NCBI GenBank assembly: GCA_002395805.1
Contig: DGVB01000026.1
Span: forward strand, 1-64,000
Length of the DNA: 64,000 nucleotides
Direction of reading: 5' to 3'
Source of the DNA: Bacteroidales bacterium UBA4295
Lineage (GTDB): Bacteria > Bacteroidota > Bacteroidia > Bacteroidales > Paludibacteraceae
A model generated the notes under the pieces. It saw only the letters and a list, made by a program, of their open reading frames with translations, was not told the origin of the DNA and searched no databases. Shown one piece after another: positions 1 to 64,000 of the stretch. Both the position numbers and the translations under genes were made by a program. Every line of letters starts with the position of its first letter. The stretch's first letter is position 1.

Positions 1-44
1 TGTCTAACTTTCGGGGTTCATTTCAAAAGGCGGCTCTCTTTTTG

Positions 45-64
45 ATCAGCCATGCATGGCTGAT
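45..64. repeat. 20-bp perfect palindrome downstream of mutB
   Basis: Bases 45-64 are a perfect self-complementary 20-mer centred on ATGCAT, just past the mutB stop codon. The transcript of mutA-mutB would form a hairpin here, but no U-tract follows on the minus strand, so it is not a classic terminator. It may stabilise the mRNA 3' end. Confidence 0.6.
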
Positions 65-68
65 GCGA

Positions 69-2210
69 TTACTCGTTCATTAAGAGTTGCATAACCACCT
101 TGGCGGAGTAGGCAACCGGGGTGCCGGGACCGAAGATGGCGGCGACACCGGCTTTGTAGAGGAAGTCATAGTCCTGCGCGGGGATGACACCACCGGCGGT
201 GACCATGATATCCGGACGGCCGAGTTTCTTGAGTTCCTCGATGACCTGCGGGATGAGGGTCTTGTGACCTGCCGCGAGGCTGGAGACACCCAGTACATGG
301 ACATCGTTCTCCACCGCCTGTTTAGCTGCCTCTGCCGGAGTCTGGAACAAGGGTCCCATATCGACATCAAAGCCGCAATCGGCATAACCGGTGGCTACCA
401 CTTTGGCGCCACGATCATGGCCGTCCTGTCCCATCTTGGCAATCATGATACGGGGTTGACGACCTTCTTTCTTGGCAAACTCTGCCGTGAGACGACAAGC
501 TTCCTGGAAGTTATCGTCGTTCTTAGTACCTGAAGCGTACACGCCTGAAATAGTTCTGATGGTTGCTTTATAACGTCCTACGACTTTCTCGCAGGCATCG
601 GAGATCTCGCCGAGTGAAGCGCGGAGACCGGCGGCTTTGACAGCCAGCGCGAGGAGGTTCTCGCCTTTACCGCCGTCAGCCCATTTCTGTACGGACTCGG
701 TGATCTCGGCAAGAGCAGCCTGAACGGCTTTCTCGTCACGGTTAGCACGGAGTTCAGCCAGACGGGCTACCTGCTGCTCACGAACGGCGGTGTTATCGAT
801 CTCGAGGATGTCAATCGGGTCTTCGTGCTCGAGACGATACTCGTTGATACCGATGATCTTCTGTTTGCCGGAGTCGATACGCGCCTGTGTACGCGCAGCG
901 GCTTCCTCAATACGCATCTTAGGAATACCGGTCTCGATGGCTGCTGCCATACCGCCCAGTTTCTCAATCTCCTGGATATGTGCCCACGCTTTCTCCATGA
1001 GTTCCTGCGTGAGGGTCTCTACGTAGTAGGAACCGCCCCACGGGTCAATCTCTTTGCAGATCTTGGTCTCCTCCTGGATGTAGATCTGGGTGTTACGCGC
1101 GATACGTGCGGAGAAATCCGTCGGGAGGGCAATCGCCTCGTCGAGTGCGTTGGTGTGGAGCGACTGGGTGTGACCGAGTGCAGCTCCCATTGCCTCGATA
1201 CAGGTACGTCCGACGTTGTTGAACGGGTCCTGCTCGGTGAGCGACCAACCGGAGGTCTGACAGTGAGTACGGAGTGCCATGGATTTCGGGTTCTTGGCAC
1301 CGAAAGACTTCACAATCTTCGCCCAGAGCATACGTCCTGCACGCATCTTGGCAATCTCCATGAAGTGGTTCATACCGATAGCCCAGAAGAAGGAGAGACG
1401 CGGTGCGAACGTATCGACATCCATGCCGGCGTTGACACCTGCGCGGAGGTACTCCATACCGTCGGCAAGCGTGTAAGCCAACTCGATATCCGCCGTGGCA
1501 CCGGCTTCCTGCATGTGGTAACCGGAGATGGAGATAGAGTTGAACTTAGGCATGTTCTGCGAGGTATATTCGAAGATATCGGCGATGATCTTCATGGAGA
1601 ACTTAGGCGGGTAGATATAGGTGTTGCGCACCATGAACTCCTTGAGGATATCGTTCTGGATGGTACCTGCCATCTCCTCCAGTTTGGCTCCCTGCTCGAG
1701 TCCGGCGTTGATATAGAACGCGAGGATCGGCAGCACGGCGCCGTTCATGGTCATGGAGACGGACATCTTGTTCAGAGGAATTCCTGCGAAGAGGACCTTC
1801 ATATCCTCCAGCGAGCAGATGGACACACCGGCTTTTCCGACATCACCTACGACACGCATGTTATCGGCGTTGTAGCCGCGGTGGGTAGGCAGGTCGAAAG
1901 CTACGGACAGACCTTTCTGACCGGACGCGAGGTTGCGGCGGTAGAAGGCGTTAGACTCCTCTGCGGTGGAGAATCCGGCGTACTGACGGATGGTCCAGGG
2001 ACGCAGCGGATACATGGCGCTGTACGGGCCTCTTAAGAATGGCGGGATACCGGACACGTAGTCGAGGTGCTCCATGCCTTTGAGGTCCTCTTTGGTATAA
2101 ATAGGCTTGACGTCGATGAGCTCCGGCGTCTGCCAGTCGGCGTTGTTCGGGCCAACAACCTTGCTGGCCGAAACTTGCTTAATGTTGATATCTTTAAAAT
2201 TCGGCTTCAT
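69..2210 (-). CDS. mutB: Methylmalonyl-CoA mutase, large (catalytic) subunit
   Basis: This is the adenosylcobalamin-dependent subunit that interconverts methylmalonyl-CoA and succinyl-CoA in the succinate-propionate route. The product is 713 aa, the usual length. A catalytic TIM-barrel occupies about residues 1-560. A cobalamin-binding domain follows from about 580, with the base-off motif DGHDRGAK near residue 597, whose His ligates cobalt. The start is the ATG five bases after the mutA stop, so the two subunits are co-transcribed and probably translationally coupled. No interruption is visible and the assignment is firm. Confidence 0.97.
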
Positions 2211-2215
2211 AGCGA

Positions 2216-4177
2216 TTATTTTTTAAGAAGTTGTTGGTTAAACGATTTGAGAGTTTCGAGGACGTTGCAACGGACGTGGATGAAGTTGGTGATGCCGAGC
2301 TTCTGGAGATCCTCCATGCAAGCCGGAGCACCGGCAACGATGAAGAGCTCTTTCTTGCCCTGCAGCTTCTTCCATGCCTTCGGCGCGAGGTCGGCGTACT
2401 CGTCGTCAGACGAACAGAGGACGATGATGTCCGCTTTCGCCTTGCGGGCTGCCTTGATACCTTCGGCGATGGTAGCAAAACCGTTGTTGTCGATGACCTT
2501 GTATCCTGCGCACGCGAGGAAGTTACAACTGAACTGCGCACGCGCAATACGCATAGCGAGGTTACCGATGGTCAGCATGAAGGCGATAGGCTGTTTCTTA
2601 GCTGCTTCGGTCTCCAAACGGAGTTGTTCGAACTCCTCTGCCGCTCTTGCGATCGGCAGCGTCGGCAGCTGCTGACCGCCTTCGGCTGTAGGACCGCAAG
2701 CACAACTTGCTGTAAGACCGCCTTCGCTGTTAGACCGCTTCGCTGTAGGACTCTTGCACGTGCAGATCGAGCTGCAAGCACCGGCGTCGGCTTTGATTTT
2801 CTTGCCGGCTTTCTCGGTGAAGTTCGGGAACTGGTTCGAACCAAGGAGCACCTCTTTGCGTTTAGCGACGTCAGCGAGACGTGCCTTGAGGTTAGCCGCC
2901 ATGTGCTCCTGTACCTTGCCTTCGGAAACGAGTTGGTACATACCGCCGCGCTCCTGGATGTCGAGGAACTGCTTCCATGCCTCGGCAGCGATAGAAGCGG
3001 TCAGGTTCTCGAGGTAATACGAACCCGCTGCAGGGTCAACAACCTTATCGAAGTGTGCCTCTTCCTTGAGCAGCAACTGCTGGTTACGGGCGATACGCTC
3101 GGAGAAGTCGGTCGGACGCTCGTAGGTGATATCGAACGGCGTAACGGTGATCTCATCCACGCCTGCCAGAGCAGCAGACATCGTCTCGGTCTGCGTGCGG
3201 AGGAGGTTCACGTACGCGTCAAAAATAGTCATATTGAAACGGCTGGTCTCGGCGGAGACGTTCATCTTGGCAGCGTTGCGGAGAGCGGTGGTGAAGATAG
3301 GCGCTTTGTATGCCTCTACGATCTTCGCCCACAGCAGACGACCTGCGCGGAACTTAGCGATCTCCATGAAATAGTTACCGCCGATACCCATATTGAAACG
3401 GATAGCATTGGCTGCGCGGTAGTTCGGGATGCCTGCCTCGGTCATCATCGTCATGTACTCGGCACCCCATGCGAGAGCGTACGCCAACTCCTGAGCCGCA
3501 TAAGCGCCGGAGTTATTGAGGATGACGCTGTTGACGCCTACTACACGGTAACCCGGCAGCGATTTAGCCGCCTTAACGGTCTCCGCGATCTTCTCAGCCA
3601 CCTGCTCACGCGTCAGAGCTTTGCCCTTGAGGAGCATGTTCTTAATCGGATCGACATTGATCGAACCGATGAGGCCCTTGGTGTCATAACCCATACGGCC
3701 GTAGTAACGCACGAGGATGTTCGCCAGCTTCGGCGCTGCGCAGGCGCAGATGGAGAAGTTGATGGCTACTGCCGGTGCATAAACGCCGTTGAGGAGCGTT
3801 TTGATGAAGTTGTACGTCAGTTTGTCTTTGTCGAGACAGAAACCGAGGGACGTGATACCTTTGTTGAGCACCTCCAGCGCTTTCGCATTCGCCTTGCGGG
3901 CGTTCTTGCAAGCGCAGATGTTTTGGCGGATAGCCCATTCGTTGTTTGTACGCGTACCGCGAACGTAGGGGAACTGACCGGGCGCAGAGACGGTGGTCTT
4001 CAGGCCTTTGAGGTCCTCACGGCGGTAGAACGGCTGCACGTTGAATCCTTCCGGCGTGCGCCATACCAACTTCTTGTCGAAGTCGGCACCTTTCAGGTCA
4101 GCGATGATCTTGTCCTTCCATACTTGCGTGGAGACCGGAGCAAAATCCGCTAACATGTTTACTTTGTTGTCTGCCAT
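2216..4177 (-). CDS. mutA: Methylmalonyl-CoA mutase, small subunit
   Basis: This is the non-catalytic partner of MutB, 653 aa, and the first gene of the mutA-mutB operon. It has the mutase barrel fold, but its C-terminal domain lacks the DxHxxG cobalamin motif, as expected for the small subunit. Residues about 466-500 are unusual: a Cys/Ser-rich stretch (ACSSICTCK...ASCACGP) sits between barrel and C-terminal domain. It is encoded by the imperfect tandem repeat at 2681-2753, which has the same unit as one inside mutY. The insert lies in the interdomain linker, so the enzyme is probably still functional. No TAnnTTTG promoter is obvious upstream; a 14-bp palindrome lies at 4185-4198. Confidence 0.95.
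2681..2753. repeat. Tandem 16/17-bp repeat inside mutA
   Basis: Four imperfect copies of a unit like CTTCGCTGTAAGACCGC lie in frame in the interdomain linker of mutA. The reverse complement of the same unit occurs in mutY at 27571-27624. Confidence 0.85.
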
Positions 4178-4184
4178 GATTTTA

Positions 4185-4198
4185 AAAGTTTAAACTTT
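4185..4198. promoter_or_regulatory. 14-bp palindrome upstream of mutA
   Basis: AAAGTTTAAACTTT lies 8 bases upstream of the mutA start codon. It could be an operator or part of the translation initiation region; no function is known. Confidence 0.3.
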
Positions 4199-4228
4199 GT
4201 TTATATTTTAGATCGTTCGTTTCACTCA

Positions 4229-4267
4229 CTGACAGAGTACAGACCGCTGCGCTGACAGAGTACAGAC
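4229..4267. repeat. Two identical 16-mers upstream of mutA
   Basis: The 16-mer CTGACAGAGTACAGAC occurs at 4229-4244 and again at 4252-4267, separated by CGCTGCG. It is related in sequence to the heptamer array at 4675 (ACAGAAT on the minus strand) and to inserts in the U32 and pectinesterase genes. Confidence 0.85.
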
Positions 4268-4285
4268 TGATTATGTTTTAGCGGG

Positions 4286-4657
4286 TTACGCTACTACCGG
4301 GGAATTTCCTTCGTCTAAATGACGCTGAAACCCCGTAATCATCATCTGTAACTTATCTACTTTGGTTTGCAATCTAACAGATTGATTATTATCTATATAA
4401 CCTATTCGTTCAGATAACATAATCTGAGTATTTAACTCAAACAGAGAACCTATAGCTATGGACAAGAAATGCGAGAAATCTTTGTCTGTACGACCAGAAC
4501 CTTCTGCAATATTGGAAGGTACGGAAACAGCAGCACGCGTCATTTGGGAGATGATTCCATACGTCTCTTTTTTAGGGAGATTTTCGGTTATCTCATAGAC
4601 TTCCTGCGCTAAATCCATCGCGTCTTTCCATATTTGCATATTCCTAAAGTTATGCAT
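4286..4657 (-). CDS. Four-helix bundle protein (S23 / 23S rRNA intervening-sequence family)
   Basis: A 123-aa protein whose sequence matches the small helical S23 family (IWKDAMDLAQEVYEIT near the N-terminus, then SNIAEGSGR and a conserved FLSIAIGS segment). Members were first described inside 23S rRNA intervening sequences, but many Bacteroidota carry free-standing copies of unknown function. Here it is an isolated minus-strand gene between mutA and a nuclease, with a heptamer array 18 bases upstream of its start. No promoter of the common type was found. The family call is firm; the role is unknown. Confidence 0.9.
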   Translation of the reverse strand: MHNFRNMQIWKDAMDLAQEVYEITENLPKKETYGIISQMTRAAVSVPSNIAEGSGRTDKDFSHFLSIAIGSLFELNTQIMLSERIGYIDNNQSVRLQTKVDKLQMMITGFQRHLDEGNSPVVA

Positions 4658-4674
4658 AGCCGATTGTAATCAGG

Positions 4675-4723
4675 TCTGTATTCTGTATTCTGTATTCTGT
4701 ATTCTGTATTCTGTACTCTGTAT
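4675..4723. repeat. Seven-copy heptamer array TCTGTAT
   Basis: Seven consecutive 7-bp units, six identical and one TCTGTAC, fill the gap between the S23-family gene and the stop codon of the endonuclease gene, which begins one base past the array. This is the cleanest heptamer array in the window. Confidence 0.95.
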
Positions 4724-4724
4724 T

Positions 4725-6512
4725 CTATTTCACTTTTTGTCCGGTGAGGTTGTAGAGTTCTTCGCCGAGGAGGATGAAGATCTGGCCACCGACGAGAATC
4801 TTACGCGCCGGAGCATCGGTCTCGATCAGTTGCACCTCCGAACCTTGCTGACAAGTAGTGATATAACGGATGTAAATATCGCTTGCACTACCGGCGTTAA
4901 TCGTAATCGACTGGATGCCGATACCCTTGCCCTGACCGTAGTCGGAAGCGAAAGTAAGTGCGGAGATGCCGGCGATATAGAGATTGTTGGTCCATGTATA
5001 TTCGGTCATCGTCGAACCGGATGTAGCCGTCATCGTAGCCAGTTGGCCGTCTGCCTCGTAGATATCCAGTTTGTCGTATTGCGCGCCGCCGTAGGTACGC
5101 ATCTTCACGACGATGGAGTTCAGTTGCGCCAGGTCGATTTCCGGCGAGACGATGGACTTGCCTTGCTCAAGCAGCCAGTACGAACCTTTCGACGTAGCGG
5201 TATTGGTCCATCCGTCCTGGTGATCCGCATCGAAGACATAAGTCGTCGGGAGCGATGGTTCGCTGACTGCCAGTTGCGCAAAGACCGCATAATAAGTTAC
5301 GTCAGCCGTAACCGCCGGGAAGTCCGCCAGAGCCTTATAGAGCACAGCCGGCGCATCGTCCTGCGTTCCGGAAATAGGTGCCGTGGTCCAGCCCATGAAG
5401 ACAGGGCTCTCCGACGAACATGAAACAGGTTCATCCGGCAGGGAAGCCGGTTTCTGGTTCTCCGCTACGGAATCGGTCTGCATCTCTTCTCCGTTAACCG
5501 ACCAGGTCACTCCATGTTTGGTCACACCCGGCTGCGGAGGCACTACTCCATTCCGCCAGCCGTTGCTGACACCCGGCACGAAGTCTGCATCCGAAGATGC
5601 CATCAGATGGGACATGTCGACCGTTTCTCCCGCATGTTCGCCCCAGATATACTCCGCCAGATACGGGTAATCGATAAACGGATTGCGGTTGCCCTGCGTC
5701 TTCTGAATACCGTTGTTGCGGTCAATCTCTTTCTGGGAAACCGGGTCCTCGCGATGCCATTTCAAAAGAAGAACCACTCCATATTTCGTCAGACCGAAAT
5801 GAGAGGATGTGAAGGATTCGAAGATGGAGCTGCCAGCACCGGAGGTAATTGAATAAGACGAATTATAATAGCTGGCAATCATGCCGAGATAGCCACGCGC
5901 AAAATCCCCTTTATACTGCGCACCCGGTTCAAAAACAGGGCTGGCAGAACAAGTAGCAGAAGTAGCATTGTAAATTGTCGCTTTCGTTGTACTAACTTCT
6001 TTCGGCGAACCTAATTTGCAGCCGTTATACTGGTAAGTAGCATTCGCCACTTCTCCAAACGCATATGCAGAACGGCGGTTATTGACATAACCATCCGTAG
6101 GCACAAGGTGGAAAATATCGCTATACATATTATTTTTTCCACCACCCCACCAACTTTTGGGGATAGAGTGCTCACGGTTCACGCAATCACATTCACCGCT
6201 ATAACTACCGCATCGCTTGCTATTTGTCGGGAACTCGCATCCTCCGTACATATCCCATAGTTTACCGGCTTTTCCTACGGAATCGGCCGGATAGACATCG
6301 GTATTAGGATAAGCACCCCAGAGACCGTCGTAACCGAGCGAAGAGAAACCCCTATTCGTCACGGTGTTCAAGGTAGTCATCAACGAACTACCTGATTTAT
6401 TGTTCAGACTGGCGTAATACGCGGGAATGTCCGCAGCGGGCGTAACCGTACCCGCAAAGATCCAAGGCGCAGCCAAAAGGAGCGCAAGGAAGGTAATGAT
6501 GTGTTTTTTCAT
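4725..6512 (-). CDS. Secreted endonuclease I family nuclease
   Basis: A 595-aa exported protein. The start chosen is the ATG giving MKKHIITFLALLLAAPWIFA, a clear signal peptide; the frame stays open 29 codons upstream but through the promoter. The endonuclease I (EndA/NucM) domain covers about residues 25-330, with the catalytic/metal motif NREHSIPKSWWGG near residue 111 and a Cys-rich loop just before it. A MGWTT...TYYAVFA domain (about 375-415) typical of Bacteroidales surface proteins follows, then a beta-rich domain. The last 25 residues (KILVGGQIFILL...YNLTGQKVK) resemble Bacteroidales C-terminal anchoring or sorting tails. It is probably an extracellular DNA-scavenging nuclease. Confidence 0.9.
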   Translation of the reverse strand: MKKHIITFLALLLAAPWIFAGTVTPAADIPAYYASLNNKSGSSLMTTLNTVTNRGFSSLGYDGLWGAYPNTDVYPADSVGKAGKLWDMYGGCEFPTNSKRCGSYSGECDCVNREHSIPKSWWGGGKNNMYSDIFHLVPTDGYVNNRRSAYAFGEVANATYQYNGCKLGSPKEVSTTKATIYNATSATCSASPVFEPGAQYKGDFARGYLGMIASYYNSSYSITSGAGSSIFESFTSSHFGLTKYGVVLLLKWHREDPVSQKEIDRNNGIQKTQGNRNPFIDYPYLAEYIWGEHAGETVDMSHLMASSDADFVPGVSNGWRNGVVPPQPGVTKHGVTWSVNGEEMQTDSVAENQKPASLPDEPVSCSSESPVFMGWTTAPISGTQDDAPAVLYKALADFPAVTADVTYYAVFAQLAVSEPSLPTTYVFDADHQDGWTNTATSKGSYWLLEQGKSIVSPEIDLAQLNSIVVKMRTYGGAQYDKLDIYEADGQLATMTATSGSTMTEYTWTNNLYIAGISALTFASDYGQGKGIGIQSITINAGSASDIYIRYITTCQQGSEVQLIETDAPARKILVGGQIFILLGEELYNLTGQKVK

Positions 6513-6568
6513 GATGTATTTTATGGTATGTGTATGCATGTATATGCGTGCAAAATTCAAAAAACGTA

Positions 6569-6599
6569 CAAAGGTACTACTTATTTTGCACATACGCAA
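6569..6599 (-). promoter_or_regulatory. Promoter of the endonuclease gene
   Basis: On the minus strand TTG (6599-6597) is followed after exactly 20 bases by TACCTTTG (6576-6569), the Bacteroidota -33/-7 pattern, 56 bases upstream of the start codon. Confidence 0.75.
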
Positions 6600-6849
6600 G
6601 AAAAAAGTGTATTTTTTCTAAAAATTTGCCGTTTCGGCTATATTGGGAGGTGTTTTTTTGATTAAAACGGGGATTTGAGTCAAATCGGCTATCCGATTTT
6701 CCGGTTCTACACCACAATTTATCAGCCCAAGCAGGCGCAAAAGCACTATTTCAATTATCATGAAGCTGTTTTAAAGCAGAAAGGCGGTTATAAAGACCGT
6801 AAAAAACGGATATTAACTGTAAACCGAATTCTACAAAATATATTTTGTT

Positions 6850-6880
6850 TTGCTCATATCGAAAAAAAGCAGTACTTTTG
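6850..6880 (+). promoter_or_regulatory. Promoter of the porin-like gene
   Basis: TTG at 6850, 20 bases, then TACTTTTG at 6873-6880, preceded by the recurrent AAAAAAGCAG spacer end. The start codon is 27 bases downstream. Confidence 0.78.
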
Positions 6881-6906
6881 CACCACAAAAGCAAACAATC
6901 AAATCA

Positions 6907-8340
6907 ATGAAAAGATATCTATTCATCCTCGGTGCATTGGTCCTTACCCTATCGCTGTCGGCGCAAGAGACCAATAGCAAACAAGAGAAGAAAGAGGCGA
7001 TAAAATCGCATCTCAAGCAGCACTTCCAACCGTACGGATTTGTGCGTAACTACTTCGTATTCGACAGCCGCGAGTCCATGTCCGGCACCGGTGATCTATA
7101 CAACTACCAGCCTTATGACGAGGCATGGAACCAGACAGAAGCAGAAGCAGCTGCCTCAGGTCTTCCGCGTGAGGATCTGAACGCACACAGCACGTTTCGT
7201 TTCCTGAGTCTGACGACACGCTTAGGGCTTAATATCGTAGGCTATAAATGGCGTAACACGGAGTTCGGCGCAAAAATCGAAGCGGATTTCTATGCGGGTT
7301 TGAGTACAAAAGTATCTCACCCTGTAACCGGCGTGGCACAGTTTCGTCTGCGTCAGGCATACCTGACACTGGGCTGGGACAGTTTGAAGATGGGTAAAGA
7401 CTTCGCTCGCGTGGACCTGTTAATGGGTCAGGCATGGCATCCTATGGCGGCAGACCTGTGCGACGTCATCTCGCTGGCTTCCGGTGCGCCCTTCGGACCG
7501 TTCAACCGCTCGCCGCAAGTGAAGATGGATGCGCGTCTGGGCAAGTATGTCACCCTCACAGGTGCGTTGCTATGGCAGATGCAATACTGCTCCGTGGGTC
7601 CATCGACTACCGGCGCCGCTACCCAAGCCGCTGATTTTATCCTATACGGCAAGACGCCGGAGGCGTACCTGGGTCTGAGCGTTCACACCAACGGTTTCCT
7701 GCTTCGTGCCGGAGCCGACGTGCTGAGTATCAAACCCCGACAGATAGGGACGGTTGATGCCGGCGGCAAGACGGTTTCCGTCAGCGTCAAGGACCGTATC
7801 ACCACCGCTTCCCCTTTCCTCTACGCGCAATATAAGAAAGGAGAGTTCTCGATCAAAGCCAAGACCATCTTCTCGGAGGCAGGCGAACACATGAACCTCA
7901 ACAGCGGGTACGGCGTGAAAGCCAAGAACGCGAATGGCTCGTGGACATATACGCCTCTCCGCACATCGTCCACGTGGCTGAGTATCGTCTATGGCGGTAA
8001 GGTAGGGGCACAGGAAGACAAACACCCGCAGAAACTACAGGGTATTCTCTTTGCCGGATATATTGAGAATCTCGGAACGAAAGAAGCGCTCTACGATGGT
8101 AACAATGACGGTCATCCGGATGACTTATATACGCCTCGCGCCAACAACATGAACCGGATGTGGCGTCTGTCGCCCACCCTGCTCTATACGGTAGGCAAAT
8201 TCCAGTTAGGTCTGGAGTACGAGATCACCTCCGTGCAATACGGACAGGCCGGTACCACCGACCTGTACGGAATCGCCAAGACGAACCTGCACTGGGTAAC
8301 CAACCATCGTGTGCAGCTGATGACGAAGTATAATTTCTAA
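6907..8340 (+). CDS. Outer-membrane porin-like beta-barrel protein
   Basis: A 477-aa protein starting MKRYLFILGALVLTLSLSA with a signal peptide cut near residue 19. The rest alternates polar and hydrophobic residues with many aromatic girdle positions and ends in an aromatic residue (QLMTKYNF), as outer-membrane barrels do. It resembles the DcaP-like or general porin-like families of Bacteroidota, but I cannot assign a substrate. The upstream in-frame ATG at 6850 lies inside the promoter and is rejected. The stop codon overlaps the convergent lpdA stop (8337-8340). Confidence 0.8.
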   Translation: MKRYLFILGALVLTLSLSAQETNSKQEKKEAIKSHLKQHFQPYGFVRNYFVFDSRESMSGTGDLYNYQPYDEAWNQTEAEAAASGLPREDLNAHSTFRFLSLTTRLGLNIVGYKWRNTEFGAKIEADFYAGLSTKVSHPVTGVAQFRLRQAYLTLGWDSLKMGKDFARVDLLMGQAWHPMAADLCDVISLASGAPFGPFNRSPQVKMDARLGKYVTLTGALLWQMQYCSVGPSTTGAATQAADFILYGKTPEAYLGLSVHTNGFLLRAGADVLSIKPRQIGTVDAGGKTVSVSVKDRITTASPFLYAQYKKGEFSIKAKTIFSEAGEHMNLNSGYGVKAKNANGSWTYTPLRTSSTWLSIVYGGKVGAQEDKHPQKLQGILFAGYIENLGTKEALYDGNNDGHPDDLYTPRANNMNRMWRLSPTLLYTVGKFQLGLEYEITSVQYGQAGTTDLYGIAKTNLHWVTNHRVQLMTKYNF

Positions 8341-9710
8341 ATCGCTTCGTGCAAGATCTCGCTGACGGTAGGATGCGGGAAGACCACTTGTTGGAATTCC
8401 GCCGTGGTATAACCCATGCGCACCGCAAACGAAGCCGCAGCGATAAACTCCGAACACGGATTGCCGATAAGATGGACGCCAAGGATCGAATGGTTCTTGG
8501 CGTCTGTTATTACTTTGCACAGACCCGTTTCACCTTCGTTCTCCGCCATAAACCGCCCGGAGAAAGTCATCGGCAGTTTGTTCACTTCTACCGGAATGGA
8601 CATCTCAGCCGCTTGCGATTCCGTGATACCTACCGACGCTATCTCGGGATTCGTATAAACGACCGACGGAATAGCATTGTAGGCGATGCGCTGCAGCGGG
8701 ATCTGCTTCAACATACGACCTACCGCCACTTCTGCCTGACGGCTTGCTACATGCGCCAACATGATCTTGCCCGTGACATCGCCGCAGGCATAGACATTCG
8801 GCAGGTTGGTCTTGCAGAACTCATCGATGACGATTGCTCCGCGGTTCAATTCCAAATCATTCAGCGCCTCAAGGCCTTGCAGATTCGCACGACGACCTAC
8901 GGAGACCAGTATCCGCTCCGCGGAAAATGATGGAATGTTGGATTGATCCGCTTCGCTTAATGATGAAACGAAGACCTCGTTGCCCTCGATCTTCTCCACT
9001 TTTGTGGAGGTGAGGATATTGATACCGGCTTTGCGGTATTTATCGAGAAGGATTTGTACCACTTCGGGATCAAGGTTCGGCAGGATGGTCGGCATGGCTT
9101 CGATGACCGTTACGGGCACACCGAGTTCGTGGTAAAGGGTTGCAAACTCCATGCCGATGACACCGCCACCGACGATGATGATCGATTTCGGCAGTTCAGC
9201 CGCAGCGAGAGCATCGGTACTGTCCCAGATAGCAGGATTGTCTTTGATACCGGGGATCGGCGGTACAAAGTTCGTTGAACCCGTACAGATCATCAGGTTC
9301 TCTGCCTCGTAGGTCACGTCGTTACACGAGATAAGGAATCCTTCTCCCTTCCCTTCAGGGAGGGGACGGGGGTAGGCTACTCCGTTGACGACCGTGCAAT
9401 GCTCGTTATTGAGGCGGGCTTTGATACCTGCTACGAGTTTGCGGACGACGATAGTCTTGCGCTTCTGCATAGCCGCAAAATCGAACGCTACGTTCTCTGC
9501 CGTCACACCGTATTTCTGCGCGTGCGTAGCATTATAATACTGTTTCGCGCCGTAGAGAAGCGATTTGGTAGGAATACAACCTACATTGAGACACGTGCCG
9601 CCAAGGGCGTTTTGCTCAAAGAGGATCACATCTTTGCCTGCCTTAGAGGCTTTTTCAGCAGCCGTATATCCCGCAGGACCGCCGCCAATGATTGCTAAAA
9701 AATATTTCAT
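8337..9710 (-). CDS. lpdA: Dihydrolipoyl dehydrogenase
   Basis: A 457-aa flavoprotein that reoxidises lipoyl groups of 2-oxoacid dehydrogenase or glycine cleavage complexes. Visible features are the FAD motif GGGPAGYTAA (residues 9-18), the redox pair Cys40/Cys45 in GGTCLNVGC, the second Rossmann motif IIVGGGVIGME, and the catalytic HPTVSE near the C-terminus. Residues about 111-123 (YPRPLPEGKGEGF) are an in-frame insert encoded by a CCCTTCAGGGAGGGG-type element. Its start overlaps the cysE stop by 4 bases, so it forms an operon with cysE. No E2 or E1 subunits lie nearby. Confidence 0.95.
   Translation of the reverse strand: MKYFLAIIGGGPAGYTAAEKASKAGKDVILFEQNALGGTCLNVGCIPTKSLLYGAKQYYNATHAQKYGVTAENVAFDFAAMQKRKTIVVRKLVAGIKARLNNEHCTVVNGVAYPRPLPEGKGEGFLISCNDVTYEAENLMICTGSTNFVPPIPGIKDNPAIWDSTDALAAAELPKSIIIVGGGVIGMEFATLYHELGVPVTVIEAMPTILPNLDPEVVQILLDKYRKAGINILTSTKVEKIEGNEVFVSSLSEADQSNIPSFSAERILVSVGRRANLQGLEALNDLELNRGAIVIDEFCKTNLPNVYACGDVTGKIMLAHVASRQAEVAVGRMLKQIPLQRIAYNAIPSVVYTNPEIASVGITESQAAEMSIPVEVNKLPMTFSGRFMAENEGETGLCKVITDAKNHSILGVHLIGNPCSEFIAAASFAVRMGYTTAEFQQVVFPHPTVSEILHEAI
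9341..9377. repeat. CCCT..AGGG palindromic element inside lpdA
   Basis: The sequence CCCTTCAGGGAGGGGACGGG with flanks is in frame in lpdA and adds about 12 residues. It belongs to the same family as elements at 19229, 21041, 23771, 27401, 29668, 29727, 55745 and 57607. Confidence 0.85.
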
Positions 9711-10396
9711 ATTTTGTTTTTTATTCGGATCTCAGGTGTGCTTTGCAAAACTATACTGTTAGCCGGAACATCTTGGGTTAACCAGATATTACCTCCGACT
9801 ACCGTATCATGACCGATGGTGACGCGACCGAGGATAGAAGTATTGGAATAGACCGTGACATGGTCCTCCAAAATCGGGTGACGAGGGATGTCTATCGGTC
9901 GACCTTGGTCATCGTATTCGAAATTCTTCGCTCCAAGCGTCACACCTTGATATAAGACGACATGCGAACCGATGATAGCCGTTTCGCCAATGACGACGCC
10001 GGTACCATGGTCGATGCAGAAATACTCGCCTATCTGCGCGGCAGGGTGAATATCTATTCCGGTGCGGCTATGCGCCAGCTCGGTCAACATACGCGGAATA
10101 CGCGGCACTCCGAGTTGGTACAACACATGGGCCGCGCGGTAATGAATCATCGCGTATTGCAGCGGGTAAGAAAGAATCACTTCGCCGCGATCTGTGACGG
10201 CAGGGTCATTATGCAGCACCGCATCCACATCGGTGTTAATAAGTCGTCTGATCTCGGGTATCTGCGCCCAGAACTCATCCGGCAGACAGAGATCGTCAGG
10301 GCGTGCCACCGCCGGATAATAGTCCGGGAAGATCTCTCCTTGCAGATACAAAACGAGTTGCTTTAATTGCGCTATACTAATAAATCCTTTGTACAT
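9707..10396 (-). CDS. cysE: Serine O-acetyltransferase
   Basis: A 229-aa enzyme that makes O-acetylserine from serine and acetyl-CoA, the first step of cysteine synthesis. The left-handed beta-helix region is clear from about residue 115, with HPAAQIGEYFCIDHGTGVVI and GETAIIGSHVVLYQGVTLGA, as in the EpsC type. It is shorter at the N-terminus than many EpsC proteins. It lies 21 bases downstream of cysK and overlaps lpdA by 4 bases, giving cysK-cysE-lpdA. The ATG start lies inside a small GTAC-rich repeat (10391-10420). Confidence 0.92.
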   Translation of the reverse strand: MYKGFISIAQLKQLVLYLQGEIFPDYYPAVARPDDLCLPDEFWAQIPEIRRLINTDVDAVLHNDPAVTDRGEVILSYPLQYAMIHYRAAHVLYQLGVPRIPRMLTELAHSRTGIDIHPAAQIGEYFCIDHGTGVVIGETAIIGSHVVLYQGVTLGAKNFEYDDQGRPIDIPRHPILEDHVTVYSNTSILGRVTIGHDTVVGGNIWLTQDVPANSIVLQSTPEIRIKNKI

Positions 10397-10417
10397 AGTA
10401 CATTGTTCCTTTGTACT

Positions 10418-11305
10418 TTATAAGACAGAGAGGTATCGTTCTCCGGTGTCGGGAAGAAGAACCACGATATTCTTGCCTTTGTATTCGGGTTGTCGGGTCA
10501 GTTGCAGCGCTGCAGCATAGGCTGCGCCGGACGAGATGCCGACGAGCAAGCCATGATCTGTGGCTAAAGAACGCGCCGCGGCAAAAGCCTCTTCGTCGGA
10601 AACAGTGAGAACGCGGTCAACATACGCCTGCTGGTAGGTCTCAGGGACGAAATTCGCACCGATACCCTGTATCTTATGCGGACCGGCATGACCTTCGGTC
10701 AGTACAGGAGACGAAGCGGGTTCGACGGCGATAACCTCGACGAGCATATTCTTTTCTTTCAACGCACGCCCTACTCCGCTCACCGTGCCGCCTGTACCTA
10801 CACCGGCAATGAAGACATCCACTTGTCCGGCGGTATCCTCCCAAATCTCCTGACCCGTAGTAGCATAATGGATAGCAGGGTTGGCAGGGTTAGTAAACTG
10901 GCCTAAAATAACCGCATTCGGCGTCTCGGCGCACAGCTGTTCCGCTTTCGCGACAGCTCCTTTCATGCCTTCGCTCCCGGGCGTAAGAACGAGTTCCGCG
11001 CCATAAGCCGCCAGCAGATTTCTGCGCTCTACGGACATGGTCTCCGGCATCGTGAGAATCACGCGATAGCCTTTGAGCCGGCCGATCCATGCGAGTCCTA
11101 CTCCGGTGTTGCCGGAAGTGGGTTCAATGATGGTAGCGCCCGAAGTCAACACACCGCTTTTCTCGGCGTCCTCAATCATCGCTAAAGCGGTACGGTCTTT
11201 GACCGAACCGCCGGGGTTGAAACGCTCCAATTTCAGTAACAAGCCCGGTTGTATCTCGAGCATCGGCGTGTGGCCGATCAAGTCCAATAAATTTCGTACT
11301 ATCAT
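10418..11305 (-). CDS. cysK: Cysteine synthase A (O-acetylserine sulfhydrylase)
   Basis: A 295-aa pyridoxal-phosphate enzyme that forms cysteine from O-acetylserine and sulfide. The PLP lysine is K36 in PGGSVKDRT; the substrate loop is PTSGNTGVG (about residues 63-71) and the phosphate-binding motif is GVGTGGTVSGVG (about 170). It acts directly with the next gene, cysE, and the two proteins often form a complex. A perfect inverted repeat lies 52 bases upstream of the start and may be its operator. Confidence 0.96.
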   Translation of the reverse strand: MIVRNLLDLIGHTPMLEIQPGLLLKLERFNPGGSVKDRTALAMIEDAEKSGVLTSGATIIEPTSGNTGVGLAWIGRLKGYRVILTMPETMSVERRNLLAAYGAELVLTPGSEGMKGAVAKAEQLCAETPNAVILGQFTNPANPAIHYATTGQEIWEDTAGQVDVFIAGVGTGGTVSGVGRALKEKNMLVEVIAVEPASSPVLTEGHAGPHKIQGIGANFVPETYQQAYVDRVLTVSDEEAFAAARSLATDHGLLVGISSGAAYAAALQLTRQPEYKGKNIVVLLPDTGERYLSVL

Positions 11306-11312
11306 TGTGGTC

Positions 11313-11341
11313 TTATCGGGGGTTTATCGGGGGTATATCGT
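11313..11341. repeat. Repeat upstream of cysK with 11-bp period
   Basis: TTATCGGGGG occurs at 11313 and 11324, followed by a degraded third copy (TATATCGT). It lies in the leader region between the C_GCAxxG gene and cysK. Confidence 0.75.
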
Positions 11342-11356
11342 ATCCCACCCATACCT

Positions 11357-11377
11357 ATAATATACAAAGTATATTAT
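11357..11377. promoter_or_regulatory. Inverted repeat ATAATATAC-AAA-GTATATTAT
   Basis: Perfect 9-bp arms with a 3-bp centre lie between the stop of the C_GCAxxG gene and the cysK start. The length and symmetry suit a dimeric repressor site; it has too little G+C for a terminator. Confidence 0.5.
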
Positions 11378-11387
11378 TCCGTGATTT

Positions 11388-11852
11388 TTAATTTATGCTT
11401 CTCAAATACATTCTTACCGCCTCGGCAATCATCTCGGAGCAAGGACGTTTTTCGTAATATTCCGGTGTTCTCGGCGCGGGTCGCGGGTCAACAGAGCCTT
11501 TCGGCGCCAAACCTAATAGTTCGGCGCAAATCAAACTACCGTATTTAGCTTTGAATTCACCCGCTAAGTGCTGCACGAACGCATAGTTCGCCATCTTGCC
11601 TTCGGAATCATGGGGTGTAGCAGAACCATTCTGCAATCCGGCAAGCATGAACATACCGTTTGCTGCGCCACAGGTCATACGCATACGCCCTGTACCGCCG
11701 CCGAAAGAGGCTGCCAGACGCAGGGCGAGCGATTCGTCCGTAATACCATATAAATCCGCGCAGGAAGCAAACACTGCCTGGGAACAATTGAAACCTTGTT
11801 TGAATAAATCCACGGCGCGAGCTGCCCGTGATTCGATCTCTTCGTGTGTCAT
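11388..11852 (-). CDS. C_GCAxxG_C_C family redox protein
   Basis: A 154-aa protein of the C-GCAxxG-C-C family, named from conserved cysteines. They appear here as GFNCSQAVF (about residue 22), TCGAANGMF (about 60), a Cys in SLICAELLGL and another in KRPCSEMI. Members are thought to bind iron-sulfur or another redox centre and often sit near oxidoreductases; the reaction is unknown. It has its own promoter and lies upstream of cysK with an 82-base gap. Confidence 0.85.
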   Translation of the reverse strand: MTHEEIESRAARAVDLFKQGFNCSQAVFASCADLYGITDESLALRLAASFGGGTGRMRMTCGAANGMFMLAGLQNGSATPHDSEGKMANYAFVQHLAGEFKAKYGSLICAELLGLAPKGSVDPRPAPRTPEYYEKRPCSEMIAEAVRMYLRSIN

Positions 11853-11871
11853 CGTATTAGTCTTTGGGCTG

Positions 11872-11902
11872 CAAAGATACTGCTTTTTTATGACATACGC
11901 AA
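11872..11902 (-). promoter_or_regulatory. Promoter of the C_GCAxxG gene
   Basis: Minus strand TTG (11902-11900), 20 bases ending AAAAAAGCAG, then TATCTTTG (11879-11872). Confidence 0.78.
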
Positions 11903-11920
11903 ATTAAATCGGCTAAAATC

Positions 11921-13096
11921 TTATTTATTTGCAAAAACTCGTTTTTTGCGGATATAGAAAAGACCGCACGCCAAGATGAAATAGAAAGCAGAGAGAATCC
12001 ATAGCGCAATCCACTCCGTGGCAGCGGAAGCTGCAAAACCATTGGTATGAAGGAGAGACGCGCCCATGGAATTGATATGGATAAATGCATGGGCTCCCCA
12101 TGTATAGGGAATGAAATAGGAGAGGTATCTCCAAGCCGCAGGAATCATTTCTTTGGGCCATGAGATGCCTGCCATGAAGAGGAAAATCAGCGACGTAGAG
12201 ATGAGTAAAACGAGTCCCGATTCACGGTTCCGGATGAATACCGAGACGCAGAGCGAGAAGAATATAATTGCCAGCAGGTAGGGGACTATCAGCAGCAGAA
12301 TATCGTCGATTGCGCCTATGTGCGGGATTCCAAAGAGCCGCGGGAAGAAGCCCAGCAGGATTGCCGCCAAACCGAAATATATAAGGAAGCACGCGCCTGC
12401 GCGCCCGATGAGCGAAGTAAAAGTATAACTTTCTTCATTCTCTTCTCTGGCAGTTCCGCCGAGCATACAGATTCCGAAAAGGAGCGTCTGATGAAGGATG
12501 AGCATGAGTACCGCCGGAATGAGGAACGAGCCATATCCCCCCGTAGGCGTGAAAAGCGCTGTCTCCGAATAGGGTGCATCCTGGACAAGCGCCCAAGCGA
12601 ACTCTTTGTCCATTCCCATCTGTTCGTAGCGGTCGATTTGGATATTACGCATGGACTCCAGCATGACCTGATTGCAGGAAAGATAGATCGCTTTCATATA
12701 GAGGAACGAGGACATATCGCAATAGAGCGAAATATGCGCCTTGCCGAGCGGATCTGCCAACTGACGCTCAAAATCGCGCGGGAAATAGATGATTCCATGC
12801 ACTTTCTGATTCCTCAGAAGCTGCTCCGCTTCTGCCATGGAAGAGCAGGTATGCGTGAGTTTAATATCCGGCGAGGCGTTCCATCGATGGAGGAACGCGC
12901 GGCTCTGAGGCGAATTGCTCAAATCGACTACCGCTACCGGGACGTCGCATATTTGTTCATTCCAATAGAGCGCCTTGTAAATCAGCGGATATACAAGCGT
13001 TGCAACAATAAAAATGACCATCACACCCGGGTCCCGGAAGATGCGCTGAAGTTCCGTGACAAAGGATTTTACTATCGGATATTTATATTCGGACAC
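11921..13096 (-). CDS. ABC-2 type multidrug/drug-efflux permease (second of pair)
   Basis: A 391-aa integral membrane protein with the ABC-2 permease layout: one N-terminal transmembrane helix (about 25-45), a periplasmic domain of about 130 residues, then five or six helices (about 180-385). It matches the YhhJ/YbhS group. The start is a GTG (MSEYKYPIVKS), since no ATG is near. It is the last gene of the tolC-hlyD-permease-permease run and the same length as its paralogue upstream. No ATP-binding subunit is encoded in the run. A short AT-rich heptamer array separates it from the first permease. Confidence 0.88.
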   Translation of the reverse strand: MSEYKYPIVKSFVTELQRIFRDPGVMVIFIVATLVYPLIYKALYWNEQICDVPVAVVDLSNSPQSRAFLHRWNASPDIKLTHTCSSMAEAEQLLRNQKVHGIIYFPRDFERQLADPLGKAHISLYCDMSSFLYMKAIYLSCNQVMLESMRNIQIDRYEQMGMDKEFAWALVQDAPYSETALFTPTGGYGSFLIPAVLMLILHQTLLFGICMLGGTAREENEESYTFTSLIGRAGACFLIYFGLAAILLGFFPRLFGIPHIGAIDDILLLIVPYLLAIIFFSLCVSVFIRNRESGLVLLISTSLIFLFMAGISWPKEMIPAAWRYLSYFIPYTWGAHAFIHINSMGASLLHTNGFAASAATEWIALWILSAFYFILACGLFYIRKKRVFANK

Positions 13097-13104
13097 GGCA
13101 GGGG

Positions 13105-13131
13105 AAATTAAAAATTAAAAATTATAAATTA
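13105..13131. repeat. AT-rich heptamer array (AAAAATT)
   Basis: About three and a half copies of a 7-bp AAAAATT unit fill the gap between the two permease genes. Confidence 0.8.
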
Positions 13132-14304
13132 TTTCAAAGGATAATTCCAATACACCAACGCCCTATGAAGCCGCGGCGCGACGCAAAGGGAGGCGAGCAT
13201 AAAGGCAGTGAGGGCAAGTGCATTCGGCAGGCTGTTTTCAACAGGTGCCGCCATGAGCGCTTCGTTGACATAGATGAGGTAATAGTGCCTCAGCGGCTCC
13301 AGATAAGAGAGCGCTTTGACGGGCGGCAGCATCGCCATCTGCGGGTATGTGAAACCGGACAGGGAGAAGCCCAACATGGAATAAAGCGCGCCGATTGAAA
13401 GGGCATCGCGGAGTGTGGGCAAGAGACCTATCATCGTGATTCCAAGCGCTTCCATCGCCAGGATGAAAAGCAGCAGACCGAACATCAGCCGTCCCGTGCT
13501 GCCATATACCGGAAAGCCGGCAAAACGATAGAGGATCAGATGACAACCGATGCCAAGGACAAGATAGATCAGCGTGTACGGAATGAGTTTTCCTATCATC
13601 GCGACGGTATAATTGCCTCCGGCGGCACGGAGCCAAGCATGCGACGTGCGGGCTTTGAGTTCAAAACCGATGGCGAAGATGGTGAGCATGAGACAGATCA
13701 GACCCAGAATACCCGGCAGGATCGTGCTGACCAGATAAATGGAATAATTGCCCCATGGATTCGCGACCATGTGCCCTTCGATAGCAAGCGGCTGGATACG
13801 GTGCATGATCACATCGTCCGTGAGTCCTTTCTTACGCAAGACCTCGCGCTGGAACGCGCCGGAGACCAGATTCGCCATCGTCAGCATCTGTTTGTAGGCC
13901 GTATTGCCTCCTACCGTATAGGCGTTCGTCACATAGAAATCTATTTGAGGACGTTTGAACGATACCAAATCGCGGTAAAAGCCTTCACGGATAACAAAAA
14001 TGCCGTAGATTTTGCCCTTTTGCATCGCATCGCGGGCTTCTGGATAGGAATTGGTGATGAGTTGGATATCCACGGAAGGCGTGGCCTGCATCTCATGTAT
14101 GAGCCGGCGGGAGATCGTCGTCTGGTCCAGATCGACCACCGCCATCGGCATTTTCTCCGCCGCCCCACCCTTCATGAGCGTCAGGAAGAAGAACGTGGAC
14201 AGCAGCATAACGCCGACAGAGGCAAACAAATAGAGCGGCCGCGCGAACATCATCTTCAGTTCGCGAAGCAGCACACGCCATATGTTCTGGAAAATGATTT
14301 TCAT
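13129..14304 (-). CDS. ABC-2 type efflux permease (first of pair)
   Basis: A 391-aa permease with the same layout as the downstream gene: N-terminal helix near residues 22-44 (LYLFASVGVMLLSTFFFLTL), a large periplasmic domain (VVDLDQTTISRRL), and a cluster of helices from about 185. It overlaps the hlyD-like gene by 4 bases. Such pairs usually work with an ATPase and an HlyD adaptor plus TolC to span both membranes. The likely role is export of drugs, lipids or metabolites; the substrate is unknown. Confidence 0.88.
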   Translation of the reverse strand: MKIIFQNIWRVLLRELKMMFARPLYLFASVGVMLLSTFFFLTLMKGGAAEKMPMAVVDLDQTTISRRLIHEMQATPSVDIQLITNSYPEARDAMQKGKIYGIFVIREGFYRDLVSFKRPQIDFYVTNAYTVGGNTAYKQMLTMANLVSGAFQREVLRKKGLTDDVIMHRIQPLAIEGHMVANPWGNYSIYLVSTILPGILGLICLMLTIFAIGFELKARTSHAWLRAAGGNYTVAMIGKLIPYTLIYLVLGIGCHLILYRFAGFPVYGSTGRLMFGLLLFILAMEALGITMIGLLPTLRDALSIGALYSMLGFSLSGFTYPQMAMLPPVKALSYLEPLRHYYLIYVNEALMAAPVENSLPNALALTAFMLASLCVAPRLHRALVYWNYPLK

Positions 14305-15290
14305 TCTGCGACAAGAGCAGTCATACCCGGACGAAGATTAGGGATCGAGGTGGTCGGACGGCATTTGACATCAAACGTGCGGACGTCATAGCCTCCGTTC
14401 TGCTTGGTGGAACGCCATGTGGCGTAGGTTCCCATCGATTTGATATGGGTGACCGTAAGCGGATATTTGACGTTGTTTCCGAGCGCAGGGATGGTCACTT
14501 CAACAACACTTCCCATAGGGAAACGGGAGAGCATATCTTCGCGCACGGCGAAGGTGAACCACACGTCATTCAGATCGACGATGGACATCACCGGCGAGCC
14601 TTGTCCGACCAGTTCACCCACTTTTGGGAAGAGTTCGGAGACCTCGCCGTCGCAGGGCGAGAGGAGGTATTTCTCCGCCTCGGCAGCGGCTACTTCCTGC
14701 AGAATACCATCGACGCGTGCGACCTGCGCTTCCGCAGCCGCTTTGTCCTCTTCGCGCGCTCCAGCGAGTGCCATCTGGTATTGGCTGCGCGCCGCTTTGA
14801 CGGTAGCTTCCGCGGCTTTGTATTGCGCCTCTACCTCATCGCGTTTCTGCGCGCTGACGACTCCTTTGTCATAGAGCCGCTGCACGCGCTCATAAGACTT
14901 GCGGTAGATCTCCTCGCCGGCTTTGGCTTTCTGGTAGAGCTCGTAGGCACCCTGTATCTGCTCATTCCGTGCTCCGTTCTTGGCTTTCTGGTTCACAGCT
15001 TCCGCCATCTCACGCGCAGCGAGTGCCTGCGCTTTCTTGGCTTCCACTTCGGGCGAATAGATCACTACGAGCGTATCGCCCTTCTTTACCAGTTCGCCTT
15101 CCTCATAGAAGTACATCTCAATACGCCCCGGCACCTTACCGGAGACGCGGTACTCCGCTGCCTCGGCTTCGCCCTGGATAAGCGTCTTCTCCGGCCGTAA
15201 AGCCAAAATACCCACGAGCGCAACAATAACGACTACTGTGAGGAGCGCGACCAGACCTAACAGCAGACTTCCTTCTTTCTGATGTTTCAT
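14301..15290 (-). CDS. HlyD-family periplasmic adaptor of an efflux system
   Basis: A 329-aa membrane-fusion protein. An N-terminal helix (about residues 10-31) anchors it. A lipoyl-like half-motif (YRVSGKVPGRIEMYFYEEGELVKKGD) is followed by a long alpha-helical hairpin rich in Ala, Glu and Lys (about 85-200), then the second lipoyl half (SPCDGEVSELFPKVGELVGQ) and a beta-barrel. It bridges the two permeases to the TolC-like channel encoded two bases upstream. Confidence 0.9.
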   Translation of the reverse strand: MKHQKEGSLLLGLVALLTVVVIVALVGILALRPEKTLIQGEAEAAEYRVSGKVPGRIEMYFYEEGELVKKGDTLVVIYSPEVEAKKAQALAAREMAEAVNQKAKNGARNEQIQGAYELYQKAKAGEEIYRKSYERVQRLYDKGVVSAQKRDEVEAQYKAAEATVKAARSQYQMALAGAREEDKAAAEAQVARVDGILQEVAAAEAEKYLLSPCDGEVSELFPKVGELVGQGSPVMSIVDLNDVWFTFAVREDMLSRFPMGSVVEVTIPALGNNVKYPLTVTHIKSMGTYATWRSTKQNGGYDVRTFDVKCRPTTSIPNLRPGMTALVAE

Positions 15291-15292
15291 AA

Positions 15293-16753
15293 CTATAGTT
15301 TTCCTAAATATTTACGAAGTTGTGTTTCCGTTGTTTTGGCTTCCACCTCGGCGTCCACAAGGTCCGTAGCGGCAGCAAGCCACGCTGTCTGCGCCTGCAT
15401 CAGTTCGGAGGCGGTGATCATGCCGGCATCATAAGACTCTTGCGCCATACGCAGCACTTCGGCTGCGTTGTTCTGGGTCAGGCGCGCGAGCGCGATCTTC
15501 TGCTGCGCTTCCGCCAGTTTCTGGTTCGCCTGCGTCGTCTGGAGCGTCAGTAACTCACGTGTCTCTTCGGTCTTGAGCGCAACCGCATTGGCAGCATGTT
15601 TGGCAGCTTTGTAGCGGAGGATGTCGTCTGCGTGCGCGATGGGCACGTTGACCACCACGCCGGCAGAGAAGAAACCCTTGCTATCCCATTGGTTGCTGAA
15701 GCCGTTTTCCACGTTAGGGTTGGAGTAGATGTATCCGGCAGAAGCGACGATATTCGGTTGCAAGCCGGCAGCCGCCAGCATAGCGTTCGACTTGGCAATC
15801 TTCTCCGCCTGCTGGAGCAGTTGTATCTCCGACCGCCCAGCCACAGAGGCTTCCGCATCCGTCGAATCGACAGGGAGCGAAGTCTCACTCAAGCCGCTTT
15901 CGTCTAACCGGAAAGCCGTACTCAGCGGCAGTCCGCATACCTGCGCGAGCGCCATATTGGAGAGCGTCAGACCGTTCTCCGCCTGCAGTTTCTTCACCTC
16001 CGCTTCGCCGCGTTTGGTAGTCACTTTGAGCAGGTCCGATTGCGTCACCAGACCTTCGTCCAATGCCTCCTTGACATCCGTCTCCAACTGACAAAGAAGT
16101 TTGTAGTACTGCTCCGCCAACTCTTTCTTTTTCGAGACGGACACCACGCGCCAGTACGCCTCGTCCACACCGTAGATGATATCATCGTGCTTGGACTCGG
16201 ACTGAATAGTAGCAATCGTCTCTGATGCCTTGGCGATCTTGTACAGCTGGATCAGCCTGCCGCCTACGTAAATCGGCTGCGTCACACCCACATGCGCCAC
16301 AAAAATCTGATGCATGTCAGGTGACAATTTGTCATACAACATCTTATAGCTGTCCGCAATAAACTGGCCCACATCGTCCGTGATGGTCAATGACGGCAGA
16401 TCTTTCCACGCCCACGAAGCCGTTCCGTCCGGGTTGACCGTAGCCGTTCCGAAAGTGAATTCGGTGGTGTTGGAGAGCAGATGCACGTTCGCGCTGTTCC
16501 ACATGTATGAAGCATTGGCAGTAATCTTCGGGAACATAGCCGCCAACGCCGCCTGACGGTTGTATTTAGCAGCCAGAAGCAACTCCTGTTGCGATTGCGA
16601 CGATGCACCCTTTGAGAGCGCCAGATCGCGGCATTGCGGGAGCGTATAATAGGTGGTGTCAGCCGCAGAAAGAGCGCACGAAAAATGAAGAATAAAAACC
16701 GAAAGGACAAGCAGCCCTTTATTCAAAATCCGGTGTTTGGTATTGTTTGTCAT
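15293..16753 (-). CDS. TolC-family outer-membrane efflux channel
   Basis: A 486-aa outer-membrane factor: signal peptide (residues about 1-30), then two TolC repeats with long Ala/Gln-rich helices and the pattern ...YDAGMITASELMQAQ... near the C-terminus. It is the first gene of the four-gene exporter run; the next gene begins two bases after its stop. It supplies the exit duct for the ABC-2 exporter. No standard promoter was recognised in the 68-base gap upstream. Confidence 0.92.
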   Translation of the reverse strand: MTNNTKHRILNKGLLVLSVFILHFSCALSAADTTYYTLPQCRDLALSKGASSQSQQELLLAAKYNRQAALAAMFPKITANASYMWNSANVHLLSNTTEFTFGTATVNPDGTASWAWKDLPSLTITDDVGQFIADSYKMLYDKLSPDMHQIFVAHVGVTQPIYVGGRLIQLYKIAKASETIATIQSESKHDDIIYGVDEAYWRVVSVSKKKELAEQYYKLLCQLETDVKEALDEGLVTQSDLLKVTTKRGEAEVKKLQAENGLTLSNMALAQVCGLPLSTAFRLDESGLSETSLPVDSTDAEASVAGRSEIQLLQQAEKIAKSNAMLAAAGLQPNIVASAGYIYSNPNVENGFSNQWDSKGFFSAGVVVNVPIAHADDILRYKAAKHAANAVALKTEETRELLTLQTTQANQKLAEAQQKIALARLTQNNAAEVLRMAQESYDAGMITASELMQAQTAWLAAATDLVDAEVEAKTTETQLRKYLGKL

Positions 16754-16821
16754 ACTATTTCGCTATATTTTAAGCCGCGTTATTGGCAACAAAAAGCATG
16801 CCATATACAACAATATGTGTT

Positions 16822-17472
16822 TTATTTTTCGATATTGTTATACCAACTTTCCAATTTCTCGTTGAACGCCCTGCGGTCGAGTGTCTGCGCCCAGATACGG
16901 AGGTCGTCCGTATGGTCCTCGAAATGCAAAGTGACCGTTCTCCGCCATTTCCATTTCTTGGGTTGGAGTTTGGACCAGCGGCTGGTCTCCAGCCCGCGCA
17001 TTCTACAAAGGATCACGCGCACGCCTGCGGGCAGCTCGCGGCACACCTCATACGCCATCCGGCGGTTTCCGATTACCTCTTTGTCAATCGTTTTGACATG
17101 CCCCGAAGGATAGAAACAGATCTGTTTGCCGGAAGCGAGACTATCTATCGCAATACGGCTTAGTTGCGAAGCGGCAGCTACTCCTTCTTCGCGGCTCATG
17201 GCGCTTTTGTTGAGATCCGGCACTTCGATAGCGTCCCCCAGACGGAGAACACGCCCGTAAAGCCAGTGACGCATGAATAGTTCGTCCACCATCGGACTGA
17301 TCGGCAGCCACCAAAGCTCGCTGAAAAGGATCAACGGGTCCATGTATGCCGTATGGTTCGGCAGAACGAGGTGGACGGACTTGTCGCGAAGCAGTTCCTC
17401 GCCCTCAACTCGCACATCGTAATGCCAATGCAAAAAGAATTTAATTATTTTGCCAAGAGTAAATCTGTTCAT
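16822..17472 (-). CDS. 1-acyl-sn-glycerol-3-phosphate acyltransferase-like protein
   Basis: A 216-aa PlsC-type acyltransferase. The catalytic H-x4-D motif is H40-D45 in PNHTAYMD. A second block, FYPSGH (about residue 148), replaces the usual FPEGT motif, so the acceptor may differ from lysophosphatidate. There is no clear membrane anchor beyond a hydrophobic N-terminus. It overlaps the HAD gene upstream by 4 bases (ATGA), so the pair is probably translationally coupled. Its role in phospholipid or other acyl-lipid synthesis is inferred from the family. Confidence 0.82.
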   Translation of the reverse strand: MNRFTLGKIIKFFLHWHYDVRVEGEELLRDKSVHLVLPNHTAYMDPLILFSELWWLPISPMVDELFMRHWLYGRVLRLGDAIEVPDLNKSAMSREEGVAAASQLSRIAIDSLASGKQICFYPSGHVKTIDKEVIGNRRMAYEVCRELPAGVRVILCRMRGLETSRWSKLQPKKWKWRRTVTLHFEDHTDDLRIWAQTLDRRAFNEKLESWYNNIEK

Positions 17473-18131
17473 AATTCTTTAATTAACTTCATTAGCGACG
17501 CACCGCCTCGTCTGTCGAAGAAGAGGGCATCTATGCCTGCTGCCTGTGCGCCGAGGATGTCTGTCGTCATGCTGTCTCCGATCATCAGTACTTCATTGGG
17601 CTGCAAGCCGCAGCGGCGGAGCGCTTCTTGGAAGAAACGGATGTCGGGTTTGTCATAGCCGATATCCATGGAGATGAAGGTATCTTCAAAATACGGCAGG
17701 ATGCCTGCATGTTCGAGACGCGAGCGCTGCAAATGGCCAAAACTATTGGAAGCCGCAAAGAGGCGATAGCCTTTGTTTTTCAAGAGTTCAAGCATCTCTT
17801 TCGCTTCCGGCACCAGCGTGTGGGTCGTACCCCATGCTGCACGAAAAGCATGTTTGAAGGAATCTACCCGGGCAGAGAGTTCCACCTCACTCACCCGCTC
17901 ATTCTCTAATTCATTCATCCGCGCTATAAACTCCTGCGGGTAAAGGTCCATCACTTCGGCAATCGTATATTTGCCATGCTTGGCCTCCGCAAAAAGGCGT
18001 CCGGCGATATCGAAGAAGAGTTGGAAATACTCCGGATGCTCCGGCATAGCCGCATCGTAGGCCTCCCGACAGCAAGGAATGTAATCGAGAAGCGTATCGT
18101 CAATATCAATAAAAATCGCCTTATATGTCAC
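17469..18131 (-). CDS. HAD-superfamily hydrolase, YjjG-like
   Basis: A phosphatase of the haloacid dehalogenase superfamily, close to YjjG-type nucleotidases. Motif I is FIDIDDTLLD, motif II lies in FAASNSF, and motifs III/IV are KPDIRFF and MIGDSMTTDI. No ATG is available at the N-terminus. A GTG at 18131 gives MTYKAIFIDIDD, which matches the family start; a TTG at 18155 is the alternative. The start region runs into the tRNA-Pro promoter on the other strand. It is co-transcribed with the acyltransferase. Confidence 0.85.
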   Translation of the reverse strand: MTYKAIFIDIDDTLLDYIPCCREAYDAAMPEHPEYFQLFFDIAGRLFAEAKHGKYTIAEVMDLYPQEFIARMNELENERVSEVELSARVDSFKHAFRAAWGTTHTLVPEAKEMLELLKNKGYRLFAASNSFGHLQRSRLEHAGILPYFEDTFISMDIGYDKPDIRFFQEALRRCGLQPNEVLMIGDSMTTDILGAQAAGIDALFFDRRGGASLMKLIKEL

Positions 18132-18147
18132 TTTTTTGCCAAAATAT

Positions 18148-18178
18148 TTGGTCAATTCAAAAAAAAGCAGTAATTTTG
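18148..18178 (+). promoter_or_regulatory. Promoter of tRNA-Pro
   Basis: TTG at 18148, 20 bases ending AAAAAAGCAG, then TAATTTTG at 18171-18178. The mature tRNA starts 20 bases downstream. Confidence 0.78.
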
Positions 18179-18197
18179 CACGCTTTTTTCGCAGAAG

Positions 18198-18272
18198 CGG
18201 GTAGTAGTTCAGCCCGGTTAGAATGCCTGCTTTGGGAGCAGGAGGTCGTGAGTTCGAATCTCGCCTACCCGA
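18198..18272 (+). tRNA. tRNA-Pro (anticodon TGG)
   Basis: A 75-base cloverleaf. The acceptor stem CGGGTAG pairs with CTACCCG; the anticodon stem CCTGC/GCAGG encloses the loop TTTGGGA, giving anticodon TGG; the T-loop is TTCGAAT with stem GTGAG/CTCGC. The discriminator is A and no CCA is encoded. TGG reads CCA and, by wobble, other proline codons. Confidence 0.96.
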
Positions 18273-18296
18273 CTAAATCGAGTGCAAAGTTACACA

Positions 18297-18334
18297 AAAA
18301 AAATGACATACGCAAGCGCATATGTCATTTTTCG
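18297..18334. terminator. Bidirectional terminator between tRNA-Pro and the beta-CASP gene
   Basis: A-tract, stem ATGACATA...TATGTCAT with a CGC-AA-GCG inner helix, then T-tract. It serves the tRNA on the plus strand and the convergent hydrolase gene on the minus strand. Confidence 0.82.
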
Positions 18335-18337
18335 TAT

Positions 18338-19810
18338 TTACAGGTGTACCATCTCTCCCTTTTCCGGTACTTCTATGCCTCTGAATCCGGCCTCATAAAG
18401 ATGGTCTTTGTATGTCTCGGCAGATTCTTTCTCTCCATGTACCACAAAGACGCGTCGTACACCTTCCACCTGCAGCGAGCGGGTGAGATATTCTATCATT
18501 TCCTTCCAGTCTCCATGGCCGGAGAATCCTTCCAGTTTGGTGATCTGCGCTTTGATCTTGCGATCCATGCCGAAGATAGAGATCCATTGCAGACCGGGTT
18601 CCTGTATTCTCGCGCCGAGCGTGGTAGGCGCACAATAGCCGATGATTAGAATCGTACAGCGCGGGTCGGAGATATGGTTCGCTACGTGGTGTTTGATACG
18701 ACCCGCCTCCAACATACCGGAAGCGGAGATGATGATAGCGGGTTTGTCATCGTCGTTCAACCTCTTGGATTCACGCACATCGGTGATATACCGAAGGGTA
18801 TTGAATCCGAACGGGTCGTCGTCATACCGCAGCGTGTCCCGCACTTCATCCGAGAGGTACTGCGGGTACATACGGAAGATATGCGTAGCATTCGTCGAGA
18901 GCGGCGAGTCCACATAAACAGGGATCTTAGGCAAGTGTCCCTCGTTGTAGAGCTTGTTCAGCACATAGACGATCTCCTGGGTTCGTCCGACAGAGAAAGA
19001 AGGAATAAGCAGCTTGCCGCCGCGGTATTCGCAGGTATCTTTGACTATACCGAGCAACTCGTGTTCGGTCACTTCCTGCTCCTCATGCAGGCGGTCGCCG
19101 TAGGTAGATTCGCAGATCAAATAATCGCATTGTGGGAAAAGCATCGGAGCCGGTAATATATGGCTTTGTTTACGACCTATATCCCCTGTATAAGTAACAC
19201 GTTTCCAACGCTTTGGGGCCTCTTCTCGGTCCTCCCCTGAAGGGAAGGATGATAATTCCTTCTCATAAATCTCCAGCGAGCAAATGGCGGAGCCGAGCAT
19301 GTGACCGGAGTTGGTGAAGGTCAGCAACACATCATCGAAGATGCGAAAACGACGGTCGTAGTCATAGCAGACGAAATGCTTCATCACCTGATCAACCTCA
19401 TGCTGGGTATAAAGCGGCTCCAGGAAATAGTTCTTCCCTTTCTCTTTATGCGGGTGCTGGCGGTCGATCTTCTTATTATAGGTGCGCACATCCTGTTCCT
19501 GGATAAATGCCGTGTCGGCGAGCATCAACGCACACAGATCGCGCGTAGCGTGGGTACAATAGATATCGCCGCGAAAACCCTTCTTATACACATACGGGAT
19601 GAGGCCGGAATGGTCAATATGCGCATGGGAAAGCACGATACAATCAATAGAAGCGGGATCGAATCCCAGATCTCTGTTGTCTGCGTCTGTCTCCGCGCCT
19701 TTACCCTGGTACATGCCGCAATCCAGAAGAATAGTGTGACCCGAATCAGTGGTAATCAGATGTTTGCTGCCGGTCACTTCGCGCGCCGCGCCTAAGAACT
19801 GTATTTTCAT
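18338..19810 (-). CDS. Beta-CASP metallo-beta-lactamase fold hydrolase (RNA-processing type)
   Basis: A 490-aa protein of the beta-CASP branch, which includes RNases related to CPSF73 and Ysh1. Zinc motif 2 is SHAHIDHSG (H62, H64, D66, H67). The metal-binding Asp is in YTGDIG. The beta-CASP block (FSVGRTQEIVYVLNKL) and SASGMLEAG follow, with the final motif FVVHGEK near the C-terminus. RNA or DNA cleavage is inferred from the family. Residues about 187-200 (SSFPSGEDREEAPKRW) are encoded by a CCCCTGAAGGGAAGG element and look like an insert. It has its own promoter. Confidence 0.88.
   Translation of the reverse strand: MKIQFLGAAREVTGSKHLITTDSGHTILLDCGMYQGKGAETDADNRDLGFDPASIDCIVLSHAHIDHSGLIPYVYKKGFRGDIYCTHATRDLCALMLADTAFIQEQDVRTYNKKIDRQHPHKEKGKNYFLEPLYTQHEVDQVMKHFVCYDYDRRFRIFDDVLLTFTNSGHMLGSAICSLEIYEKELSSFPSGEDREEAPKRWKRVTYTGDIGRKQSHILPAPMLFPQCDYLICESTYGDRLHEEQEVTEHELLGIVKDTCEYRGGKLLIPSFSVGRTQEIVYVLNKLYNEGHLPKIPVYVDSPLSTNATHIFRMYPQYLSDEVRDTLRYDDDPFGFNTLRYITDVRESKRLNDDDKPAIIISASGMLEAGRIKHHVANHISDPRCTILIIGYCAPTTLGARIQEPGLQWISIFGMDRKIKAQITKLEGFSGHGDWKEMIEYLTRSLQVEGVRRVFVVHGEKESAETYKDHLYEAGFRGIEVPEKGEMVHL
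19229..19250. repeat. CCCT..AGGG element inside the beta-CASP gene
   Basis: CCTCCCCTGAAGGGAAGG is in frame between two conserved segments of the hydrolase and belongs to the same family as the element in lpdA. Confidence 0.75.
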
Positions 19811-19830
19811 GGTTTTTGCAATTTATGCTG

Positions 19831-19861
19831 CAAAGTTACAACAAAAATTGCATATACGCAA
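19831..19861 (-). promoter_or_regulatory. Promoter of the beta-CASP gene
   Basis: Minus strand TTG (19861-19859), 20 bases, TAACTTTG (19838-19831), 20 bases upstream of the start codon. Confidence 0.78.
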
Positions 19862-19890
19862 ATTATTATTGAATAATTTTACTACTTTAC

Positions 19891-19921
19891 TTGCATATTC
19901 CGGAAAAAAGTAGTAAATTTG
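19891..19921 (+). promoter_or_regulatory. Promoter of the SDR gene
   Basis: TTGCATAT at 19891, exactly 20 bases from TTG to TAAATTTG (19914-19921). Divergent from the beta-CASP promoter. Confidence 0.78.
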
Positions 19922-19943
19922 CACGCAAATTTTGATTGATATA

Positions 19944-20723
19944 ATGATGATGAATGACATTTTTGATTTGAGCGGACGGGTGGCACTGGTCACCGGCTGC
20001 TCCGGAGGATTAGGCGTGCAGATGGCGAAAGCCCTTGCAGCCAGAGGTAGCAAACTGGTTATTATCGCACGGCGGTACGAGAAACTGGTAGAGGTTAAAA
20101 ACGAAATCGAAAAAGCCTTCGGCGTTGAGGTATTGCCGATCCAATGCGACATTACAAACACCGAAGCGGTGGAGAAAATGGTGGATGAAGCAGTTGCTCA
20201 TTTCGGCAAGATCGATATTGTGGTCAACAATGCCGGCACAGGAGCCGTGGCACCAGCGGAGGACATCACCGATGCGCAGTTTGAGAACGAGATGCAGATT
20301 GACCTTTTCGGTTCGTTCCGCGTTGCGCGCGCAGTAGCGAAGAAAACCATGATCCCGAATAACTACGGACGTATCATCAATATCGCGTCCATGTACGGTC
20401 TGGTGGGCAACAAAATCGCGCCCGCTTCGCCGTATCACGCAGCCAAAGGCGGTGTGGTCAATATGACCCGTGCGCTCGCGGCAGAATGGGGCAAATATGG
20501 TATTACCGTCAATGCCATCTGTCCGGGATATTTCATAACTCCGCTGACCAAAGAGACGCTGGAGAGTGACTATTTTGCCAACTATGCCAAGACCGTCATT
20601 CCGATGGAGCGCTACGGTCATGAGGGCGAACTGGACAGCGCCGTTTGTTTCCTCGCAGCAGACGCTTCGCGCTATGTCACCGGAGTTGCGCTGCCCGTGG
20701 ACGGAGGATACACGTGCGTATAA
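19944..20723 (+). CDS. Short-chain dehydrogenase/reductase
   Basis: A 259-aa SDR. The nucleotide motif is TGCSGGLG near the N-terminus, then NNAG, NIAS and the catalytic YHAAK, with VDGGYT at the end. The sequence resembles gluconate 5-dehydrogenase and 3-oxoacyl-ACP reductase-like sugar SDRs; the substrate cannot be fixed. Three consecutive ATG codons (19944, 19947, 19950) are possible starts, 22-28 bases after the promoter, and an upstream TTG is rejected. A GAAGATT heptamer array fills the gap to the next gene. Confidence 0.88.
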   Translation: MMMNDIFDLSGRVALVTGCSGGLGVQMAKALAARGSKLVIIARRYEKLVEVKNEIEKAFGVEVLPIQCDITNTEAVEKMVDEAVAHFGKIDIVVNNAGTGAVAPAEDITDAQFENEMQIDLFGSFRVARAVAKKTMIPNNYGRIINIASMYGLVGNKIAPASPYHAAKGGVVNMTRALAAEWGKYGITVNAICPGYFITPLTKETLESDYFANYAKTVIPMERYGHEGELDSAVCFLAADASRYVTGVALPVDGGYTCV

Positions 20724-20764
20724 AGATTTGAAGATTGAAGATTAAAAGATGTGAAGATTGATAA
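20724..20764. repeat. GAAGATT heptamer array
   Basis: Degenerate 7-bp units (GAAGATT, GAAGATT, AAAAGAT, GTGAAGATT) fill the whole gap between the SDR stop and the S9 peptidase start. Confidence 0.85.
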
Positions 20765-22963
20765 ATGAAATACTGGAAGATTTTTATTATGGCAGCCGTG
20801 ACAATCCTTGGCGCGAGTTGCGCGAAAGAGAATACAGCGGAGCAGAAAGCCCCCGTCACCAAACCGCAGATCACCATCGAAGGCGGACGGCTCACCCCTG
20901 AAGGGCTGTGGGCGATGGGACGTATCGGGTCTGTCAAAAGCGACATTGAGACAGGTCTGCTCGCGTACACCGTAAGTTATTATTCCGTAGAGGAGAACCG
21001 CTCTACGACCTGGATCCGGATTGTGAATCCGTACGAGGAGCCTACCCCCGACCCCTCCCTGAAAGGAGGGGAGCAAGGTATAACCGTTGTGGATGAATTT
21101 GTAGGTTCAGAGCCGGCTTGGTTCGGCAACAGCGGTGCGCTGGCTTACCTCAAAGGCGGCAAACTCTATATCCGCCGCGACAAAGAGGAAGTGGAGGTAA
21201 CAGGAGCAGAAGACATCGAGGGTTTCCTGCTCTCCCCGATGCGGGACAAGATCATTCTGGTCAAGCAAGTCAAGACCGTTCCTTCGACCGCCGACAAATA
21301 TCCGGACCTGCCGCTGGCTACAGGTCATATCCACGAGGATCTGATGTACAAACACTGGGACGAGTGGACAGAGACCGCGCCGCAGCCGTTTGTGTATGAA
21401 CTGCAGACCGAGTACTACGGCGAGGGCGAACGCATGAAGTCCGCCAAACTTGGCGAAGGCTATAATATCTTGGAAGGCACCGCTTTCGAGAGTCCGATGA
21501 AGCCTTTCGGAGGTATCGAGCAGTTAGCATGGAACCCGAACAACGAAGAAATCGCATACACCTGCCGCAAGAAGACCGGACTGGACTACGCCGTTTCAAC
21601 CAACAGCGACATATACCTATATGATTTGCGTACGCGCACGCACAAGAACATCACAGAGGACAACAAGGGTTATGACACAAATCCTTCTTATTCGCCGGAT
21701 GGCAAATGGATAGCATGGCAGTCCATGGAGCGCGACGGATACGAGAGCGATGAGAACCGGCTGATGGTGATGAGTTTTGAGACCAGCGAGAAGCGTTTCC
21801 TGAGCCGCGCAATGGACACAAACGTTGATGAGTACCAGTGGCTTGATGACACCTCACTCGTCTTCACCGCTTGCAAGCACGCTACCGTTCAGCTCTACCG
21901 CGTTACCTTGGACGGCTGGACCACCAAACTGACGGACGGTCAATGGGATCTGGGTCTGGGTGATGTGACGGATTACCAGGCTTATTTGCTGGGTCACTCC
22001 ATGCGTCAGGCGAATGAGATTTACCATCTCGACATCCGCGAATGGCTGCGCAAAGACCATGAGCAGTACGCCCATACGGAAATCTATTACGAGCAACCGT
22101 TCGACACCTACAACCAGCCGCTGGAACAGCTGACCCACGAGAACGACAATATCTACAACCAGATCGAGCGCTCGACGGTTGTACCGCGCTGGCAGAAAAC
22201 GACGGACGGAAAAGACATGCTGACTTGGATTATCTATCCGCCGCATTTCGATCCGGCGAAGAAATATCCGACAATCCTCTATTGCGAAGGTGGTCCGCAG
22301 AGTCCGGTTTCCCAGTTCTGGTCCTTCCGCTGGAACTTCATGATGATGTCCGCCGGCGACTATATTATTGTGGCCCCCAACCGCCGCGGCCTGCCGGGCT
22401 TCGGCAAGGCGTGGAACGAAGAGATCTCCGGCGACTACGGAGGCCAGTGTATGAAAGACTATTTCACCGCTATAGACGAGTTCTGCAAAGAGCCGTATGT
22501 GGACAAAGACCACTTGGGTTGCGTGGGTGCTTCTTTCGGCGGTTTCAGCGTCTATTGGATAGCAGGGCACCACGACGGTCGGTTCAAAGCGTTTATCGCC
22601 CATGACGGTATCTTCAATCTGGAGATGCAATATCTGGAGACCGAGGAGAAATGGTTCGCCAATTGGGATATGGGCGGCGCATACTGGGAGAAAGACAACA
22701 AGATTGCGCAGCGCACCTTTGCCAACAGCCCCCATAAGTTTGTAGATAAATGGGACACGCCGATTCTATGTATCCACGGCGAGAAAGACTACCGCATCCT
22801 GGCGAATCAGGCCATGGCTGCCTTCGATGCCGCCAAGATGCGCGGTGTGCCGGCTAAGTTGCTGATCTTCCCGGACGAGAACCACTGGGTTTTGAAGCCC
22901 CAAAACGGCATTCTATGGCAGCGTGAGTTCCGCGGATGGCTAGACAGATGGCTGAAGGAATAG
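20765..22963 (+). CDS. S9 family prolyl-oligopeptidase lipoprotein
   Basis: A 732-aa exported serine peptidase. A lipoprotein signal ends at GASC (Cys19). A beta-propeller with TolB/DPP-like blades (DTNPSYSPDGKWIAW) covers about 60-450 and the alpha/beta-hydrolase domain follows. The catalytic triad is Ser in GASFGGFS (about 590), Asp in HGEKDYR (about 672) and His in DENHW (about 706). It resembles dipeptidyl-peptidase 5 and other S9C enzymes that take dipeptides from periplasmic oligopeptides. Residues about 93-106 (PTPDPSLKGGEQG) are an in-frame repeat insert. Confidence 0.93.
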   Translation: MKYWKIFIMAAVTILGASCAKENTAEQKAPVTKPQITIEGGRLTPEGLWAMGRIGSVKSDIETGLLAYTVSYYSVEENRSTTWIRIVNPYEEPTPDPSLKGGEQGITVVDEFVGSEPAWFGNSGALAYLKGGKLYIRRDKEEVEVTGAEDIEGFLLSPMRDKIILVKQVKTVPSTADKYPDLPLATGHIHEDLMYKHWDEWTETAPQPFVYELQTEYYGEGERMKSAKLGEGYNILEGTAFESPMKPFGGIEQLAWNPNNEEIAYTCRKKTGLDYAVSTNSDIYLYDLRTRTHKNITEDNKGYDTNPSYSPDGKWIAWQSMERDGYESDENRLMVMSFETSEKRFLSRAMDTNVDEYQWLDDTSLVFTACKHATVQLYRVTLDGWTTKLTDGQWDLGLGDVTDYQAYLLGHSMRQANEIYHLDIREWLRKDHEQYAHTEIYYEQPFDTYNQPLEQLTHENDNIYNQIERSTVVPRWQKTTDGKDMLTWIIYPPHFDPAKKYPTILYCEGGPQSPVSQFWSFRWNFMMMSAGDYIIVAPNRRGLPGFGKAWNEEISGDYGGQCMKDYFTAIDEFCKEPYVDKDHLGCVGASFGGFSVYWIAGHHDGRFKAFIAHDGIFNLEMQYLETEEKWFANWDMGGAYWEKDNKIAQRTFANSPHKFVDKWDTPILCIHGEKDYRILANQAMAAFDAAKMRGVPAKLLIFPDENHWVLKPQNGILWQREFRGWLDRWLKE
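21041..21078. repeat. CCCTCCCT-GAAAGG-AGGGG element inside the S9 peptidase gene
   Basis: CCCCTCCCTGAAAGGAGGGG with a CCTACCCCCGA 5' flank is read as PTPDPSLKGGEQG. It is the best-preserved member of the element family together with that at 29668. Confidence 0.88.
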
Positions 22964-22969
22964 TTGAGT

Positions 22970-23005
22970 GTTTAGAGGTTAGAGGTTAGAGGTTAGAGGT
23001 TAGAG
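22970..23005. repeat. AGAGGTT heptamer array
   Basis: Four perfect AGAGGTT units plus partial copies lie between the S9 peptidase stop and the thioesterase start; the array runs right up to the ATG. Confidence 0.92.
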
Positions 23006-23770
23006 ATGAAATACAATTACGAATACGAGATCAAGTACCAGGAGGTGGACGGAGAGAAAAAGCTTCGTCTCTTTAACCTGGAGAACTACCTGCTGGAAGT
23101 AGCAGGAACGGTGGCAGACGATTTGGGATTCGGCATTGCGGCATTGCATCCGCGGGGGCTGACATGGATCCTGACGCGGTTAAGCGTAGAGATGTATGAA
23201 CTGCCGACACACTGCCAGAAAGTGCGGTTCGAGACCTGGATCGAATCCAACGCACACATGCTGAGCACCCGTAATTTTAGGATATATGCAAAGCCGTCAG
23301 CGGTCAGCTCTCAGCCGTCAGACGCCAACAATCAGACCTCAGATGAATGGATATTAATCGGTGTTTGCAAGTCCGTATGGGCGGTGCTGGATCTGGAGAA
23401 ACGCGAGATTGTCAATATCTTCGACGACCCGATGTTTGAGGGCTGCGTGGACGGCGAAGTGATCGAGATGCCGCGCGTGCGCATGACCACGATCCCTGAA
23501 CCCACCGGCTGCGAGGTGCACAAAGTGGTGTATTCCGATATCGACTACAACGGGCATTGCAACTCCTGCCGCTATCTGCAGGCGATGACCGACGCCTATC
23601 TGCCTGATTACTACGGCAAGAAGGTACGGCTGGACATCAATTATTCGAAAGAGGCCATGTTAGGCGAGACGCTGCAGACCTACTATCTGGTCACCGAGGA
23701 AGGCGTGCAGTACCAGCAGAAGAACGAAGCCGGAGAGACCTCTTGCTCCGCCAAAATAACAATACAATAA
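23006..23770 (+). CDS. Acyl-ACP thioesterase
   Basis: A 254-aa double hot-dog protein of the FatA/FatB-like bacterial acyl-ACP thioesterases, which release free fatty acids from acyl carrier protein. Features are DDLGFGI near residue 38, LTRLSVEMY, FETWIE, and the second hot-dog with DIDYNGHCNSCRYL (about residue 180) holding the Asn/His of the active site. Residues about 95-113 (KPSAVSSQPSDANNQTSDEW) correspond to a degenerate 7-bp array between the two hot-dog halves. Confidence 0.9.
   Translation: MKYNYEYEIKYQEVDGEKKLRLFNLENYLLEVAGTVADDLGFGIAALHPRGLTWILTRLSVEMYELPTHCQKVRFETWIESNAHMLSTRNFRIYAKPSAVSSQPSDANNQTSDEWILIGVCKSVWAVLDLEKREIVNIFDDPMFEGCVDGEVIEMPRVRMTTIPEPTGCEVHKVVYSDIDYNGHCNSCRYLQAMTDAYLPDYYGKKVRLDINYSKEAMLGETLQTYYLVTEEGVQYQQKNEAGETSCSAKITIQ
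23292..23346. repeat. AGnnnnC heptamer array inside the thioesterase gene
   Basis: Eight successive 7-bp units of the form AGCCGTC, AGCGGTC, AGCTCTC, AGCCGTC, AGACGCC, AACAATC, AGACCTC, in frame and encoding a Ser/Gln/Pro-rich loop. The same family lies in porU and the DUF4292 gene. Confidence 0.88.
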
Positions 23771-23803
23771 CCCCACCCGACCTCCCCTCAAGGGAGGAGA
23801 AAA
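23771..23803. repeat. Intergenic CCCCTCAAGGGAGG element
   Basis: CCTCCCCTCAAGGGAGGAG fills the gap between the thioesterase stop and the next gene. Same family as the intragenic elements. Confidence 0.85.
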
Positions 23804-23815
23804 AGATTCAAGATT

Positions 23816-24310
23816 ATGGATTCTTCAGAAAGTAACAATACCCTATTAAAGCGCCCGACAGAGTTGGAATGCGACGTCGTTCGGTTTCAAAACCAGAAAG
23901 ATAAATGGATCGCTTTTGTCGGTCTGAAAGACGGCCGTCCGTATGAGATATTCACCGGTCTGGCGGACGACGAGATGGGTATCGCGTTACCCAAGAGCGT
24001 GACGAAAGGCAAGATCATCAAAGTGGTCAAAGAGGATGGCACGAAGCGCTATGACTTCCAGTTTGTCAACACCCGCGGGTTCAAGACCACCGTTGAGGGT
24101 TTGAGTTACAAGTTCGACCGCGAGTTCTGGAACTATGCACGCCTCATCTCCGGTGTACTGCGATACGGCATGCCGATCGACCAGGTGGTCCACATGATCA
24201 GCGGTCTGCAGATGGACCAGGACTCGATCAATAACTGGACTACCGGCGTAGCCCGTGTGCTCAAACGCTACATCCCGGGAGCAACAATTGAGGAGGATGT
24301 GGAGAATTAG
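23816..24310 (+). CDS. Free-standing C-terminal domain like that of class II ribonucleotide reductase
   Basis: A 164-aa protein whose whole length resembles the C-terminal region of Bacteroidota adenosylcobalamin-dependent ribonucleotide reductase (NrdJ): KRPTELECDVVRF, KWIAFVGLKDGRPYEIFTG, ALPKSVTKGKI and ISGVLRYGMPIDQVV. The catalytic barrel and the Cys-rich tail are absent, and no nrd gene is near. It could be a split-off accessory domain, a regulator, or a relic. The comparison is from memory of the family. A strong terminator follows. Confidence 0.65.
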   Translation: MDSSESNNTLLKRPTELECDVVRFQNQKDKWIAFVGLKDGRPYEIFTGLADDEMGIALPKSVTKGKIIKVVKEDGTKRYDFQFVNTRGFKTTVEGLSYKFDREFWNYARLISGVLRYGMPIDQVVHMISGLQMDQDSINNWTTGVARVLKRYIPGATIEEDVEN

Positions 24311-24338
24311 GATTCAGGGATCGCAACGGAAATAAATG

Positions 24339-24374
24339 AAAGAGAGTGTGCCAATGAGACACACTCTCTTTTTC
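24339..24374. terminator. Bidirectional terminator
   Basis: A perfect 12-bp stem AAAGAGAGTGTG/CACACTCTCTTT with a 9-base loop and T-tracts on both strands, between the NrdJ-like gene and the RNase G stop. Confidence 0.93.
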
Positions 24375-24375
24375 A

Positions 24376-25950
24376 TTACTTTTCTGCTTTAGGAGCAGGT
24401 TCCTCTGTGTGCTGCAGGCGGTTTCCTTTGGTGTCAAAGAACCGCATCTCGAGCATTCCTACGGACTGATTTTCCAGAATCTTCACGCCGTATTTATGCT
24501 GCCACTGCGTTTTCAGGGATGCGAGCCATCCCTTGCTGATATACGCATATACATAGGGGTGCAGATGCAGTTTCAAGCCGCTGCCATAGTGTGAAGACAT
24601 ATGCGCGCAGGCTTCCTCGATCTGGTCGGTAAAGAGAATGGAAGATTGAATCTTACCTTTGCCGCCGCATGTGGGACACACCTCCGTCACATCCACCTCC
24701 ACGGCAGGACGCACGCGCTGACGTGTGATCTGCATGAGTCCGAATTTGCTCAGAGGCAGCACATTGTGTTTCGCGCGGTCGCGTTCCATTAACTTGCGCA
24801 CATACTCATACAACTGCTGCTGGTGGCCTTTGTCATCCATGTCGATGAAATCAACGATGATGATGCCGCCTATATCGCGCAAACGAAGTTGGTGAACCAG
24901 CTCGTCCGCTGCCAGCATATTGAACTGGAAGGCGTTCTGCTCCTGGTCCTCGAATAGTTTCTTGCTGCCGGAGTTGACATCAATGGAGAACAGTGCTTCG
25001 GTTCTGTCTATGATGAGGTAGCCCCCATGCTTGAAACCGACCGTTCTGCCGAGCCCCACCTTCATCTGGCGGGTGATGTCGAATTGGTCGAAGATAGGTT
25101 TGTCGCCTTTGTAGAATTTGACGATCTTCTTGCTCTCGGGCGCTATCAGCCCCAGATAATTGCTGACCTCCTCGAATATCTCGCGGTCATTAATCTGGAT
25201 GGAAGTGAAATCGGGGCTGAGCACATCGCGGATTATACCGAGAGTACGGCCCATCTCTTCGCTCACAAGGCTTACCGGCTCTTTCTGCTGGAGCGTCTTG
25301 ACGGTCTGCGTCCAGCGATCCAATAAGAGGCGTAGTTCATTGTCGAGTTCGGCGGCACGTTTATCTTCTGCTACAGTGCGAATAATGATGCCGAAGCCCG
25401 TAGGCTTGATAGAGAGCATCAGTTGTTTGAGACGTTGGCGTTCTGCCTCACGTTTAATTTTCTGGCTTACCATGACGCCGTCGGCGAAGGGGATCAGGAC
25501 GATATTTCTTCCCGCGATGGAGATCTCGGCGGTCAGACGCGGTCCTTTGGTGTTGATCGGCTCCTTGGAGACCTGCACGAGAATAGGATCGCCTACCTTG
25601 AGTACGTCGGCTATCTGTCCTTCTTTGCCTACCTCGGCTTGACGCGGTGTCTTGGTGATCACCGGCACACGGCGTCTGTCCGAAACGGCTTTGGTAACAT
25701 AACTCTGCAGCGTTCGAAACTGAGAACCCAAATCCAAATAGTGCAGAAAAGCTTCTTTCTCATGACCTACATCCACGAATACCGCATTGAGCGCCGGCAT
25801 CACTTTCTTGACGCGACCGTAATAGATATTGCCTACCGCGAAGTTGTCTTCGTTCCGCTTCTCGCGGGCCACTTCTTGCAGGCGGTCGTCTTCTGTCAGC
25901 GCGATAGCGATTTCTTGCGGCTGTACGTCCACAATTAATTCGCTTTTCAT
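24376..25950 (-). CDS. rng: Ribonuclease E/G
   Basis: A 524-aa endoribonuclease of the RNase G type, acting in rRNA maturation and mRNA decay. An S1 domain lies at about 35-110 (VGNIYYGRVKKVMPALNAVF). The 5'-sensor and RNase H-like region follow, then the catalytic Mg-binding aspartates (SIDVNSG and IIVDFIDM) and the zinc-link CPTCGGKGK. The start chosen is the ATG giving MKSELIVDVQPQE; an upstream open stretch crosses the leader hairpin. It is the last gene of an HU / AURKAIP1-like / rng run and has a long hairpin in its leader. Confidence 0.93.
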   Translation of the reverse strand: MKSELIVDVQPQEIAIALTEDDRLQEVAREKRNEDNFAVGNIYYGRVKKVMPALNAVFVDVGHEKEAFLHYLDLGSQFRTLQSYVTKAVSDRRRVPVITKTPRQAEVGKEGQIADVLKVGDPILVQVSKEPINTKGPRLTAEISIAGRNIVLIPFADGVMVSQKIKREAERQRLKQLMLSIKPTGFGIIIRTVAEDKRAAELDNELRLLLDRWTQTVKTLQQKEPVSLVSEEMGRTLGIIRDVLSPDFTSIQINDREIFEEVSNYLGLIAPESKKIVKFYKGDKPIFDQFDITRQMKVGLGRTVGFKHGGYLIIDRTEALFSIDVNSGSKKLFEDQEQNAFQFNMLAADELVHQLRLRDIGGIIIVDFIDMDDKGHQQQLYEYVRKLMERDRAKHNVLPLSKFGLMQITRQRVRPAVEVDVTEVCPTCGGKGKIQSSILFTDQIEEACAHMSSHYGSGLKLHLHPYVYAYISKGWLASLKTQWQHKYGVKILENQSVGMLEMRFFDTKGNRLQHTEEPAPKAEK

Positions 25951-25976
25951 ATTTGTTGAGTTTTTAATAAAATAAA

Positions 25977-26027
25977 AGCCTTGTGGCAAACCGACCCACA
26001 CTTGGGTCCGTTTAGCGCCACAAAGCT
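25977..26027 (-). terminator. Long hairpin in the rng leader (attenuator or terminator)
   Basis: AGCTTTGTGGC pairs with GCCACAAGGCT, AAAC with GTTT, and GACCC with GGGTC around an AAGTGT loop, giving about 20 base pairs with one small bulge. On the minus strand it is followed by TTTTATTTTATT, a weak U-tract. It lies 17 bases past the stop of the 29-aa gene and 27 bases before rng. It could end transcripts of the small gene with read-through into rng, or be an RNase-sensitive autoregulatory leader. Confidence 0.72.
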
Positions 26028-26043
26028 AAATGACGATCGTCAA

Positions 26044-26133
26044 TTACTTATGTTTATGACGATTCTTGCGCAGACGTTTTTTACGTTTGTGCGTAGACAT
26101 CTTGTGTCTCTTATGCTTCTTTCCGTTTGGCAT
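26044..26133 (-). CDS. AURKAIP1/COX24-domain micro-protein (29 aa)
   Basis: A very basic 29-residue protein (MPNGKKHKRHKMSTHKRKKR then LRKNRHKHK) with 20 Lys/Arg/His residues. It matches the short AURKAIP1/COX24-domain proteins common in Bacteroidota, which are related to the mitochondrial ribosomal protein mS38. It is probably a small-subunit ribosomal protein. It lies 38 bases after the HU gene and before rng, so a shared transcript is likely. It is too short for ordinary gene finders. Confidence 0.85.
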   Translation of the reverse strand: MPNGKKHKRHKMSTHKRKKRLRKNRHKHK

Positions 26134-26171
26134 AATTGTTTGAATTAAAATGTTAGTATACTAATTGTTAT

Positions 26172-26459
26172 TTATTTTCCCGGTACGTTGTGTACTTGCT
26201 CTTTGAATTCGTCAGCCGGCTTGAAGAAAGGAATGGTATGCTCCGGTACATCTACCGATGTTTTAGCGCGTATATTACGAGCCACTTTCGCCTTGCGCGT
26301 TTTCAATATAAAACTACCAAAGCCGCGCAGATAGACGTTCTCGCCTTTCTCCATCGACCCCTTAATGCCATTCATCATACTCTCTACTATCAGAGAGATG
26401 GTACGTTTGTCATAACCGGTGCTGATTGCAATCTCGTTTATTAATTCTGCTTTTGTCAT
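26172..26459 (-). CDS. HU/IHF-family DNA-binding protein
   Basis: A 95-aa nucleoid protein. It begins TKAELINEIAISTGYDKRT, has the HU signature GFGSFILKTRKAKVARNI (residues about 46-63) and ends FFKPADEFKEQV. It would bend DNA as a dimer. It is preceded by a well-formed promoter and begins the run leading to the AURKAIP1-like protein and rng. Confidence 0.93.
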   Translation of the reverse strand: MTKAELINEIAISTGYDKRTISLIVESMMNGIKGSMEKGENVYLRGFGSFILKTRKAKVARNIRAKTSVDVPEHTIPFFKPADEFKEQVHNVPGK

Positions 26460-26558
26460 ATCATTGTATGTTATATTGTTTCCTAATTTCGTATATCAAA
26501 ACCAAAACGCTCGGTGACTATTTTCTCGGTACAGAGTACCTCCGGCGAAAAAATCGTG

Positions 26559-26589
26559 CAAAATTACTCTTTTTTTTTTATATGTGCAA
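26559..26589 (-). promoter_or_regulatory. Promoter of the HU gene
   Basis: Minus strand TTG (26589-26587), 20 bases, TAATTTTG (26566-26559). Confidence 0.77.
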
Positions 26590-26598
26590 ATTTTTTTG

Positions 26599-26606
26599 TA
26601 TTTTTG
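26599..26606 (+). promoter_or_regulatory. Possible -7 element of mutY
   Basis: TATTTTTG fits TAnnTTTG and is 41 bases upstream of the mutY start, but no TTG is found 20 bases before it. Divergent from the HU promoter. Confidence 0.45.
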
Positions 26607-26647
26607 TACCCGATTTTTAAAAATAGACACGTTTTTTGTCAATTTTT

Positions 26648-27805
26648 ATGCCTAATACGCTAATATATAGCCGTTTATATGAGTGGTATGAGATCAACCG
26701 CCGCTCTCTCCCTTGGCGGGAGACGGAGGACCCCTATGCCATCTGGCTCAGCGAAATCATCCTCCAGCAGACCCGAGTGCTGCAGGGGCTGGACTACTAC
26801 CGCCGGTTTTTGAACCGCTGGCCTACGGTCGAGCTGTTAGCCGCAGCCGATGAAGCGGAAGTACTGCGCGAATGGCAGGGTCTGGGGTATTACTCCAGGG
26901 CACGAAACCTGCATAAAGCGGCGCAGATGATAGTAGAAAGACAAAAGTCGAAAGTCGAAAGCCAAGAGATACCTGCCTATCATTTTCCGCAGACTTTCGA
27001 AGAGATACGTGCTTTGCCCGGGGTAGGAGAATACACAGCGGGAGCGATTGCTTCGTTTGCCTACAACCTGCCCTACCCTGCCATGGACGGCAATGTCTAT
27101 CGCGTTGTGGCGCGGCTGCTGGACATAGACGAACCCTTCGACACCGCGGCGGGCAAGAAACTGTTTCACAAGAAGATAGAGGAACTACTGGATAGAGACA
27201 ACCCGCGGCTTTTCAACTCCGCTATCATGGAGTTCGGAGCCCTTTACTGCACGCCGACGCTGAGCGAAGAGACCTGCTCCGAGTGTCCGCTTGCGGATTT
27301 CTGTCTGGCGCATGCTCATGGCACGGCCTCGCTGCTCCCCGTCCGCAAACCGCGACCGAAAGTACGCGACCGGTGGTTCGACTACCATATTTACCTGGCA
27401 ACCTCTCCCCTGAGTTCTACGGACAGCCATTGGCAGTCCGATCGAGCAGAGCTCTTCACCCCTCAAGGGAGGGAGACAGATTCACTCATAATGACCCTCA
27501 TCCGGCGGCGGGAGAATCCGAAGGACATATGGTATCATCTCTATGAGTTTCCCTGCGAGGAGCTCATGAGTCCTACAGGCGAAGCCGATCCTACAGCGAA
27601 GCGGTCTTACAGCGAAGCGGTCTGCGAATTCACGCATGTACTTTCGCACCAACGCATCCACGCGCGGTTTATAGTACATAAGGTACAAAAAATGCCGGAG
27701 ATACCCGGCACTTTGCTCATTCACTGGGAGGAGCTCAATGATTTTGCCCTTTCCCGATTAACGCTGCGAGCGCTTGATACACTGCTACCTTCTCTTCCGC
27801 GGTAA
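26648..27805 (+). CDS. mutY: A/G-specific adenine glycosylase
   Basis: A 385-aa base-excision enzyme that removes adenine opposite 8-oxoguanine. The catalytic Glu is E36 in LSEIILQQT; the helix-hairpin-helix is LPGVGEYTAGA, and the catalytic Asp is in PAMDGNV (about 146). The 4Fe-4S cysteines are C-x8-C-x2-C-x5-C (about 200-219); the usual first gap is six. Three repeat-derived inserts are present: RQKSKVESQ (about 97-106), a stretch at about 252-277, and SPTGEADPTAKRSYSEA (about 308-326). The last 71 bases overlap the convergent DUF2520 gene. The ATG start is used rather than an upstream TTG. Confidence 0.94.
   Translation: MPNTLIYSRLYEWYEINRRSLPWRETEDPYAIWLSEIILQQTRVLQGLDYYRRFLNRWPTVELLAAADEAEVLREWQGLGYYSRARNLHKAAQMIVERQKSKVESQEIPAYHFPQTFEEIRALPGVGEYTAGAIASFAYNLPYPAMDGNVYRVVARLLDIDEPFDTAAGKKLFHKKIEELLDRDNPRLFNSAIMEFGALYCTPTLSEETCSECPLADFCLAHAHGTASLLPVRKPRPKVRDRWFDYHIYLATSPLSSTDSHWQSDRAELFTPQGRETDSLIMTLIRRRENPKDIWYHLYEFPCEELMSPTGEADPTAKRSYSEAVCEFTHVLSHQRIHARFIVHKVQKMPEIPGTLLIHWEELNDFALSRLTLRALDTLLPSLPR
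26937..26964. repeat. AAAGTCG heptamer array inside mutY
   Basis: Four 7-bp units, AAAGACA, AAAGTCG, AAAGTCG, AAAGCCA, in frame in the HhH domain region. Confidence 0.85.
27401..27478. repeat. Two CCCCT..AGGG half-elements inside mutY
   Basis: CCTCTCCCCTGAGTTC at the left and CACCCCTCAAGGGAGGGAG at the right flank a short unrelated segment, all in frame near the start of the C-terminal domain. Confidence 0.7.
27571..27624. repeat. TACAGCGAAGCGGTCT repeat inside mutY
   Basis: Three imperfect copies of a 16-bp unit, the reverse complement of the mutA insert at 2681-2753, in frame near the C-terminal domain. Confidence 0.85.
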
Positions 27806-28511
27806 AGCCGTCTCCTTCTTTCGTACTTGGTACTTGTTTACTTAGTACTTCTATTTGATGCTCCATCACCGCTTGATCCCCGCGCTGCGCAGGACCTGTC
27901 TGTGCGTCGGCGGGCTTCATCTTATGCACCTTGGCGGCGGTGTTGTCGATCAGCGGCAGAAGCGCTTCGAACGGGATCTGCGTGTCTTGTAATATATCCG
28001 CGGCGATACGGTACATCAGATTCGTGTAATTATTGGCAAAAACGCCGGCTATATGCAGCCGCTCGCGGTCATGCTGGTTCGCTTCGTAGATGCGGCTCGT
28101 AAGGGTCTGCGCCAGCGAATAGATCGCCGCGATGTCGTCTATGTTACGACCCGATATGAAGCAGGGAATGCCGCTCCATTCGTCTATCAGCACCTCGCGG
28201 CTGAAACTCTGGAAGAAATACAGAATGCCCGAGTGCGGTTTGTCTTCGCCGAACACCTCTATCGGCATCGTGCCGGACGTATGCAGGTGCAGCGCCTTCG
28301 GCGCATGGATCTTGCTCACCACCTCCCGCAGCGCCTGATCCGCGATAGCGTAGATATACACGTCAAAACCATTTACCATTTGGTCATTTACCATTTGGTC
28401 ATTTGCTGTCAGCGGTCTGGCATGTATGAGTTCGGTCTTGATTCCTTTGAGGGTGAAAGCATGGTGGAGGTTCGTCCCCACGCTCCCCGCGCCTAAAATA
28501 ACTATTCTCAT
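27735..28511 (-). CDS. DUF2520 / Rossmann-fold oxidoreductase-like protein
   Basis: A 258-aa protein with an N-terminal NAD(P)-type motif (VILGAGSVGTNL) and a DUF2520 C-terminal domain (GVFANNYTNLMYRIA). It resembles the ketopantoate-reductase-like DUF2520 proteins; no reaction is established. Two repeat-derived inserts are visible: NDQMVNDQMVNG (about residues 36-48) and SKQVPSTKEG near the C-terminus. The start overlaps the M20 stop by 4 bases, and the 3' end overlaps mutY by 71 bases on the other strand. Confidence 0.82.
   Translation of the reverse strand: MRIVILGAGSVGTNLHHAFTLKGIKTELIHARPLTANDQMVNDQMVNGFDVYIYAIADQALREVVSKIHAPKALHLHTSGTMPIEVFGEDKPHSGILYFFQSFSREVLIDEWSGIPCFISGRNIDDIAAIYSLAQTLTSRIYEANQHDRERLHIAGVFANNYTNLMYRIAADILQDTQIPFEALLPLIDNTAAKVHKMKPADAQTGPAQRGDQAVMEHQIEVLSKQVPSTKEGDGFTAEEKVAVYQALAALIGKGQNH
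27824..27851. repeat. TACTTGG-type heptamer array inside the DUF2520 gene
   Basis: Units TACTTGG, TACTTGT, TTACTTAG, TACTTCT, in frame near the protein's C-terminus. Confidence 0.8.
28368..28404. repeat. ACCATTT array inside the DUF2520 gene
   Basis: ACCATTT, ACCATTT, GGTCATTT, ACCATTT, GGTCATTT: 7/8-bp units read as the repeated peptide NDQMV on the minus strand. Confidence 0.88.
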
Positions 28512-29929
28512 CCCTTAATTGTGCATTGTGAATTGTGCATTGTGAATTCTTTATAGAATTCAGCAACCGCGATAATTCCTTTTTCCCAGACCTCCAGGTC
28601 CATGGATTCGTTCGGCGAATGGATGGCGTTCTGCTCCAGACCGAAGCCCATGAGAATGGTCTTGCAGCCGAGGATCTGCTCAAAGGCGGCGATGATAGGG
28701 ATAGACCCGCCTCTTCGTGCCGCTAACGGACGCTTGCCGAAGGCAACCTCGAATCCTTTCTCCGCGGCTTTGTAAGCAGGAATGTCTATCGGACAAACAT
28801 ACCCCTGCCCGCCGTGCATCGGCGTCACCTGCACACGCACACCTCTTGGCGCGAGGGTTCCGATATAGTCTATGAACGCCTGTGAGATCTTCTCATGATC
28901 CTGGTTCGCCACCAGCCGGCAGGACACTTTCGCGAAAGCCTTGCCCGGCAGCACGGTCTTCGAGCCCTCACCCGTATATCCGCCCCAGATGCCGCATATG
29001 TCGAACGAAGGACGGCAGGAGTTGCGTTCGAGCGTCGAATATCCCTTTTCGCCGAACACGTCGTCCACATCGATAGCTTTGTTGTAGGCTTCCTGCGAGA
29101 AAGGTATCTGCGCTATCATCGCCCGTTCCTCTTCGGGGATCGGCAGCACATCGTCGTAGAAACCCGGGATGGTGATTTTGCCGTCTTTGTCCACTATCTT
29201 CGCCAGCATCTCGCAAAGGGCGTTCACGGGGTTCTTCACCGCTCCGCCGAAATGTCCCGAGTGCAGGTCTCTGTTCGGACCATCCACTTCGATCTGCCAG
29301 TAGGCCAGACCGCGCAGACCGGTGGTGATAGAGGGTGTCTCTTTGCCGATCATGGAGGTGTCGGAGACCAGGATAATATCGGCTTTGAGGAGGTCTTTGT
29401 GTTCCTCCAAGAAGGCTTCGAGACTCGGCGAACCGATCTCTTCTTCGCCCTCGAAGATGAACTTGACGTTGCATCGGAGTTGCCCTGTTTTGACCATGTA
29501 TTCAAAGGCCTTCGCCTGAATCATCGCCTGCCCTTTGTCATCATCTGCACCGCGTGCATAAAGCCGCCCGTCGCGGATCTGAGGCTCCCAAGGATCGGAT
29601 CTCCACTGCTCCACCGGCTCCACCGGCATCACATCGTAATGCGCATAGACGAGGACGGTAGGAAAGCCTACCCCCTGCCCCTCCCTAAAGGGAGGGGTGT
29701 ACTCCGCATAGACGAAGGGGTTGCCTTCTCCCCCTTTAGGGGGCCGGGGGGCTAATACTTCCGCTTTCTGGCAGCCGGCTTCGAGCAGCAACTCTCTCCA
29801 CCGCTCGGCGCAGCGAACCATGTCCGCTTTGTGTTCCGCTTGACAGCTCACACTCGGTATCCGAATGAGACTTGCCCACTCTTCCATAAACCGCGCTCTA
29901 TGCGCGCTGATGTAGTCCTGAATAGTCAT
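28508..29929 (-). CDS. M20-family dipeptidase
   Basis: A 473-aa zinc peptidase close to dipeptidases of the M20 PepV/CNDP group. Metal and catalytic motifs are HYDVMPV, GADDDKGQ, EGEEEIGSPS and SDTSM, with the last ligand in NAIHSPNE near the C-terminus. Two palindromic-element inserts lie at about residues 58-87 (LAPRPPKGGEGN and TPPFREGQGVG). The final residues FTMHNSQCTIKG are encoded by a heptamer array that reaches the stop codon. It is followed by DUF2520 with a 4-base overlap. Confidence 0.92.
   Translation of the reverse strand: MTIQDYISAHRARFMEEWASLIRIPSVSCQAEHKADMVRCAERWRELLLEAGCQKAEVLAPRPPKGGEGNPFVYAEYTPPFREGQGVGFPTVLVYAHYDVMPVEPVEQWRSDPWEPQIRDGRLYARGADDDKGQAMIQAKAFEYMVKTGQLRCNVKFIFEGEEEIGSPSLEAFLEEHKDLLKADIILVSDTSMIGKETPSITTGLRGLAYWQIEVDGPNRDLHSGHFGGAVKNPVNALCEMLAKIVDKDGKITIPGFYDDVLPIPEEERAMIAQIPFSQEAYNKAIDVDDVFGEKGYSTLERNSCRPSFDICGIWGGYTGEGSKTVLPGKAFAKVSCRLVANQDHEKISQAFIDYIGTLAPRGVRVQVTPMHGGQGYVCPIDIPAYKAAEKGFEVAFGKRPLAARRGGSIPIIAAFEQILGCKTILMGFGLEQNAIHSPNESMDLEVWEKGIIAVAEFYKEFTMHNSQCTIKG
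28518..28548. repeat. ATTGTGM heptamer array at the 3' end of the M20 gene
   Basis: ATTGTGC, ATTGTGA, ATTGTGC, ATTGTGA, ATT. The array encodes the last residues of the peptidase. Confidence 0.92.
29668..29755. repeat. Two palindromic elements inside the M20 gene
   Basis: CCCCTCCCTAAAGGGAGGGG (29677-29697 region) and CCCCCTTTAGGGGGCCGGGG (29730-29750 region) lie about 30 bases apart, both in frame, in the first third of the peptidase. Confidence 0.88.
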
Positions 29930-29950
29930 AACTCAACCATTTAGCGATTG

Positions 29951-29981
29951 CAAAATTACTGCTTTTTTTTGAAATATGCAA
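29951..29981 (-). promoter_or_regulatory. Promoter of the M20 gene
   Basis: Minus strand TTG (29981-29979), 20 bases ending AAAAAAGCAG, TAATTTTG (29958-29951). Confidence 0.8.
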
Positions 29982-30071
29982 ATTTATTTTTATTCGGGGA
30001 AATCTACAAAAAGTGTATATATACATAGTATATATACAGTAAGAGTGCATAAAATGCAAAAAAATCGCAGT

Positions 30072-30115
30072 TATCCTATGGGTATCTTATGGTTATCCTA
30101 TGGGTATCCTATGGT
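30072..30115. repeat. Four-copy 11-bp array TATCCTATGGG
   Basis: TATCCTATGGG, TATCTTATGGT, TATCCTATGGG, TATCCTATGGT run without gaps. Confidence 0.92.
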
Positions 30116-30138
30116 AAAATCACGTTCACCATAGGATA
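30105..30138. repeat. Inverted repeat formed by the last 11-mer
   Basis: TATCCTATGGT (30105-30115) is followed after 12 bases by its exact reverse complement (30128-30138). The last array unit is one arm. Confidence 0.88.
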
Positions 30139-30233
30139 ACTCCCCTTTCCGTCTAGGTTTTCCCCGCTTAACGGGGACAACCTCACCTATGGTAAAATCA
30201 CGTTTTTTTCCTGCAAACAGAGTCCCCCAATAA

Positions 30234-31346
30234 TTAGAGAGTAGCGAGGTATTCTTTGTATTCGCGGGGAGTGCGTCCTGTCCAATGTTTGAAGGCATTA
30301 GTGAAGTTGCTTTGCTCGCTAAAACCAACCCGCTCGGCGAGTTCCTGGAAGGATAGAGATGGTTCGGATTTCATGATTCGCTGGGATTCCAGAATGCGAA
30401 GACGATTGATGAAAGAGTTGAAGTTCATTCCCTCTTCCTGATTGATGGCATTGCTAAGAACGGTACGGCTGACACATAGTTCGTGCGCCATCTGCTCCAA
30501 AGTAATACTCCGGCGGAGGTATAGTTGTTGATTCAGTATAGTTTCCCTCATTTTCTCCCATCGCTCGCTTCTGTTACTGCTTTTTCCCGGGATGCCGGCA
30601 TCGGCATGGTAGTCGTAGAGAACCGGTTTCATCTGGATGAAGAGCGAAGGGTACAACATAAAGAGTATACCCACGACGATATACAAGACCATGATGGTGA
30701 TATTGAGAATAGCGGAGAGTGTAGGATTGAGGCTAGAAGTGATGCCGAGCGTGACAAGTCCGATACAGATGACAAAAGAGAAGCTGACACGGATCATATG
30801 GACATTGATCATCTTGTCCTCTGCGAAGAAATCCGCCGCCAGAGTTTGCCATCTCTTGCTCTCACAGACGAAACGCCAAGCGAAATAGAGACATAGCGCG
30901 ACATACTGCGTCATCCATAGAATGCGGATCCACACTTCGGGTTCGCGAATAAATCGGAACGGAGCGTCGTGGGTCGTAAGCGGTATATGCGGGAAGAAAA
31001 GGCGGATGATGCCATAGAGGCAGAGACAGACAATCAGCGGCGTGAAATGGAGCATCACATAGCGGTTAGTCACACGACGCGGGTTAATAAGGTTGATATG
31101 CGAGAGCGCGAGCAGGCACGCCTGTACGTTAGCCATAAAAAGGAATACCGGGTGCATCAGTTCGAGTGTGAGTCGTCCTTTGACGAGACAATAGACGGCC
31201 AGCGCTACATAAGAGAGCGAAATCATCCACCGTGAGAGACGATATCCATGCAAGCGCGCATCGTCCCGCGGCATCGGTACAGCAACCATAAGGACCGCCA
31301 TGACCATCAGTACTGCGAACAATATGTAAAACGAATAGGTAAACAC
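30234..31346 (-). CDS. Membrane-bound AraC-type transcriptional regulator
   Basis: A 370-aa protein: six or seven hydrophobic segments fill about residues 1-240, then a short linker and a C-terminal AraC helix-turn-helix domain (about 265-370; ITLEQMAHELCVSRTVLSNA and LAERVGFSEQSNFTNAFKHW). It likely senses something in the membrane or periplasm and acts on nearby DNA. The ligand is unknown. It has its own promoter and is divergent from the exported-protein cluster at 31.5 kb, a plausible target. Confidence 0.9.
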   Translation of the reverse strand: MFTYSFYILFAVLMVMAVLMVAVPMPRDDARLHGYRLSRWMISLSYVALAVYCLVKGRLTLELMHPVFLFMANVQACLLALSHINLINPRRVTNRYVMLHFTPLIVCLCLYGIIRLFFPHIPLTTHDAPFRFIREPEVWIRILWMTQYVALCLYFAWRFVCESKRWQTLAADFFAEDKMINVHMIRVSFSFVICIGLVTLGITSSLNPTLSAILNITIMVLYIVVGILFMLYPSLFIQMKPVLYDYHADAGIPGKSSNRSERWEKMRETILNQQLYLRRSITLEQMAHELCVSRTVLSNAINQEEGMNFNSFINRLRILESQRIMKSEPSLSFQELAERVGFSEQSNFTNAFKHWTGRTPREYKEYLATL

Positions 31347-31362
31347 GCTTCAAAAACGAGTG

Positions 31363-31393
31363 CAAAGGTACAACAAAAATTGCACATATGCAA
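31363..31393 (-). promoter_or_regulatory. Promoter of the AraC-type gene
   Basis: Minus strand TTG (31393-31391), 20 bases, TACCTTTG (31370-31363). Confidence 0.78.
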
Positions 31394-31456
31394 ATTTTTG
31401 TACGATTTCATAAGTGAAATGTACCTTTTGATAAGTGATTAATGACAAAAAAGCAG

Positions 31457-31464
31457 TACCTTTG
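31457..31464 (+). promoter_or_regulatory. -7 element upstream of the 143-aa lipoprotein gene
   Basis: AAAAAAGCAG-TACCTTTG is present 46 bases before the start, but the nearest TTG (31428) is 26 bases upstream instead of 20. This could mean a weaker or activator-dependent promoter. Confidence 0.6.
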
Positions 31465-31509
31465 TGGCGTGATTTAAAAGAAACTTTTAACCATATAAAA
31501 TATATCGTT

Positions 31510-31941
31510 ATGAAAAAGATTTTTGCTTTAGCCTTCGTGGCGGCTGTATCTATTGTTTTTGGTGCGTGCGACGGGAATGCGCCGAGTCAACCCAATGTGT
31601 TTATTTCTATTGCTGACAACGGCAAGCATCAAGGTTTCTATTTGATGTATTTGTCGTATGTCTCTATCGGCGACAACGGACTTTCAGGAAAGAATATTTT
31701 GGGAGAGCGAAAGGGTACGTTAGAGTTCAAAGGCATGACGTATGAGTGCTGGAGTATTCCAAAAAGGAAATGCGATTTGTATTTCGAATATTATCAAGGC
31801 GAAGGATGGTCGCCGAAGAAGGACAATGAGCGCAAGACCATCAATCTCAAAGATAACGAATGGGTACGTATCTCTTGGGATTTGGCGGAGAGTTATGCTA
31901 CACAGCCGGGTATACTCCAAGGCTCCGGCACAATGTATTGA
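31510..31941 (+). CDS. Small exported lipoprotein, function unknown
   Basis: A 143-aa protein, MKKIFALAFVAAVSIVFGAC, with a lipobox at GAC (Cys20) and no recognised domain. The mature part is mixed charged and aromatic. The start is the ATG at the signal peptide; upstream codons run through the promoter. It lies 16 bases before the ZU5-like lipoprotein gene and is probably in the same transcript. A role on the cell surface or periplasm is likely but unproven. Confidence 0.7.
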   Translation: MKKIFALAFVAAVSIVFGACDGNAPSQPNVFISIADNGKHQGFYLMYLSYVSIGDNGLSGKNILGERKGTLEFKGMTYECWSIPKRKCDLYFEYYQGEGWSPKKDNERKTINLKDNEWVRISWDLAESYATQPGILQGSGTMY

Positions 31942-31957
31942 TTAAAATTATACAGTT

Positions 31958-33925
31958 ATGAAAAAGTTCTTGCTTTTGTTGGCGGCGGCGGGGATGATGA
32001 TAGCTTGCGGGGGAGGCAACGAACCGACCGTAAAGAGTGCGACTGCGAAAGTGACGTCGGAAGGCGGAGAGTATACGCTGAGCAACGGCGTGACGCTGAT
32101 CGTACCGAGCGGTGCTGTAAGCGGGACAACAGAGGTCAAAGTGGACTATCTGGAGTACCCGGATGAGAGTACCGGCACGCTGCCGAACGATATACAGGGC
32201 ATGGTGCGTTTCGAGCCGGAAGGACTGGTTTTTGACCGTCCGATACAGGTGAAGATGCCGCTTAACCAGCCTGCGCAGGGCAAGACGGATATCATCTATT
32301 GGTCTGCCGGAGACGAACGATGGTATATCACCGACCGCGGCGAGACAGCCGGCGGAGAAGTGACATTCTACGTGGATCATTTCAGCAGCTATGCCTCGAT
32401 AGGAGGCGGATGGAGCGATATATTCAGCACAATGGATACGTATGTCGGCGGGTCGGATAACGAAGAAGCAATCTCGAATGCCGTGAAGCGATTCCTGGAG
32501 CAAGAGTTATGGGAAGAGATGGGCATGAAAGACTTGCATTTTGCGGCGCACACGAGTGCCGGAAACTCCTGCGCAAAGGCCTGCGGCCTGTACGGTTTCT
32601 GGTCGAGCGAACAAGGCGGAAAGACGCGGCAAGGAGGAGGTGTCGTCAAGGAGAAAAGTAAGCATAACCTCGTTTCTACCATAGCGATGTCGAGCAGTCA
32701 GATGACAAGTCATCTGCAGAGCGAGACACAGATAGCGGCAGACCGGATCATCGAGATTTACGGCGAGCCGTGCGCGACAGAGTTAACCGGTTCGGCCAGC
32801 CCTGCGACGGTAGAGAAAGGCAAGAAAACGACCGTGACGATCAAAGCGCATTGCGATGGATCGCCGCTGGCCGACCAGCTGATACAGATATCCTGCTCGC
32901 CCGAACTATCCTGCGGTACGGTGAACAAGAAAACCGACAGCAACGGCGAGATAGAGATCTCCGTCAAAGGAGAGGAAGAAGGTACAGGTATCGTCTATGC
33001 CAAAGCCGTGAGCACCATCGACCCGGAGATAGAGACCGAAATCCAGATCCCCGTCAAAGTAGGTGACGGCGACAACTGGCGAATTACTTTAGATATGCAT
33101 ATAAAATGTACCTCTTCGTTTATAGAAAGTAATACCGAAGGTATCTACACCGAAGACTATAAGGTTGAAGGCAGCGATCAGTCGATTGAATACGGCTTTA
33201 CGGAAGTGATAGACATAACCATCGGCGCACCGCAGAAATTCGACCAATATATATACAGCCAAATATCCGGAAAGGCGTCCGTTACTAACCATCGTGACGA
33301 GTATAAGTGTGATCTTCCTACTTTCAGGCAGAGCGGCAAAGTTACAATCATGGATATTGTTTCCACTGCCAGTATGTCGCAGACCTTATCCGCTTCGCCG
33401 GAATTCCAGGACTTCAAAGATATTCCAATAGTCGGCACTTATTCTTCGGGGGAAGGTAAGACTATGTTCGCTTTCTTTGTTGGCTACAGCGATCTGGATG
33501 CTGTGTACAGCAGCAGCGCGGAGGATGATTATAATATGTTGATGAAGTATACTTTCTTCAATCCGAATATCACAGGCTCTTGGTCTGCCAGCGATTCGGA
33601 TGACAGAAATGAGGACGGAACTATCCTTTATGGAAAAATCGGCATGATGGATGGCGGAAATGGACATAGCCTAGCTATTTGCTCGGCGGTGTCCAGTTTC
33701 TCCAATTCGGTCAATCTTCAAGAAGAAACCATCCCTATCCAGTATTCTACAGATGATTACTCTTTAATGGCTATCAATGTTGGGAATTATGGCATCAGCG
33801 GAGAATGGGCTGCACGTGTAGGCATTTATCCGACTTTAAATTGGGTAGGTTTGGCAGATTGGACCGGCAAACGCCACTGGACTGTTACCGGCACGCTGAA
33901 GGTTGAACAATTGGATAAGAAATAA
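31958..33925 (+). CDS. Large lipoprotein with ZU5-like and Ig-like domains
   Basis: A 655-aa protein. The lipobox is MIACGGG (Cys17). Residues about 27-150 resemble a ZU5-type domain (TSEGGEYTLSNGVTLIVPSG). A bacterial Ig-like, invasin-type domain follows at about 270-365 (ATVEKGKKTTVTIKA, TDSNGEIEISVKG). The C-terminal third has no family I recognise. Such modules are typical of surface-exposed proteins. It is the central gene of a three-gene cluster of exported proteins. Confidence 0.75.
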   Translation: MKKFLLLLAAAGMMIACGGGNEPTVKSATAKVTSEGGEYTLSNGVTLIVPSGAVSGTTEVKVDYLEYPDESTGTLPNDIQGMVRFEPEGLVFDRPIQVKMPLNQPAQGKTDIIYWSAGDERWYITDRGETAGGEVTFYVDHFSSYASIGGGWSDIFSTMDTYVGGSDNEEAISNAVKRFLEQELWEEMGMKDLHFAAHTSAGNSCAKACGLYGFWSSEQGGKTRQGGGVVKEKSKHNLVSTIAMSSSQMTSHLQSETQIAADRIIEIYGEPCATELTGSASPATVEKGKKTTVTIKAHCDGSPLADQLIQISCSPELSCGTVNKKTDSNGEIEISVKGEEEGTGIVYAKAVSTIDPEIETEIQIPVKVGDGDNWRITLDMHIKCTSSFIESNTEGIYTEDYKVEGSDQSIEYGFTEVIDITIGAPQKFDQYIYSQISGKASVTNHRDEYKCDLPTFRQSGKVTIMDIVSTASMSQTLSASPEFQDFKDIPIVGTYSSGEGKTMFAFFVGYSDLDAVYSSSAEDDYNMLMKYTFFNPNITGSWSASDSDDRNEDGTILYGKIGMMDGGNGHSLAICSAVSSFSNSVNLQEETIPIQYSTDDYSLMAINVGNYGISGEWAARVGIYPTLNWVGLADWTGKRHWTVTGTLKVEQLDKK

Positions 33926-33947
33926 ATAAACAATAAATCATATCGTT

Positions 33948-34601
33948 ATGAGAAAAATCTTAGTATTATGCTTCGCTGCTCTGGTAAGCGTTGCGCTGTT
34001 TGCCAAGAAGCAAACAACAGAGACACCGGGTCTGAAGCTCATTGAGGGCAACAGCCGTTTTATCAACGAGAATGCCAAAGTGGCTCTCTTCATGGATTTC
34101 GAAAACGCCGTTTCAGTGGAATACGGCAAAGACAAAAAGACCGTAGAGCGCAACGAAGGACGAATGCTGGATTCTATTCCTGCCGAGGAATGGAAGAAAG
34201 ATTTCGTAGAGTTGAACCAACGGATGGTGGCTTATTTCAATGAGGTGGCTACCGCGGCAGGCAAACCGATCCGCATGACCGCTAATCCCGACGAAGCCCA
34301 ATATGATATCTTCATCAAAGTGGATACAATCGACATGGGCAACACCGGTGCTGCTGTGTTCGTGAGACATGCAGGCTGTGCTATAGGCACAGGAGATGTG
34401 TGGATCAAGAAACATAACTCCGAAGAAGTGGTATGTCATCTGCATATGAACAAGATGGAAGCGGAATGGAACGACATGTACAAAATTGACCGTCTGATCC
34501 GCCTCTACGGCTGGGATCTGATGGGTAAGTATTTCTTCAACGCCACCATGTATCCCGTTCCTTTCTCCACCAAATTTAAGATCACCGTACAGAAGAAATA
34601 G
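33948..34601 (+). CDS. Exported protein, function unknown
   Basis: A 217-aa protein with a signal peptide (MRKILVLCFAALVSVALFA). The mature part is soluble-looking with one Cys-containing segment (VRHAGCAIGTGDVWIK). No domain is recognised. It is the third gene of the cluster, 22 bases after the ZU5-like gene, and is followed by a strong terminator, which closes the transcript. Confidence 0.7.
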   Translation: MRKILVLCFAALVSVALFAKKQTTETPGLKLIEGNSRFINENAKVALFMDFENAVSVEYGKDKKTVERNEGRMLDSIPAEEWKKDFVELNQRMVAYFNEVATAAGKPIRMTANPDEAQYDIFIKVDTIDMGNTGAAVFVRHAGCAIGTGDVWIKKHNSEEVVCHLHMNKMEAEWNDMYKIDRLIRLYGWDLMGKYFFNATMYPVPFSTKFKITVQKK

Positions 34602-34602
34602 A

Positions 34603-34617
34603 GCGAGCAGAGCTCGC
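34603..34617 (+). repeat. GCGAGC-AGA-GCTCGC hairpin
   Basis: A 6-bp perfect stem just after the stop codon of the 217-aa gene and before the terminator. It may protect the mRNA end. Confidence 0.5.
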
Positions 34618-34636
34618 GCGTAACGCTTCGTTGTTG

Positions 34637-34667
34637 AGAAAAAGGCACCCCATCGGGTGCTTTTTTT
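34637..34667 (+). terminator. Rho-independent terminator
   Basis: AAAAAG, stem GCACCC-CATC-GGGTGC, then seven T. It ends the exported-protein cluster and precedes the lptD promoter. Confidence 0.92.
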
Positions 34668-34676
34668 GCTTTTTTC

Positions 34677-34707
34677 TTGCACAATTCGAAAAAAAGCAGT
34701 ACCTTTG
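34677..34707 (+). promoter_or_regulatory. Promoter of lptD
   Basis: TTG at 34677, 20 bases ending AAAAAAGCAG, TACCTTTG at 34700-34707, 20 bases upstream of the start codon. Confidence 0.82.
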
Positions 34708-34726
34708 CGGGCTAAATTGGCTTATT

Positions 34727-37483
34727 ATGCGCTCGCGCGTGCTCAGGTACATAGGGTTATTGGGTGTTCTCCTGCTCTGCTTCCAGGCAGTGCGGGCGGA
34801 AGACAGCATACCGAAGCCGAAGAAAGAGAGCGAACTGAAATCGCCGGTGCACTATCAGTCCTCCGACTCGATGATCATGATGGGCAACGGTACCGCTTTC
34901 CTCCACGGCAAGGGTGACCTCCAATACGAATCAATGGAACTGGAGGCGGATTTCATCCGTATGAACATGGACTCCAGTCTCATCTACGCACACGGCGTGT
35001 ACGATTCGATCTACGAAGAATGGCACGGCAAACCGGTCTTCCATGACGGCAAAGAGAGCTACGAGACCAACGAGATCACCTATAACATCAAGACGCAGAA
35101 AGGTTACATCCGCCATGTGGTCACCCAGCAGGGCGAGGGATATATCATTGCCGACAAGACCAAGAAGATGAACGGAGACGAGATGATGCTCGGCGGCGGA
35201 CAATACACCACCTGCGACGATCATGACCACCCGCATTTCTACCTCAAGCTGACGAAAGCCAAAGTGAAGCCGGGCGAGTACATCGCAGCCGGTCCGTCGT
35301 ATCTGGTAGTAGGCGACGTGCCGCTGCCGATCGCGCTGCCGTTCGGTTTCTTCCCCTTCACAGACAGTTACTCCTCCGGTCTGATCATGCCGAACTTCGG
35401 CGACGACTACTCGCGAGGTCTCTACCTGCAGGGCCTCGGATACTATTTCGCCATCTGCGACTACCTGGATCTGGAGGTCAAAGGCGACATCTACAGCCGC
35501 GGCACCTGGGCTATCTCCGCTACCACCAAATATCTCTGGCGGTACCATTTCTCCGGCAGCCTGAGTATCAACTACCGCAACGACGTGACGGGCGAGAAAG
35601 GTCTGCCGGACTACTCGGCGAACAAGAACTTCAGCCTTACATGGAGTCATAACCAGGACGCCAAGGCGAACCCGTACAGCACCTTCTCCGCATCCGTCAA
35701 TTTCTCGACCTCGGGTTATGACCGCAGTAACATCAACAACTATTACAACCCGAACCTGTATTCCACCAACACGAAGAGCAGTACGATCAACTATACCCAG
35801 CGTTTCCCCGACAGCCCGTGGACGCTGAGCATGAGCGCGAGCCTGCAGCAACGAACCAGCGACTCGACGATCAGCCTGACGGCTCCTCAGTTCACGGTGA
35901 ACATGAGCAGCCAGTACCCGTTCAAACTATGGCGTCAGGCAACACTCAAACGCAAAGGCAAAGTGGCAGGCAAGGAGAAATGGTACGAGAAAATCAGTAT
36001 GAGTTACTCCATGAACGGCAAGATCCAGGGCAATAACATCAAAGAGAAAGATTTTCTCCACTCGGATTTCTTCCGCGACTGGAGTTCAAGCATCAACCAC
36101 AGCCTGCCTATCAAGGCCTCCTTCACGGTATTCAAATACCTGTCCATTTCTCCGAGCATCAACCTGCGCGACCGGATGTATTTCACCCGCGTGGACCAGC
36201 GATGGGACGACGAAGCACAAGCTCTGGCGCGCGACACCACCACCGGATTCTACAATGTCTTTGATTTCGATGTAGGTGTCAGCCTCAGCACCAAGCTATA
36301 CGGTTTCTATACACCGCTTAAGAAACTATTCCCGCATAGCAAAGTGGAGAAATTCCGCCATGTGATCACTCCTACGCTGTCCGTCAACTACCACCCTGAT
36401 TTCGGCGCTGCATTCTGGGGGTACCACGGCAGTTACGAAGAACCGATATATGCCGGCACAGACTCCATCACAGGCCGTAAGATCCAGAAAGTGGACGAAG
36501 CGGGCAACCCCGTTTTCCTGCACCGCACCTATTCGCGTTTCACGCAAGGCAACGCGCCGCGAGGAATGTCGGCGAGTCTTAACTTCGGCGTAGCCAACAA
36601 CCTGGAAGTAAAAGTAGTCAACAAAGACGACACCACCGGCAAACAGCCGTACAAAGTGATCAGCCTGATAGACAATTTCTCCGTCAACGGAGGATATAAC
36701 TTCGCTGCGGACTCCATGAACTGGAGTCGTTTCTCCGTCAACCTGAGGCTGAAATTCCCGAAGCTGAACAACTACTCCATCAACCTCAATACCACACTTG
36801 ACCCGTATATGTACGAACTGAACGCAGCCGGCAACCCTGTGCAGACCAACAAACAGTACTGGCATAACGGCCGTTTCCCCCACTGGAGCGGTTTCAGCTG
36901 GAACTTCAGTTATACCTTCAACAACCAGACCCTCAAGAAATGGAAGGCAGCGATAGAGAAGCGGAGGGGCGGAAGAGAAGTACCAAGTGACCAAGTACCA
37001 AGTGACGAAGGTGAGACGCTGGAGCCCATTGAGAAAGGCAGCGACGGCATGGACAAAGGTGCCAAACGGGAAAGCAAGAATGAATCTGAGGTGGACGACG
37101 GATACGTGCGGACAGAATTCCCGTGGAGCCTGTCGATCAACTACTCTCTTGCTTATGCCTCCGGTAGTGAGTTCGACTACGATAAGATGTACTACAAGAT
37201 GAAATGGCGGAACTCATTGAGCCTGAGCGGCAACATCGGTCTCGGCAAGGGATGGAAAGTGAGCGCCAACATGACCTATAACTTCGATGTCATGAAGGTC
37301 ACCTCCTGCACCTTCAACATCAGCCGAGACCTGCACTGCTGGAACATGACCGCCAGCATCAACCCCATCGGACCGTTCAAGAGTTACACGTTCCACATCG
37401 GTGTGAATGCGTCGATCCTGAGCGACCTCAAATATGACAAGAACAGCAACCAGAATACAAACGGGCGAGTTAACTGGTGGTAG
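34727..37483 (+). CDS. lptD: LPS-assembly protein LptD, Bacteroidota type
   Basis: A 918-aa outer-membrane protein. The start MRSRVLRYIGLLGVLLLCF gives a signal peptide; upstream codons cross the promoter. An OstA-like beta-jellyroll region occupies about 60-200 (YESMELEADFIRMNMDSS, GEGYIIADKTKKM). A very long beta-barrel follows (NFGDDYSRGLYLQGLGYYF) and ends in aromatic residues (GRVNWW). It would insert lipopolysaccharide into the outer leaflet. Residues about 751-761 (VPSDQVPSDEG) are encoded by a repeat array in an extracellular-loop-like region. Confidence 0.9.
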   Translation: MRSRVLRYIGLLGVLLLCFQAVRAEDSIPKPKKESELKSPVHYQSSDSMIMMGNGTAFLHGKGDLQYESMELEADFIRMNMDSSLIYAHGVYDSIYEEWHGKPVFHDGKESYETNEITYNIKTQKGYIRHVVTQQGEGYIIADKTKKMNGDEMMLGGGQYTTCDDHDHPHFYLKLTKAKVKPGEYIAAGPSYLVVGDVPLPIALPFGFFPFTDSYSSGLIMPNFGDDYSRGLYLQGLGYYFAICDYLDLEVKGDIYSRGTWAISATTKYLWRYHFSGSLSINYRNDVTGEKGLPDYSANKNFSLTWSHNQDAKANPYSTFSASVNFSTSGYDRSNINNYYNPNLYSTNTKSSTINYTQRFPDSPWTLSMSASLQQRTSDSTISLTAPQFTVNMSSQYPFKLWRQATLKRKGKVAGKEKWYEKISMSYSMNGKIQGNNIKEKDFLHSDFFRDWSSSINHSLPIKASFTVFKYLSISPSINLRDRMYFTRVDQRWDDEAQALARDTTTGFYNVFDFDVGVSLSTKLYGFYTPLKKLFPHSKVEKFRHVITPTLSVNYHPDFGAAFWGYHGSYEEPIYAGTDSITGRKIQKVDEAGNPVFLHRTYSRFTQGNAPRGMSASLNFGVANNLEVKVVNKDDTTGKQPYKVISLIDNFSVNGGYNFAADSMNWSRFSVNLRLKFPKLNNYSINLNTTLDPYMYELNAAGNPVQTNKQYWHNGRFPHWSGFSWNFSYTFNNQTLKKWKAAIEKRRGGREVPSDQVPSDEGETLEPIEKGSDGMDKGAKRESKNESEVDDGYVRTEFPWSLSINYSLAYASGSEFDYDKMYYKMKWRNSLSLSGNIGLGKGWKVSANMTYNFDVMKVTSCTFNISRDLHCWNMTASINPIGPFKSYTFHIGVNASILSDLKYDKNSNQNTNGRVNWW
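36980..37010. repeat. GTACCAAGTGAC array inside lptD
   Basis: GTACCAAGTGACCAA is repeated as GTACCAAGTGACGAA (7- and 8-bp units) and reads VPSDQVPSDE. Confidence 0.85.
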
Positions 37484-37500
37484 TCGCGCGAAGATAAGAA

Positions 37501-37535
37501 TAATGAATAATGAATAATGATTAATGATTAATGAA
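37501..37535. repeat. TAATGAA heptamer array overlapping a start codon
   Basis: TAATGAA, TAATGAA, TAATGAT, TAATGAT, TAATGAA. The first possible ATG of the SlyD-like gene (37531) lies within the last unit. Confidence 0.92.
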
Positions 37536-37536
37536 T

Positions 37537-38118
37537 ATGAAGATTGAAAACCAAAAAGTAGTGTCTGCCACGTACGAGTTGTATATCAACGGCGAGAATG
37601 GCGCAGAAGAGTTAATGGAAAAAGCCACGGAGGAAGCTCCGTTAGTATGGTGTCAAGGCGAAGGAATGATGTTACCCGCTTTTGAAGCCCAAATGGAGGG
37701 CAAAGAGCCGGGAGACAACTTCGATTTCGTGCTTGCTGCCCAAGACGCCTACGGCGAGTACTTGGAAGAAGGCCTAATGGAGTTGCCGAAGACGATGTTC
37801 TTCAACGGCGACGGGGAGTTTGACGACGAGCGCGTCTATGTAGGTGCTATCGTACCGATGAACACCGTGGACGGGCAGATCGTCAAAGCGCAGGTTTGCG
37901 AGATCACAGACGACCAAGTGACCATCGACCTTAACCACCCCTACGCAGGAGAGGACCTGCATTTCAAAGGTGTCATCCTTGCCATCCGCGATGTGACAGA
38001 AGGCGAACTGAAAGCCATCCGCCATCCGAAACACGGCTGCGGAGGATGCGGCGGAGGATGCGGCAAAAAGAAAGGCGAAGGCTGCGAGGGATGCGGAGGA
38101 TGCGGAGGTTGTAACTAG
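37537..38118 (+). CDS. SlyD-like FKBP peptidyl-prolyl isomerase with metal-binding tail
   Basis: A 193-aa FKBP-type isomerase with the SlyD insert-in-flap layout: MKIENQKVVSATYEL start, PLVWCQGEGMMLPAFEAQMEG, and DFVLAAQDAYGEY. The last 25 residues are a Gly/Cys-rich tail containing ten Cys (GCGGCGGGCGKKK and GCEGCGGCGGCN), which should bind nickel, zinc or copper as the His/Cys tail of SlyD does. The ATG at 37531 lies in a heptamer array; 37537 fits the family start. The product would act as a cytoplasmic chaperone and metal store. Confidence 0.87.
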   Translation: MKIENQKVVSATYELYINGENGAEELMEKATEEAPLVWCQGEGMMLPAFEAQMEGKEPGDNFDFVLAAQDAYGEYLEEGLMELPKTMFFNGDGEFDDERVYVGAIVPMNTVDGQIVKAQVCEITDDQVTIDLNHPYAGEDLHFKGVILAIRDVTEGELKAIRHPKHGCGGCGGGCGKKKGEGCEGCGGCGGCN

Positions 38119-38145
38119 GGGATACTAGGACTCCTAGGATCCTAG
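38115..38145. repeat. CTAGGA repeat with a 12-bp palindrome
   Basis: Imperfect copies of ACTAGGA/CTCCTAGGA after the slyD-like stop end in the palindrome CTAGGATCCTAG (38134-38145). It could act as a weak terminator hairpin. Confidence 0.75.
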
Positions 38146-38171
38146 AAAAATAATAACAAAATCAATAAACT

Positions 38172-39488
38172 ATGGCAAATATTGTAGCGATAGTGGGTCG
38201 TCCCAACGTAGGGAAATCGACTCTGTTTAACCGCTTGACGGGCACCCGTCGGGCGATAGTGATGAACACCGCAGGTACGACGCGCGACCGCCAGTACGGC
38301 AAAGCCGAATGGTGCGGACGGGAGTTCTCCGTCATTGATACCGGAGGATGGGTGGTCAACAGCGACGACACCTTCGAATCCGAGATCAACCGTCAGGTGG
38401 ACCTCGCCATCCGCGAATCGGATGTGGTACTGCTGGTAGTGGATGTGAACGAAGGAGTGACCGAGTTTGACATGGAGGTAGCGCACTTGCTCCGGCAAGC
38501 AAAGAAACCGACCATCCTGGCGGTCAACAAAGTAGATACCTTCGAGAACCAATACGGTGCGGCAGAGTTCTACAAACTCGGTCTCGGCGAACCCTTCATC
38601 GTCTCGGCCGAGAACGGTCTGGGTACAGGTGATCTGCTGGACGAAGTGGTAGGACGTTTCCGCAAAGAAGACGACTCGGACGAGGAACTGGAAGAGTTAC
38701 CCCGTTTTGCGATAGTAGGCCGTCCCAATGCCGGCAAGTCCAGTATTCTGAATGCCTTCATCGGCGAAGAGCGGACAATCGTGACCGACATCCCCGGCAC
38801 CACACGCGACTCCATCTACACGCGGTACAACAAGTTCGGCAAGGATTTTTATTTAGTCGATACAGCCGGAATCCGCAAGAAAGCGAAGGTGACAGAAGAT
38901 CAAGAGTATTACTCCGTCGTCCGTTCCATCCGTGCGATAGAAAACAGCGACGTCTGCATCCTCATGATCGACGCCACACGCGGCATTGAGTCGCAGGACC
39001 TGAATATCTATTCGCTGATCCAGAAGAACAAAAAAGGTCTGGTTGTATGTATCAACAAATGGGATCTCATAGAGAGCAAAACCAACGCGGATATCAAGGC
39101 TTACGAGTCTGCTATCCGCGAACGTATAGCACCGTTCACCGACTTCCCTATCATCTTCACTTCGGCGCTCACCAAACAGCGTATATTCAAAGTGGTAGAG
39201 ACGGCCATCCATGTCTATGAGAACAAGAACAAGAAAGTGCCGACGGCGCAACTGAACGAGAAATTCCTGCCGCTGATCGAGAACTATCCGCCGCCCGCAT
39301 GGAAAGGCAAATATATCAAAATCAAATACTGTACCCAGTTGCCGAACACCCAGATTCCGACCTTCGTATTCTTTGCAAACCTGCCGCAATACGTGAAAGA
39401 GCCGTACCGCCGATTCTTAGAGAACAAACTGCGCGAGTGGTGGGATTTCACGGGTACACCGGTACAGCTGTTCATAAGAGCAAAGTGA
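38172..39488 (+). CDS. der: Ribosome biogenesis GTPase Der (EngA)
   Basis: A 438-aa double GTPase needed for 50S assembly. The first G domain has GRPNVGKST (about 9-17), DTGGW and NKVD. The second has GRPNAGKSS (about 181), DTAGIRKK and NKWD. A C-terminal KH-like domain ends with [23 protein letters not shown]. Length and motifs are standard. The stop codon opens the next heptamer array (39487). Confidence 0.97.
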
Positions 39489-39514
39489 AAGTTGAAAGTT
39501 GAAAGTTGAAAGAT
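39487..39514. repeat. GAAAGTT heptamer array
   Basis: GAAAGTT x3 then GAAAGAT. The array starts within the der stop codon and precedes the next promoter. Confidence 0.92.
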
Positions 39515-39547
39515 TTTAAGAAAAAGTATAACTTTTTACTTAATTTC

Positions 39548-39578
39548 TTGCATATATCAAAAAAAAATAGTACCTTTG
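39548..39578 (+). promoter_or_regulatory. Promoter of the FAA-like/porU/porV run
   Basis: TTGCATAT at 39548, 20 bases, TACCTTTG at 39571-39578, 32 bases before the start codon. Confidence 0.82.
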
Positions 39579-39609
39579 CGCACTTTTTGTGCGCTCCGCC
39601 TGCAGCGAG

Positions 39610-40167
39610 ATGAAAATAATAGGCTTTGTATATAGTCAAAAGTCGCAAGACGAAAGTCGAAAGACAGAAAGCGAGTGGGAGATGGTGCTGAAAGGCGACA
39701 GCTGTCTGCTGAACGGACGCAAGCCGTTTTTCCTACCGGAAGGCACGCACGAGATAGGGGCAACCGAGTGTGTTATCCTGCGTGTGAGCCGTTTGGGCAA
39801 AGGGATCGCGCCTAAGTTTGCCGCCCGCTATTATGACGCTGTCGCACCCGGAGTGGATTTCATTGCGATGGATCTGCTACGCAAAGCGCAAGCCGCAGGC
39901 AAGCCCTGGACCCAGGCAATTGCTTTTGACTACTCGCTGGCGATAGGAGAATGGAACGATGTACGAAGTGACGATGTACGAAGTACGAAGGATTCCTTGG
40001 TTCTTTCGCCTGAGGAAGCGATAGCGGAGGCGAGCAAGACGATGACCATCCGCCAAGGGGACTTGATTTATATTCAGAAAAAGCAAGCTCCGCGGCTCGT
40101 GCAAAAAGAAGAAATCATTCGCATGGAGATAGACGGCGAAGAGAAATTGTATTGTAAGATCAAATGA
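39610..40167 (+). CDS. Divergent fumarylacetoacetate-hydrolase-fold protein
   Basis: A 185-aa protein that keeps the FAA hydrolase skeleton (LNGRKPFFLPEG, VSRLGKGIAPKFAARYYDA, GVDFIAMDL, EEAIAEASKTMTIRQGDLIYI) but looks degraded. The acid pair usually seen as YE-x-E is GATEC, the lysine of the KGxPWE..K block is lost (KPWTQAIAFD), and the segment between IGEW and the C-terminal part is missing and replaced by a repeat (DVRSDDVRSTKDS). A second array forms the N-terminal SQKSQDESRKTES. The start at 39610 is preferred over an upstream GTG. Its stop overlaps porU by 4 bases. Enzyme activity is doubtful; it may have been co-opted or be decaying. Confidence 0.7.
   Translation: MKIIGFVYSQKSQDESRKTESEWEMVLKGDSCLLNGRKPFFLPEGTHEIGATECVILRVSRLGKGIAPKFAARYYDAVAPGVDFIAMDLLRKAQAAGKPWTQAIAFDYSLAIGEWNDVRSDDVRSTKDSLVLSPEEAIAEASKTMTIRQGDLIYIQKKQAPRLVQKEEIIRMEIDGEEKLYCKIK
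39638..39672. repeat. GAAAGTC heptamer array inside the FAA-like gene
   Basis: AAAAGTC, GCAAGAC, GAAAGTC, GAAAGAC, AGAAAGC: five units, in frame near the N-terminus. Confidence 0.88.
39962..39990. repeat. TACGAAG heptamer array inside the FAA-like gene
   Basis: TACGAAG, TGACGATG, TACGAAG, TACGAAG in frame, at the position where the family's middle segment is missing. Confidence 0.88.
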
Positions 40168-43100
40168 GAAAATTATTCACCATATTGCTCATGGCACTTT
40201 GCCTGCCGTTGATGGCAGGTATTCATACCTATGCGCCGGCATCTATGTTGTCGGACGGCCACTGGGTAAAGGTTCGCGTCGGCGAGAGCGGAGTTTGCCG
40301 TATGAGTTTCGAGCAACTGCGCAAAGCAGGTATTGATCCTGCTACAGTGCAGGTGTTCGGCTACGGCGGCGCGCAGAAGGAGCAGGATTTCACACTCCCT
40401 AACATAGACGATCTGCCGCACGTACCATGCTACAAAGGTGACGATTTTATTCTCTTCTATGCCCAAGGCCCGATTAGTTGGAAATACGATGCCTCTTCCG
40501 GGCGTTTTACCCATACCCGCAATACGTATTCCAATTACGGTTATTATTTTCTGACCGACAGCTATCAGCCGTCAGAGGGCAGCTATCAGCCGTCAGAGGT
40601 CAGTGGCACACCGACGGATGTCACTACCTATTCGTTCTACCAGGTACTGGATAACGACACTGTCAACCTTATTGACCGTACAGGTGTCTCCGGAGGAGGA
40701 AAAATATTCTACGGCGAGCAGTTTACCAACAACCAAACGCTTACCTTTAACTTCAACACCCCCAACGCGATCACAGGGAACACATGCTCCCTAAACATCG
40801 ATGTGGCCGCTAATGCTCCTACCCCCTCTTCCTTCTCTGCTACCTTGAATGAAACAGCGTCCAAAGTAGTGTCTATTGCTGCTATTCCCGATCATTACAC
40901 CTTCGGATGTGCCGGAATTCTCACTTTCACCGGGGCAGCTGCTGCAGACAAACAGCAAATCCAGTTGCAACTGCGCAGCAATAGTGCCGGTGTATTAGGA
41001 TGGCTCAATTATATCGAGATCACCACGCCGAGCCATATGCGCATGACAGGCGATTTCATGCCCTTGCGCACGGCGGTCAACTATAATAAAACAACACCCG
41101 TACGCTACCATCTGTCTAATGCGACAGCAGCGACCCAAATATGGGATGTGACGAGCCTTGCCGCCATTCGCCCTGTGACGGCAAACTTCTCGAACGGAGA
41201 ACTGACCTGGGTTGGTTCGCAAGCCGACGGGGTACACGAATATGTAGCATTCAACACTGCCGGTAGCCGTTTTATAGCTGCCGAAGTAGTAGGCGAAGTG
41301 TCAAACCAGAACCTGCACGCACTAAGTGATATCGACTATGTGATCATCTGTCCTGAGGGTTATAAAACCATTGCGGAGGATCTAGCGCGTGCGCACCAGA
41401 AGAAAGACGGTATCACGTGGACGGTAGTGACCGACCAACAGGTCTATAACGAGTTTTCCTCCGGCACACCGGACGCTACCGCGTACCGCTGGCTGATGAA
41501 GATGCTGTATGACCGAGCCAACGGCGGTATAGGACAAAAACCGCGCTGGCTGCTGCTCATGGGACATGGTACATTCGACAACAGAGGATTGCTACCAAAC
41601 TCCGGTACTCGCCTGCTATTGACTTATCAGGCGCAGAACTCCCTGAACGAAGTGAAAGCCTATGCCACCGACGACTATTTCGGATGGCTGGATGATAACG
41701 ACGGTCTGGATGCATACAACAACTGGAACGAACGGCATGCCCGCATGGACATCGGCGTGGGTCGTCTGCCTTTCGAGTCGGTTGCTGAAGCACGCACTAC
41801 AGTAGATAAACTCATCAAATACATCCGCAATGAGGAGACGGGTAAATGGAAAAACCAATTGGTTTATCTGGCCGACGACGGCGAGAGTGGCATGCACACA
41901 CGGACCGCAGAAGAGAGCGCAGAACGGATTCGAATAAAGAATCCTGATTTTGTAGTGCATAAGATATTCCTCGATGCCTACCCGCAGGAAGTAAATGCCA
42001 GCGGTGAGAGTTACCCGCTCGCGAAGAACCGCGTGCTGAACCTGCTCAAGAGCGGTGTGTTATTCTTTGACTACTCCGGGCATGGCGGCTATAATGCCAT
42101 CACCAGCGAGTCCATCCTGAATCAGAAAGATATAGAACTCATGTCGAATAAGAATCAGGCATTCTGGTTCTTTGCAACATGCAATTTCGGTCAGTGCGAC
42201 GGAGGTAAACGCAGTGCCGCTGAAAGTGCCGTGCTTAACCCCAACGGCGGCGCTATCGGTGTGCTGGCGGCTACGCGGACGGTATATGCCGACCAGAATA
42301 CCCAACTGAACAGGAGCGTCTGCGATACACTCTTTGGTCATTCGAACGCATTCCACTATGACATGACCCTCGGTGAAGCGGTTGCGATAGGAAAGAACAC
42401 ATGTGCCAGCAAGGACGAGAACCGACTGGCGTACGTTCTGCTGGGAGATCCGGCAATGCGGCTCAATTATCCGACTACCTACCAGGTGCAGACCACCACT
42501 TCTATTGACACACTCAATGCCTTGAGCGTACAACATGTAGAAGGCCGGATTATTGACGAAGACAATATGGTGGTGAGTGATTTCAACGGCAAAGTGGACA
42601 TCTCTATATACGACAAGATGCAGTCCATTCCTACACGCGACAACGACAATGTGGGTGGAGATCCGCAAGTGGTGGCTTACAACGACTACCCGAACACCAT
42701 CTTTACCGGCGTGACGGATGTGAAAGACGGTTTGTTCAACTACACCTTCATGGTCCCAAAAGATATCCGCTATAATTACGGCAACGGACGCATCGTCTAT
42801 TATGCTCGCACAACAGACTCGCTGGAAACGATGGAGGCTGTGGGACATTTCCATGACTTTGTGATCGGAGGTTCCGGCTCTATTGTCACGACCGACACCG
42901 CCGGACCGCAAATGACCATTTATCTCAACACCCCCGTCTTCAAAAACGGCGACAAGACCTACGCCACACCGCGTTTCTTCGCTCAACTGGAGGACGAGCA
43001 CGGCATTAACACTGCCGGTGCCGGCATAGGACATGATCTGATGCTCGTAGTAGATAACGATCCTAAACAGATTTATACGCTGAATGAATATTTCACAGCG

Positions 43101-43535
43101 GAAAGCAATAGTTATCAAAAAGGTCTTGTCTCCTATCTGATGGAGGCAATGCCGGATGGTCCTCACAGCCTCACTTTCCGCGCCTGGGATCTGCTGAATA
43201 ACAGTACAACACAGAGCCTAAATTTCATCGTAGAAACCGGTCTTGATCCCTCTATCTGCTCTGTAACAAGTTATCCTAATCCTGTTCACGCCGGCGGTCA
43301 GCTGACTTTACTCGTCAACTACGATCAGCCGGACGAGCTGCTGCGGACTGAATTGTATCTCTATAACATCAATGGTCAGCTAGTATACAGTCACACCCAA
43401 GACAACCCCGATGCCGTGTCTATCAATTTGGCCCAATTGGGTCTCAGAGCAGGCATCTATGTATATAGTATTCGCATTAAATCCGCGTCTAGTCGCTATA
43501 GCACGACAAGCGGAAAAATAATTGTAACAAAATAA
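40164..43535 (+). CDS. porU: Type IX secretion C-terminal signal peptidase
   Basis: A 1123-aa gingipain-like (peptidase C25) sortase that removes C-terminal domains of type IX secretion cargo on the cell surface and helps attach them. A signal peptide comes first. A beta-rich N-terminal region precedes the C25 domain (about 390-780), with His near 639 in DYSGHGGYN and Cys near 672 in FATCNFGQ. Its own C-terminal domain ends SYPNPVHAGGQ...GIYVYSIRI. A 7-bp array at 40560 adds SYQPSEGSYQPSEV near residue 133. It is followed by porV, its outer-membrane partner, as in other Bacteroidota. Confidence 0.94.
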   Translation: MRKLFTILLMALCLPLMAGIHTYAPASMLSDGHWVKVRVGESGVCRMSFEQLRKAGIDPATVQVFGYGGAQKEQDFTLPNIDDLPHVPCYKGDDFILFYAQGPISWKYDASSGRFTHTRNTYSNYGYYFLTDSYQPSEGSYQPSEVSGTPTDVTTYSFYQVLDNDTVNLIDRTGVSGGGKIFYGEQFTNNQTLTFNFNTPNAITGNTCSLNIDVAANAPTPSSFSATLNETASKVVSIAAIPDHYTFGCAGILTFTGAAAADKQQIQLQLRSNSAGVLGWLNYIEITTPSHMRMTGDFMPLRTAVNYNKTTPVRYHLSNATAATQIWDVTSLAAIRPVTANFSNGELTWVGSQADGVHEYVAFNTAGSRFIAAEVVGEVSNQNLHALSDIDYVIICPEGYKTIAEDLARAHQKKDGITWTVVTDQQVYNEFSSGTPDATAYRWLMKMLYDRANGGIGQKPRWLLLMGHGTFDNRGLLPNSGTRLLLTYQAQNSLNEVKAYATDDYFGWLDDNDGLDAYNNWNERHARMDIGVGRLPFESVAEARTTVDKLIKYIRNEETGKWKNQLVYLADDGESGMHTRTAEESAERIRIKNPDFVVHKIFLDAYPQEVNASGESYPLAKNRVLNLLKSGVLFFDYSGHGGYNAITSESILNQKDIELMSNKNQAFWFFATCNFGQCDGGKRSAAESAVLNPNGGAIGVLAATRTVYADQNTQLNRSVCDTLFGHSNAFHYDMTLGEAVAIGKNTCASKDENRLAYVLLGDPAMRLNYPTTYQVQTTTSIDTLNALSVQHVEGRIIDEDNMVVSDFNGKVDISIYDKMQSIPTRDNDNVGGDPQVVAYNDYPNTIFTGVTDVKDGLFNYTFMVPKDIRYNYGNGRIVYYARTTDSLETMEAVGHFHDFVIGGSGSIVTTDTAGPQMTIYLNTPVFKNGDKTYATPRFFAQLEDEHGINTAGAGIGHDLMLVVDNDPKQIYTLNEYFTAESNSYQKGLVSYLMEAMPDGPHSLTFRAWDLLNNSTTQSLNFIVETGLDPSICSVTSYPNPVHAGGQLTLLVNYDQPDELLRTELYLYNINGQLVYSHTQDNPDAVSINLAQLGLRAGIYVYSIRIKSASSRYSTTSGKIIVTK
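40560..40602. repeat. AGnnnnC heptamer array inside porU
   Basis: AGCTATC, AGCCGTC, AGAGGGC, AGCTATC, AGCCGTC, AGAGGTC. Three units equal 21 bases, so it reads as the 7-residue repeat SYQPSEG/SYQPSEV. Confidence 0.93.
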
Positions 43536-43622
43536 GCCTATGAAGCATATCGCTTGAAGAATTATTTCCCGTGACGAAATCACAAAATTACGAATAAAAC
43601 ATAAAACAACAAATACAAACAA

Positions 43623-44807
43623 ATGAAAAAAATCCTAATTTCTTTTGCAGCTTTATGCTGCGCATTGACGATGAGTGCTGCACAGACTCCTGTAGCGGAC
43701 GAGATGAACCCGTTAATCACCTCTATGCCTTCTCTCTCTATTGCTCCGGACGCTCGCGCAGCCGGTTTGGGCGATATCGGTGTAGCAACAGAAGCGGATT
43801 TCAACTCGCAGTATTGGAACCCTGCCAAGTACGCCTATATGTACTCGAAGGGTGGTATTACCGCTAACTACACGCCTTGGTTACGTAAACTGGTAGGCGA
43901 TATCGATCTGGCCTATCTCGCCGGTTTCTATAATTTCGGAGACCTTGGCGGCGGTATCGGAGCATCTTTCACGTATTTCTCCATGGGTGACGTAGCTCTG
44001 ACAGACGGAAGTGGCAACACTATTCAGAACGTACGTCCGAACGAATGGGCTTTGGACCTCAGTTATTTCCGTAAACTGCATGAGTATGTATCCATGTCAG
44101 TAGCCGTGCGTTTCCTCTATTCGGATCTCAACAATGGCTATAATGCATCAACCATGGGCGGTACGGAAATGCACCCGGCATGGACGATGGCGGCAGACAT
44201 TGCTCTCTACTATCGTCAGCCAATTGAGCTTCCGACCGGAGATAGTCATTTCACCCTCGGTTTCAGCCTTAAGAACCTAGGTGGTAAAATGACCTACGAT
44301 TCTATCACCTCTAATTTCATTCCTGCTTCAATGAATATCGGTGTAGGATACGAAATTCCGCTGAACAAATACAACTTCCTTACCCTCAACGTAGAGGCCA
44401 ATAAGATGCTTGTACCGAGCCGCTACTCAAAGTATGCAGACCAGCCGGATGGCAGATATAGCCAGCAGGCATATTCTGACTTGACTTCAGCTAAGGGGTG
44501 GTTCCAGTCCTTTGCAGATGCTCCGGGCGGCTCGAAAGAGGAGTTTAATGAAGTACGCTGGGGCGCAGGTATTGAGTATTCGTACGACAAGAAATTCTTT
44601 GCCCGTGCGGGTTATAGTTACGAGAATTACTACAAAGGAAACCGTAATTATCTTACCTTCGGTGCCGGTTTTCATCTCTCGATCGTATCACTGGATGTAG
44701 CTTACTGCGTAGGCTTGGCTGCTTCGAACCCTCTGGATCAGACCATGCGTTTCACCCTCGGCTTTGACCTCGCAGGCATCAAAGATCTTGTAAACAACAA
44801 GAAGTAA
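43623..44807 (+). CDS. porV: Type IX secretion shuttle protein PorV (LptO)
   Basis: A 394-aa outer-membrane beta-barrel of the FadL-like PorV family. It has a signal peptide (LISFAALCCALTMSA), then SMPSLSIAPDARAAGLGDIG, the conserved N-terminal signature. PorV carries cargo from the translocon to the PorU attachment complex. It sits 87 bases after porU and 11 bases before ispF, which fits the order seen in Porphyromonas. Confidence 0.94.
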   Translation: MKKILISFAALCCALTMSAAQTPVADEMNPLITSMPSLSIAPDARAAGLGDIGVATEADFNSQYWNPAKYAYMYSKGGITANYTPWLRKLVGDIDLAYLAGFYNFGDLGGGIGASFTYFSMGDVALTDGSGNTIQNVRPNEWALDLSYFRKLHEYVSMSVAVRFLYSDLNNGYNASTMGGTEMHPAWTMAADIALYYRQPIELPTGDSHFTLGFSLKNLGGKMTYDSITSNFIPASMNIGVGYEIPLNKYNFLTLNVEANKMLVPSRYSKYADQPDGRYSQQAYSDLTSAKGWFQSFADAPGGSKEEFNEVRWGAGIEYSYDKKFFARAGYSYENYYKGNRNYLTFGAGFHLSIVSLDVAYCVGLAASNPLDQTMRFTLGFDLAGIKDLVNNKK

Positions 44808-44818
44808 CAGAAAAAGCC

Positions 44819-45289
44819 ATGCGTATAGGCTTTGGATATGATGTACATCAATTCTCCCCTGACCGCAAATTGTGGTTAGGGGGAATTGAAGTGCCGTATG
44901 AGCGGGGTCTGCTCGGTCATTCGGATGCAGATGTCGTAATTCATGCCCTATGCGACGCTTTATTAGGCGCTGCCGCTATGCGCGATATAGGCTATCATTT
45001 CCCGGATACCAAAGGGAATGAGTTCGAGGGTATTGACTCGAAGATTCTCCTGCACCGTGTGATGGAGATGTTACGCGAAGCGGGCTATGAGTTAGGCAAT
45101 TGCGACATTACTATCTGTGCACAAGCACCCAAACTGAATCCGCATATCGATGCCATGCAGGCATGTCTGGCGGAAGTGATGGATGTAGAGCCGAACCAAG
45201 TAAGTATCAAAGCAACGACCACAGAGCATTTGGGTTTTGTAGGTCGCGAAGAAGGAATAGCAGCATATGCTGTTGTTTTGATCCAATGA
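44819..45289 (+). CDS. ispF: 2-C-methyl-D-erythritol 2,4-cyclodiphosphate synthase
   Basis: A 156-aa enzyme of the MEP isoprenoid pathway. Zinc ligands are D8 and H10 in YDVHQF, and the signature GHSDADVVIHALCDALLGAA is complete. The C-terminal substrate loop (KATTTEHLGFVGREEG) is intact. It overlaps the next small gene by 4 bases. Confidence 0.96.
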   Translation: MRIGFGYDVHQFSPDRKLWLGGIEVPYERGLLGHSDADVVIHALCDALLGAAAMRDIGYHFPDTKGNEFEGIDSKILLHRVMEMLREAGYELGNCDITICAQAPKLNPHIDAMQACLAEVMDVEPNQVSIKATTTEHLGFVGREEGIAAYAVVLIQ

Positions 45290-45609
45290 ACCTTTTCCTG
45301 GCTATATCTCTTTCTCTGCTGAGCGACCTCTTCAAGTTAGGAGGTACGCCTCACATCACTTATCAGGATAGCGTGTACGAACGGATAGCACTAACGGATA
45401 GCACGTCGCTGGAGGTCTATCGCGGAGACTCCATTCTGGTTGTATTCACTGCTTGCGCGCCGCAGTGTTCCTCATGCGCGCGTATATATAATAAGGAGTG
45501 GCAGCTTTTAGAAACTGTCACCCCACCCTTCTCTTCTATCTTTCCGCTGGCCACTATTGAGAACGGCCGGATTGTCTGGAAAGATAATGACTCCTGGGAG
45601 TATAAATAA
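45286..45609 (+). CDS. Small exported protein with clustered cysteines
   Basis: A 107-aa protein starting with the ATG that overlaps the ispF stop (ATGA). The N-terminus (MNLFLAISLSLLSDL) is a weak signal peptide or anchor. A CAPQCSSCARIY cluster (about residues 58-69) could bind metal or form disulfides. No family recognised. Its place at the end of the porU-porV-ispF run suggests cell-envelope work, but that is inference. Confidence 0.6.
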   Translation: MNLFLAISLSLLSDLFKLGGTPHITYQDSVYERIALTDSTSLEVYRGDSILVVFTACAPQCSSCARIYNKEWQLLETVTPPFSSIFPLATIENGRIVWKDNDSWEYK

Positions 45610-45644
45610 GGTACTAAGTACTGATCCAAGGTACGAAGTACGAT
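45610..45644. repeat. GTACTAAGTAC-type repeat
   Basis: GTACTAAGTACTGATCCAAG and GTACGAAGTACG lie between the two convergent stop codons; the unit is related to the arrays in lptD and the FAA-like gene. Confidence 0.75.
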
Positions 45645-46070
45645 TTATGATTTCGAGTTATAGGCTAAAGCGTATAGCTTGATTTGTTTCATCATAGCAG
45701 CCACGCCATTGGAACGCGTCGGGCTGAGATGTTCGCGCAGGCCTATGCGGTCAACGAAATACAGATCAGCATCCATTATCTCTTTCGGCGTGTGACCGTT
45801 CAGCACATGTATCAACAATGCCACGATACCTTTCACCAACTGGGCATCAGAATCACCGTTAATAATCATTTTTCCATCCTCCAGCCGTACGGTAAACCAC
45901 ACCGGAGACTGACATCCGTCAATTAGGTTTTGCGGCGTTTTATCTGTCTCCGGGAACGGATTCTTCTGCAGTTCTTTGGCATAATCCAAAATTAACTGAT
46001 ACCGCTCCAGCCAATCTTCAAAGTCCTCGAATTCCTCTATTACTTCGTCTTGTAGTTCGTTGATAGTCAT
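45645..46070 (-). CDS. sufE: SufE-like sulfur acceptor
   Basis: A 141-aa protein that takes persulfide sulfur from SufS for iron-sulfur cluster assembly. The acceptor Cys is in IDGCQSPVW (about residue 53), and the C-terminal GLREHLSPTRSNG is typical. It overlaps aroK by 4 bases and is the last gene of the DUF349-ftsE-aroK-sufE run. No sufS or sufBCD lie in the window. Confidence 0.93.
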   Translation of the reverse strand: MTINELQDEVIEEFEDFEDWLERYQLILDYAKELQKNPFPETDKTPQNLIDGCQSPVWFTVRLEDGKMIINGDSDAQLVKGIVALLIHVLNGHTPKEIMDADLYFVDRIGLREHLSPTRSNGVAAMMKQIKLYALAYNSKS

Positions 46071-46606
46071 CGTTTTATAAATTCAAATAATTCTTCTGCA
46101 ATACGTTCATCGGAGTGTTCATCGCATATATCTACATCCAGAATATGGTTCGCCATTGCGTAGAATGGTTCGCGTGCCTCAAGTTGCGGTGCGATAAAGT
46201 CAAGCAGTTCCTCTTCCGTTCGTCCTTGTAGCACCGGTCTCTCACTCAAATCTGTCAGAGCCAGCCGTTTGGCCAAATGCTCCGGTCTCCAACGGATATA
46301 AATACTGGTACCAAGTTCACGCAGACATTCCATATTATCCTCCCAGCATGGGTAGCCTCCGCCGGTAGCATATATGACATGTTCGTACGGTACCTGATCA
46401 GCCAAGTCCTCAACAACGTATTTCTCTTTTTTGCGAAAATCCTCTATTCCATATGTACGGATATAGTCAGCAGTAGAAAGACCGTGTATCTCTTTGAAAG
46501 CTTCGTCCAAATCCACAAAATACCAGCCGAGTTTCTCAGCCAATATACGTCCGGCGGTCGTCTTTCCGGCCCCCATATATCCCACTAAATAAATTGGATA
46601 TTCCAT
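46067..46606 (-). CDS. aroK: Shikimate kinase
   Basis: A 179-aa enzyme of aromatic amino-acid synthesis. The P-loop is GYMGAGKTTAG (residues 8-18), and DLDEAF and ATGGGYPCW follow. Its start codon shares a base with the ftsE stop. Confidence 0.94.
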   Translation of the reverse strand: MEYPIYLVGYMGAGKTTAGRILAEKLGWYFVDLDEAFKEIHGLSTADYIRTYGIEDFRKKEKYVVEDLADQVPYEHVIYATGGGYPCWEDNMECLRELGTSIYIRWRPEHLAKRLALTDLSERPVLQGRTEEELLDFIAPQLEAREPFYAMANHILDVDICDEHSDERIAEELFEFIKR

Positions 46607-47268
46607 TATTCTTTAATCTCTCCGTTAGCAAAGAAGAGTTTTCGTCCCGGATACAACTCCGGCCAATGGATGTTATGGGTGGACATCAGTACGGTTATTT
46701 CTGCTTGAGAAATAGCATATAGCAAATCCATGATTTCCCGTCCTGTCTCGGAGTCTAAGTTACCGGTCGGCTCATCGGCCAGAATCATTTCCGGTGAATT
46801 CAGCAATGCTCTGGCAATGACTACACGCTGTTGCTCTCCTCCGGAGAGTTCATAAGGTTTCTTATACGCCTTGGTCTCCATGCCTACTTGCTCCAGCACT
46901 TCGCGCACATGATTTTTCATGAGCGCTTTGTCCTTCCATCCCGTTGCACGAAGGACAAAAAGCAAGTTTTCTTCCACCGATCGGTCTGTCAACAATTTGT
47001 AATCCTGAAAGATAATACCTAAACGACGACGCAAGTACGGCAGTTTGCGGCGACGTATACGCGTCATGTCATATTCGAGCACCTGCGCTTCACCGGCAGT
47101 TATAGGCAGCGCACCGTATATCGTCTTCATCAGACTTGATTTACCGCTGCCCACCTTGCCCAGCAGATAAATCATTTCCCCGCTTGAAACATTCAGGTTG
47201 ACATTGTGCAACACTATCTGGTCCGCCTGGCGGATTTCTACATCCTTATATTGGATCAGTTCAGCCAT
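46606..47268 (-). CDS. ftsE: Cell-division ATP-binding protein FtsE
   Basis: A 220-aa ABC ATPase. Walker A is GKVGSGKSS, the signature is [16 protein letters not shown], and Walker B is [12 protein letters not shown]. The sequence matches FtsE, which with FtsX activates periplasmic amidase regulators such as EnvC during division. FtsX is not in the window. The gene starts 8 bases inside the DUF349 gene. A degenerate EnvC-like protein is encoded at 51532. Confidence 0.87.
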
Positions 47269-48496
47269 TTTCCTCCTGGTCGAGTTGTTGTTGTATTTCC
47301 GCCAGACGCGCCTTCAAATCCTCTATCTTACGCAACATATCGTCCACTATTTTGTTAGCGGTCTTAGACTTAGCCGTAAAGAATAAAATATTGTTCTCTG
47401 CGGTCTTGATCTCCTGCTGCAGTTTATCACGTAGTTTGCGAAGATTCGAACCTCCGGCATTAACCAAACGTTCCATCCTTTGTTTGCGACGTTCCTCTCT
47501 CGCCTGCTCGCGTGCTGCCTGACGCTCGAGGTATTCTTTATGTTTCTGTTCGCGGATTTTCCGACGCTCGCGCAGTTCAACAAAGAATTCTTTCTTGGTA
47601 GCAAAGAACCGGTCACATTCAGCCCGGTAAGCCTCGTAAATGGACTGGTTATGTTTCTTCGGTGCGAAGCCGATTTTACGCCATTCGGCCTGCAGTTCCT
47701 GTACTTTTGCGGTCAGTTCTTCCCATTGTTTAGCATTCAGAGGCTCTCCGTTAACAAGCGGTTCATTAATCGCCTTGAGTTGATCAATGATAGCCTGTTT
47801 CCGCTCCAGATTCTCCTGTTCCTTGCGGTGCAGTTCATCAAAATAAGCCTGATGTTTCTTATTGATAACAGTCGAAGCTGCCTTGAATCGTTCCCAAAGG
47901 CTCTCCCGCAATTCGCGGGCTACAGGACCTATCTCTGCCCATTCGTCATGCAACTGCTGGAGCATACGGCTGGCTTCCACGATATTCTCGTTGTTCTGCA
48001 GTTTCTCTGCCGCTTCGCACAAGAGGGTCTTGAGTTCCAGATTCTTCTTGAAATCCAGGTCTCGCAACTCGATATTGATTTTAACCAAATCATAGAATTG
48101 CTCTTGGTATTGCTGAAACGCCTTCCGAATCTCTTGCGTCTTTTCGGCAGATACAGGTCCTATTTTCTTCCATTCGGCCTGCAAATCCCGCATTCGTTGC
48201 AAATTCGCCATCACGCCATCCGCCGTAGCTCCTTCAACGAGTGCCTTCATCTCAGCCAGGATTGCTTGTTTTTTCTCCAAATTCTCTGCCTGTTCCTTCG
48301 CTTGAACTGCAGCTACCTCAGCCCGGCGGGTCTTATATTCCGTCAAGAGGGCCTTAAACTCATCCTCCGCTTCCTCCGATTCTATACTATAGAATTGCGT
48401 TTTAAGGTGATCCACTTGATCCTTTATCTCCGCCACGTCTTGCGTCAGGAGCAACTGCTTGAGTTCTTCAATAATTTCCTGTCTTGTGCTTGCCAT
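47261..48496 (-). CDS. DUF349 helical protein
   Basis: A 411-aa almost wholly alpha-helical protein with three or more DUF349 repeats, each with a W-x-x-I/L-G core (AEWKKIGPVSAEKTQEI, DEWAEIGPVARELRESL, AEWRKIGFAPKKHNQSI). The C-terminal region is very basic (EQAREERRKQRMERL). The function is unknown. The start is the ATG giving MASTRQEIIEELKQLL; upstream codons cross the promoter. Confidence 0.87.
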   Translation of the reverse strand: MASTRQEIIEELKQLLLTQDVAEIKDQVDHLKTQFYSIESEEAEDEFKALLTEYKTRRAEVAAVQAKEQAENLEKKQAILAEMKALVEGATADGVMANLQRMRDLQAEWKKIGPVSAEKTQEIRKAFQQYQEQFYDLVKINIELRDLDFKKNLELKTLLCEAAEKLQNNENIVEASRMLQQLHDEWAEIGPVARELRESLWERFKAASTVINKKHQAYFDELHRKEQENLERKQAIIDQLKAINEPLVNGEPLNAKQWEELTAKVQELQAEWRKIGFAPKKHNQSIYEAYRAECDRFFATKKEFFVELRERRKIREQKHKEYLERQAAREQAREERRKQRMERLVNAGGSNLRKLRDKLQQEIKTAENNILFFTAKSKTANKIVDDMLRKIEDLKARLAEIQQQLDQEENG

Positions 48497-48523
48497 AAGT
48501 ATATTTACATTATTTTTGCGCTG

Positions 48524-48554
48524 CAAAGGTACAACTTTTTTCTGATATACACAA
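48524..48554 (-). promoter_or_regulatory. Promoter of DUF349-ftsE-aroK-sufE
   Basis: Minus strand TTG (48554-48552), 20 bases, TACCTTTG (48531-48524), 27 bases before the start codon. Confidence 0.8.
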
Positions 48555-48572
48555 AGAAAAACACAGAAAAAT

Positions 48573-48603
48573 TTGTATATATGCATTTTTTGTAGTACCT
48601 TTG
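48573..48603 (+). promoter_or_regulatory. Promoter of the lipid-kinase run
   Basis: TTGTATAT at 48573, 20 bases, TACCTTTG at 48596-48603. Confidence 0.8.
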
Positions 48604-48657
48604 TAGCCGATTTAATATGCGCTATTACGTGCACATGCGAAGCAAAATACCGGAGAT

Positions 48658-49569
48658 ATGAAAAATATAGCATTTATTATCAATCCCGTATCGGGGAGTA
48701 AAGAGACACAGAACGCGAAGCGTAAGTTGCCGAAACTGATCATGCAGACGCTGGATAGCGAACAATGGTTACCTAATATATCTTTTACGGAGTATGCCGG
48801 TCACGCTACGGAGATGGCCTATCAGTTCGCCCGTATGGGTTTTGACGCAGTGGTTGCGGTAGGAGGAGATGGTACGGTAAACGAAGTAGCACGCGGCTTA
48901 GTCAAAGGAAACAGCCACCGCATAAACGGCACAGCTCTCGGCATTATCCCGATGGGCAGCGGTAATGGTTTCGCCCGTCATTTAAACATCCCTATCCGCG
49001 CACAAAAAGCGATAGAGATGATCAATCACTCTGAGCCGATCAGTGTTGATTACGGTTTAGCCAACGGTCGTATGTTCGTCAGCACTTGTGGCACGGGATT
49101 TGATGCTCTAATAGCAGACCATTTTGCGGGCAGCAACAAACGCGGTTTTACTACATATCTGCAAAATATTCTGCACGATGTATTCAGTTACACGCCTCAG
49201 ACATATCACATCATAGGTGACGGTTTGGACGTGACACATAAGGCATTTCTAATTACTTTTGCGAATGCCAACCAATGGGGATACGAAGCGCTTATTGCCC
49301 CGAAAGCAAGTGTACAAGACGGCAAAATGGATATTATGTTGATGTCGAGTCATGCAATTTTAGGCAGTGCAAGTCTAGCTCTCCGCCTTTTTGCCGGCAG
49401 TATTGACGACAGCCATTTCATGAACACCATCCGTGCGAAAGAGGTAACACTGGAGCGCGAAGAAGCAGCACCGTTTCACATTGACGGCGATCCGGTGGAG
49501 ATGGAGAAAGACATCCATATACAAATCATAGAGGACGGCTTGCGCGTTTTAGTAGAAAAGAGATTTTAA
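48658..49569 (+). CDS. Diacylglycerol/lipid kinase (YegS-like)
   Basis: A 303-aa lipid kinase of the DAGK catalytic-domain family. The N-terminal nucleotide-binding motif is GGDGTVNEVARGL (about 62-74), and PMGSGNGFARHL follows. The C-terminal beta-sandwich has the HIDGDPVEM motif. It likely phosphorylates diacylglycerol or a related lipid. It is the first gene of a long plus-strand run. Confidence 0.9.
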   Translation: MKNIAFIINPVSGSKETQNAKRKLPKLIMQTLDSEQWLPNISFTEYAGHATEMAYQFARMGFDAVVAVGGDGTVNEVARGLVKGNSHRINGTALGIIPMGSGNGFARHLNIPIRAQKAIEMINHSEPISVDYGLANGRMFVSTCGTGFDALIADHFAGSNKRGFTTYLQNILHDVFSYTPQTYHIIGDGLDVTHKAFLITFANANQWGYEALIAPKASVQDGKMDIMLMSSHAILGSASLALRLFAGSIDDSHFMNTIRAKEVTLEREEAAPFHIDGDPVEMEKDIHIQIIEDGLRVLVEKRF

Positions 49570-49573
49570 AAAA

Positions 49574-49602
49574 TACGAATGACAAATTACGACTTACGAA
49601 TG
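49574..49602. repeat. TTACGAA-type repeat overlapping the dut start region
   Basis: TACGAATGACAAATTACGAC and TTACGAATGG contain the upstream possible start of dut. Related to the GTACGAAG arrays elsewhere. Confidence 0.8.
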
Positions 49603-50034
49603 GAACTGAAGATAATCAACAAGAGCAATAATCCGCTGCCGCGATATGAGAGTGCGCAGGCGGCAGGAATGGATATACGATGCAATATAGCCGAGGCTGT
49701 TACTTTGCAGCCGATGGAGCGTAGACTGATTCCGACAGGTTTGTTTATTGAGTTACCTGCGGGATACGAAGCGCAGATTCGTCCGCGCAGCGGTTTGGCA
49801 CTCAAGCGCGGATTGACCGTACTGAACACTCCCGGCACTATTGATGCCGACTACCGCGGTGAGATAGGTGTGATACTGATCAACCTGAGCGGCGAAGCAC
49901 AGACGATAGAACCGGGAGAGCGGATATGCCAGATGGTAATTGCCAAACACGAGACGCCGGAAATAGTGGAAGCAGAAGAGTTGAGCGACACTGAGCGCGG
50001 CGCAGGCGGATTCGGACATTCCGGTCGAAAGTAG
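49600..50034 (+). CDS. dut: dUTP diphosphatase
   Basis: A 144-aa trimeric dUTPase with all five motifs: [41 protein letters not shown] and [10 protein letters not shown]. The start at 49600 ([16 protein letters not shown]) fits the family; a further ATG at 49579 lies in repeat DNA and would add MTNYDLR. Confidence 0.95.
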
Positions 50035-50042
50035 ATTTCGAC

Positions 50043-50074
50043 GTTAAATTGTTAAAACGTTAAAGGGTTAAAAT
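50043..50074. repeat. GTTAAA-type repeat before the TPR gene
   Basis: Degenerate copies of GTTAAAA (GTTAAAT, GTTAAAA, GTTAAAG, GTTAAAA) fill the gap up to the start codon of the next gene. Confidence 0.75.
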
Positions 50075-50966
50075 GGTTTTACTGCGTAAAACGTTATATT
50101 TACTAATTGCTATTCTCTGTACTCTATCAGTTGAGGCCAAGAAGAAAGTGAGCCCTCCGTCTATGCCCGTGGAGCAACGGCAGCAGTTCACCTATTACTG
50201 GTACGCAGCGCGGCAGGCAATAGAAGAACAGCGATATGCAGATGCCTACGCACTCCTGCAGTTCTGCCAAACTATTAATCCCAATGACGGCCAGACCCTT
50301 TATTATTTAGGAATTCTCTACTTGGGGATACAACAAGAGGAGAAGGCGCAAGAATATTTTGACCGTGCCTACCAAATTATGCCCTATGGCACAGCACCGG
50401 CGGATTTGCTGGAGCGGATGAAATTAAAGTTCATTATGGACAGGCAATGGAAACAGGCATTAGCGATGCAGGACGAATTGGACGAACGAGGCGGATACGA
50501 TGCCTACAGTGCCATCGCGCGCTACCGCATCTACGCCATGTGGGGCAAAAATAAGAAAGCCATTGCGGAAATAGACCGATACCTGGACATTGACCCAACG
50601 AACCTTCAGTTTCTGGCTTTCCGTCTGGAACTGATGGAGCGCACAGGCGCCAAACCGAAAGAACTATATGCCATCTACGAGCGGATATTGGAAATCAATC
50701 CTTACAATCTGATGGTACTCAATAACTACGCGTACCATCTGGCGACCCACAAAGGCGATCTGACGAAAGCAGAACGGATGAGCCAGTTGACGATTCGCGA
50801 AGAACCCAACAATCCTATCTATCTGGATACGTACGGATGGATCCTGCACCTGCAGGGACAGGATGAACTAGCACAATTTTATCTCAACAAGGCACTGTGG
50901 AATGCTACCGACAGCAACAGAGACGTTATTTTAGAACACTTGATTAAAGTGAAAGGTGAGAGATGA
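50073..50966 (+). CDS. Tetratricopeptide repeat protein
   Basis: A 297-aa exported protein (signal peptide LRKTLYLLIAILCTLSVEA) with five or six TPR helical pairs, for example YADAYALLQFCQTINPNDG, KAQEYFDRAYQIM and YAYHLATHKGDLTKAERM. It should mediate protein contacts in the periplasm or at the membrane. It overlaps the DUF4292 gene by 4 bases. The dut, TPR, DUF4292, EnvC order is one I know from other Bacteroidota. Confidence 0.87.
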   Translation: MVLLRKTLYLLIAILCTLSVEAKKKVSPPSMPVEQRQQFTYYWYAARQAIEEQRYADAYALLQFCQTINPNDGQTLYYLGILYLGIQQEEKAQEYFDRAYQIMPYGTAPADLLERMKLKFIMDRQWKQALAMQDELDERGGYDAYSAIARYRIYAMWGKNKKAIAEIDRYLDIDPTNLQFLAFRLELMERTGAKPKELYAIYERILEINPYNLMVLNNYAYHLATHKGDLTKAERMSQLTIREEPNNPIYLDTYGWILHLQGQDELAQFYLNKALWNATDSNRDVILEHLIKVKGER

Positions 50967-51532
50967 AAATATATATATACATAGCATTGATTCCTTGCAT
51001 GCTGATACTCATCGGTTGCGGAGCAAAGAAGCAGTCAGCAGTCAGCAGTCAGCAATCCGAAGTCAGCCAGGAGCCGGAAGAGCCGGCATGGCACACCTGT
51101 CTGATCCAGAGTGCCCGTGCCGCTATCTACACCAACGACGACAAGATCTCGGCGAATCTGACGATGCAAACCGTGCGTGACTCGATGATAGTGATTTCTG
51201 TCATGCCGATGTTCGGCATAGAAATGATGAGGATAGAAGCGACTCCTCTTGAAATCATTGCGATTGACAAGATTCATGGCCAATATGCCATCGCTTCCTT
51301 CGCGGAACTAAATCGCAAATTGACACCCAGCCTCAATTGGGATATCTTGCAGCAGATTACTACCGGCGAGTTACCTACGGGTGAGGAAAAAGCGCGGTTG
51401 GTATACACCTTTGGCGAAGATATGGTCGAACTCGTCATTAACTACTCTCCCCGTAAGTTAGATGTGCCCGTCCGCGTCGGCAACCAACGGTTAGACAAAT
51501 ATACACGAATCGATATCAGCAAATGGCTATAA
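50963..51532 (+). CDS. DUF4292 lipoprotein
   Basis: A 189-aa lipoprotein with lipobox LIGC (Cys16). Its mature part matches DUF4292: a LolA/LolB-like half-barrel (SMIVISVMPMFGIEMMRIEA, KIHGQYAIASFAEL). Such folds bind lipids or lipoproteins; a LolB-like role is plausible but unproven. Residues about 23-36 (KQSAVSSQQSEVSQ) come from a heptamer array right after the lipobox. Its stop overlaps the EnvC-like start (TAATG). Confidence 0.83.
   Translation: MKIYIYIALIPCMLILIGCGAKKQSAVSSQQSEVSQEPEEPAWHTCLIQSARAAIYTNDDKISANLTMQTVRDSMIVISVMPMFGIEMMRIEATPLEIIAIDKIHGQYAIASFAELNRKLTPSLNWDILQQITTGELPTGEEKARLVYTFGEDMVELVINYSPRKLDVPVRVGNQRLDKYTRIDISKWL
51030..51068. repeat. AGCAGTC heptamer array inside the DUF4292 gene
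   Basis: AGCAGTC x3, AGCAATC, CGAAGTC. In frame, giving a Ser/Gln-rich tether after the lipid-modified Cys. Confidence 0.93.
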
Positions 51533-52704
51533 TGAAACACATATTGGTCCTTTGTCTCTGCTTTTTACTCTTTGTCCCTGCATGGGGAGAGAATGTGAAA
51601 GACCTGCAGAAAAAGCAAAAGAAGCTGCAGCAGGAGATCGAACAGACAAACAAGATGCTAAAGCAGACAAAGAAAGACGAGACGGCAACGATGAACAAGT
51701 TGCAGCTAATCGGCAAGAATATCCAGAACCAGAAAAAACTGATACACACGCTGGATAATGAAATCACAGCGCTGAATCGCGAGATGAATCAGTTAAGCAG
51801 CAAACGAGACTCGTTGCAAACAGTGCTGGATGGATATAAAGCTGATTATGCCGAGATGGTTTGTCAGAGCCACTATGCGCGCGTGCAACAATCGCCTCTG
51901 CTGTTTCTGCTTAGCAGCGATAATTTCCAGCAGTTAGCACGCCGTGCACGATACCTGCAGGAGTTTGCCCATTTCCGTCAGGAACAGGTGCGTCGCATTG
52001 AACGCACACAGGCCGAAATAGATACCCAAAACGAACTGCTGCAGGTCAACAAGAGCGACAAACAGACGGCATTGAGCACACGCAAACGGGAGCAGGAGAA
52101 TCTCAAACGCGACGAGCGCAAACAGCAAAGTATGCTGTCTCAATTGAAGAGCAAAGAGAAAGACCTGACCAAGCAGATTCAGCAGAAGCAGAAGAAAGTG
52201 AGTGAACTGAACAAGAAGATCGACGAAATGGTTCGCAAGCAGGCAGAAAAAGCCTCCAAGACTACGCTGACCAAAGAACAGCAATTGATAGCAGGAGGAT
52301 TTGAAGCCAATAAAGGGAGATTACCATGGCCGGTAGAAAAAGGTATGATCAGCGGACATTTCGGCAAACAACAACACCCTGTATACAGCCAAGTGACGAT
52401 AGACAACAAAGGTATTTATCTCCAGACCGTAGCCGGAACGAAAGCACGGTCCGTGTACAAAGGCGAAGTGACCAGTTGTTTCATGGTAGGCGGTACGTAC
52501 GCTGTGATCATCCAGCACGGTAACTACCGAACGGTATATTCCAACCTTTCCAAACTTGCTGTCAAACAAGGTGATATGGTAGAGACAAAACAAGTGATCG
52601 GCACCATCTTCACCGACCCCGAGCAAGACCAGAAAACAGAATTATATTTCCAGATTTACAAAGATAGAAACATTCTAAATCCCGAATTATGGATAGCAAA
52701 ATAA
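51532..52704 (+). CDS. EnvC-like murein-hydrolase activator with degenerate LytM domain
   Basis: A 390-aa protein: signal peptide (MKHILVLCLCFLLFVPAWG), a long coiled coil (about 25-255, rich in Lys/Gln/Glu) and a C-terminal LytM/M23 domain (about 265-390). The zinc residues are lost: the GIDL motif reads GIYL, the TVYSHL motif reads TVYSNL, and the final HFEI reads YFQI. This matches EnvC, which is not a hydrolase but activates amidases under control of FtsEX. An alternative start at 51523 would overlap DUF4292 by 10 bases. Confidence 0.88.
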   Translation: MKHILVLCLCFLLFVPAWGENVKDLQKKQKKLQQEIEQTNKMLKQTKKDETATMNKLQLIGKNIQNQKKLIHTLDNEITALNREMNQLSSKRDSLQTVLDGYKADYAEMVCQSHYARVQQSPLLFLLSSDNFQQLARRARYLQEFAHFRQEQVRRIERTQAEIDTQNELLQVNKSDKQTALSTRKREQENLKRDERKQQSMLSQLKSKEKDLTKQIQQKQKKVSELNKKIDEMVRKQAEKASKTTLTKEQQLIAGGFEANKGRLPWPVEKGMISGHFGKQQHPVYSQVTIDNKGIYLQTVAGTKARSVYKGEVTSCFMVGGTYAVIIQHGNYRTVYSNLSKLAVKQGDMVETKQVIGTIFTDPEQDQKTELYFQIYKDRNILNPELWIAK

Positions 52705-53231
52705 AGTTGAAAGTAGAAAGTTTAAAGTTGATAGTTATTGCGCTTATCGCGCTCTTCTTTCTGCCCGGATGCAAGACCAATAACTGGGCGGACTGGAAAG
52801 TGCAGAACGAGATATGGCTGGAGCATAACAAAACCCAGGATAGTGTGCAGGTATCCTCTACCGGTCTGCAATACAAAATCATCAAGGACCCTTTGAAAGA
52901 TACCGGAGAGATCACACCGAATCCGACAGCAACGATTGTATGTGATTATAAACTCAAACTCATCAACGGGAATATTATTGAAGCCAATAATAATGTAACA
53001 CTCTCACTTGCTTCCGTCATTGCCGGCTTTGCTGAAGGATGTCATAAGATACATGTTCATGGCGACATCGAGTTATATATCCCAGCCTATTTAGGATACG
53101 ACAAGATGAAATTCGACTCAAACGAATATGGCAGTGCTGAAGGTTTCGGCACGGAAGGCACCCAGAGTTATATTCCTCCCTATTCCACCCTCATTTATAC
53201 GATTCATCTATGCAGCGTAGTGGGAAATTAA
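52689..53231 (+). CDS. FKBP-type peptidyl-prolyl isomerase lipoprotein
   Basis: A 180-aa FKBP-domain lipoprotein. The lipobox is LPGC (Cys28). The FKBP core runs STGLQYKIIKDP, then TATIVCDYKLKLINGNIIE, and ends STLIYTIHLCSV. Some active-site aromatics are absent, so catalysis may be weak. The first 14 residues (MDSKIKLKVESLKL) are encoded in a heptamer array and supply the charged start of the signal peptide. A TTG at 52728 would omit them. Confidence 0.82.
   Translation: MDSKIKLKVESLKLIVIALIALFFLPGCKTNNWADWKVQNEIWLEHNKTQDSVQVSSTGLQYKIIKDPLKDTGEITPNPTATIVCDYKLKLINGNIIEANNNVTLSLASVIAGFAEGCHKIHVHGDIELYIPAYLGYDKMKFDSNEYGSAEGFGTEGTQSYIPPYSTLIYTIHLCSVVGN
52704..52731. repeat. AAGTTGA heptamer array at a gene junction
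   Basis: AAGTTGA, AAGTAGA, AAGTTTA, AAGTTGA. It starts in the EnvC stop codon and forms the signal-peptide start of the next gene. Confidence 0.92.
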
Positions 53232-53707
53232 TCACTTTATTCCTTATATTGTCGGGTCTGTTATCCTGTGAAGGCACAACCTTCCGCAGTAGTGTACCAG
53301 CCTACCCCGTGCGGGTGATAGTGGACACGCGCATCGGCGCATTCGTTCATTTTCAACCAGAAGCACTCGGTTCGTTTGTGGTAGCCAATAAAGAAGGATA
53401 CTATCTGGATAACCAGTGGGTCTCCTCCTCTTCCGCTATGGATGCATACGGCTACGGAGGTGTAGTGGTTTATATTGGTGCCTTTGGCTATAATGCCTAT
53501 GATTTGGCTTGTCCAAATTGCGCTGAGAAGGGTTCATGCAATCCCTGCCAAATCAGCGGAGGTTTCGCCCAATGCCCCAAATGCGAAGAAGAGTACGATA
53601 TGCTTTCCGGCACCGCAGCGCCTCAGAAAGGCATCGCCCATGAAGCATTAAGAAGGCTCAATATCATCAATTCGGACGGACGTTTAACTATCACGCAAGG
53701 ACAATGA
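53210..53707 (+). CDS. Cysteine-rich Rieske-like lipoprotein
   Basis: A 165-aa lipoprotein with lipobox LLSC (Cys20) and two CxxC-type pairs: CPNCAEKGSCNPC and CPKC. The layout, with LSGTAAPQKGIAHEAL after the last Cys, resembles small Rieske-type proteins of Bacteroidota, but no CxH pair is present. It could bind zinc. It overlaps the upstream FKBP gene by 22 bases and rimM by 4. Confidence 0.6.
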   Translation: MQRSGKLITLFLILSGLLSCEGTTFRSSVPAYPVRVIVDTRIGAFVHFQPEALGSFVVANKEGYYLDNQWVSSSSAMDAYGYGGVVVYIGAFGYNAYDLACPNCAEKGSCNPCQISGGFAQCPKCEEEYDMLSGTAAPQKGIAHEALRRLNIINSDGRLTITQGQ

Positions 53708-54108
53708 TCACGAAAGACGATTTGATATCCATCGGTGTGCTCAAACGCGCACACGACAAAGATCTGCCTGAGTTTATCTTCGTGCAGCGAGACGGATTGT
53801 TTGTACCATTTCGCTCTGAGAACATCGCTGAACTGCGAGGAGAAGAAGGGTTTGTACTGCGGACCGACATTCAAGACGAAGAGGACGGATTAATGACGTG
53901 GCAGGATCTGGTAGGATACACTCTGGAAGACGAAGGAGAGAATGGCGAATGGACAGAAGTGGGTGAGATAGCGGAGATCGACGAGAGTACCATCAACACA
54001 CTTGCGATATTGGATGACGGACGAATGATGCCGCTGCATGAAGATTTTATCATAGAGATAAACGAAGAAAACCGCATACTTCGCGTACATTTTCCTTTTG
54101 CCATATGA
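53704..54108 (+). CDS. rimM: Shortened ribosome maturation factor RimM
   Basis: A 134-aa protein that matches RimM from its start (ITKDDLISIGVLKRAH) through DLVGYTLEDEG to the PRC-like end (STINTLAILDDGRMMPLHEDFI). RimM helps mature the 30S head. The usual size is about 165-175 aa; here the N-terminal barrel is shorter, missing roughly 30 residues after the KxHG-like block (RAHDKDLPE). It overlaps trmH by 4 bases, which fits an RNA-modification context. Confidence 0.75.
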   Translation: MITKDDLISIGVLKRAHDKDLPEFIFVQRDGLFVPFRSENIAELRGEEGFVLRTDIQDEEDGLMTWQDLVGYTLEDEGENGEWTEVGEIAEIDESTINTLAILDDGRMMPLHEDFIIEINEENRILRVHFPFAI

Positions 54109-54677
54109 GTAAAAAACTGACGACAGCAGAGATGGGTCGCATGAACGTGGACCAGTACCGCGAAGCGGATAAACTGCCGCTGGTGGTCGTTCTCGACAAT
54201 GTACGAAGCCAGCATAATGTAGGTGCGGTCTTTCGTACGGCAGACGCCATGCGCATTGAGCGAGTCGTGCTATGCGGTATCTGTTGCTGCCCGCCTAATC
54301 AGGAGATTCATAAAACCGCACTCGGTGCGGAAGAGAGCGTAGCATGGCAGTATTACAAGGATACCAAAGAAGCCGTGCAGGCGCTACAGGACGAAGGATA
54401 TACCGTTTATGCCGTAGAGCAGGCACACGATTCTGTCACTCTCGAAGAGGTGGCAGAACAAATTTCAAAGATCAAAGATCAAAGTTCAAATAGTTCTAAA
54501 ATAGCTGTAGTTTTAGGACATGAAGTGTTCGGTGTACAGCAAGAAGTAGTAGATATTTGCACTCAATGCATAGAGATACCCCAATACGGAACGAAGCACT
54601 CGATGAACGTGTCAGTAACGGCAGGCATCGTGATGTACCGCTTAGCCTCCTCTCTCCGGCTCGCGACAAAGAAGTAG
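54105..54677 (+). CDS. TrmH/SpoU-family RNA 2'-O-methyltransferase
   Basis: A 190-aa SPOUT methyltransferase. Motif 1 is VLDNVRSQHNVGAVFRTADA, motif 2 VVLGHEVFGV, and motif 3 GTKHSMNVSVTAGIVMY, the knot. The target (tRNA or rRNA) is unknown. A TCAAAGA array adds SKIKDQSSNSSK before motif 2. The last 112 bases overlap the U32 gene in another frame. Confidence 0.9.
   Translation: MSKKLTTAEMGRMNVDQYREADKLPLVVVLDNVRSQHNVGAVFRTADAMRIERVVLCGICCCPPNQEIHKTALGAEESVAWQYYKDTKEAVQALQDEGYTVYAVEQAHDSVTLEEVAEQISKIKDQSSNSSKIAVVLGHEVFGVQQEVVDICTQCIEIPQYGTKHSMNVSVTAGIVMYRLASSLRLATKK
54466..54493. repeat. TCAAAGA heptamer array inside the SpoU gene
   Basis: TCAAAGA, TCAAAGA, TCAAAGT, TCAAATA, in frame and followed by a Ser-rich stretch. 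Confidence 0.9.
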
Positions 54678-56086
54678 CCAAAGCAGCTATTCAGGCCGGA
54701 GCGGATGCCATCTATATCGGTGCTCCTGCTTTTGGTGCGCGGCAAGCAGCCGGCAACAGTCTGGAGGATTTGGCAGCGGTAGTGAATTATGCCCACACAT
54801 ATGGGGTTCAAGTATTGGTGACAGTAAATACATTGCTTCGTGAAGAGGAATACCCGGAAGCGTTGAAGATGATTTATTCTCTTTATGAGATTGGCGTGGA
54901 TGCACTTATTATTCAGGATCTGCATCTGTTGGATTTCGACCTTCCCCCTATTCGTTTGCACGCTTCAACCCAATGCGACAACCGGACTCCCGAACACGTA
55001 GCCAAACTGCGCGATTTGGGTTTCAAACGTGTGGTATTGGCGCGCGAGTTGAGCATTGAAGAGATCCGAGCGATTCATGAAGCGGTACCAGATATTGAGT
55101 TAGAGGCATTCGTACACGGTGCTCTTTGCGTCAGTTATTCCGGCCGTTGTTATATTAGCGAAGTATTAGCCGGACGAAGCGCGAACAGAGGTGCTTGTGC
55201 GCAGTTCTGCCGCATGGCGTATGACCTGTTGGACAGCGAGATGAATGAAGTGGTTGACGAACAAGGCGAACCGATTCATCAGCGTTATTTATTGTCCTTG
55301 CAGGACATGGACCGCTCAGCGTATCTGCAGGAAATGATTGATGCCGGTGTGACGACCTTTAAGATTGAAGGCCGTCTCAAAGATGCCGACTACGTGACCA
55401 ATATCACAGCGTATTACAGGGAGAAGTTAGACCGCTGCGCTGACGGAGTACAGAATACAGAGTACAAACCGATTTACACACGTAGTTTTACGCCTGATCC
55501 GGAGAAGACCTTCCATCGCGGAGGGATAGACTATTTCTTACATGGCCGCACACCTCATATGGCCAATTGGGAAACGCCCAAATCCACCGGCGAATATATC
55601 GGCGAAGTGCTGGAGACACGGGGAAATACACTCCGTGTGCGGTTGAAGGGAGGAATAGTTCTGCATAATGGTGACGGACTAACTGTCGGTAGTGAAGGTT
55701 TCTCCGTCAACGGCGTAGAAGAAAACATCGTTAAGATAAATAAGGAGCCTACCTCCGTCTCATCCCTAAAGGGAAAAGCTTTATACCGAAACCTCGATGT
55801 CGAGTTCACTAAGAACCTACACTCCGAGCGGCGGATTCCGGTAGATGTCGTTTTCCGCGAGACCGAAGAGGGTTTTTACATACAAATTGGCGACAAGGAG
55901 CACTCCTTTGCATACACAAAAGAGCCAGCAAAGAACGCAGAGAAAACGATGGAGACCATCCGTACGCAATTGAGTAAATTAGGCGACACACCCTATATCG
56001 CACGGAAAGTGAAGATAGAGAGTGAACCGTATTTTATACCGATTAGCATTTTGAACCAGTGGCGCAGAGAAACGATACATGAATAA
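54566..56086 (+). CDS. U32 family peptidase, main part
   Basis: A 506-aa collagenase-like U32 protein (YhbU/TrhP-related). The core begins SLLSPARDKEVAKAAIQAGA and includes EAFVHGALCVSYSGRCY and ANRGACAQFCR, the Cys-rich signature. The related RlhA/TrhO families hydroxylate RNA. The only in-frame start near the core is the ATG at 54566, which puts the first 37 codons inside trmH. Two repeat inserts are visible (DGVQNTEYK and PTSVSSLKG). The frame ends in TAA, and the next 63 codons in the same frame encode the usual U32 C-terminus. Confidence 0.85.
   Translation: MHRDTPIRNEALDERVSNGRHRDVPLSLLSPARDKEVAKAAIQAGADAIYIGAPAFGARQAAGNSLEDLAAVVNYAHTYGVQVLVTVNTLLREEEYPEALKMIYSLYEIGVDALIIQDLHLLDFDLPPIRLHASTQCDNRTPEHVAKLRDLGFKRVVLARELSIEEIRAIHEAVPDIELEAFVHGALCVSYSGRCYISEVLAGRSANRGACAQFCRMAYDLLDSEMNEVVDEQGEPIHQRYLLSLQDMDRSAYLQEMIDAGVTTFKIEGRLKDADYVTNITAYYREKLDRCADGVQNTEYKPIYTRSFTPDPEKTFHRGGIDYFLHGRTPHMANWETPKSTGEYIGEVLETRGNTLRVRLKGGIVLHNGDGLTVGSEGFSVNGVEENIVKINKEPTSVSSLKGKALYRNLDVEFTKNLHSERRIPVDVVFRETEEGFYIQIGDKEHSFAYTKEPAKNAEKTMETIRTQLSKLGDTPYIARKVKIESEPYFIPISILNQWRRETIHE
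55446..55466. repeat. GAGTACA heptamer array inside the U32 gene
   Basis: GAGTACA, GAATACA, GAGTACA preceded by GACCGCTGCGCTGACG, matching the block at 4241-4260. Confidence 0.85.
55745..55778. repeat. Degenerate palindromic element inside the U32 gene
   Basis: GCCTACCTCCGTCTCATCCC and TAAAGGGAAAAGC resemble the CCTACCCCC...CCCTAAAGGG element in the M20 gene. Confidence 0.7.
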
Positions 56087-56278
56087 ATGGTAAACGATCG
56101 AACCGCAAATCCCTTAATGACTTGCAAATACTGCCTGTTGTTTGAACTCGGGCATTGCCGCAAGGTCAATCCTTATCCCAAAGACAAGGAACCGCGCTAT
56201 CTGCGTCTGCGTACAGGTAAAGTACTGACGCTCCATTTCGATTGCAAGAACTGCCAAATGTTGATAGACGAATGTTAG
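56087..56278 (+). CDS. Detached C-terminal domain of the U32 peptidase
   Basis: A 63-aa frame that starts with the ATG directly after the U32 TAA and in the same frame. It encodes PLMTCKYCLLFELGHC and LTLHFDCKNCQM, which is the usual end of Bacteroidota U32 proteins with four conserved cysteines. Roughly 50-80 residues that normally link it to the core seem to be missing. Either it is translated by termination-reinitiation (TAAATG), or the gene is broken. Confidence 0.75.
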   Translation: MVNDRTANPLMTCKYCLLFELGHCRKVNPYPKDKEPRYLRLRTGKVLTLHFDCKNCQMLIDEC

Positions 56279-57474
56279 CTTTTATTTTATCCTTAGTATT
56301 GCATGTTTCTGCGGGCGAAAGCATCAACGCCGCACTGGACTCCGCTCGAACGGTGTATGCCGAGCGAGGCGAGAGAACTACAATCCATATTGAACCGGGC
56401 ACGTATCGGGAAGAGATTACTATTGATGTGCCTGGACTGACGATGAAGAACGCCAGCCGGAGACCTTCTATCGGGTTGAAGAACGGAGGTGTGGATTGCG
56501 ACAAGAACGCCGTGCGGATAACCTGGTATTACGGGCATGGATACCAATACCGGTCGATGGGAGACAAGATCAATTACGGAGGCAGCCGCATGCGGCTATG
56601 GAACGCATCAGTGCTTGTTACCGCTCCTGATTTTACGGCAGAGAATATCATCTTTGAGAATTCCTTCAATCTCTATGTCTGCGACCTTGAAGCGGCAGAC
56701 AGTCTTGTCGATATCTCGCAATCCGACATGCCTTGGACGGAGAAAGAGCGACCGAAGAAGATCATGCCTGTTCGTCCGAAAGAAGTGGGATCTACCGAAG
56801 TACAAAAGAAAGCCTACCGTGAGCGTGCAGCAGCCATTTCTTTTGACGAGAAGGCGACGAACGCCCACTTGAAGAACTGTCGCGCAGTGGGACGACAAGA
56901 CGTGCTCTACGGTGCACAAGGCGCCTCAATCTATTGGGAAGGCGGAATCCTGCAAGGCAGTGTGGATTTTATCTTCGGCGCCATGACAATGAGCGTCAAC
57001 AGAGCTACTATCGTTGCAAATATCAACGGCGAGAAAGGGGATAAATGCTATATCTCCGCCGGCCGGAGCGGAAGCAACGAGAAAGGCGAAAAGGCTTCTT
57101 CTTCACGCGGAATGCTGTTCTATAAATGCCATATACGGCTTGCTGACGAAAATGAGCTAGTAAATCGGTCTGTCAGTCCGAAGGACAGTCTGTATTCTGT
57201 CAGCGCAGCGGTCTTCTTAGCCCGCCCGTGGCGGAGTTGGGGCGAAACCGTATGGGCTTATACCACTTGGGACGAAGGAGTGCTTAATCCTGACGGGTGG
57301 AGCACCGGACTGATCCAGAAACGCCCTGAGTTCGATCCCGCCAGTCCGTGTCCGCGCAGTTATGAATACAAATCGCAGGACGGCTCTGCAGGCAGACCAA
57401 AATGGGTCTCCGTTCTCCGGAAACCCATTTTACCCGATGGCACAAAACTGAAGCCGAAATCTTGGCTTAAGTAA
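56272..57474 (+). CDS. Pectinesterase-family protein
   Basis: A 400-aa secreted protein (MLAFILSLVLHVSA signal peptide) with a right-handed beta-helix of the pectin methylesterase family (CE8). Catalytic landmarks are the Gln in GRQDVLYG, the Asp in SVDFIFGA and the Arg in FLARPWRSWG. It would demethylate plant pectin. Residues about 302-320 carry a repeat insert (SVSPKDSLYSVSAA) just before the Arg motif. It overlaps the U32 C-terminal piece by 7 bases. No other pectin genes are near. Confidence 0.88.
   Translation: MLAFILSLVLHVSAGESINAALDSARTVYAERGERTTIHIEPGTYREEITIDVPGLTMKNASRRPSIGLKNGGVDCDKNAVRITWYYGHGYQYRSMGDKINYGGSRMRLWNASVLVTAPDFTAENIIFENSFNLYVCDLEAADSLVDISQSDMPWTEKERPKKIMPVRPKEVGSTEVQKKAYRERAAAISFDEKATNAHLKNCRAVGRQDVLYGAQGASIYWEGGILQGSVDFIFGAMTMSVNRATIVANINGEKGDKCYISAGRSGSNEKGEKASSSRGMLFYKCHIRLADENELVNRSVSPKDSLYSVSAAVFLARPWRSWGETVWAYTTWDEGVLNPDGWSTGLIQKRPEFDPASPCPRSYEYKSQDGSAGRPKWVSVLRKPILPDGTKLKPKSWLK
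57165..57220. repeat. CTGTCAG / CTGTATT repeat inside the pectinesterase gene
   Basis: CGGTCTGTCAGTCCGAAGG, then ACAGTCTGTATTCTGTCAGC and GCAGCGGTC. It shares its units with 4229-4267 and 4675-4723. Confidence 0.85.
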
Positions 57475-57606
57475 GCCATAATTGCCGATTATTAAGATTT
57501 TAGCATTCTACCAGCCTCAGTCTACGACCTGCGCAACGTCAGCGCACGGTCTGCTATTTGGAACGATGTTGAAAGGTATATGATTATTAAGAATCCCTAC
57601 AACAAA

Positions 57607-57634
57607 ACCTACCCTCAACTTGTGAGGGCAGGGA
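57607..57634. repeat. Intergenic CCTACCCTCAA..GAGGGCAGGG element
   Basis: A palindromic element of the CCCT..AGGG family lies in the gap after the pectinesterase gene; a short AAAGACT-AAGTCTTT hairpin follows at about 57635-57650 and may end transcription. Confidence 0.65.
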
Positions 57635-57686
57635 AAGACTAAGTCTTTATATGTTGTTGGGCACTTCTTTGTCAGCGTGAAACTTA

Positions 57687-58001
57687 TTATTTATCCACTA
57701 TTTCCATCGTACATCCATGTTTATTGGAATTTGTTACTATGAATGAGTGCAAGTTCTGCCCTTGATTTAAAGTGCTCTTAAGCCAATCTTTGACCATATT
57801 CTCTGGTAATTGAGATCCGTCAAAATCTAAATTACATTCGCTACATGTATTCAGCGGAGGATTAATTGTAATCTTCAACTGTTTCCCATGTCCGGGAATA
57901 TCTTCCACCTTTGCTTTAATCTCATAAAATGTTAATGGCGTACTGCAAACAGATGCTTCACATTCGCACTCTGTTTGGATAAATTCAATGCACTTGCTCA
58001 T
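57687..58001 (-). CDS. Small cysteine-rich protein, function unknown
   Basis: A 104-aa protein starting MSKCIEFIQTECECEASVC. Cysteines occur as CECEASVC and CSECNLDF (a zinc-knuckle-like pair) plus one near the end. No family recognised. It is the last of three minus-strand genes in an AT-rich segment and lies 13 bases after the 74-aa gene. A metal site is a reasonable guess only. Confidence 0.5.
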   Translation of the reverse strand: MSKCIEFIQTECECEASVCSTPLTFYEIKAKVEDIPGHGKQLKITINPPLNTCSECNLDFDGSQLPENMVKDWLKSTLNQGQNLHSFIVTNSNKHGCTMEIVDK

Positions 58002-58014
58002 AATTGTCAATAAT

Positions 58015-58239
58015 TTAGAAGTTTCTATTTACTTTTGCTTGCTCATCGAGAATATATGCTAAAGTATTATCTATTGTGATTTCCCCTATACCACGAATGC
58101 CGTTAGCAAATCTTTCCAATTCTCTACGTATAGTCATAGCCAAAGGAAATGGATTAGTAATGTAATAAGGCATCCTCACCCTAATCTGTCTAATCCATGC
58201 ATTTTTGGCTCTTGTGTGTATCCCTTGAAGAAAAGGCAT
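58015..58239 (-). CDS. Small protein, function unknown
   Basis: A 74-aa basic protein (MPFLQGIHTRAKNAWIRQIR) with a helical C-terminus. No family is recognised. It lies 9 bases after the BACON lipoprotein gene and 13 before the Cys-rich gene, so the three are likely co-transcribed. The codon use is AT-rich compared with flanking genes. Confidence 0.45.
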   Translation of the reverse strand: MPFLQGIHTRAKNAWIRQIRVRMPYYITNPFPLAMTIRRELERFANGIRGIGEITIDNTLAYILDEQAKVNRNF

Positions 58240-58248
58240 GAAAATGGT

Positions 58249-59373
58249 TTATTCAATTTCTCTTACCAAGCGAACAGAAAGGCCATCGTATGATTTGAGT
58301 TCTGCCATAGTATGAGGAATAATTTCATGGTTTGAAAATTCTAGATGCATTACATAACCATCACTCCGTTTATAGGAAGACCAGTAACAACCATAGGAGG
58401 ATTCGTAACTCGTACTTCTTCGATAACCAGCCTCTGGAAGAAAAACGGCACCTGCCGATTCCATAATATTCCATTGCTCAGCTGTGTAGACATTATCTCT
58501 GTAATGGTCACTTCCAGAATCTGAATAAGAATATGTGTCTCTAGTCATACCTAAAGAGGTACTAGGGGTGAATGTAACATCGCTAGGGGTCTGCCAGTTA
58601 TCAGGCAAAATAATTAGTCCTCTTCTCCCATTTACTTTGCCAAGACCTAATAACTTTGCGGCATTTCCTCGCTGTAGGAACAAATAATCTAAATCATCTT
58701 TACTTAGCGTTCGCCATTGATTGGCTTGATTGCCGCCATTACTAATTGCATTTGTACCCCAATCAACAAATACCCTATAATTTGATTCAGAAGTAGAAGA
58801 CAAGACAGGATTATTTCCTGTTCCCCAACCGAATAGGTCAATCCAACCAGAGTAAGTGTTACCGATATACGAGTTTCCGTAACCAGCTACATCATTATTC
58901 CCGATAATGTCATACTGATGGTGTGCGAAACGCCAGGTTTTCGTACTAGCTTGATACTGAAGATTTCCTTGAGAGAATTGCACTTTTTTTGAAGAGCTTA
59001 CAGAAAACTTACCTGGTAGAATTCCATTTGGGTACGACTGTGGCTCTTCTTCGCGATAGATAATCAACTTTGCTGTGCCTTCACCATTACTAAATAGCAC
59101 AGTGGCCTCATCTTTTCCTCCAGACGCCACTTTGATGGTTACAAACGCATCTCCTTGCGCAGAGTTGGGACTAATAGTTACCCAAGTTTTGTTTGTGGTA
59201 GCAGACCATGCTGCGAAAGATGAAATGGATACTGTAAATGAGCCACCATTTTCAAATACTGTTTGGGTTGTAGGATCACAAGTAATTGTAGTAGAGGTGC
59301 TACTTGGATTGTTTTTGTCTGTACAAGCAAGCATACATGAAGCTGCAAATACAAAAAATAATAGTTTCTTCAT
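58249..59373 (-). CDS. BACON-domain lipoprotein with FISUMP-like C-terminus
   Basis: A 374-aa lipoprotein with lipobox CMLAC (Cys17). A BACON Ig-like domain follows at about 35-110 (ENGGSFTVSISSFAAWSATT, TWVTISP, TVLFSNGEG). The rest resembles the DUF1566/Fibrobacter major paralogous type (KVQFSQGNLQYQASTKTWRF, GYYWSS-like GCYWSSYKRSDGY, LSVRLVRE). It is a surface protein, often phase- or strain-variable. The gene is markedly AT-rich against its neighbours and sits in an accessory segment. Confidence 0.82.
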   Translation of the reverse strand: MKKLLFFVFAASCMLACTDKNNPSSTSTTITCDPTTQTVFENGGSFTVSISSFAAWSATTNKTWVTISPNSAQGDAFVTIKVASGGKDEATVLFSNGEGTAKLIIYREEEPQSYPNGILPGKFSVSSSKKVQFSQGNLQYQASTKTWRFAHHQYDIIGNNDVAGYGNSYIGNTYSGWIDLFGWGTGNNPVLSSTSESNYRVFVDWGTNAISNGGNQANQWRTLSKDDLDYLFLQRGNAAKLLGLGKVNGRRGLIILPDNWQTPSDVTFTPSTSLGMTRDTYSYSDSGSDHYRDNVYTAEQWNIMESAGAVFLPEAGYRRSTSYESSYGCYWSSYKRSDGYVMHLEFSNHEIIPHTMAELKSYDGLSVRLVREIE

Positions 59374-59802
59374 TTTTTTTTAATATTTGTTCCCTTCTTA
59401 CGCCTTCAGGGATTGGCATATTTTTCATCATTCTACCAAACAATAAAAAACGCGAATAACTATTGTTATCCGTGCTAGTGGTCGTAGGAAATACCTTGCT
59501 GTCAGATAATTATTAGTTACTCGCGCCGTGTATATATCCGCCAACACACTATTAGAACAATCCAATAGTGTGGGCGAGTCTTACACTCGTGAGCATCTAC
59601 ATTAACTTGTTACTGAACAGCTGCTTTTGAAAGTTCCTACGTTTCTAGCATCAGATTACAAGCGTGTAAACGCTTTTTCAATATGTTCTAGCGCAACGCT
59701 TTGCGCTTGTCTTTATGTCTTGTTTTGTCTTTTTCCTTTCCCGGAGTGCTTGAAAGCACCGCTCGGAGAGGGACGATGATTCTTAGCCCTAAAGGGCACA
59801 AT
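59374..59802. other. 429-bp non-coding region with serial hairpins
   Basis: No supported gene. At least five perfect stem-loops are visible: CACACTATT/AATAGTGTG near 59546-59573, CGAGT/ACTCG near 59575-59590, AGCGT-GTAA-ACGCT near 59664, AGCGCAA/TTGCGCT near 59692, and GTGCTT-GA-AAGCAC near 59747. A GCCCT-AA-AGGGC stem lies at 59786. It may carry a structured RNA or the scar of an inserted element. Confidence 0.55.
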
Positions 59803-60621
59803 CTACTCAGTTATAAATTCTACTTCCGTTGTTAGATGGCGGATGCCACCCAGTTTGAGTTCGGGTGTGTTGATACGGATGTCGCAGTCAATCACAAACA
59901 CATTTCCGTTAACGGACTTGATTACATTTTCGTCGTGCAAGTCGCTCAGATAAATCTCCGGCGTGGTATAGGTCCAGTTACGCGGATTGCGGAGTTCAAA
60001 ACCCATTCGTTCTGCAAACTGCTGAATCTCCTCGTCCGACATTTGTTCGCCTTGGATGTGCGGTTGCTCTACAATGACTTGAAAATCCCCTTCGCTCGTG
60101 CGACCGAAGCCCAGCACATTAAGGCGTGTCTCCGGGAAATAGGCATTGTGCAGACTGATACGGTCGAGTGCCAAAACAGGCAGGATATAATAATCCAAAC
60201 CGATAGATTTTACAAGTGTATTGCCTTTATAGTACACATGTGCTTCGCCGCCTTCGGCTATCTGTTCGCCCAATAAAGAAGGCAGGCTTTTGTCCACATC
60301 GTCTATCCAGCAGCCGACAGTCCTTGCCCACTGTTCTATACGTTTTGCTTGCGTCTCTGCGCATTCGCGCTCTCTTTGGAAACTGCCTTCCGGCGCAGAG
60401 AGGCTACTTGGGTCAATACCTGCTCCCGCGAGTAAGGATGCAATGACATGATTGCTACCTCCCGCTGCGCAGCCATGCTGTTCGAGCGGTGAAAATCGTT
60501 GATAAACAAGCCGCCCTGAGATGAATTGTTCTGCATATTGTTCCAGTTGTTTAAGCCCGCGGGCATCGTACCCTTGGGCGATAATTGTGTCTATATATTT
60601 CCAAAAATCGGTATTGGTCAT
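59803..60621 (-). CDS. Kinase-fold protein of the polyvalent-protein type
   Basis: A 272-aa protein with a Ser/Thr/Tyr-kinase-like fold as found in mobile-element polyvalent proteins: glycine loop EGGEAHVYY, Lys in LVKSIG, catalytic loop SDLHDENVI and metal motif VIDCDI. The middle includes ALDRISLHNAYFPETRL and VIVEQPHIQG. In phages and plasmids such domains sit in large multidomain proteins; a free-standing copy in the chromosome suggests capture from one, or a toxin/defence role. The ATG at 60621 is used; an upstream TTG would add eight residues. It follows nadC by 32 bases. Confidence 0.78.
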   Translation of the reverse strand: MTNTDFWKYIDTIIAQGYDARGLKQLEQYAEQFISGRLVYQRFSPLEQHGCAAGGSNHVIASLLAGAGIDPSSLSAPEGSFQRERECAETQAKRIEQWARTVGCWIDDVDKSLPSLLGEQIAEGGEAHVYYKGNTLVKSIGLDYYILPVLALDRISLHNAYFPETRLNVLGFGRTSEGDFQVIVEQPHIQGEQMSDEEIQQFAERMGFELRNPRNWTYTTPEIYLSDLHDENVIKSVNGNVFVIDCDIRINTPELKLGGIRHLTTEVEFITE

Positions 60622-60653
60622 ACTCGCCTTTGCAACTTTCGGCAATTATGTCT

Positions 60654-61520
60654 TTACTTCACTGCCTTGAACGACATGTCCAAGGATTTGTAGCTATGCG
60701 TGAGCGCGCCGACAGAAACGAAGTCCACACCTTGCTCGGCGTACGAACGAATCGTCTCTATCGTAATACCTCCGGAGGACTCAATCTCCATATGACGTCC
60801 CGCCGTTTTCTCCCAAGCGCGGATGATATCTACCGCCTCTTTGGTTTTCTCCGGCGTGAAGTTATCCAGCATGATACGGTCCGGTATGTTTGTCGCAAGT
60901 GCCTCTTTGATCTCATCGAAATTACGGCACTCAATCTCGATCTTCAGGTTCTTTCCCTTCTCCTTACAATAATCGCGTGCCCGCGTGAGGGCTGCTGTGA
61001 TGCCTCCGGCGAAATCCACATGGTTATCTTTGAGCAGAATCATATCGAAAAGCCCAATACGATGATTCATGCCACCGCCCAGCGCTACTGCTTCTTTTTC
61101 CAAATAACGGAGTCCCGGCGTGGTCTTACGAGTATCCAATACATGGCATCCGGTGTCTTCTATCAGAGATTGATACTTATGTGCGGTTGTAGCCACGCCG
61201 GACATGCGTTGCATGATATTAAGCATCGTGCGCTCGATCTGCAGCAGACTCAGCTCCTTGCCATAGACCTTAAACGCCACGTCACCCGGCTTCACATGGT
61301 CGCCGTCATGCAGAAATTGCTCTACCCTGCATTCGGGGTCGAAATAATTAATGATTTCTTTCGCCACCTCGACTCCGGCGAGCACACCTGTATCTTTAAT
61401 TATGAGTTGCTGGCAGCCCATCTGGGTAGGAGGAATACAACTGAGAGAAGTATGATCGCCGTCACGGATATCTTCCTCAAACCAGATGGCTATCAGTTTA
61501 CGAAGTTCTTGTTTGTCCAT
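60654..61520 (-). CDS. nadC: Nicotinate-nucleotide pyrophosphorylase (carboxylating)
   Basis: A 288-aa quinolinate phosphoribosyltransferase of NAD synthesis. Landmarks are LDTRKTTPGLRYLEK, NHRIGLFDMILLKDNH, EIECRNFDEIKEAL, IMLDNFTPE and ESSGGI. Length is standard. It has its own promoter, which shares its -33 box with the divergent barrel gene. nadA and nadB are not in the window. Confidence 0.96.
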   Translation of the reverse strand: MDKQELRKLIAIWFEEDIRDGDHTSLSCIPPTQMGCQQLIIKDTGVLAGVEVAKEIINYFDPECRVEQFLHDGDHVKPGDVAFKVYGKELSLLQIERTMLNIMQRMSGVATTAHKYQSLIEDTGCHVLDTRKTTPGLRYLEKEAVALGGGMNHRIGLFDMILLKDNHVDFAGGITAALTRARDYCKEKGKNLKIEIECRNFDEIKEALATNIPDRIMLDNFTPEKTKEAVDIIRAWEKTAGRHMEIESSGGITIETIRSYAEQGVDFVSVGALTHSYKSLDMSFKAVK

Positions 61521-61540
61521 AGTTTTTTGAATTTATGCCA

Positions 61541-61571
61541 CAAAATTACACTTTTTTTTGCATATATGCAA
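61541..61571 (-). promoter_or_regulatory. Promoter of nadC
   Basis: Minus strand TTG (61571-61569), 20 bases, TAATTTTG (61548-61541). The -33 box is one half of the palindrome TTGCATATATGCAA (61558-61571). Confidence 0.83.
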
Positions 61572-61588
61572 GAAAAATCGTAAATTTG
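61558..61588 (+). promoter_or_regulatory. Promoter of the 220-aa barrel gene
   Basis: TTG at 61558, 20 bases, TAAATTTG (61581-61588). It shares the palindromic -33 region with the nadC promoter. Confidence 0.83.
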
Positions 61589-61616
61589 CAGCCGAAAACT
61601 GTAAAAACGTGCTTTT

Positions 61617-62279
61617 ATGAACCATAGACGTACTTTCTTTCTGCTTCTCCTCCTCTGTGCCTGCACCATCGCGGGCCTGGCAGAAACGAAATGGGACCAC
61701 CTCACCTGGCGCAACGAGATCCGCTTGGGTTGGGGCGACCAGTTGTTCGAGAGTCTGATGTGGCACAACCCGACCAATATCACCACGACGATGCCGGAGA
61801 GTTACCAGCAGACCTATCATGAGAATTACCGGCACCACCAGCATATCTGGCTGGAATACCAATACCGGTTCAAGCACTGGTTTTCTCTCGGCGGAATGAT
61901 TGATATGAGCGAGGTGGGTTGGGACGATGTGACCCGCAACGGCAGGGGCGTCGAACTGAGCCGCGGCGGCGGACATCATTTCTATAATGTCGTCCTTATG
62001 CCCACCATCCGTTTCACGTATCTATACCACCCGAACGTGAACCTCTATTCGGGAATCGGCATCGGTATGGACATCAATGGCGGTACGGAGACCAACGCCA
62101 AAGGCCAGCATACGGAATACGGCGCCGCGGTCAATATAACGGTGATCGGCGTAGCCGCGAACTACAAACGATGGTTCTGGACGGTCGATTTCGGAGGTAT
62201 GTACGCGCTCAAAAACGCCAACGCCATCTATATGGCTTCGTCGCGAATAATCAACGTAGGATTAGGAGCAAGGTTTTAA
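61617..62279 (+). CDS. Outer-membrane beta-barrel protein, function unknown
   Basis: A 220-aa protein with a signal peptide (FFLLLLLCACTIAGLA, cut near residue 22) and a small barrel: alternating strands such as HIWLEYQYRFKHWFSLGGMI and NVNLYSGIGIGMDINGG, ending NVGLGARF with a terminal Phe. Such eight-stranded barrels are common in Bacteroidota. It lies 4 bases before the hydrolase gene, so the two may work together at the outer membrane. Confidence 0.75.
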   Translation: MNHRRTFFLLLLLCACTIAGLAETKWDHLTWRNEIRLGWGDQLFESLMWHNPTNITTTMPESYQQTYHENYRHHQHIWLEYQYRFKHWFSLGGMIDMSEVGWDDVTRNGRGVELSRGGGHHFYNVVLMPTIRFTYLYHPNVNLYSGIGIGMDINGGTETNAKGQHTEYGAAVNITVIGVAANYKRWFWTVDFGGMYALKNANAIYMASSRIINVGLGARF

Positions 62280-62283
62280 AGGA

Positions 62284-63678
62284 ATGAAGAAGGATAAAGG
62301 AGGAAGAAGGATGAGAGTTATGAGATATAGGTACCAACATATTCTATTGCTGCTTATGGCGGTATGGATGGCGGGCTGTCAGTTCCGCAAGGACGAATAC
62401 GTCGATTTCACAGACCTGACGGGTGCAGGCAACCTGACATTCCGCGTTATCGGTCAGAACGAGCGGGACCTGAGCGAAGGCATCCCGAGCGACTGCTATC
62501 TGCCGGACGGCACACCGGTGTGGGAGTATTCAGATGCCGTTGAGTCCGAACCCGCGTCAGAGAGCAGAGAGGCAGGACCTGCCGGTCCCCGCCGTACCAG
62601 TTCGGTTACCGGAGCAGGAATACTGCAAGAGCTGCTCAAATACGGAAACCAGAACAAGATTATCGAAGTGGTAGGTACTTACCCGAGCATAGATATTGAT
62701 GGCAACCCAATCACCCTTTCCGGCAAAGTGATGCTGCCCAAGAATGGCATCCCCAAACGGATGATTATCGTGAGCCATTATACCGTTTGCTCCAACGCCG
62801 AAGCCCCCAGCAACTGTTTCTCCCTCGAGGGCATGCTGGTAAGAAGCGGATATGGTCTTATCATTCCGGATTATATCGGTTACGGCGTTACGGAAAAGGA
62901 GGTACACCCGTATCTGGTGATGGACGTAACGGCGCATAACGTAGTGGATATGTATCTGGCAGTCAAACCATGGTTAGAAGCTATCGGACGCAAAGCGGAT
63001 GACCCCAGTCTGGATCTCATGGGCTACAGTCAGGGCGGCGCAACCACGATGGCGGTGCAGTACCTGATAGAGACCGAATACAGCAACGCGAGTAGCATTG
63101 ATCATATCATGCTCCACCGTGTGTTTGCCGGCGGCGGTCCGTACGATGTCAAAGCTACCTACGAGCGTTTCGTCAACACCGACACGGCAGGATACCCGGT
63201 TGCCGTTCCGCTCGTTCTGCAAGGAATGATCAAGGGCAACAAACTGAACATGCAGATGGAGGATATGATGCAGCCCTGGCTATGCGAGCATATGGAGAAC
63301 TGGATCAACAGCAAACGGTTCACCTCCGCCCAGATCAACAAAATGATCGGCACAAAGGTCACTCATGAACTGCTGACCGCCGAGGCAATGGAGCAGAAGT
63401 CCGAAAAAGTGGCGGAGCTGTACAAAGCGATGACCCTGAACTCCATCATTGCCTACGACTGGGATCCCCGAGCCCCGGTCTATATGATGCACTCTATGGA
63501 CGACGAGACAGTGCCGTACACCAACGCCACGCATGCCCGGACACATTGGAAAGATGCCAACATCACCTATAATTTCGGGCACTACGGCGGGCACGTGCTG
63601 ACCTGCTTGCGATTTATCTATACCGTACAAGAGTTGTTAGCCAACGAAGAGGCAGAAAGGAAGAAATATGAGAACTAA
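62284..63678 (+). CDS. Alpha/beta-hydrolase lipoprotein (secretory-lipase-like)
   Basis: A 464-aa lipoprotein with lipobox MAGC (Cys32 from the first ATG). The nucleophile elbow is LMGYSQGGATT (Ser about 248). The acid is in HSMDDETVPY and the His in FGHYGGH. The fold resembles secretory lipases and other large esterases; the substrate is unknown. The 5' end is repetitive (GAAGGATAAAGGAGGAAG), so ATG codons at 62311 or 62320 are also possible starts. It overlaps the next gene by 11 bases. Confidence 0.83.
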   Translation: MKKDKGGRRMRVMRYRYQHILLLLMAVWMAGCQFRKDEYVDFTDLTGAGNLTFRVIGQNERDLSEGIPSDCYLPDGTPVWEYSDAVESEPASESREAGPAGPRRTSSVTGAGILQELLKYGNQNKIIEVVGTYPSIDIDGNPITLSGKVMLPKNGIPKRMIIVSHYTVCSNAEAPSNCFSLEGMLVRSGYGLIIPDYIGYGVTEKEVHPYLVMDVTAHNVVDMYLAVKPWLEAIGRKADDPSLDLMGYSQGGATTMAVQYLIETEYSNASSIDHIMLHRVFAGGGPYDVKATYERFVNTDTAGYPVAVPLVLQGMIKGNKLNMQMEDMMQPWLCEHMENWINSKRFTSAQINKMIGTKVTHELLTAEAMEQKSEKVAELYKAMTLNSIIAYDWDPRAPVYMMHSMDDETVPYTNATHARTHWKDANITYNFGHYGGHVLTCLRFIYTVQELLANEEAERKKYEN

Positions 63679-64000
63679 AGACCGCGGCTACGCCGCTCAA
63701 AGCCAAAAGACCGCTACGCTCAAAGACAAAAGACCTACACGGACTCGACGAATCATATTCGGTCTTATGTCTTATGTCCTGGCGCTTGGTTCTGTACTCA
63801 TAGCTCCCTCCTGCAATACGGAGGCGAACTACGAGACGAAGGATGTGGAAGTGAGGATGGCTGTCACGAATGTGTCCTCGGGTTTCATTGAATGTGAGTA
63901 CTATACCAACAAGGATGCTTATTACCTCATCGCTATCTGTGAGCCGTGGGAGGGCTACAACCCCATCACCAACTCCAAACAATTCATGCAACTGGCGCTG
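63668..64000 (+). CDS. Exported lipoprotein, truncated by the window edge
   Basis: An open frame of 111 codons that runs off the end. The first ATG (63668) lies inside the hydrolase gene. Residues 5-28 (RGYAAQSQKTATLKDKRP) are encoded by a repeat, and the hydrophobic part (LMSYVLALGSVLIAPSC) carries a lipobox ending at Cys48. An ATG at 63767 would remove the repeat-coded part. The visible mature sequence (AVTNVSSGFIECEYYTNKDA) resembles beta-sandwich surface lipoproteins, but no family is fixed. Confidence 0.7.
   Translation, partial: MRTKDRGYAAQSQKTATLKDKRPTRTRRIIFGLMSYVLALGSVLIAPSCNTEANYETKDVEVRMAVTNVSSGFIECEYYTNKDAYYLIAICEPWEGYNPITNSKQFMQLAL
63680..63737. repeat. AAGACCGC.. / CTCAAAGACAAAAGACC repeat
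   Basis: AAAGACCGCGGCTACGCCGC, TCAAAGCCAAAAGACCGC and TACGCTCAAAGACAAAAGACC are imperfect copies of one unit, in frame in the start of the last gene. A TCTTATG heptamer pair follows at 63763-63776. Confidence 0.82.

Follow-up and report, generated by a model that had tools for sequence, protein, structure and literature searches.

Why does one stretch of bacterial DNA carry so many short tandem arrays of a 7-base period, built from different units and lying both between and inside genes? The window, that is, the whole stretch of 64,000 nucleotides analyzed, comprises positions 1 to 64,000 of contig DGVB01000026.1 (GCA_002395805.1) of Bacteroidales bacterium UBA4295 (Paludibacteraceae). An earlier note had counted at least 20 arrays of 7-bp period in it, each 3 to 8 units long. 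Tandem Repeats Finder (TRF) with a score of at least 30 returned 20 period-7 rows, three of which (11475, 38014, and 43594) had merely 2.1 copies, and the range of unit numbers was roughly correct. The window contained 10 lag-7 runs of at least 10 matches, whereas Markov-3 sequence averaged 0.05, and 1.40 Mb of the host genome (assembly completeness, 61%) contained 189 versus 2.2 in Markov-4 sequence. Exact runs of at least 14 bases in the 1.40 Mb numbered 75 at lag 7 and 0 to 1 at lags 1 to 6; at lag 7 there were none in 0.35 Mb of eight order-level outgroup genomes. At a genome-wide score of at least 45, TRF gave 162 rows of period 7, 22 of period 8, 5 of period 9, 43 of period 11, and 1 for periods 1 to 6 together, and lags 14, 21, and 28 were raised as well. 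The period-7 excess for which the earlier note had proposed a genome-wide count is thus present, and many short 7-base tandem arrays are real in the host genus, which comprises Bacteroidales of gut and rumen. The following arrays and elements lie in the window.

4675..4726, minus strand: tandem array of the heptamer TCTGTAT (7.4 copies) that lies at the stop codon of minus-strand ORF 4725-6599 (TRF)
10387..10418, minus strand: family C element (7-8-7-7) with 1 mismatch to the degenerate pattern (pattern search)
13105..13131, minus strand: heptamer array AAATTAA at the stop of ORF 13129-14304 (TRF)
22972..23005, plus strand: heptamer array TTAGAGG in the spacer of ORFs 20765-22963 and 23006-23770 (TRF)
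23292..23321, plus strand: TCAGCCG-type array in ORF 23006-23770; the surrounding stretch has 18 residues more than relative G003 (TRF, protein comparison)
26932..26961, plus strand: family A element (AGTAGAAAGACAAAAGTCGAAAGTCGAAAG) (TRF)
27819..27850, minus strand: family C element (3 mismatches, stricter pattern) in ORF 27735-28511, peptide EVLSKQVPSTK; the G003 orthologue is just 3 residues shorter
28368..28404, minus strand: family D array (CATTTACCATTTGGT, 7+8 spacing) in ORF 27735-28511; the G003 orthologue is just 2 residues shorter
28517..28548, minus strand: family B element (TRF unit AATTGTG) at the C-terminus of ORF 28508-29929, peptide EFTMHNSQCTI; local matches to G003 and G006 stop within its first residues
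36978..37010, plus strand: family C-type element in ORF 34727-37483, peptide EVPSDQVPSD (TRF, locus alignment); L062 and L063 have it unchanged, L064 has part of it, and the remaining aligned loci have different sequence, 54-108 bases long
37494..37541, plus strand: AATAATG-type array (TRF unit ATAATGA) in a spacer; the orthologous spacer of most relatives differs
39482..39512, plus strand: AAAGTTG array spanning the stop codon of the Der (EngA) gene 38172-39488 (TRF); relatives carry different arrays or none at this site
39634..39663, plus strand: family A element (TRF unit AGTCGAA), in frame close to the N-terminus of ORF 39589-40167, in a loop that exceeds the one in most relatives shown by about 10 residues
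39959..39990, plus strand: family C element, in frame in ORF 39589-40167, peptide VRSDDVRSTK, in a loop of about the length of other loops in relatives
51030..51067, plus strand: AGCAGTC array in ORF 50963-51532 (peptide QSAVSSQQSEVSQ) (TRF)
52703..52736, plus strand: AAAGTTG array at the stop of ORF 51523-52704 (TRF)
54465..54490, plus strand: TCAAAGA array in ORF 54105-54677 (TRF)
63762..63778, unstranded: short GTCTTAT array, 2.4 copies (TRF)

The array lengths of the host genome had their mode at 26-34 bp (127 of 271 arrays), with 17 arrays at 35-43 bp, and those of the genus loci (80 loci, also used in the in-gene count below) showed a broader mode (23-31 bp) and a slower fall-off. According to the ORF picker, 77% of host-genome bases are coding, while 52 of the 162 arrays were mostly coding, 22 partially coding, and 88 non-coding. 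The arrays therefore avoid genes, and about a third of them are coding rather than the half assumed previously. With a score of at least 40, 115 arrays were found inside called genes of the host genome and the 80 loci. At five junctions compared across relatives, 87 of 358 spacers contained a period-7 array, with 6 to 12 unit clusters per junction, and 271 contained none. At a given site, sister species mostly lacked the array of the host genome, with exceptions such as the array at 36978 that is common to L062 and L063; alignment of orthologous loci thus largely speaks against old arrays conserved at every site.

The units had been regarded as unrelated to each other, which is partly wrong. 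Exact unit sharing between host-genome sites was 2.8% in spacers and 3.6% in coding sequence, compared to 0.37% and 0.14%, respectively, after base permutation, i.e., 7 to 26 times the permuted level, and it was 1.1-1.2% between the host genome and relatives. Of 171 irregular arrays, 78 fell into clusters of at least three, and 93 belonged to no such cluster. The unit order of 107 of these 171 matched a non-orthologous partner better than order-shuffled arrays did, and that of 46 matched worse (p = 9e-7).

Two families carry a fixed order. The pattern of family C is AwGTACN-AwGNGACN-AwGTACN-AwGTACN-AwG (~32 bp, spacing 7-8-7-7), a mix of constant and free positions, and this short element was found at many unrelated sites of the host genome. 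With X for a 7-base unit and Y for the odd 8-base unit, host-genome matches with at most 3 mismatches were 46 for XYXX (odd unit in second place), 7 for XXYX, 12 for YXXX, 0 for XXXY, and 13 for the regular XXXX. A scan of 121 species-level genomes of the genus gave 1556 XYXX matches in 83 genomes and, as a control with the odd unit moved one place, 304 XXYX matches in 57, two counts that are not independent because some XXYX hits overlap XYXX arrays; the reversed patterns gave 0 for both. Family C ranged from 0 to 126 matches per genus genome and was absent from the eight order-level outgroup genomes. For family H, with at most 4 mismatches in the host genome, the odd unit was in second place in 8 cases versus 1, 1, 0, and 0 otherwise, and 330 matches were found in 58 of the 121 genomes versus 0 for the reversed pattern, the sole control for this count. 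One 34-base irregular H array was identical at host-genome L020:3106 and at L065:9963 of another species, which are non-orthologous places. These data show that families C and H hold a fixed irregular unit order (odd 8-base unit second, 7-8-7-7) at unrelated sites. Families A and E had no preferred place of the odd unit at the loosest setting (8 versus 8 and 28 versus 28, respectively). The arrays outside C and H were putatively assigned to unit families, by clustering alone.

Inside genes, 20 of 27 sense-coding copies of family C (among the best 45 of 58 hits) used one reading frame (p = 2e-5), and 8 of 13 coding copies of family A shared a preferred frame, so that both families occur in frame in unrelated genes with one frame preferred. 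Family B showed no frame preference (5 of 12, p = 0.37). A linker that reads AEDSIP-KPKKESEL in the window reads AEDSIP-EVRSDDVRSTK-ADSIQPEA-KPKKESEL in L064, a difference of 57 bp in total, 33 of which are the element. No clean insertion with a target-site duplication (empty versus occupied site) was found among the sites compared, those beyond the L064 linker being too diverged, and the coding copies at 27819, 28368, and 39959 stand in place of about equally long sequence in relatives.

With a probability of roughly 50%, we propose that a good part of the arrays are small dispersed elements of heptad pattern that have been copied, kept at permissive sites, and altered by slippage. The elements are ~26-34 bp long with an interior built of heptads, and their copies are located after the stop codons of co-directional genes and, in frame, in variable protein linkers and loops. 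Local stuttering of the DNA alone would be insufficient because a good part of the arrays resemble copies of fixed-pattern elements of ~30 bases, both between genes and in frame inside them. A copy-and-insert process may have placed these pieces, the simplest route being perhaps templated insertion, in which strand switching during replication or break repair would use an existing array as template. Copies would survive where a spacer-like or hydrophilic stretch is harmless, and replication slippage could afterwards add, remove, and even out units. The earlier note had preferred a process making 7-bp-periodic DNA to the spread of one element. The many sites and units, the fast turnover, and the absence of a single element agree with that view; families C and H favor instead the spread of a specific irregular array of ~32-34 bp, and a 7-bp indel peak is absent. 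Counted against our proposal were the lack of a clean empty site, the coding copies that replace loops, the position of 36978 in a linker of very variable length, the results for the odd-unit place in families A and E and the frame in family B, the 93 unclustered arrays, the broader length mode in the genus, and the indels of 7, 14, and 21 bp.

The latter are single tandem events inside arrays of close species and show slippage at work. Local slippage with a 7-base step, in which the polymerase contact length favors 7-base loops, arrays grow in place, and favored units arise repeatedly and independently, would also fit the raised lags 14, 21, and 28 and the coding copies that replace a loop without lengthening it. 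Replication slippage normally favors short units, yet lags 1 to 6 were nearly empty. Furthermore, the indels of 14 close pairs aligned at 76-98% identity had no peak at 7 (22 events of 6 bp, 14 of 7 bp, 13 of 8 bp, and 14 of 9 bp), and the host-genome length distribution is not a falling curve. Mismatch repair genes were present in relatives: MutL was found in 20 of 21 genomes, and MutS1 scored above the cut-off in 54 of the 61 genomes of the family. Heptamers are described as dominant among the long repeats of many bacterial genomes, with a 7-nt polymerase contact as the proposed reason (PMC4692102, PMC4679880), but the fixed odd-unit place in C and H, the identical irregular 34-mer at non-orthologous sites, and the unit-order test make slippage as the cause unlikely, although it deserves serious consideration. 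An artefact of metagenome assembly is hardly credible: the named relatives carry the labels MAG, "mag", or uncultured isolate, and the host assembly is incomplete, but both families recur across separate assemblies (C in 83 and H in 58 of 121), and a single open frame is preserved in most of the sense-coding C copies.

The placement of the arrays might reflect selection for a spaced recognition site, i.e., motifs at 7-nt spacing would be required by the ribosome or by a protein that binds DNA or RNA, and arrays, having arisen by whatever means, would be kept because they are useful, e.g., as unstructured operon spacers. Among arrays with two flanking genes, 81 of 89 in the host genome were co-directional and 1 divergent (p = 6e-4 against spacer length), as were 112 and 10 of 141 in the genus loci (p = 2e-9). 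The upstream stop codon was at most 10 nt away for 53 of 81 host-genome arrays versus 37 [34-42] expected, and spacer arrays were C-poor on the sense strand (0.07-0.09), as would suit such a site together with the constant and free positions of family C. We consider this explanation improbable, since one job would need to suit many unlike units, most spacers at the five junctions have no period-7 array, 115 arrays lie inside genes, and stops in all three frames were not commoner than in column-permuted arrays (50 of 81 versus 47 [41-53]). Moreover, the C-poor skew also appears on the plus strand in the 10 convergent arrays of the host genome, so that it is perhaps unrelated to sense. Mobilization by a REP-type Y1 (HUH) transposase, as is thought for REPINs by RAYTs, would be still more doubtful. 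Y1 proteins (PF01797) are present in the genus, and the median of family C was 5 in genomes with a match to the host's 359-aa Y1 protein (n = 82) versus 0 without (n = 39; p = 3e-6), and 4 (n = 37) versus 1 (n = 16; p = 0.005) in genomes at least 90% complete, kinship being ignored in both comparisons. Three C copies lie within ~2 kb of the host genome's Y1 gene; however, none was present in the other 9 of the 10 Y1 loci that were fetched (2.6-4.1 kb each), several of which carried other repeats, 17 Y1-bearing genomes had no C copy, and G160 (96% complete), G110, and G089 lacked a Y1 match and had 11, 12, and 36 copies, respectively. The test for at least 10 C copies at 90% or higher completeness gave p = 0.08, and RNA fold z-scores of six elements (-1.5, -1.7, -0.6, 0.7, 0.8, and 0.5) indicated no strong hairpin.

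Returning to small dispersed elements, a bolder form of this proposal can be put forward only tentatively: a class of non-palindromic miniature mobile DNA of ~30-34 bp whose sole common mark would be the heptad program (four units, one often of 8 bases), spread genus-wide by copying and pasted in frame into protein linkers and into operon spacers. Species would thereby swap heptad families at the same site, and each event would involve an enzyme that stamps or copies a template of ~7 nt four times. The results suggest that part of the "simple repeats" of bacteria are very small dispersed elements that also alter protein linkers. Slippage, proposed as the cause of heptamer repeats since 2007, becomes testable in the host genus because a single genus offers a fixed-architecture family of very different copy number together with differently filled orthologous sites.

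The earlier note knew of no named system, but heptanucleotide dominance among the long repeats of repeat-rich bacterial genomes was reported by Mrazek, Guo and Shah in 2007, who proposed slippage and a 7-nt polymerase contact, as their study is described in PMC4692102 and PMC4679880. By these descriptions, long simple sequence repeats (LSSR) are, like the arrays here, tandem heptamers far beyond chance, the most abundant class, and sporadic across lineages, and the host-genome arrays are likewise longer than chance; unlike LSSR, C and H share an irregular order of ~32-34 bp at unrelated sites and have in-frame genic copies. Rickettsia palindromic elements (RPE; Ogata et al. 2000, as described in PMC10969869) likewise occupy in-frame positions in unrelated protein genes, and each family has its recurring peptide, but they are palindromic and about 150 bp long, whereas the elements of the host genus are about 30-34 bp (length mode of the host-genome arrays, 26-34 bp) without strong folding. 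REPINs, in the account of PMC3116915, consist of palindromic REPs and are linked to RAYT transposases; they resemble our elements as small non-autonomous dispersed DNA with a Y1 enzyme in the genus, but paired palindromes beside a RAYT gene were not seen, family C being near 1 of 10 fetched Y1 loci.

The small dispersed repeats (SDR) of Nostoc, a member of another phylum, resemble the arrays here in that a genome carries one short element at many unrelated sites; the elements of the host genus would differ from them in their heptad interior and in-frame coding copies. These SDR were reportedly described by Elhai et al. in 2008 (Genome Res 18:1484). They are also cited in PMC3116915. Dispersed and mostly intergenic heptamer arrays are likewise formed by TAACTGA in Beggiatoaceae, cyanobacteria, and a few Bacteroidetes (PMC4679880), and by GGGAATC in Xanthomonas and GGGGA(T/C)T in Nostoc (PMC4692102); Xanthomonas arrays vary in length and sequence between close relatives with five of seven positions conserved (PMC4692102), and in Microcystis TAACTGA reportedly occurs together with various further heptamers. 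A single unit is fixed in the Beggiatoaceae arrays, most of which lie directly ahead of start codons. Unlike the repeats of these single-unit studies, the 103 spacer arrays here contain 39 distinct sense units, closeness to start codons is random within the gap (39 of 81 host-genome arrays versus 37 [33-42]), and families of irregular order of ~30 bp occur. New here is that family C keeps a single irregular order of ~32 bp at unrelated sites, as family H does in the host genome.

The window, which is contig 7 of the host assembly (1.50 Mb in 40 contigs, 61% complete), contained 20 period-7 rows in TRF and 10 lag-7 runs of at least 10 matches, where Markov-3 sequence averaged 0.05. In the 1.40 Mb of host sequence from which N had been removed, exact runs of at least 14 numbered 75 at lag 7, 63 at lag 14, and 29 at lag 21; lag 11 gave 11 runs, and none of lags 1 to 6 gave more than 1. 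Within the genus, 58 of 80 loci had at least one lag-7 run of at least 10. Other genera of the family, sampled as 19 loci (363 kb) and not as whole genomes, gave 18 such runs, 17 of them from two genera, and the 8 order-level outgroup genomes, likewise sampled as loci (19 loci, 347 kb), gave no exact lag-7 run of at least 14 and a single one of at least 10. The trait is patchily distributed. One locus from another genus of the family (L229, g22) was very densely occupied by heptamer arrays, with 12 lag-7 runs of at least 10 in 20 kb, and its arrays include TAACTGA, the unit described in Beggiatoaceae. The relatives that could be named by their Der/EngA gene (Der being named by NCBIfam) belonged to Paludibacteraceae or Bacteroidales and came mainly from rumen and gut; their labels are MAG or uncultured. 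NCBIfam also identified type IX secretion genes at positions 40164-44807 of the window, including a PorU-like sortase and PorV.

When the arrays were sorted by unit, the copies had more in common than the unit itself. Family C reads AwGTACN AwGNGACN AwGTACN AwGTACN AwG, four units of which the second has 8 bases. With up to 3 mismatches, the odd unit was second at 46 host sites, third at 7, first at 12, and fourth at 0, and a regular array was present at 13. Family H, ATTTACG ATTTNACG ATTTACG ATTTACG ATTTA, was matched 8 times in the host at up to 4 mismatches, versus 1, 1, 0, and 0 times for shifted or regular alternatives. ATGTACG is frequent in H units; it matches the C unit and differs from the H unit by a single base, which suggests that the two families form one superfamily. 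One irregular 34-base H array of the host recurs unchanged in another species at a site that is not orthologous.

Across 121 genomes of the genus, the C pattern was matched 1556 times in 83 genomes (0 to 126 per genome), the order with the odd unit third 304 times in 57 genomes, some of these matches overlapping C arrays, and the H pattern 330 times in 58 genomes; the reversed-pattern controls of both families gave 0 matches in the same genomes. A slightly stricter C pattern matched 10 of 13 genus genomes and 0 of 8 order outgroups. Compared with shuffled unit order (mean of four), the best non-orthologous partner was better for 107 of 171 irregular arrays and worse for 46, and clusters of three or more held 78 of the 171; this set followed a partial removal of duplicated DNA (12 of 208 arrays dropped) and was confined to lengths of 24-60. 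The comparison of exact unit sharing between sites was likewise freed of duplicated DNA in part (12 of 326 arrays dropped). Host position counts revealed no preferred place of the odd unit in families A and E, and the claim of a fixed architecture is therefore firm for family C and fair for family H. A universal rule placing the odd unit second in all families was dropped: the shifted controls were passed by C and H only, TRF trims odd end units so that an odd unit is visible only inside an array, and the strand is free. A phage origin of family C was also rejected: an exact 28-base pattern had 0 matches in viral_contigs.

Gene calls in the host and the genus loci were made with a custom codon-score ORF picker, a non-standard gene finder. 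By these calls, 88 of the 162 host period-7 rows with a score of at least 45 were non-coding, 52 mostly coding, and 22 partly coding. Host arrays with two flanking genes lay between co-directional genes in 81 cases, convergent genes in 7, and divergent genes in 1, where spacer length predicts about 75%, 14%, and 11%, respectively; the 80 loci of relatives agreed (112, 19, and 10). The upstream stop codon was at most 10 nt from the array in 53 of 81 cases, and random placement in the gap gives 37 [34-42]. The hypothesis that stop-bearing 7-base units close all three frames behind genes was rejected, since 50 of 81 arrays did so versus 47 [41-53] after column permutation. On the sense strand, spacer arrays were A/T-rich with a C fraction of 0.07-0.09, and coding arrays had a C fraction of 0.18-0.22. 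The skew may be independent of sense, because the 10 convergent arrays of the host were C-poor on the plus strand as well. Apart from period 7 and its multiples, an 11-base period was one of the most frequent, as at window 30070-30115 and in genus loci L062-L141; unlike the heptamers, 11-base arrays often lay within divergent spacers (31 of 78 in the genus loci).

Lag-7 arrays in the host were most often 26-34 bp long (127 of 271), and beyond 34 bp their number dropped, with 17 arrays at 35-43 bp; in the genus loci the peak was broader (23-31) and the fall slower. Slippage alone would be expected to yield a falling curve. Among the best 45 of 58 family C hits, 27 lay in sense within called genes, and 20 of these shared a frame (p = 2e-5), mostly reading xV[P/Q/R]SDxV[P/Q/R]STK. 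The null of one-third is only partly generous here, because the GTGAC form puts a stop in one C frame; against the open second frame, the favoured frame led by 20 to 3 (p = 5e-4). The free base of CNA falls on the second codon position, which suggests that DNA rather than peptide is conserved. Eight of 13 family A copies shared one frame, mostly xVESxKSKVES (p = 0.03), and family B had no frame preference (5 of 12). Coding copies were located in stretches of proteins that vary between the window and its relatives, as follows.

Coding arrays of the window compared with relatives
ORF 23006-23770: 18 extra residues versus G003
27819 (family C) and 28368 (family D): orthologue in G003 shorter by just 3 and 2 residues
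ORF 28508-29929, C-terminus: local match to G003 and G006 stops within the element
36978 (C-type): linker of very variable length
39634 (family A): loop about 10 residues longer than in most relatives
39959 (family C): loop of about equal length in most relatives

The best pair of filled and empty sites was a linker near window position 34850, which reads AEDSIP-KPKKESEL in the window and has EVRSDDVRSTK plus ADSIQPEA added in locus L064; another C copy occupies this linker in L098, and arrays of the TCAGCCG type occupy it in L063 and L099. Comparison with relatives gave no clean empty site for the L098 and L064 sites, and at the L103 and L112 sites the relatives tried could not be aligned at all. 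In L092, the protein orthologous to ORF 39589-40167 carries, in its N-terminal loop, an extended series of 6-residue (18-base) repeats of the TEAVRG / TEAERE type; in the window this loop holds a heptad element.

Orthologous spacers were compared at five gene junctions in 68-75 genomes each, window included; of eight original junctions, two had yielded no data and one that overlapped was excluded. A period-7 array was present in 87 of 358 spacers, with 6-12 unit clusters per junction, and the median spacer length with such an array versus no tandem repeat was 38/20, 34/20, 99/71, 99/85, and 39.5/5 bases. Inspection by eye of the spacers downstream of Der and at 37483/37531 revealed, within conserved flanks, AAAGTTG, TCAGNNN, GGCGAAA, TGATTGA, GTATGGT, further arrays, or no array. 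Common descent is not supported as the reason why genomes share units at a junction: sharing was 18-21% in the three bins of Der identity below 0.87, which together hold 758 of 774 pairs; the remaining 16 pairs, at or above 0.87, are too few for a judgement. At 37483/37531, L091, L099, and L119 share a GC-rich sequence of ~120 bases (TCGCGCGAACTACGGCTCAATACGACTCGCG...) where other genomes hold heptamer arrays. A non-periodic tail (TTGCRAAGCATTAATCGTTTG) recurs after some AATAATG arrays (L176:3326-3375, L176:10679-10790, L161:8121-8175), which may therefore belong to a longer dispersed repeat.

An irregular order common to unrelated sites requires copying or strong convergence, which favours dispersal with later slippage. 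We give a probability of about 0.5, marginally on the favourable side, to the reading that the heptad arrays are in good part dispersed small elements later changed by slippage: copies of ~30 bp would have reached new sites by an inferred copying route, and slippage would act on them afterwards. Local replication slippage as the cause of the arrays themselves, a process that the earlier note had named alongside repair, is unlikely; tandem indels of 7, 14, and 21 bp inside arrays do distinguish close species, but indels from 14 pairs showed no peak at a length of 7, and the shared irregular order speaks against slippage alone. Coding copies without protein lengthening (27819, 28368, and 39959) and the broader length mode of the genus weaken dispersal and strengthen slippage. 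They also weaken the bolder proposal of a new class of non-palindromic miniature mobile DNA of ~30-34 bp that carries a heptad programme and is copied by a putative enzyme, which we regard as rather doubtful. Loss of mismatch repair is not supported, as MutL was present in 20 of 21 relatives and MutS1 scored above the cut-off in 54 of 61 genomes of the family, G041 and G070 of the same genus among them; the host's 61%-complete assembly gave a weak, partial MutS1 match only. Nor is a link to reverse transcriptase supported (RVT_1 in 7 of 21 genomes; by eye, no pattern with family C).

For dispersal with later slippage, a Y1 (REP-type) transposase as the mover is a weak lead. A Y1_Tnp (PF01797) protein of 359 amino acids is encoded at L052:13334-14413 (G000 contig 32), and 82 of the 121 genus genomes have matches to it, many of them several. 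Genomes with a match had more family C copies (median 5 versus 0, p = 3e-6; at a completeness of at least 90%, p = 0.005; both kinship-uncorrected), but exceptions ran both ways, a family C copy was absent from 9 of 10 fetched Y1 loci, and the elements lack strong folding. The L052 gene adjoins a GC-rich tandem array with a repeat of ~59 bases (GCACCTGTCGTTTACC...) and a run of N inside.

Among the titles and abstract starts returned by searches of open-licence PubMed Central, none described heptad elements in this genus, and the same source gave 0 papers on Paludibacteraceae tandem repeats or Bacteroidales heptanucleotide repeats. Searches of open-licence papers did not turn up the combination of many heptad families, a fixed 7-8-7-7 order, a size of ~30 bp, in-frame copies, and differing fillings of orthologous sites. 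Excerpts of PMC4692102 and PMC4679880 state that the dominance of heptamers among bacterial repeats is already known (Mrazek 2007), describe systems with a single heptamer unit in Beggiatoaceae, Xanthomonas, and Nostoc, and say that Microcystis mixes several heptamers. A minisatellite within a MITE of Porphyromonas gingivalis is the subject of PMC4596501. According to similar excerpts, Nostoc has very small mobile repeats (Elhai 2008 as cited in PMC3116915), and in-frame elements are known in Rickettsia too (PMC10969869).
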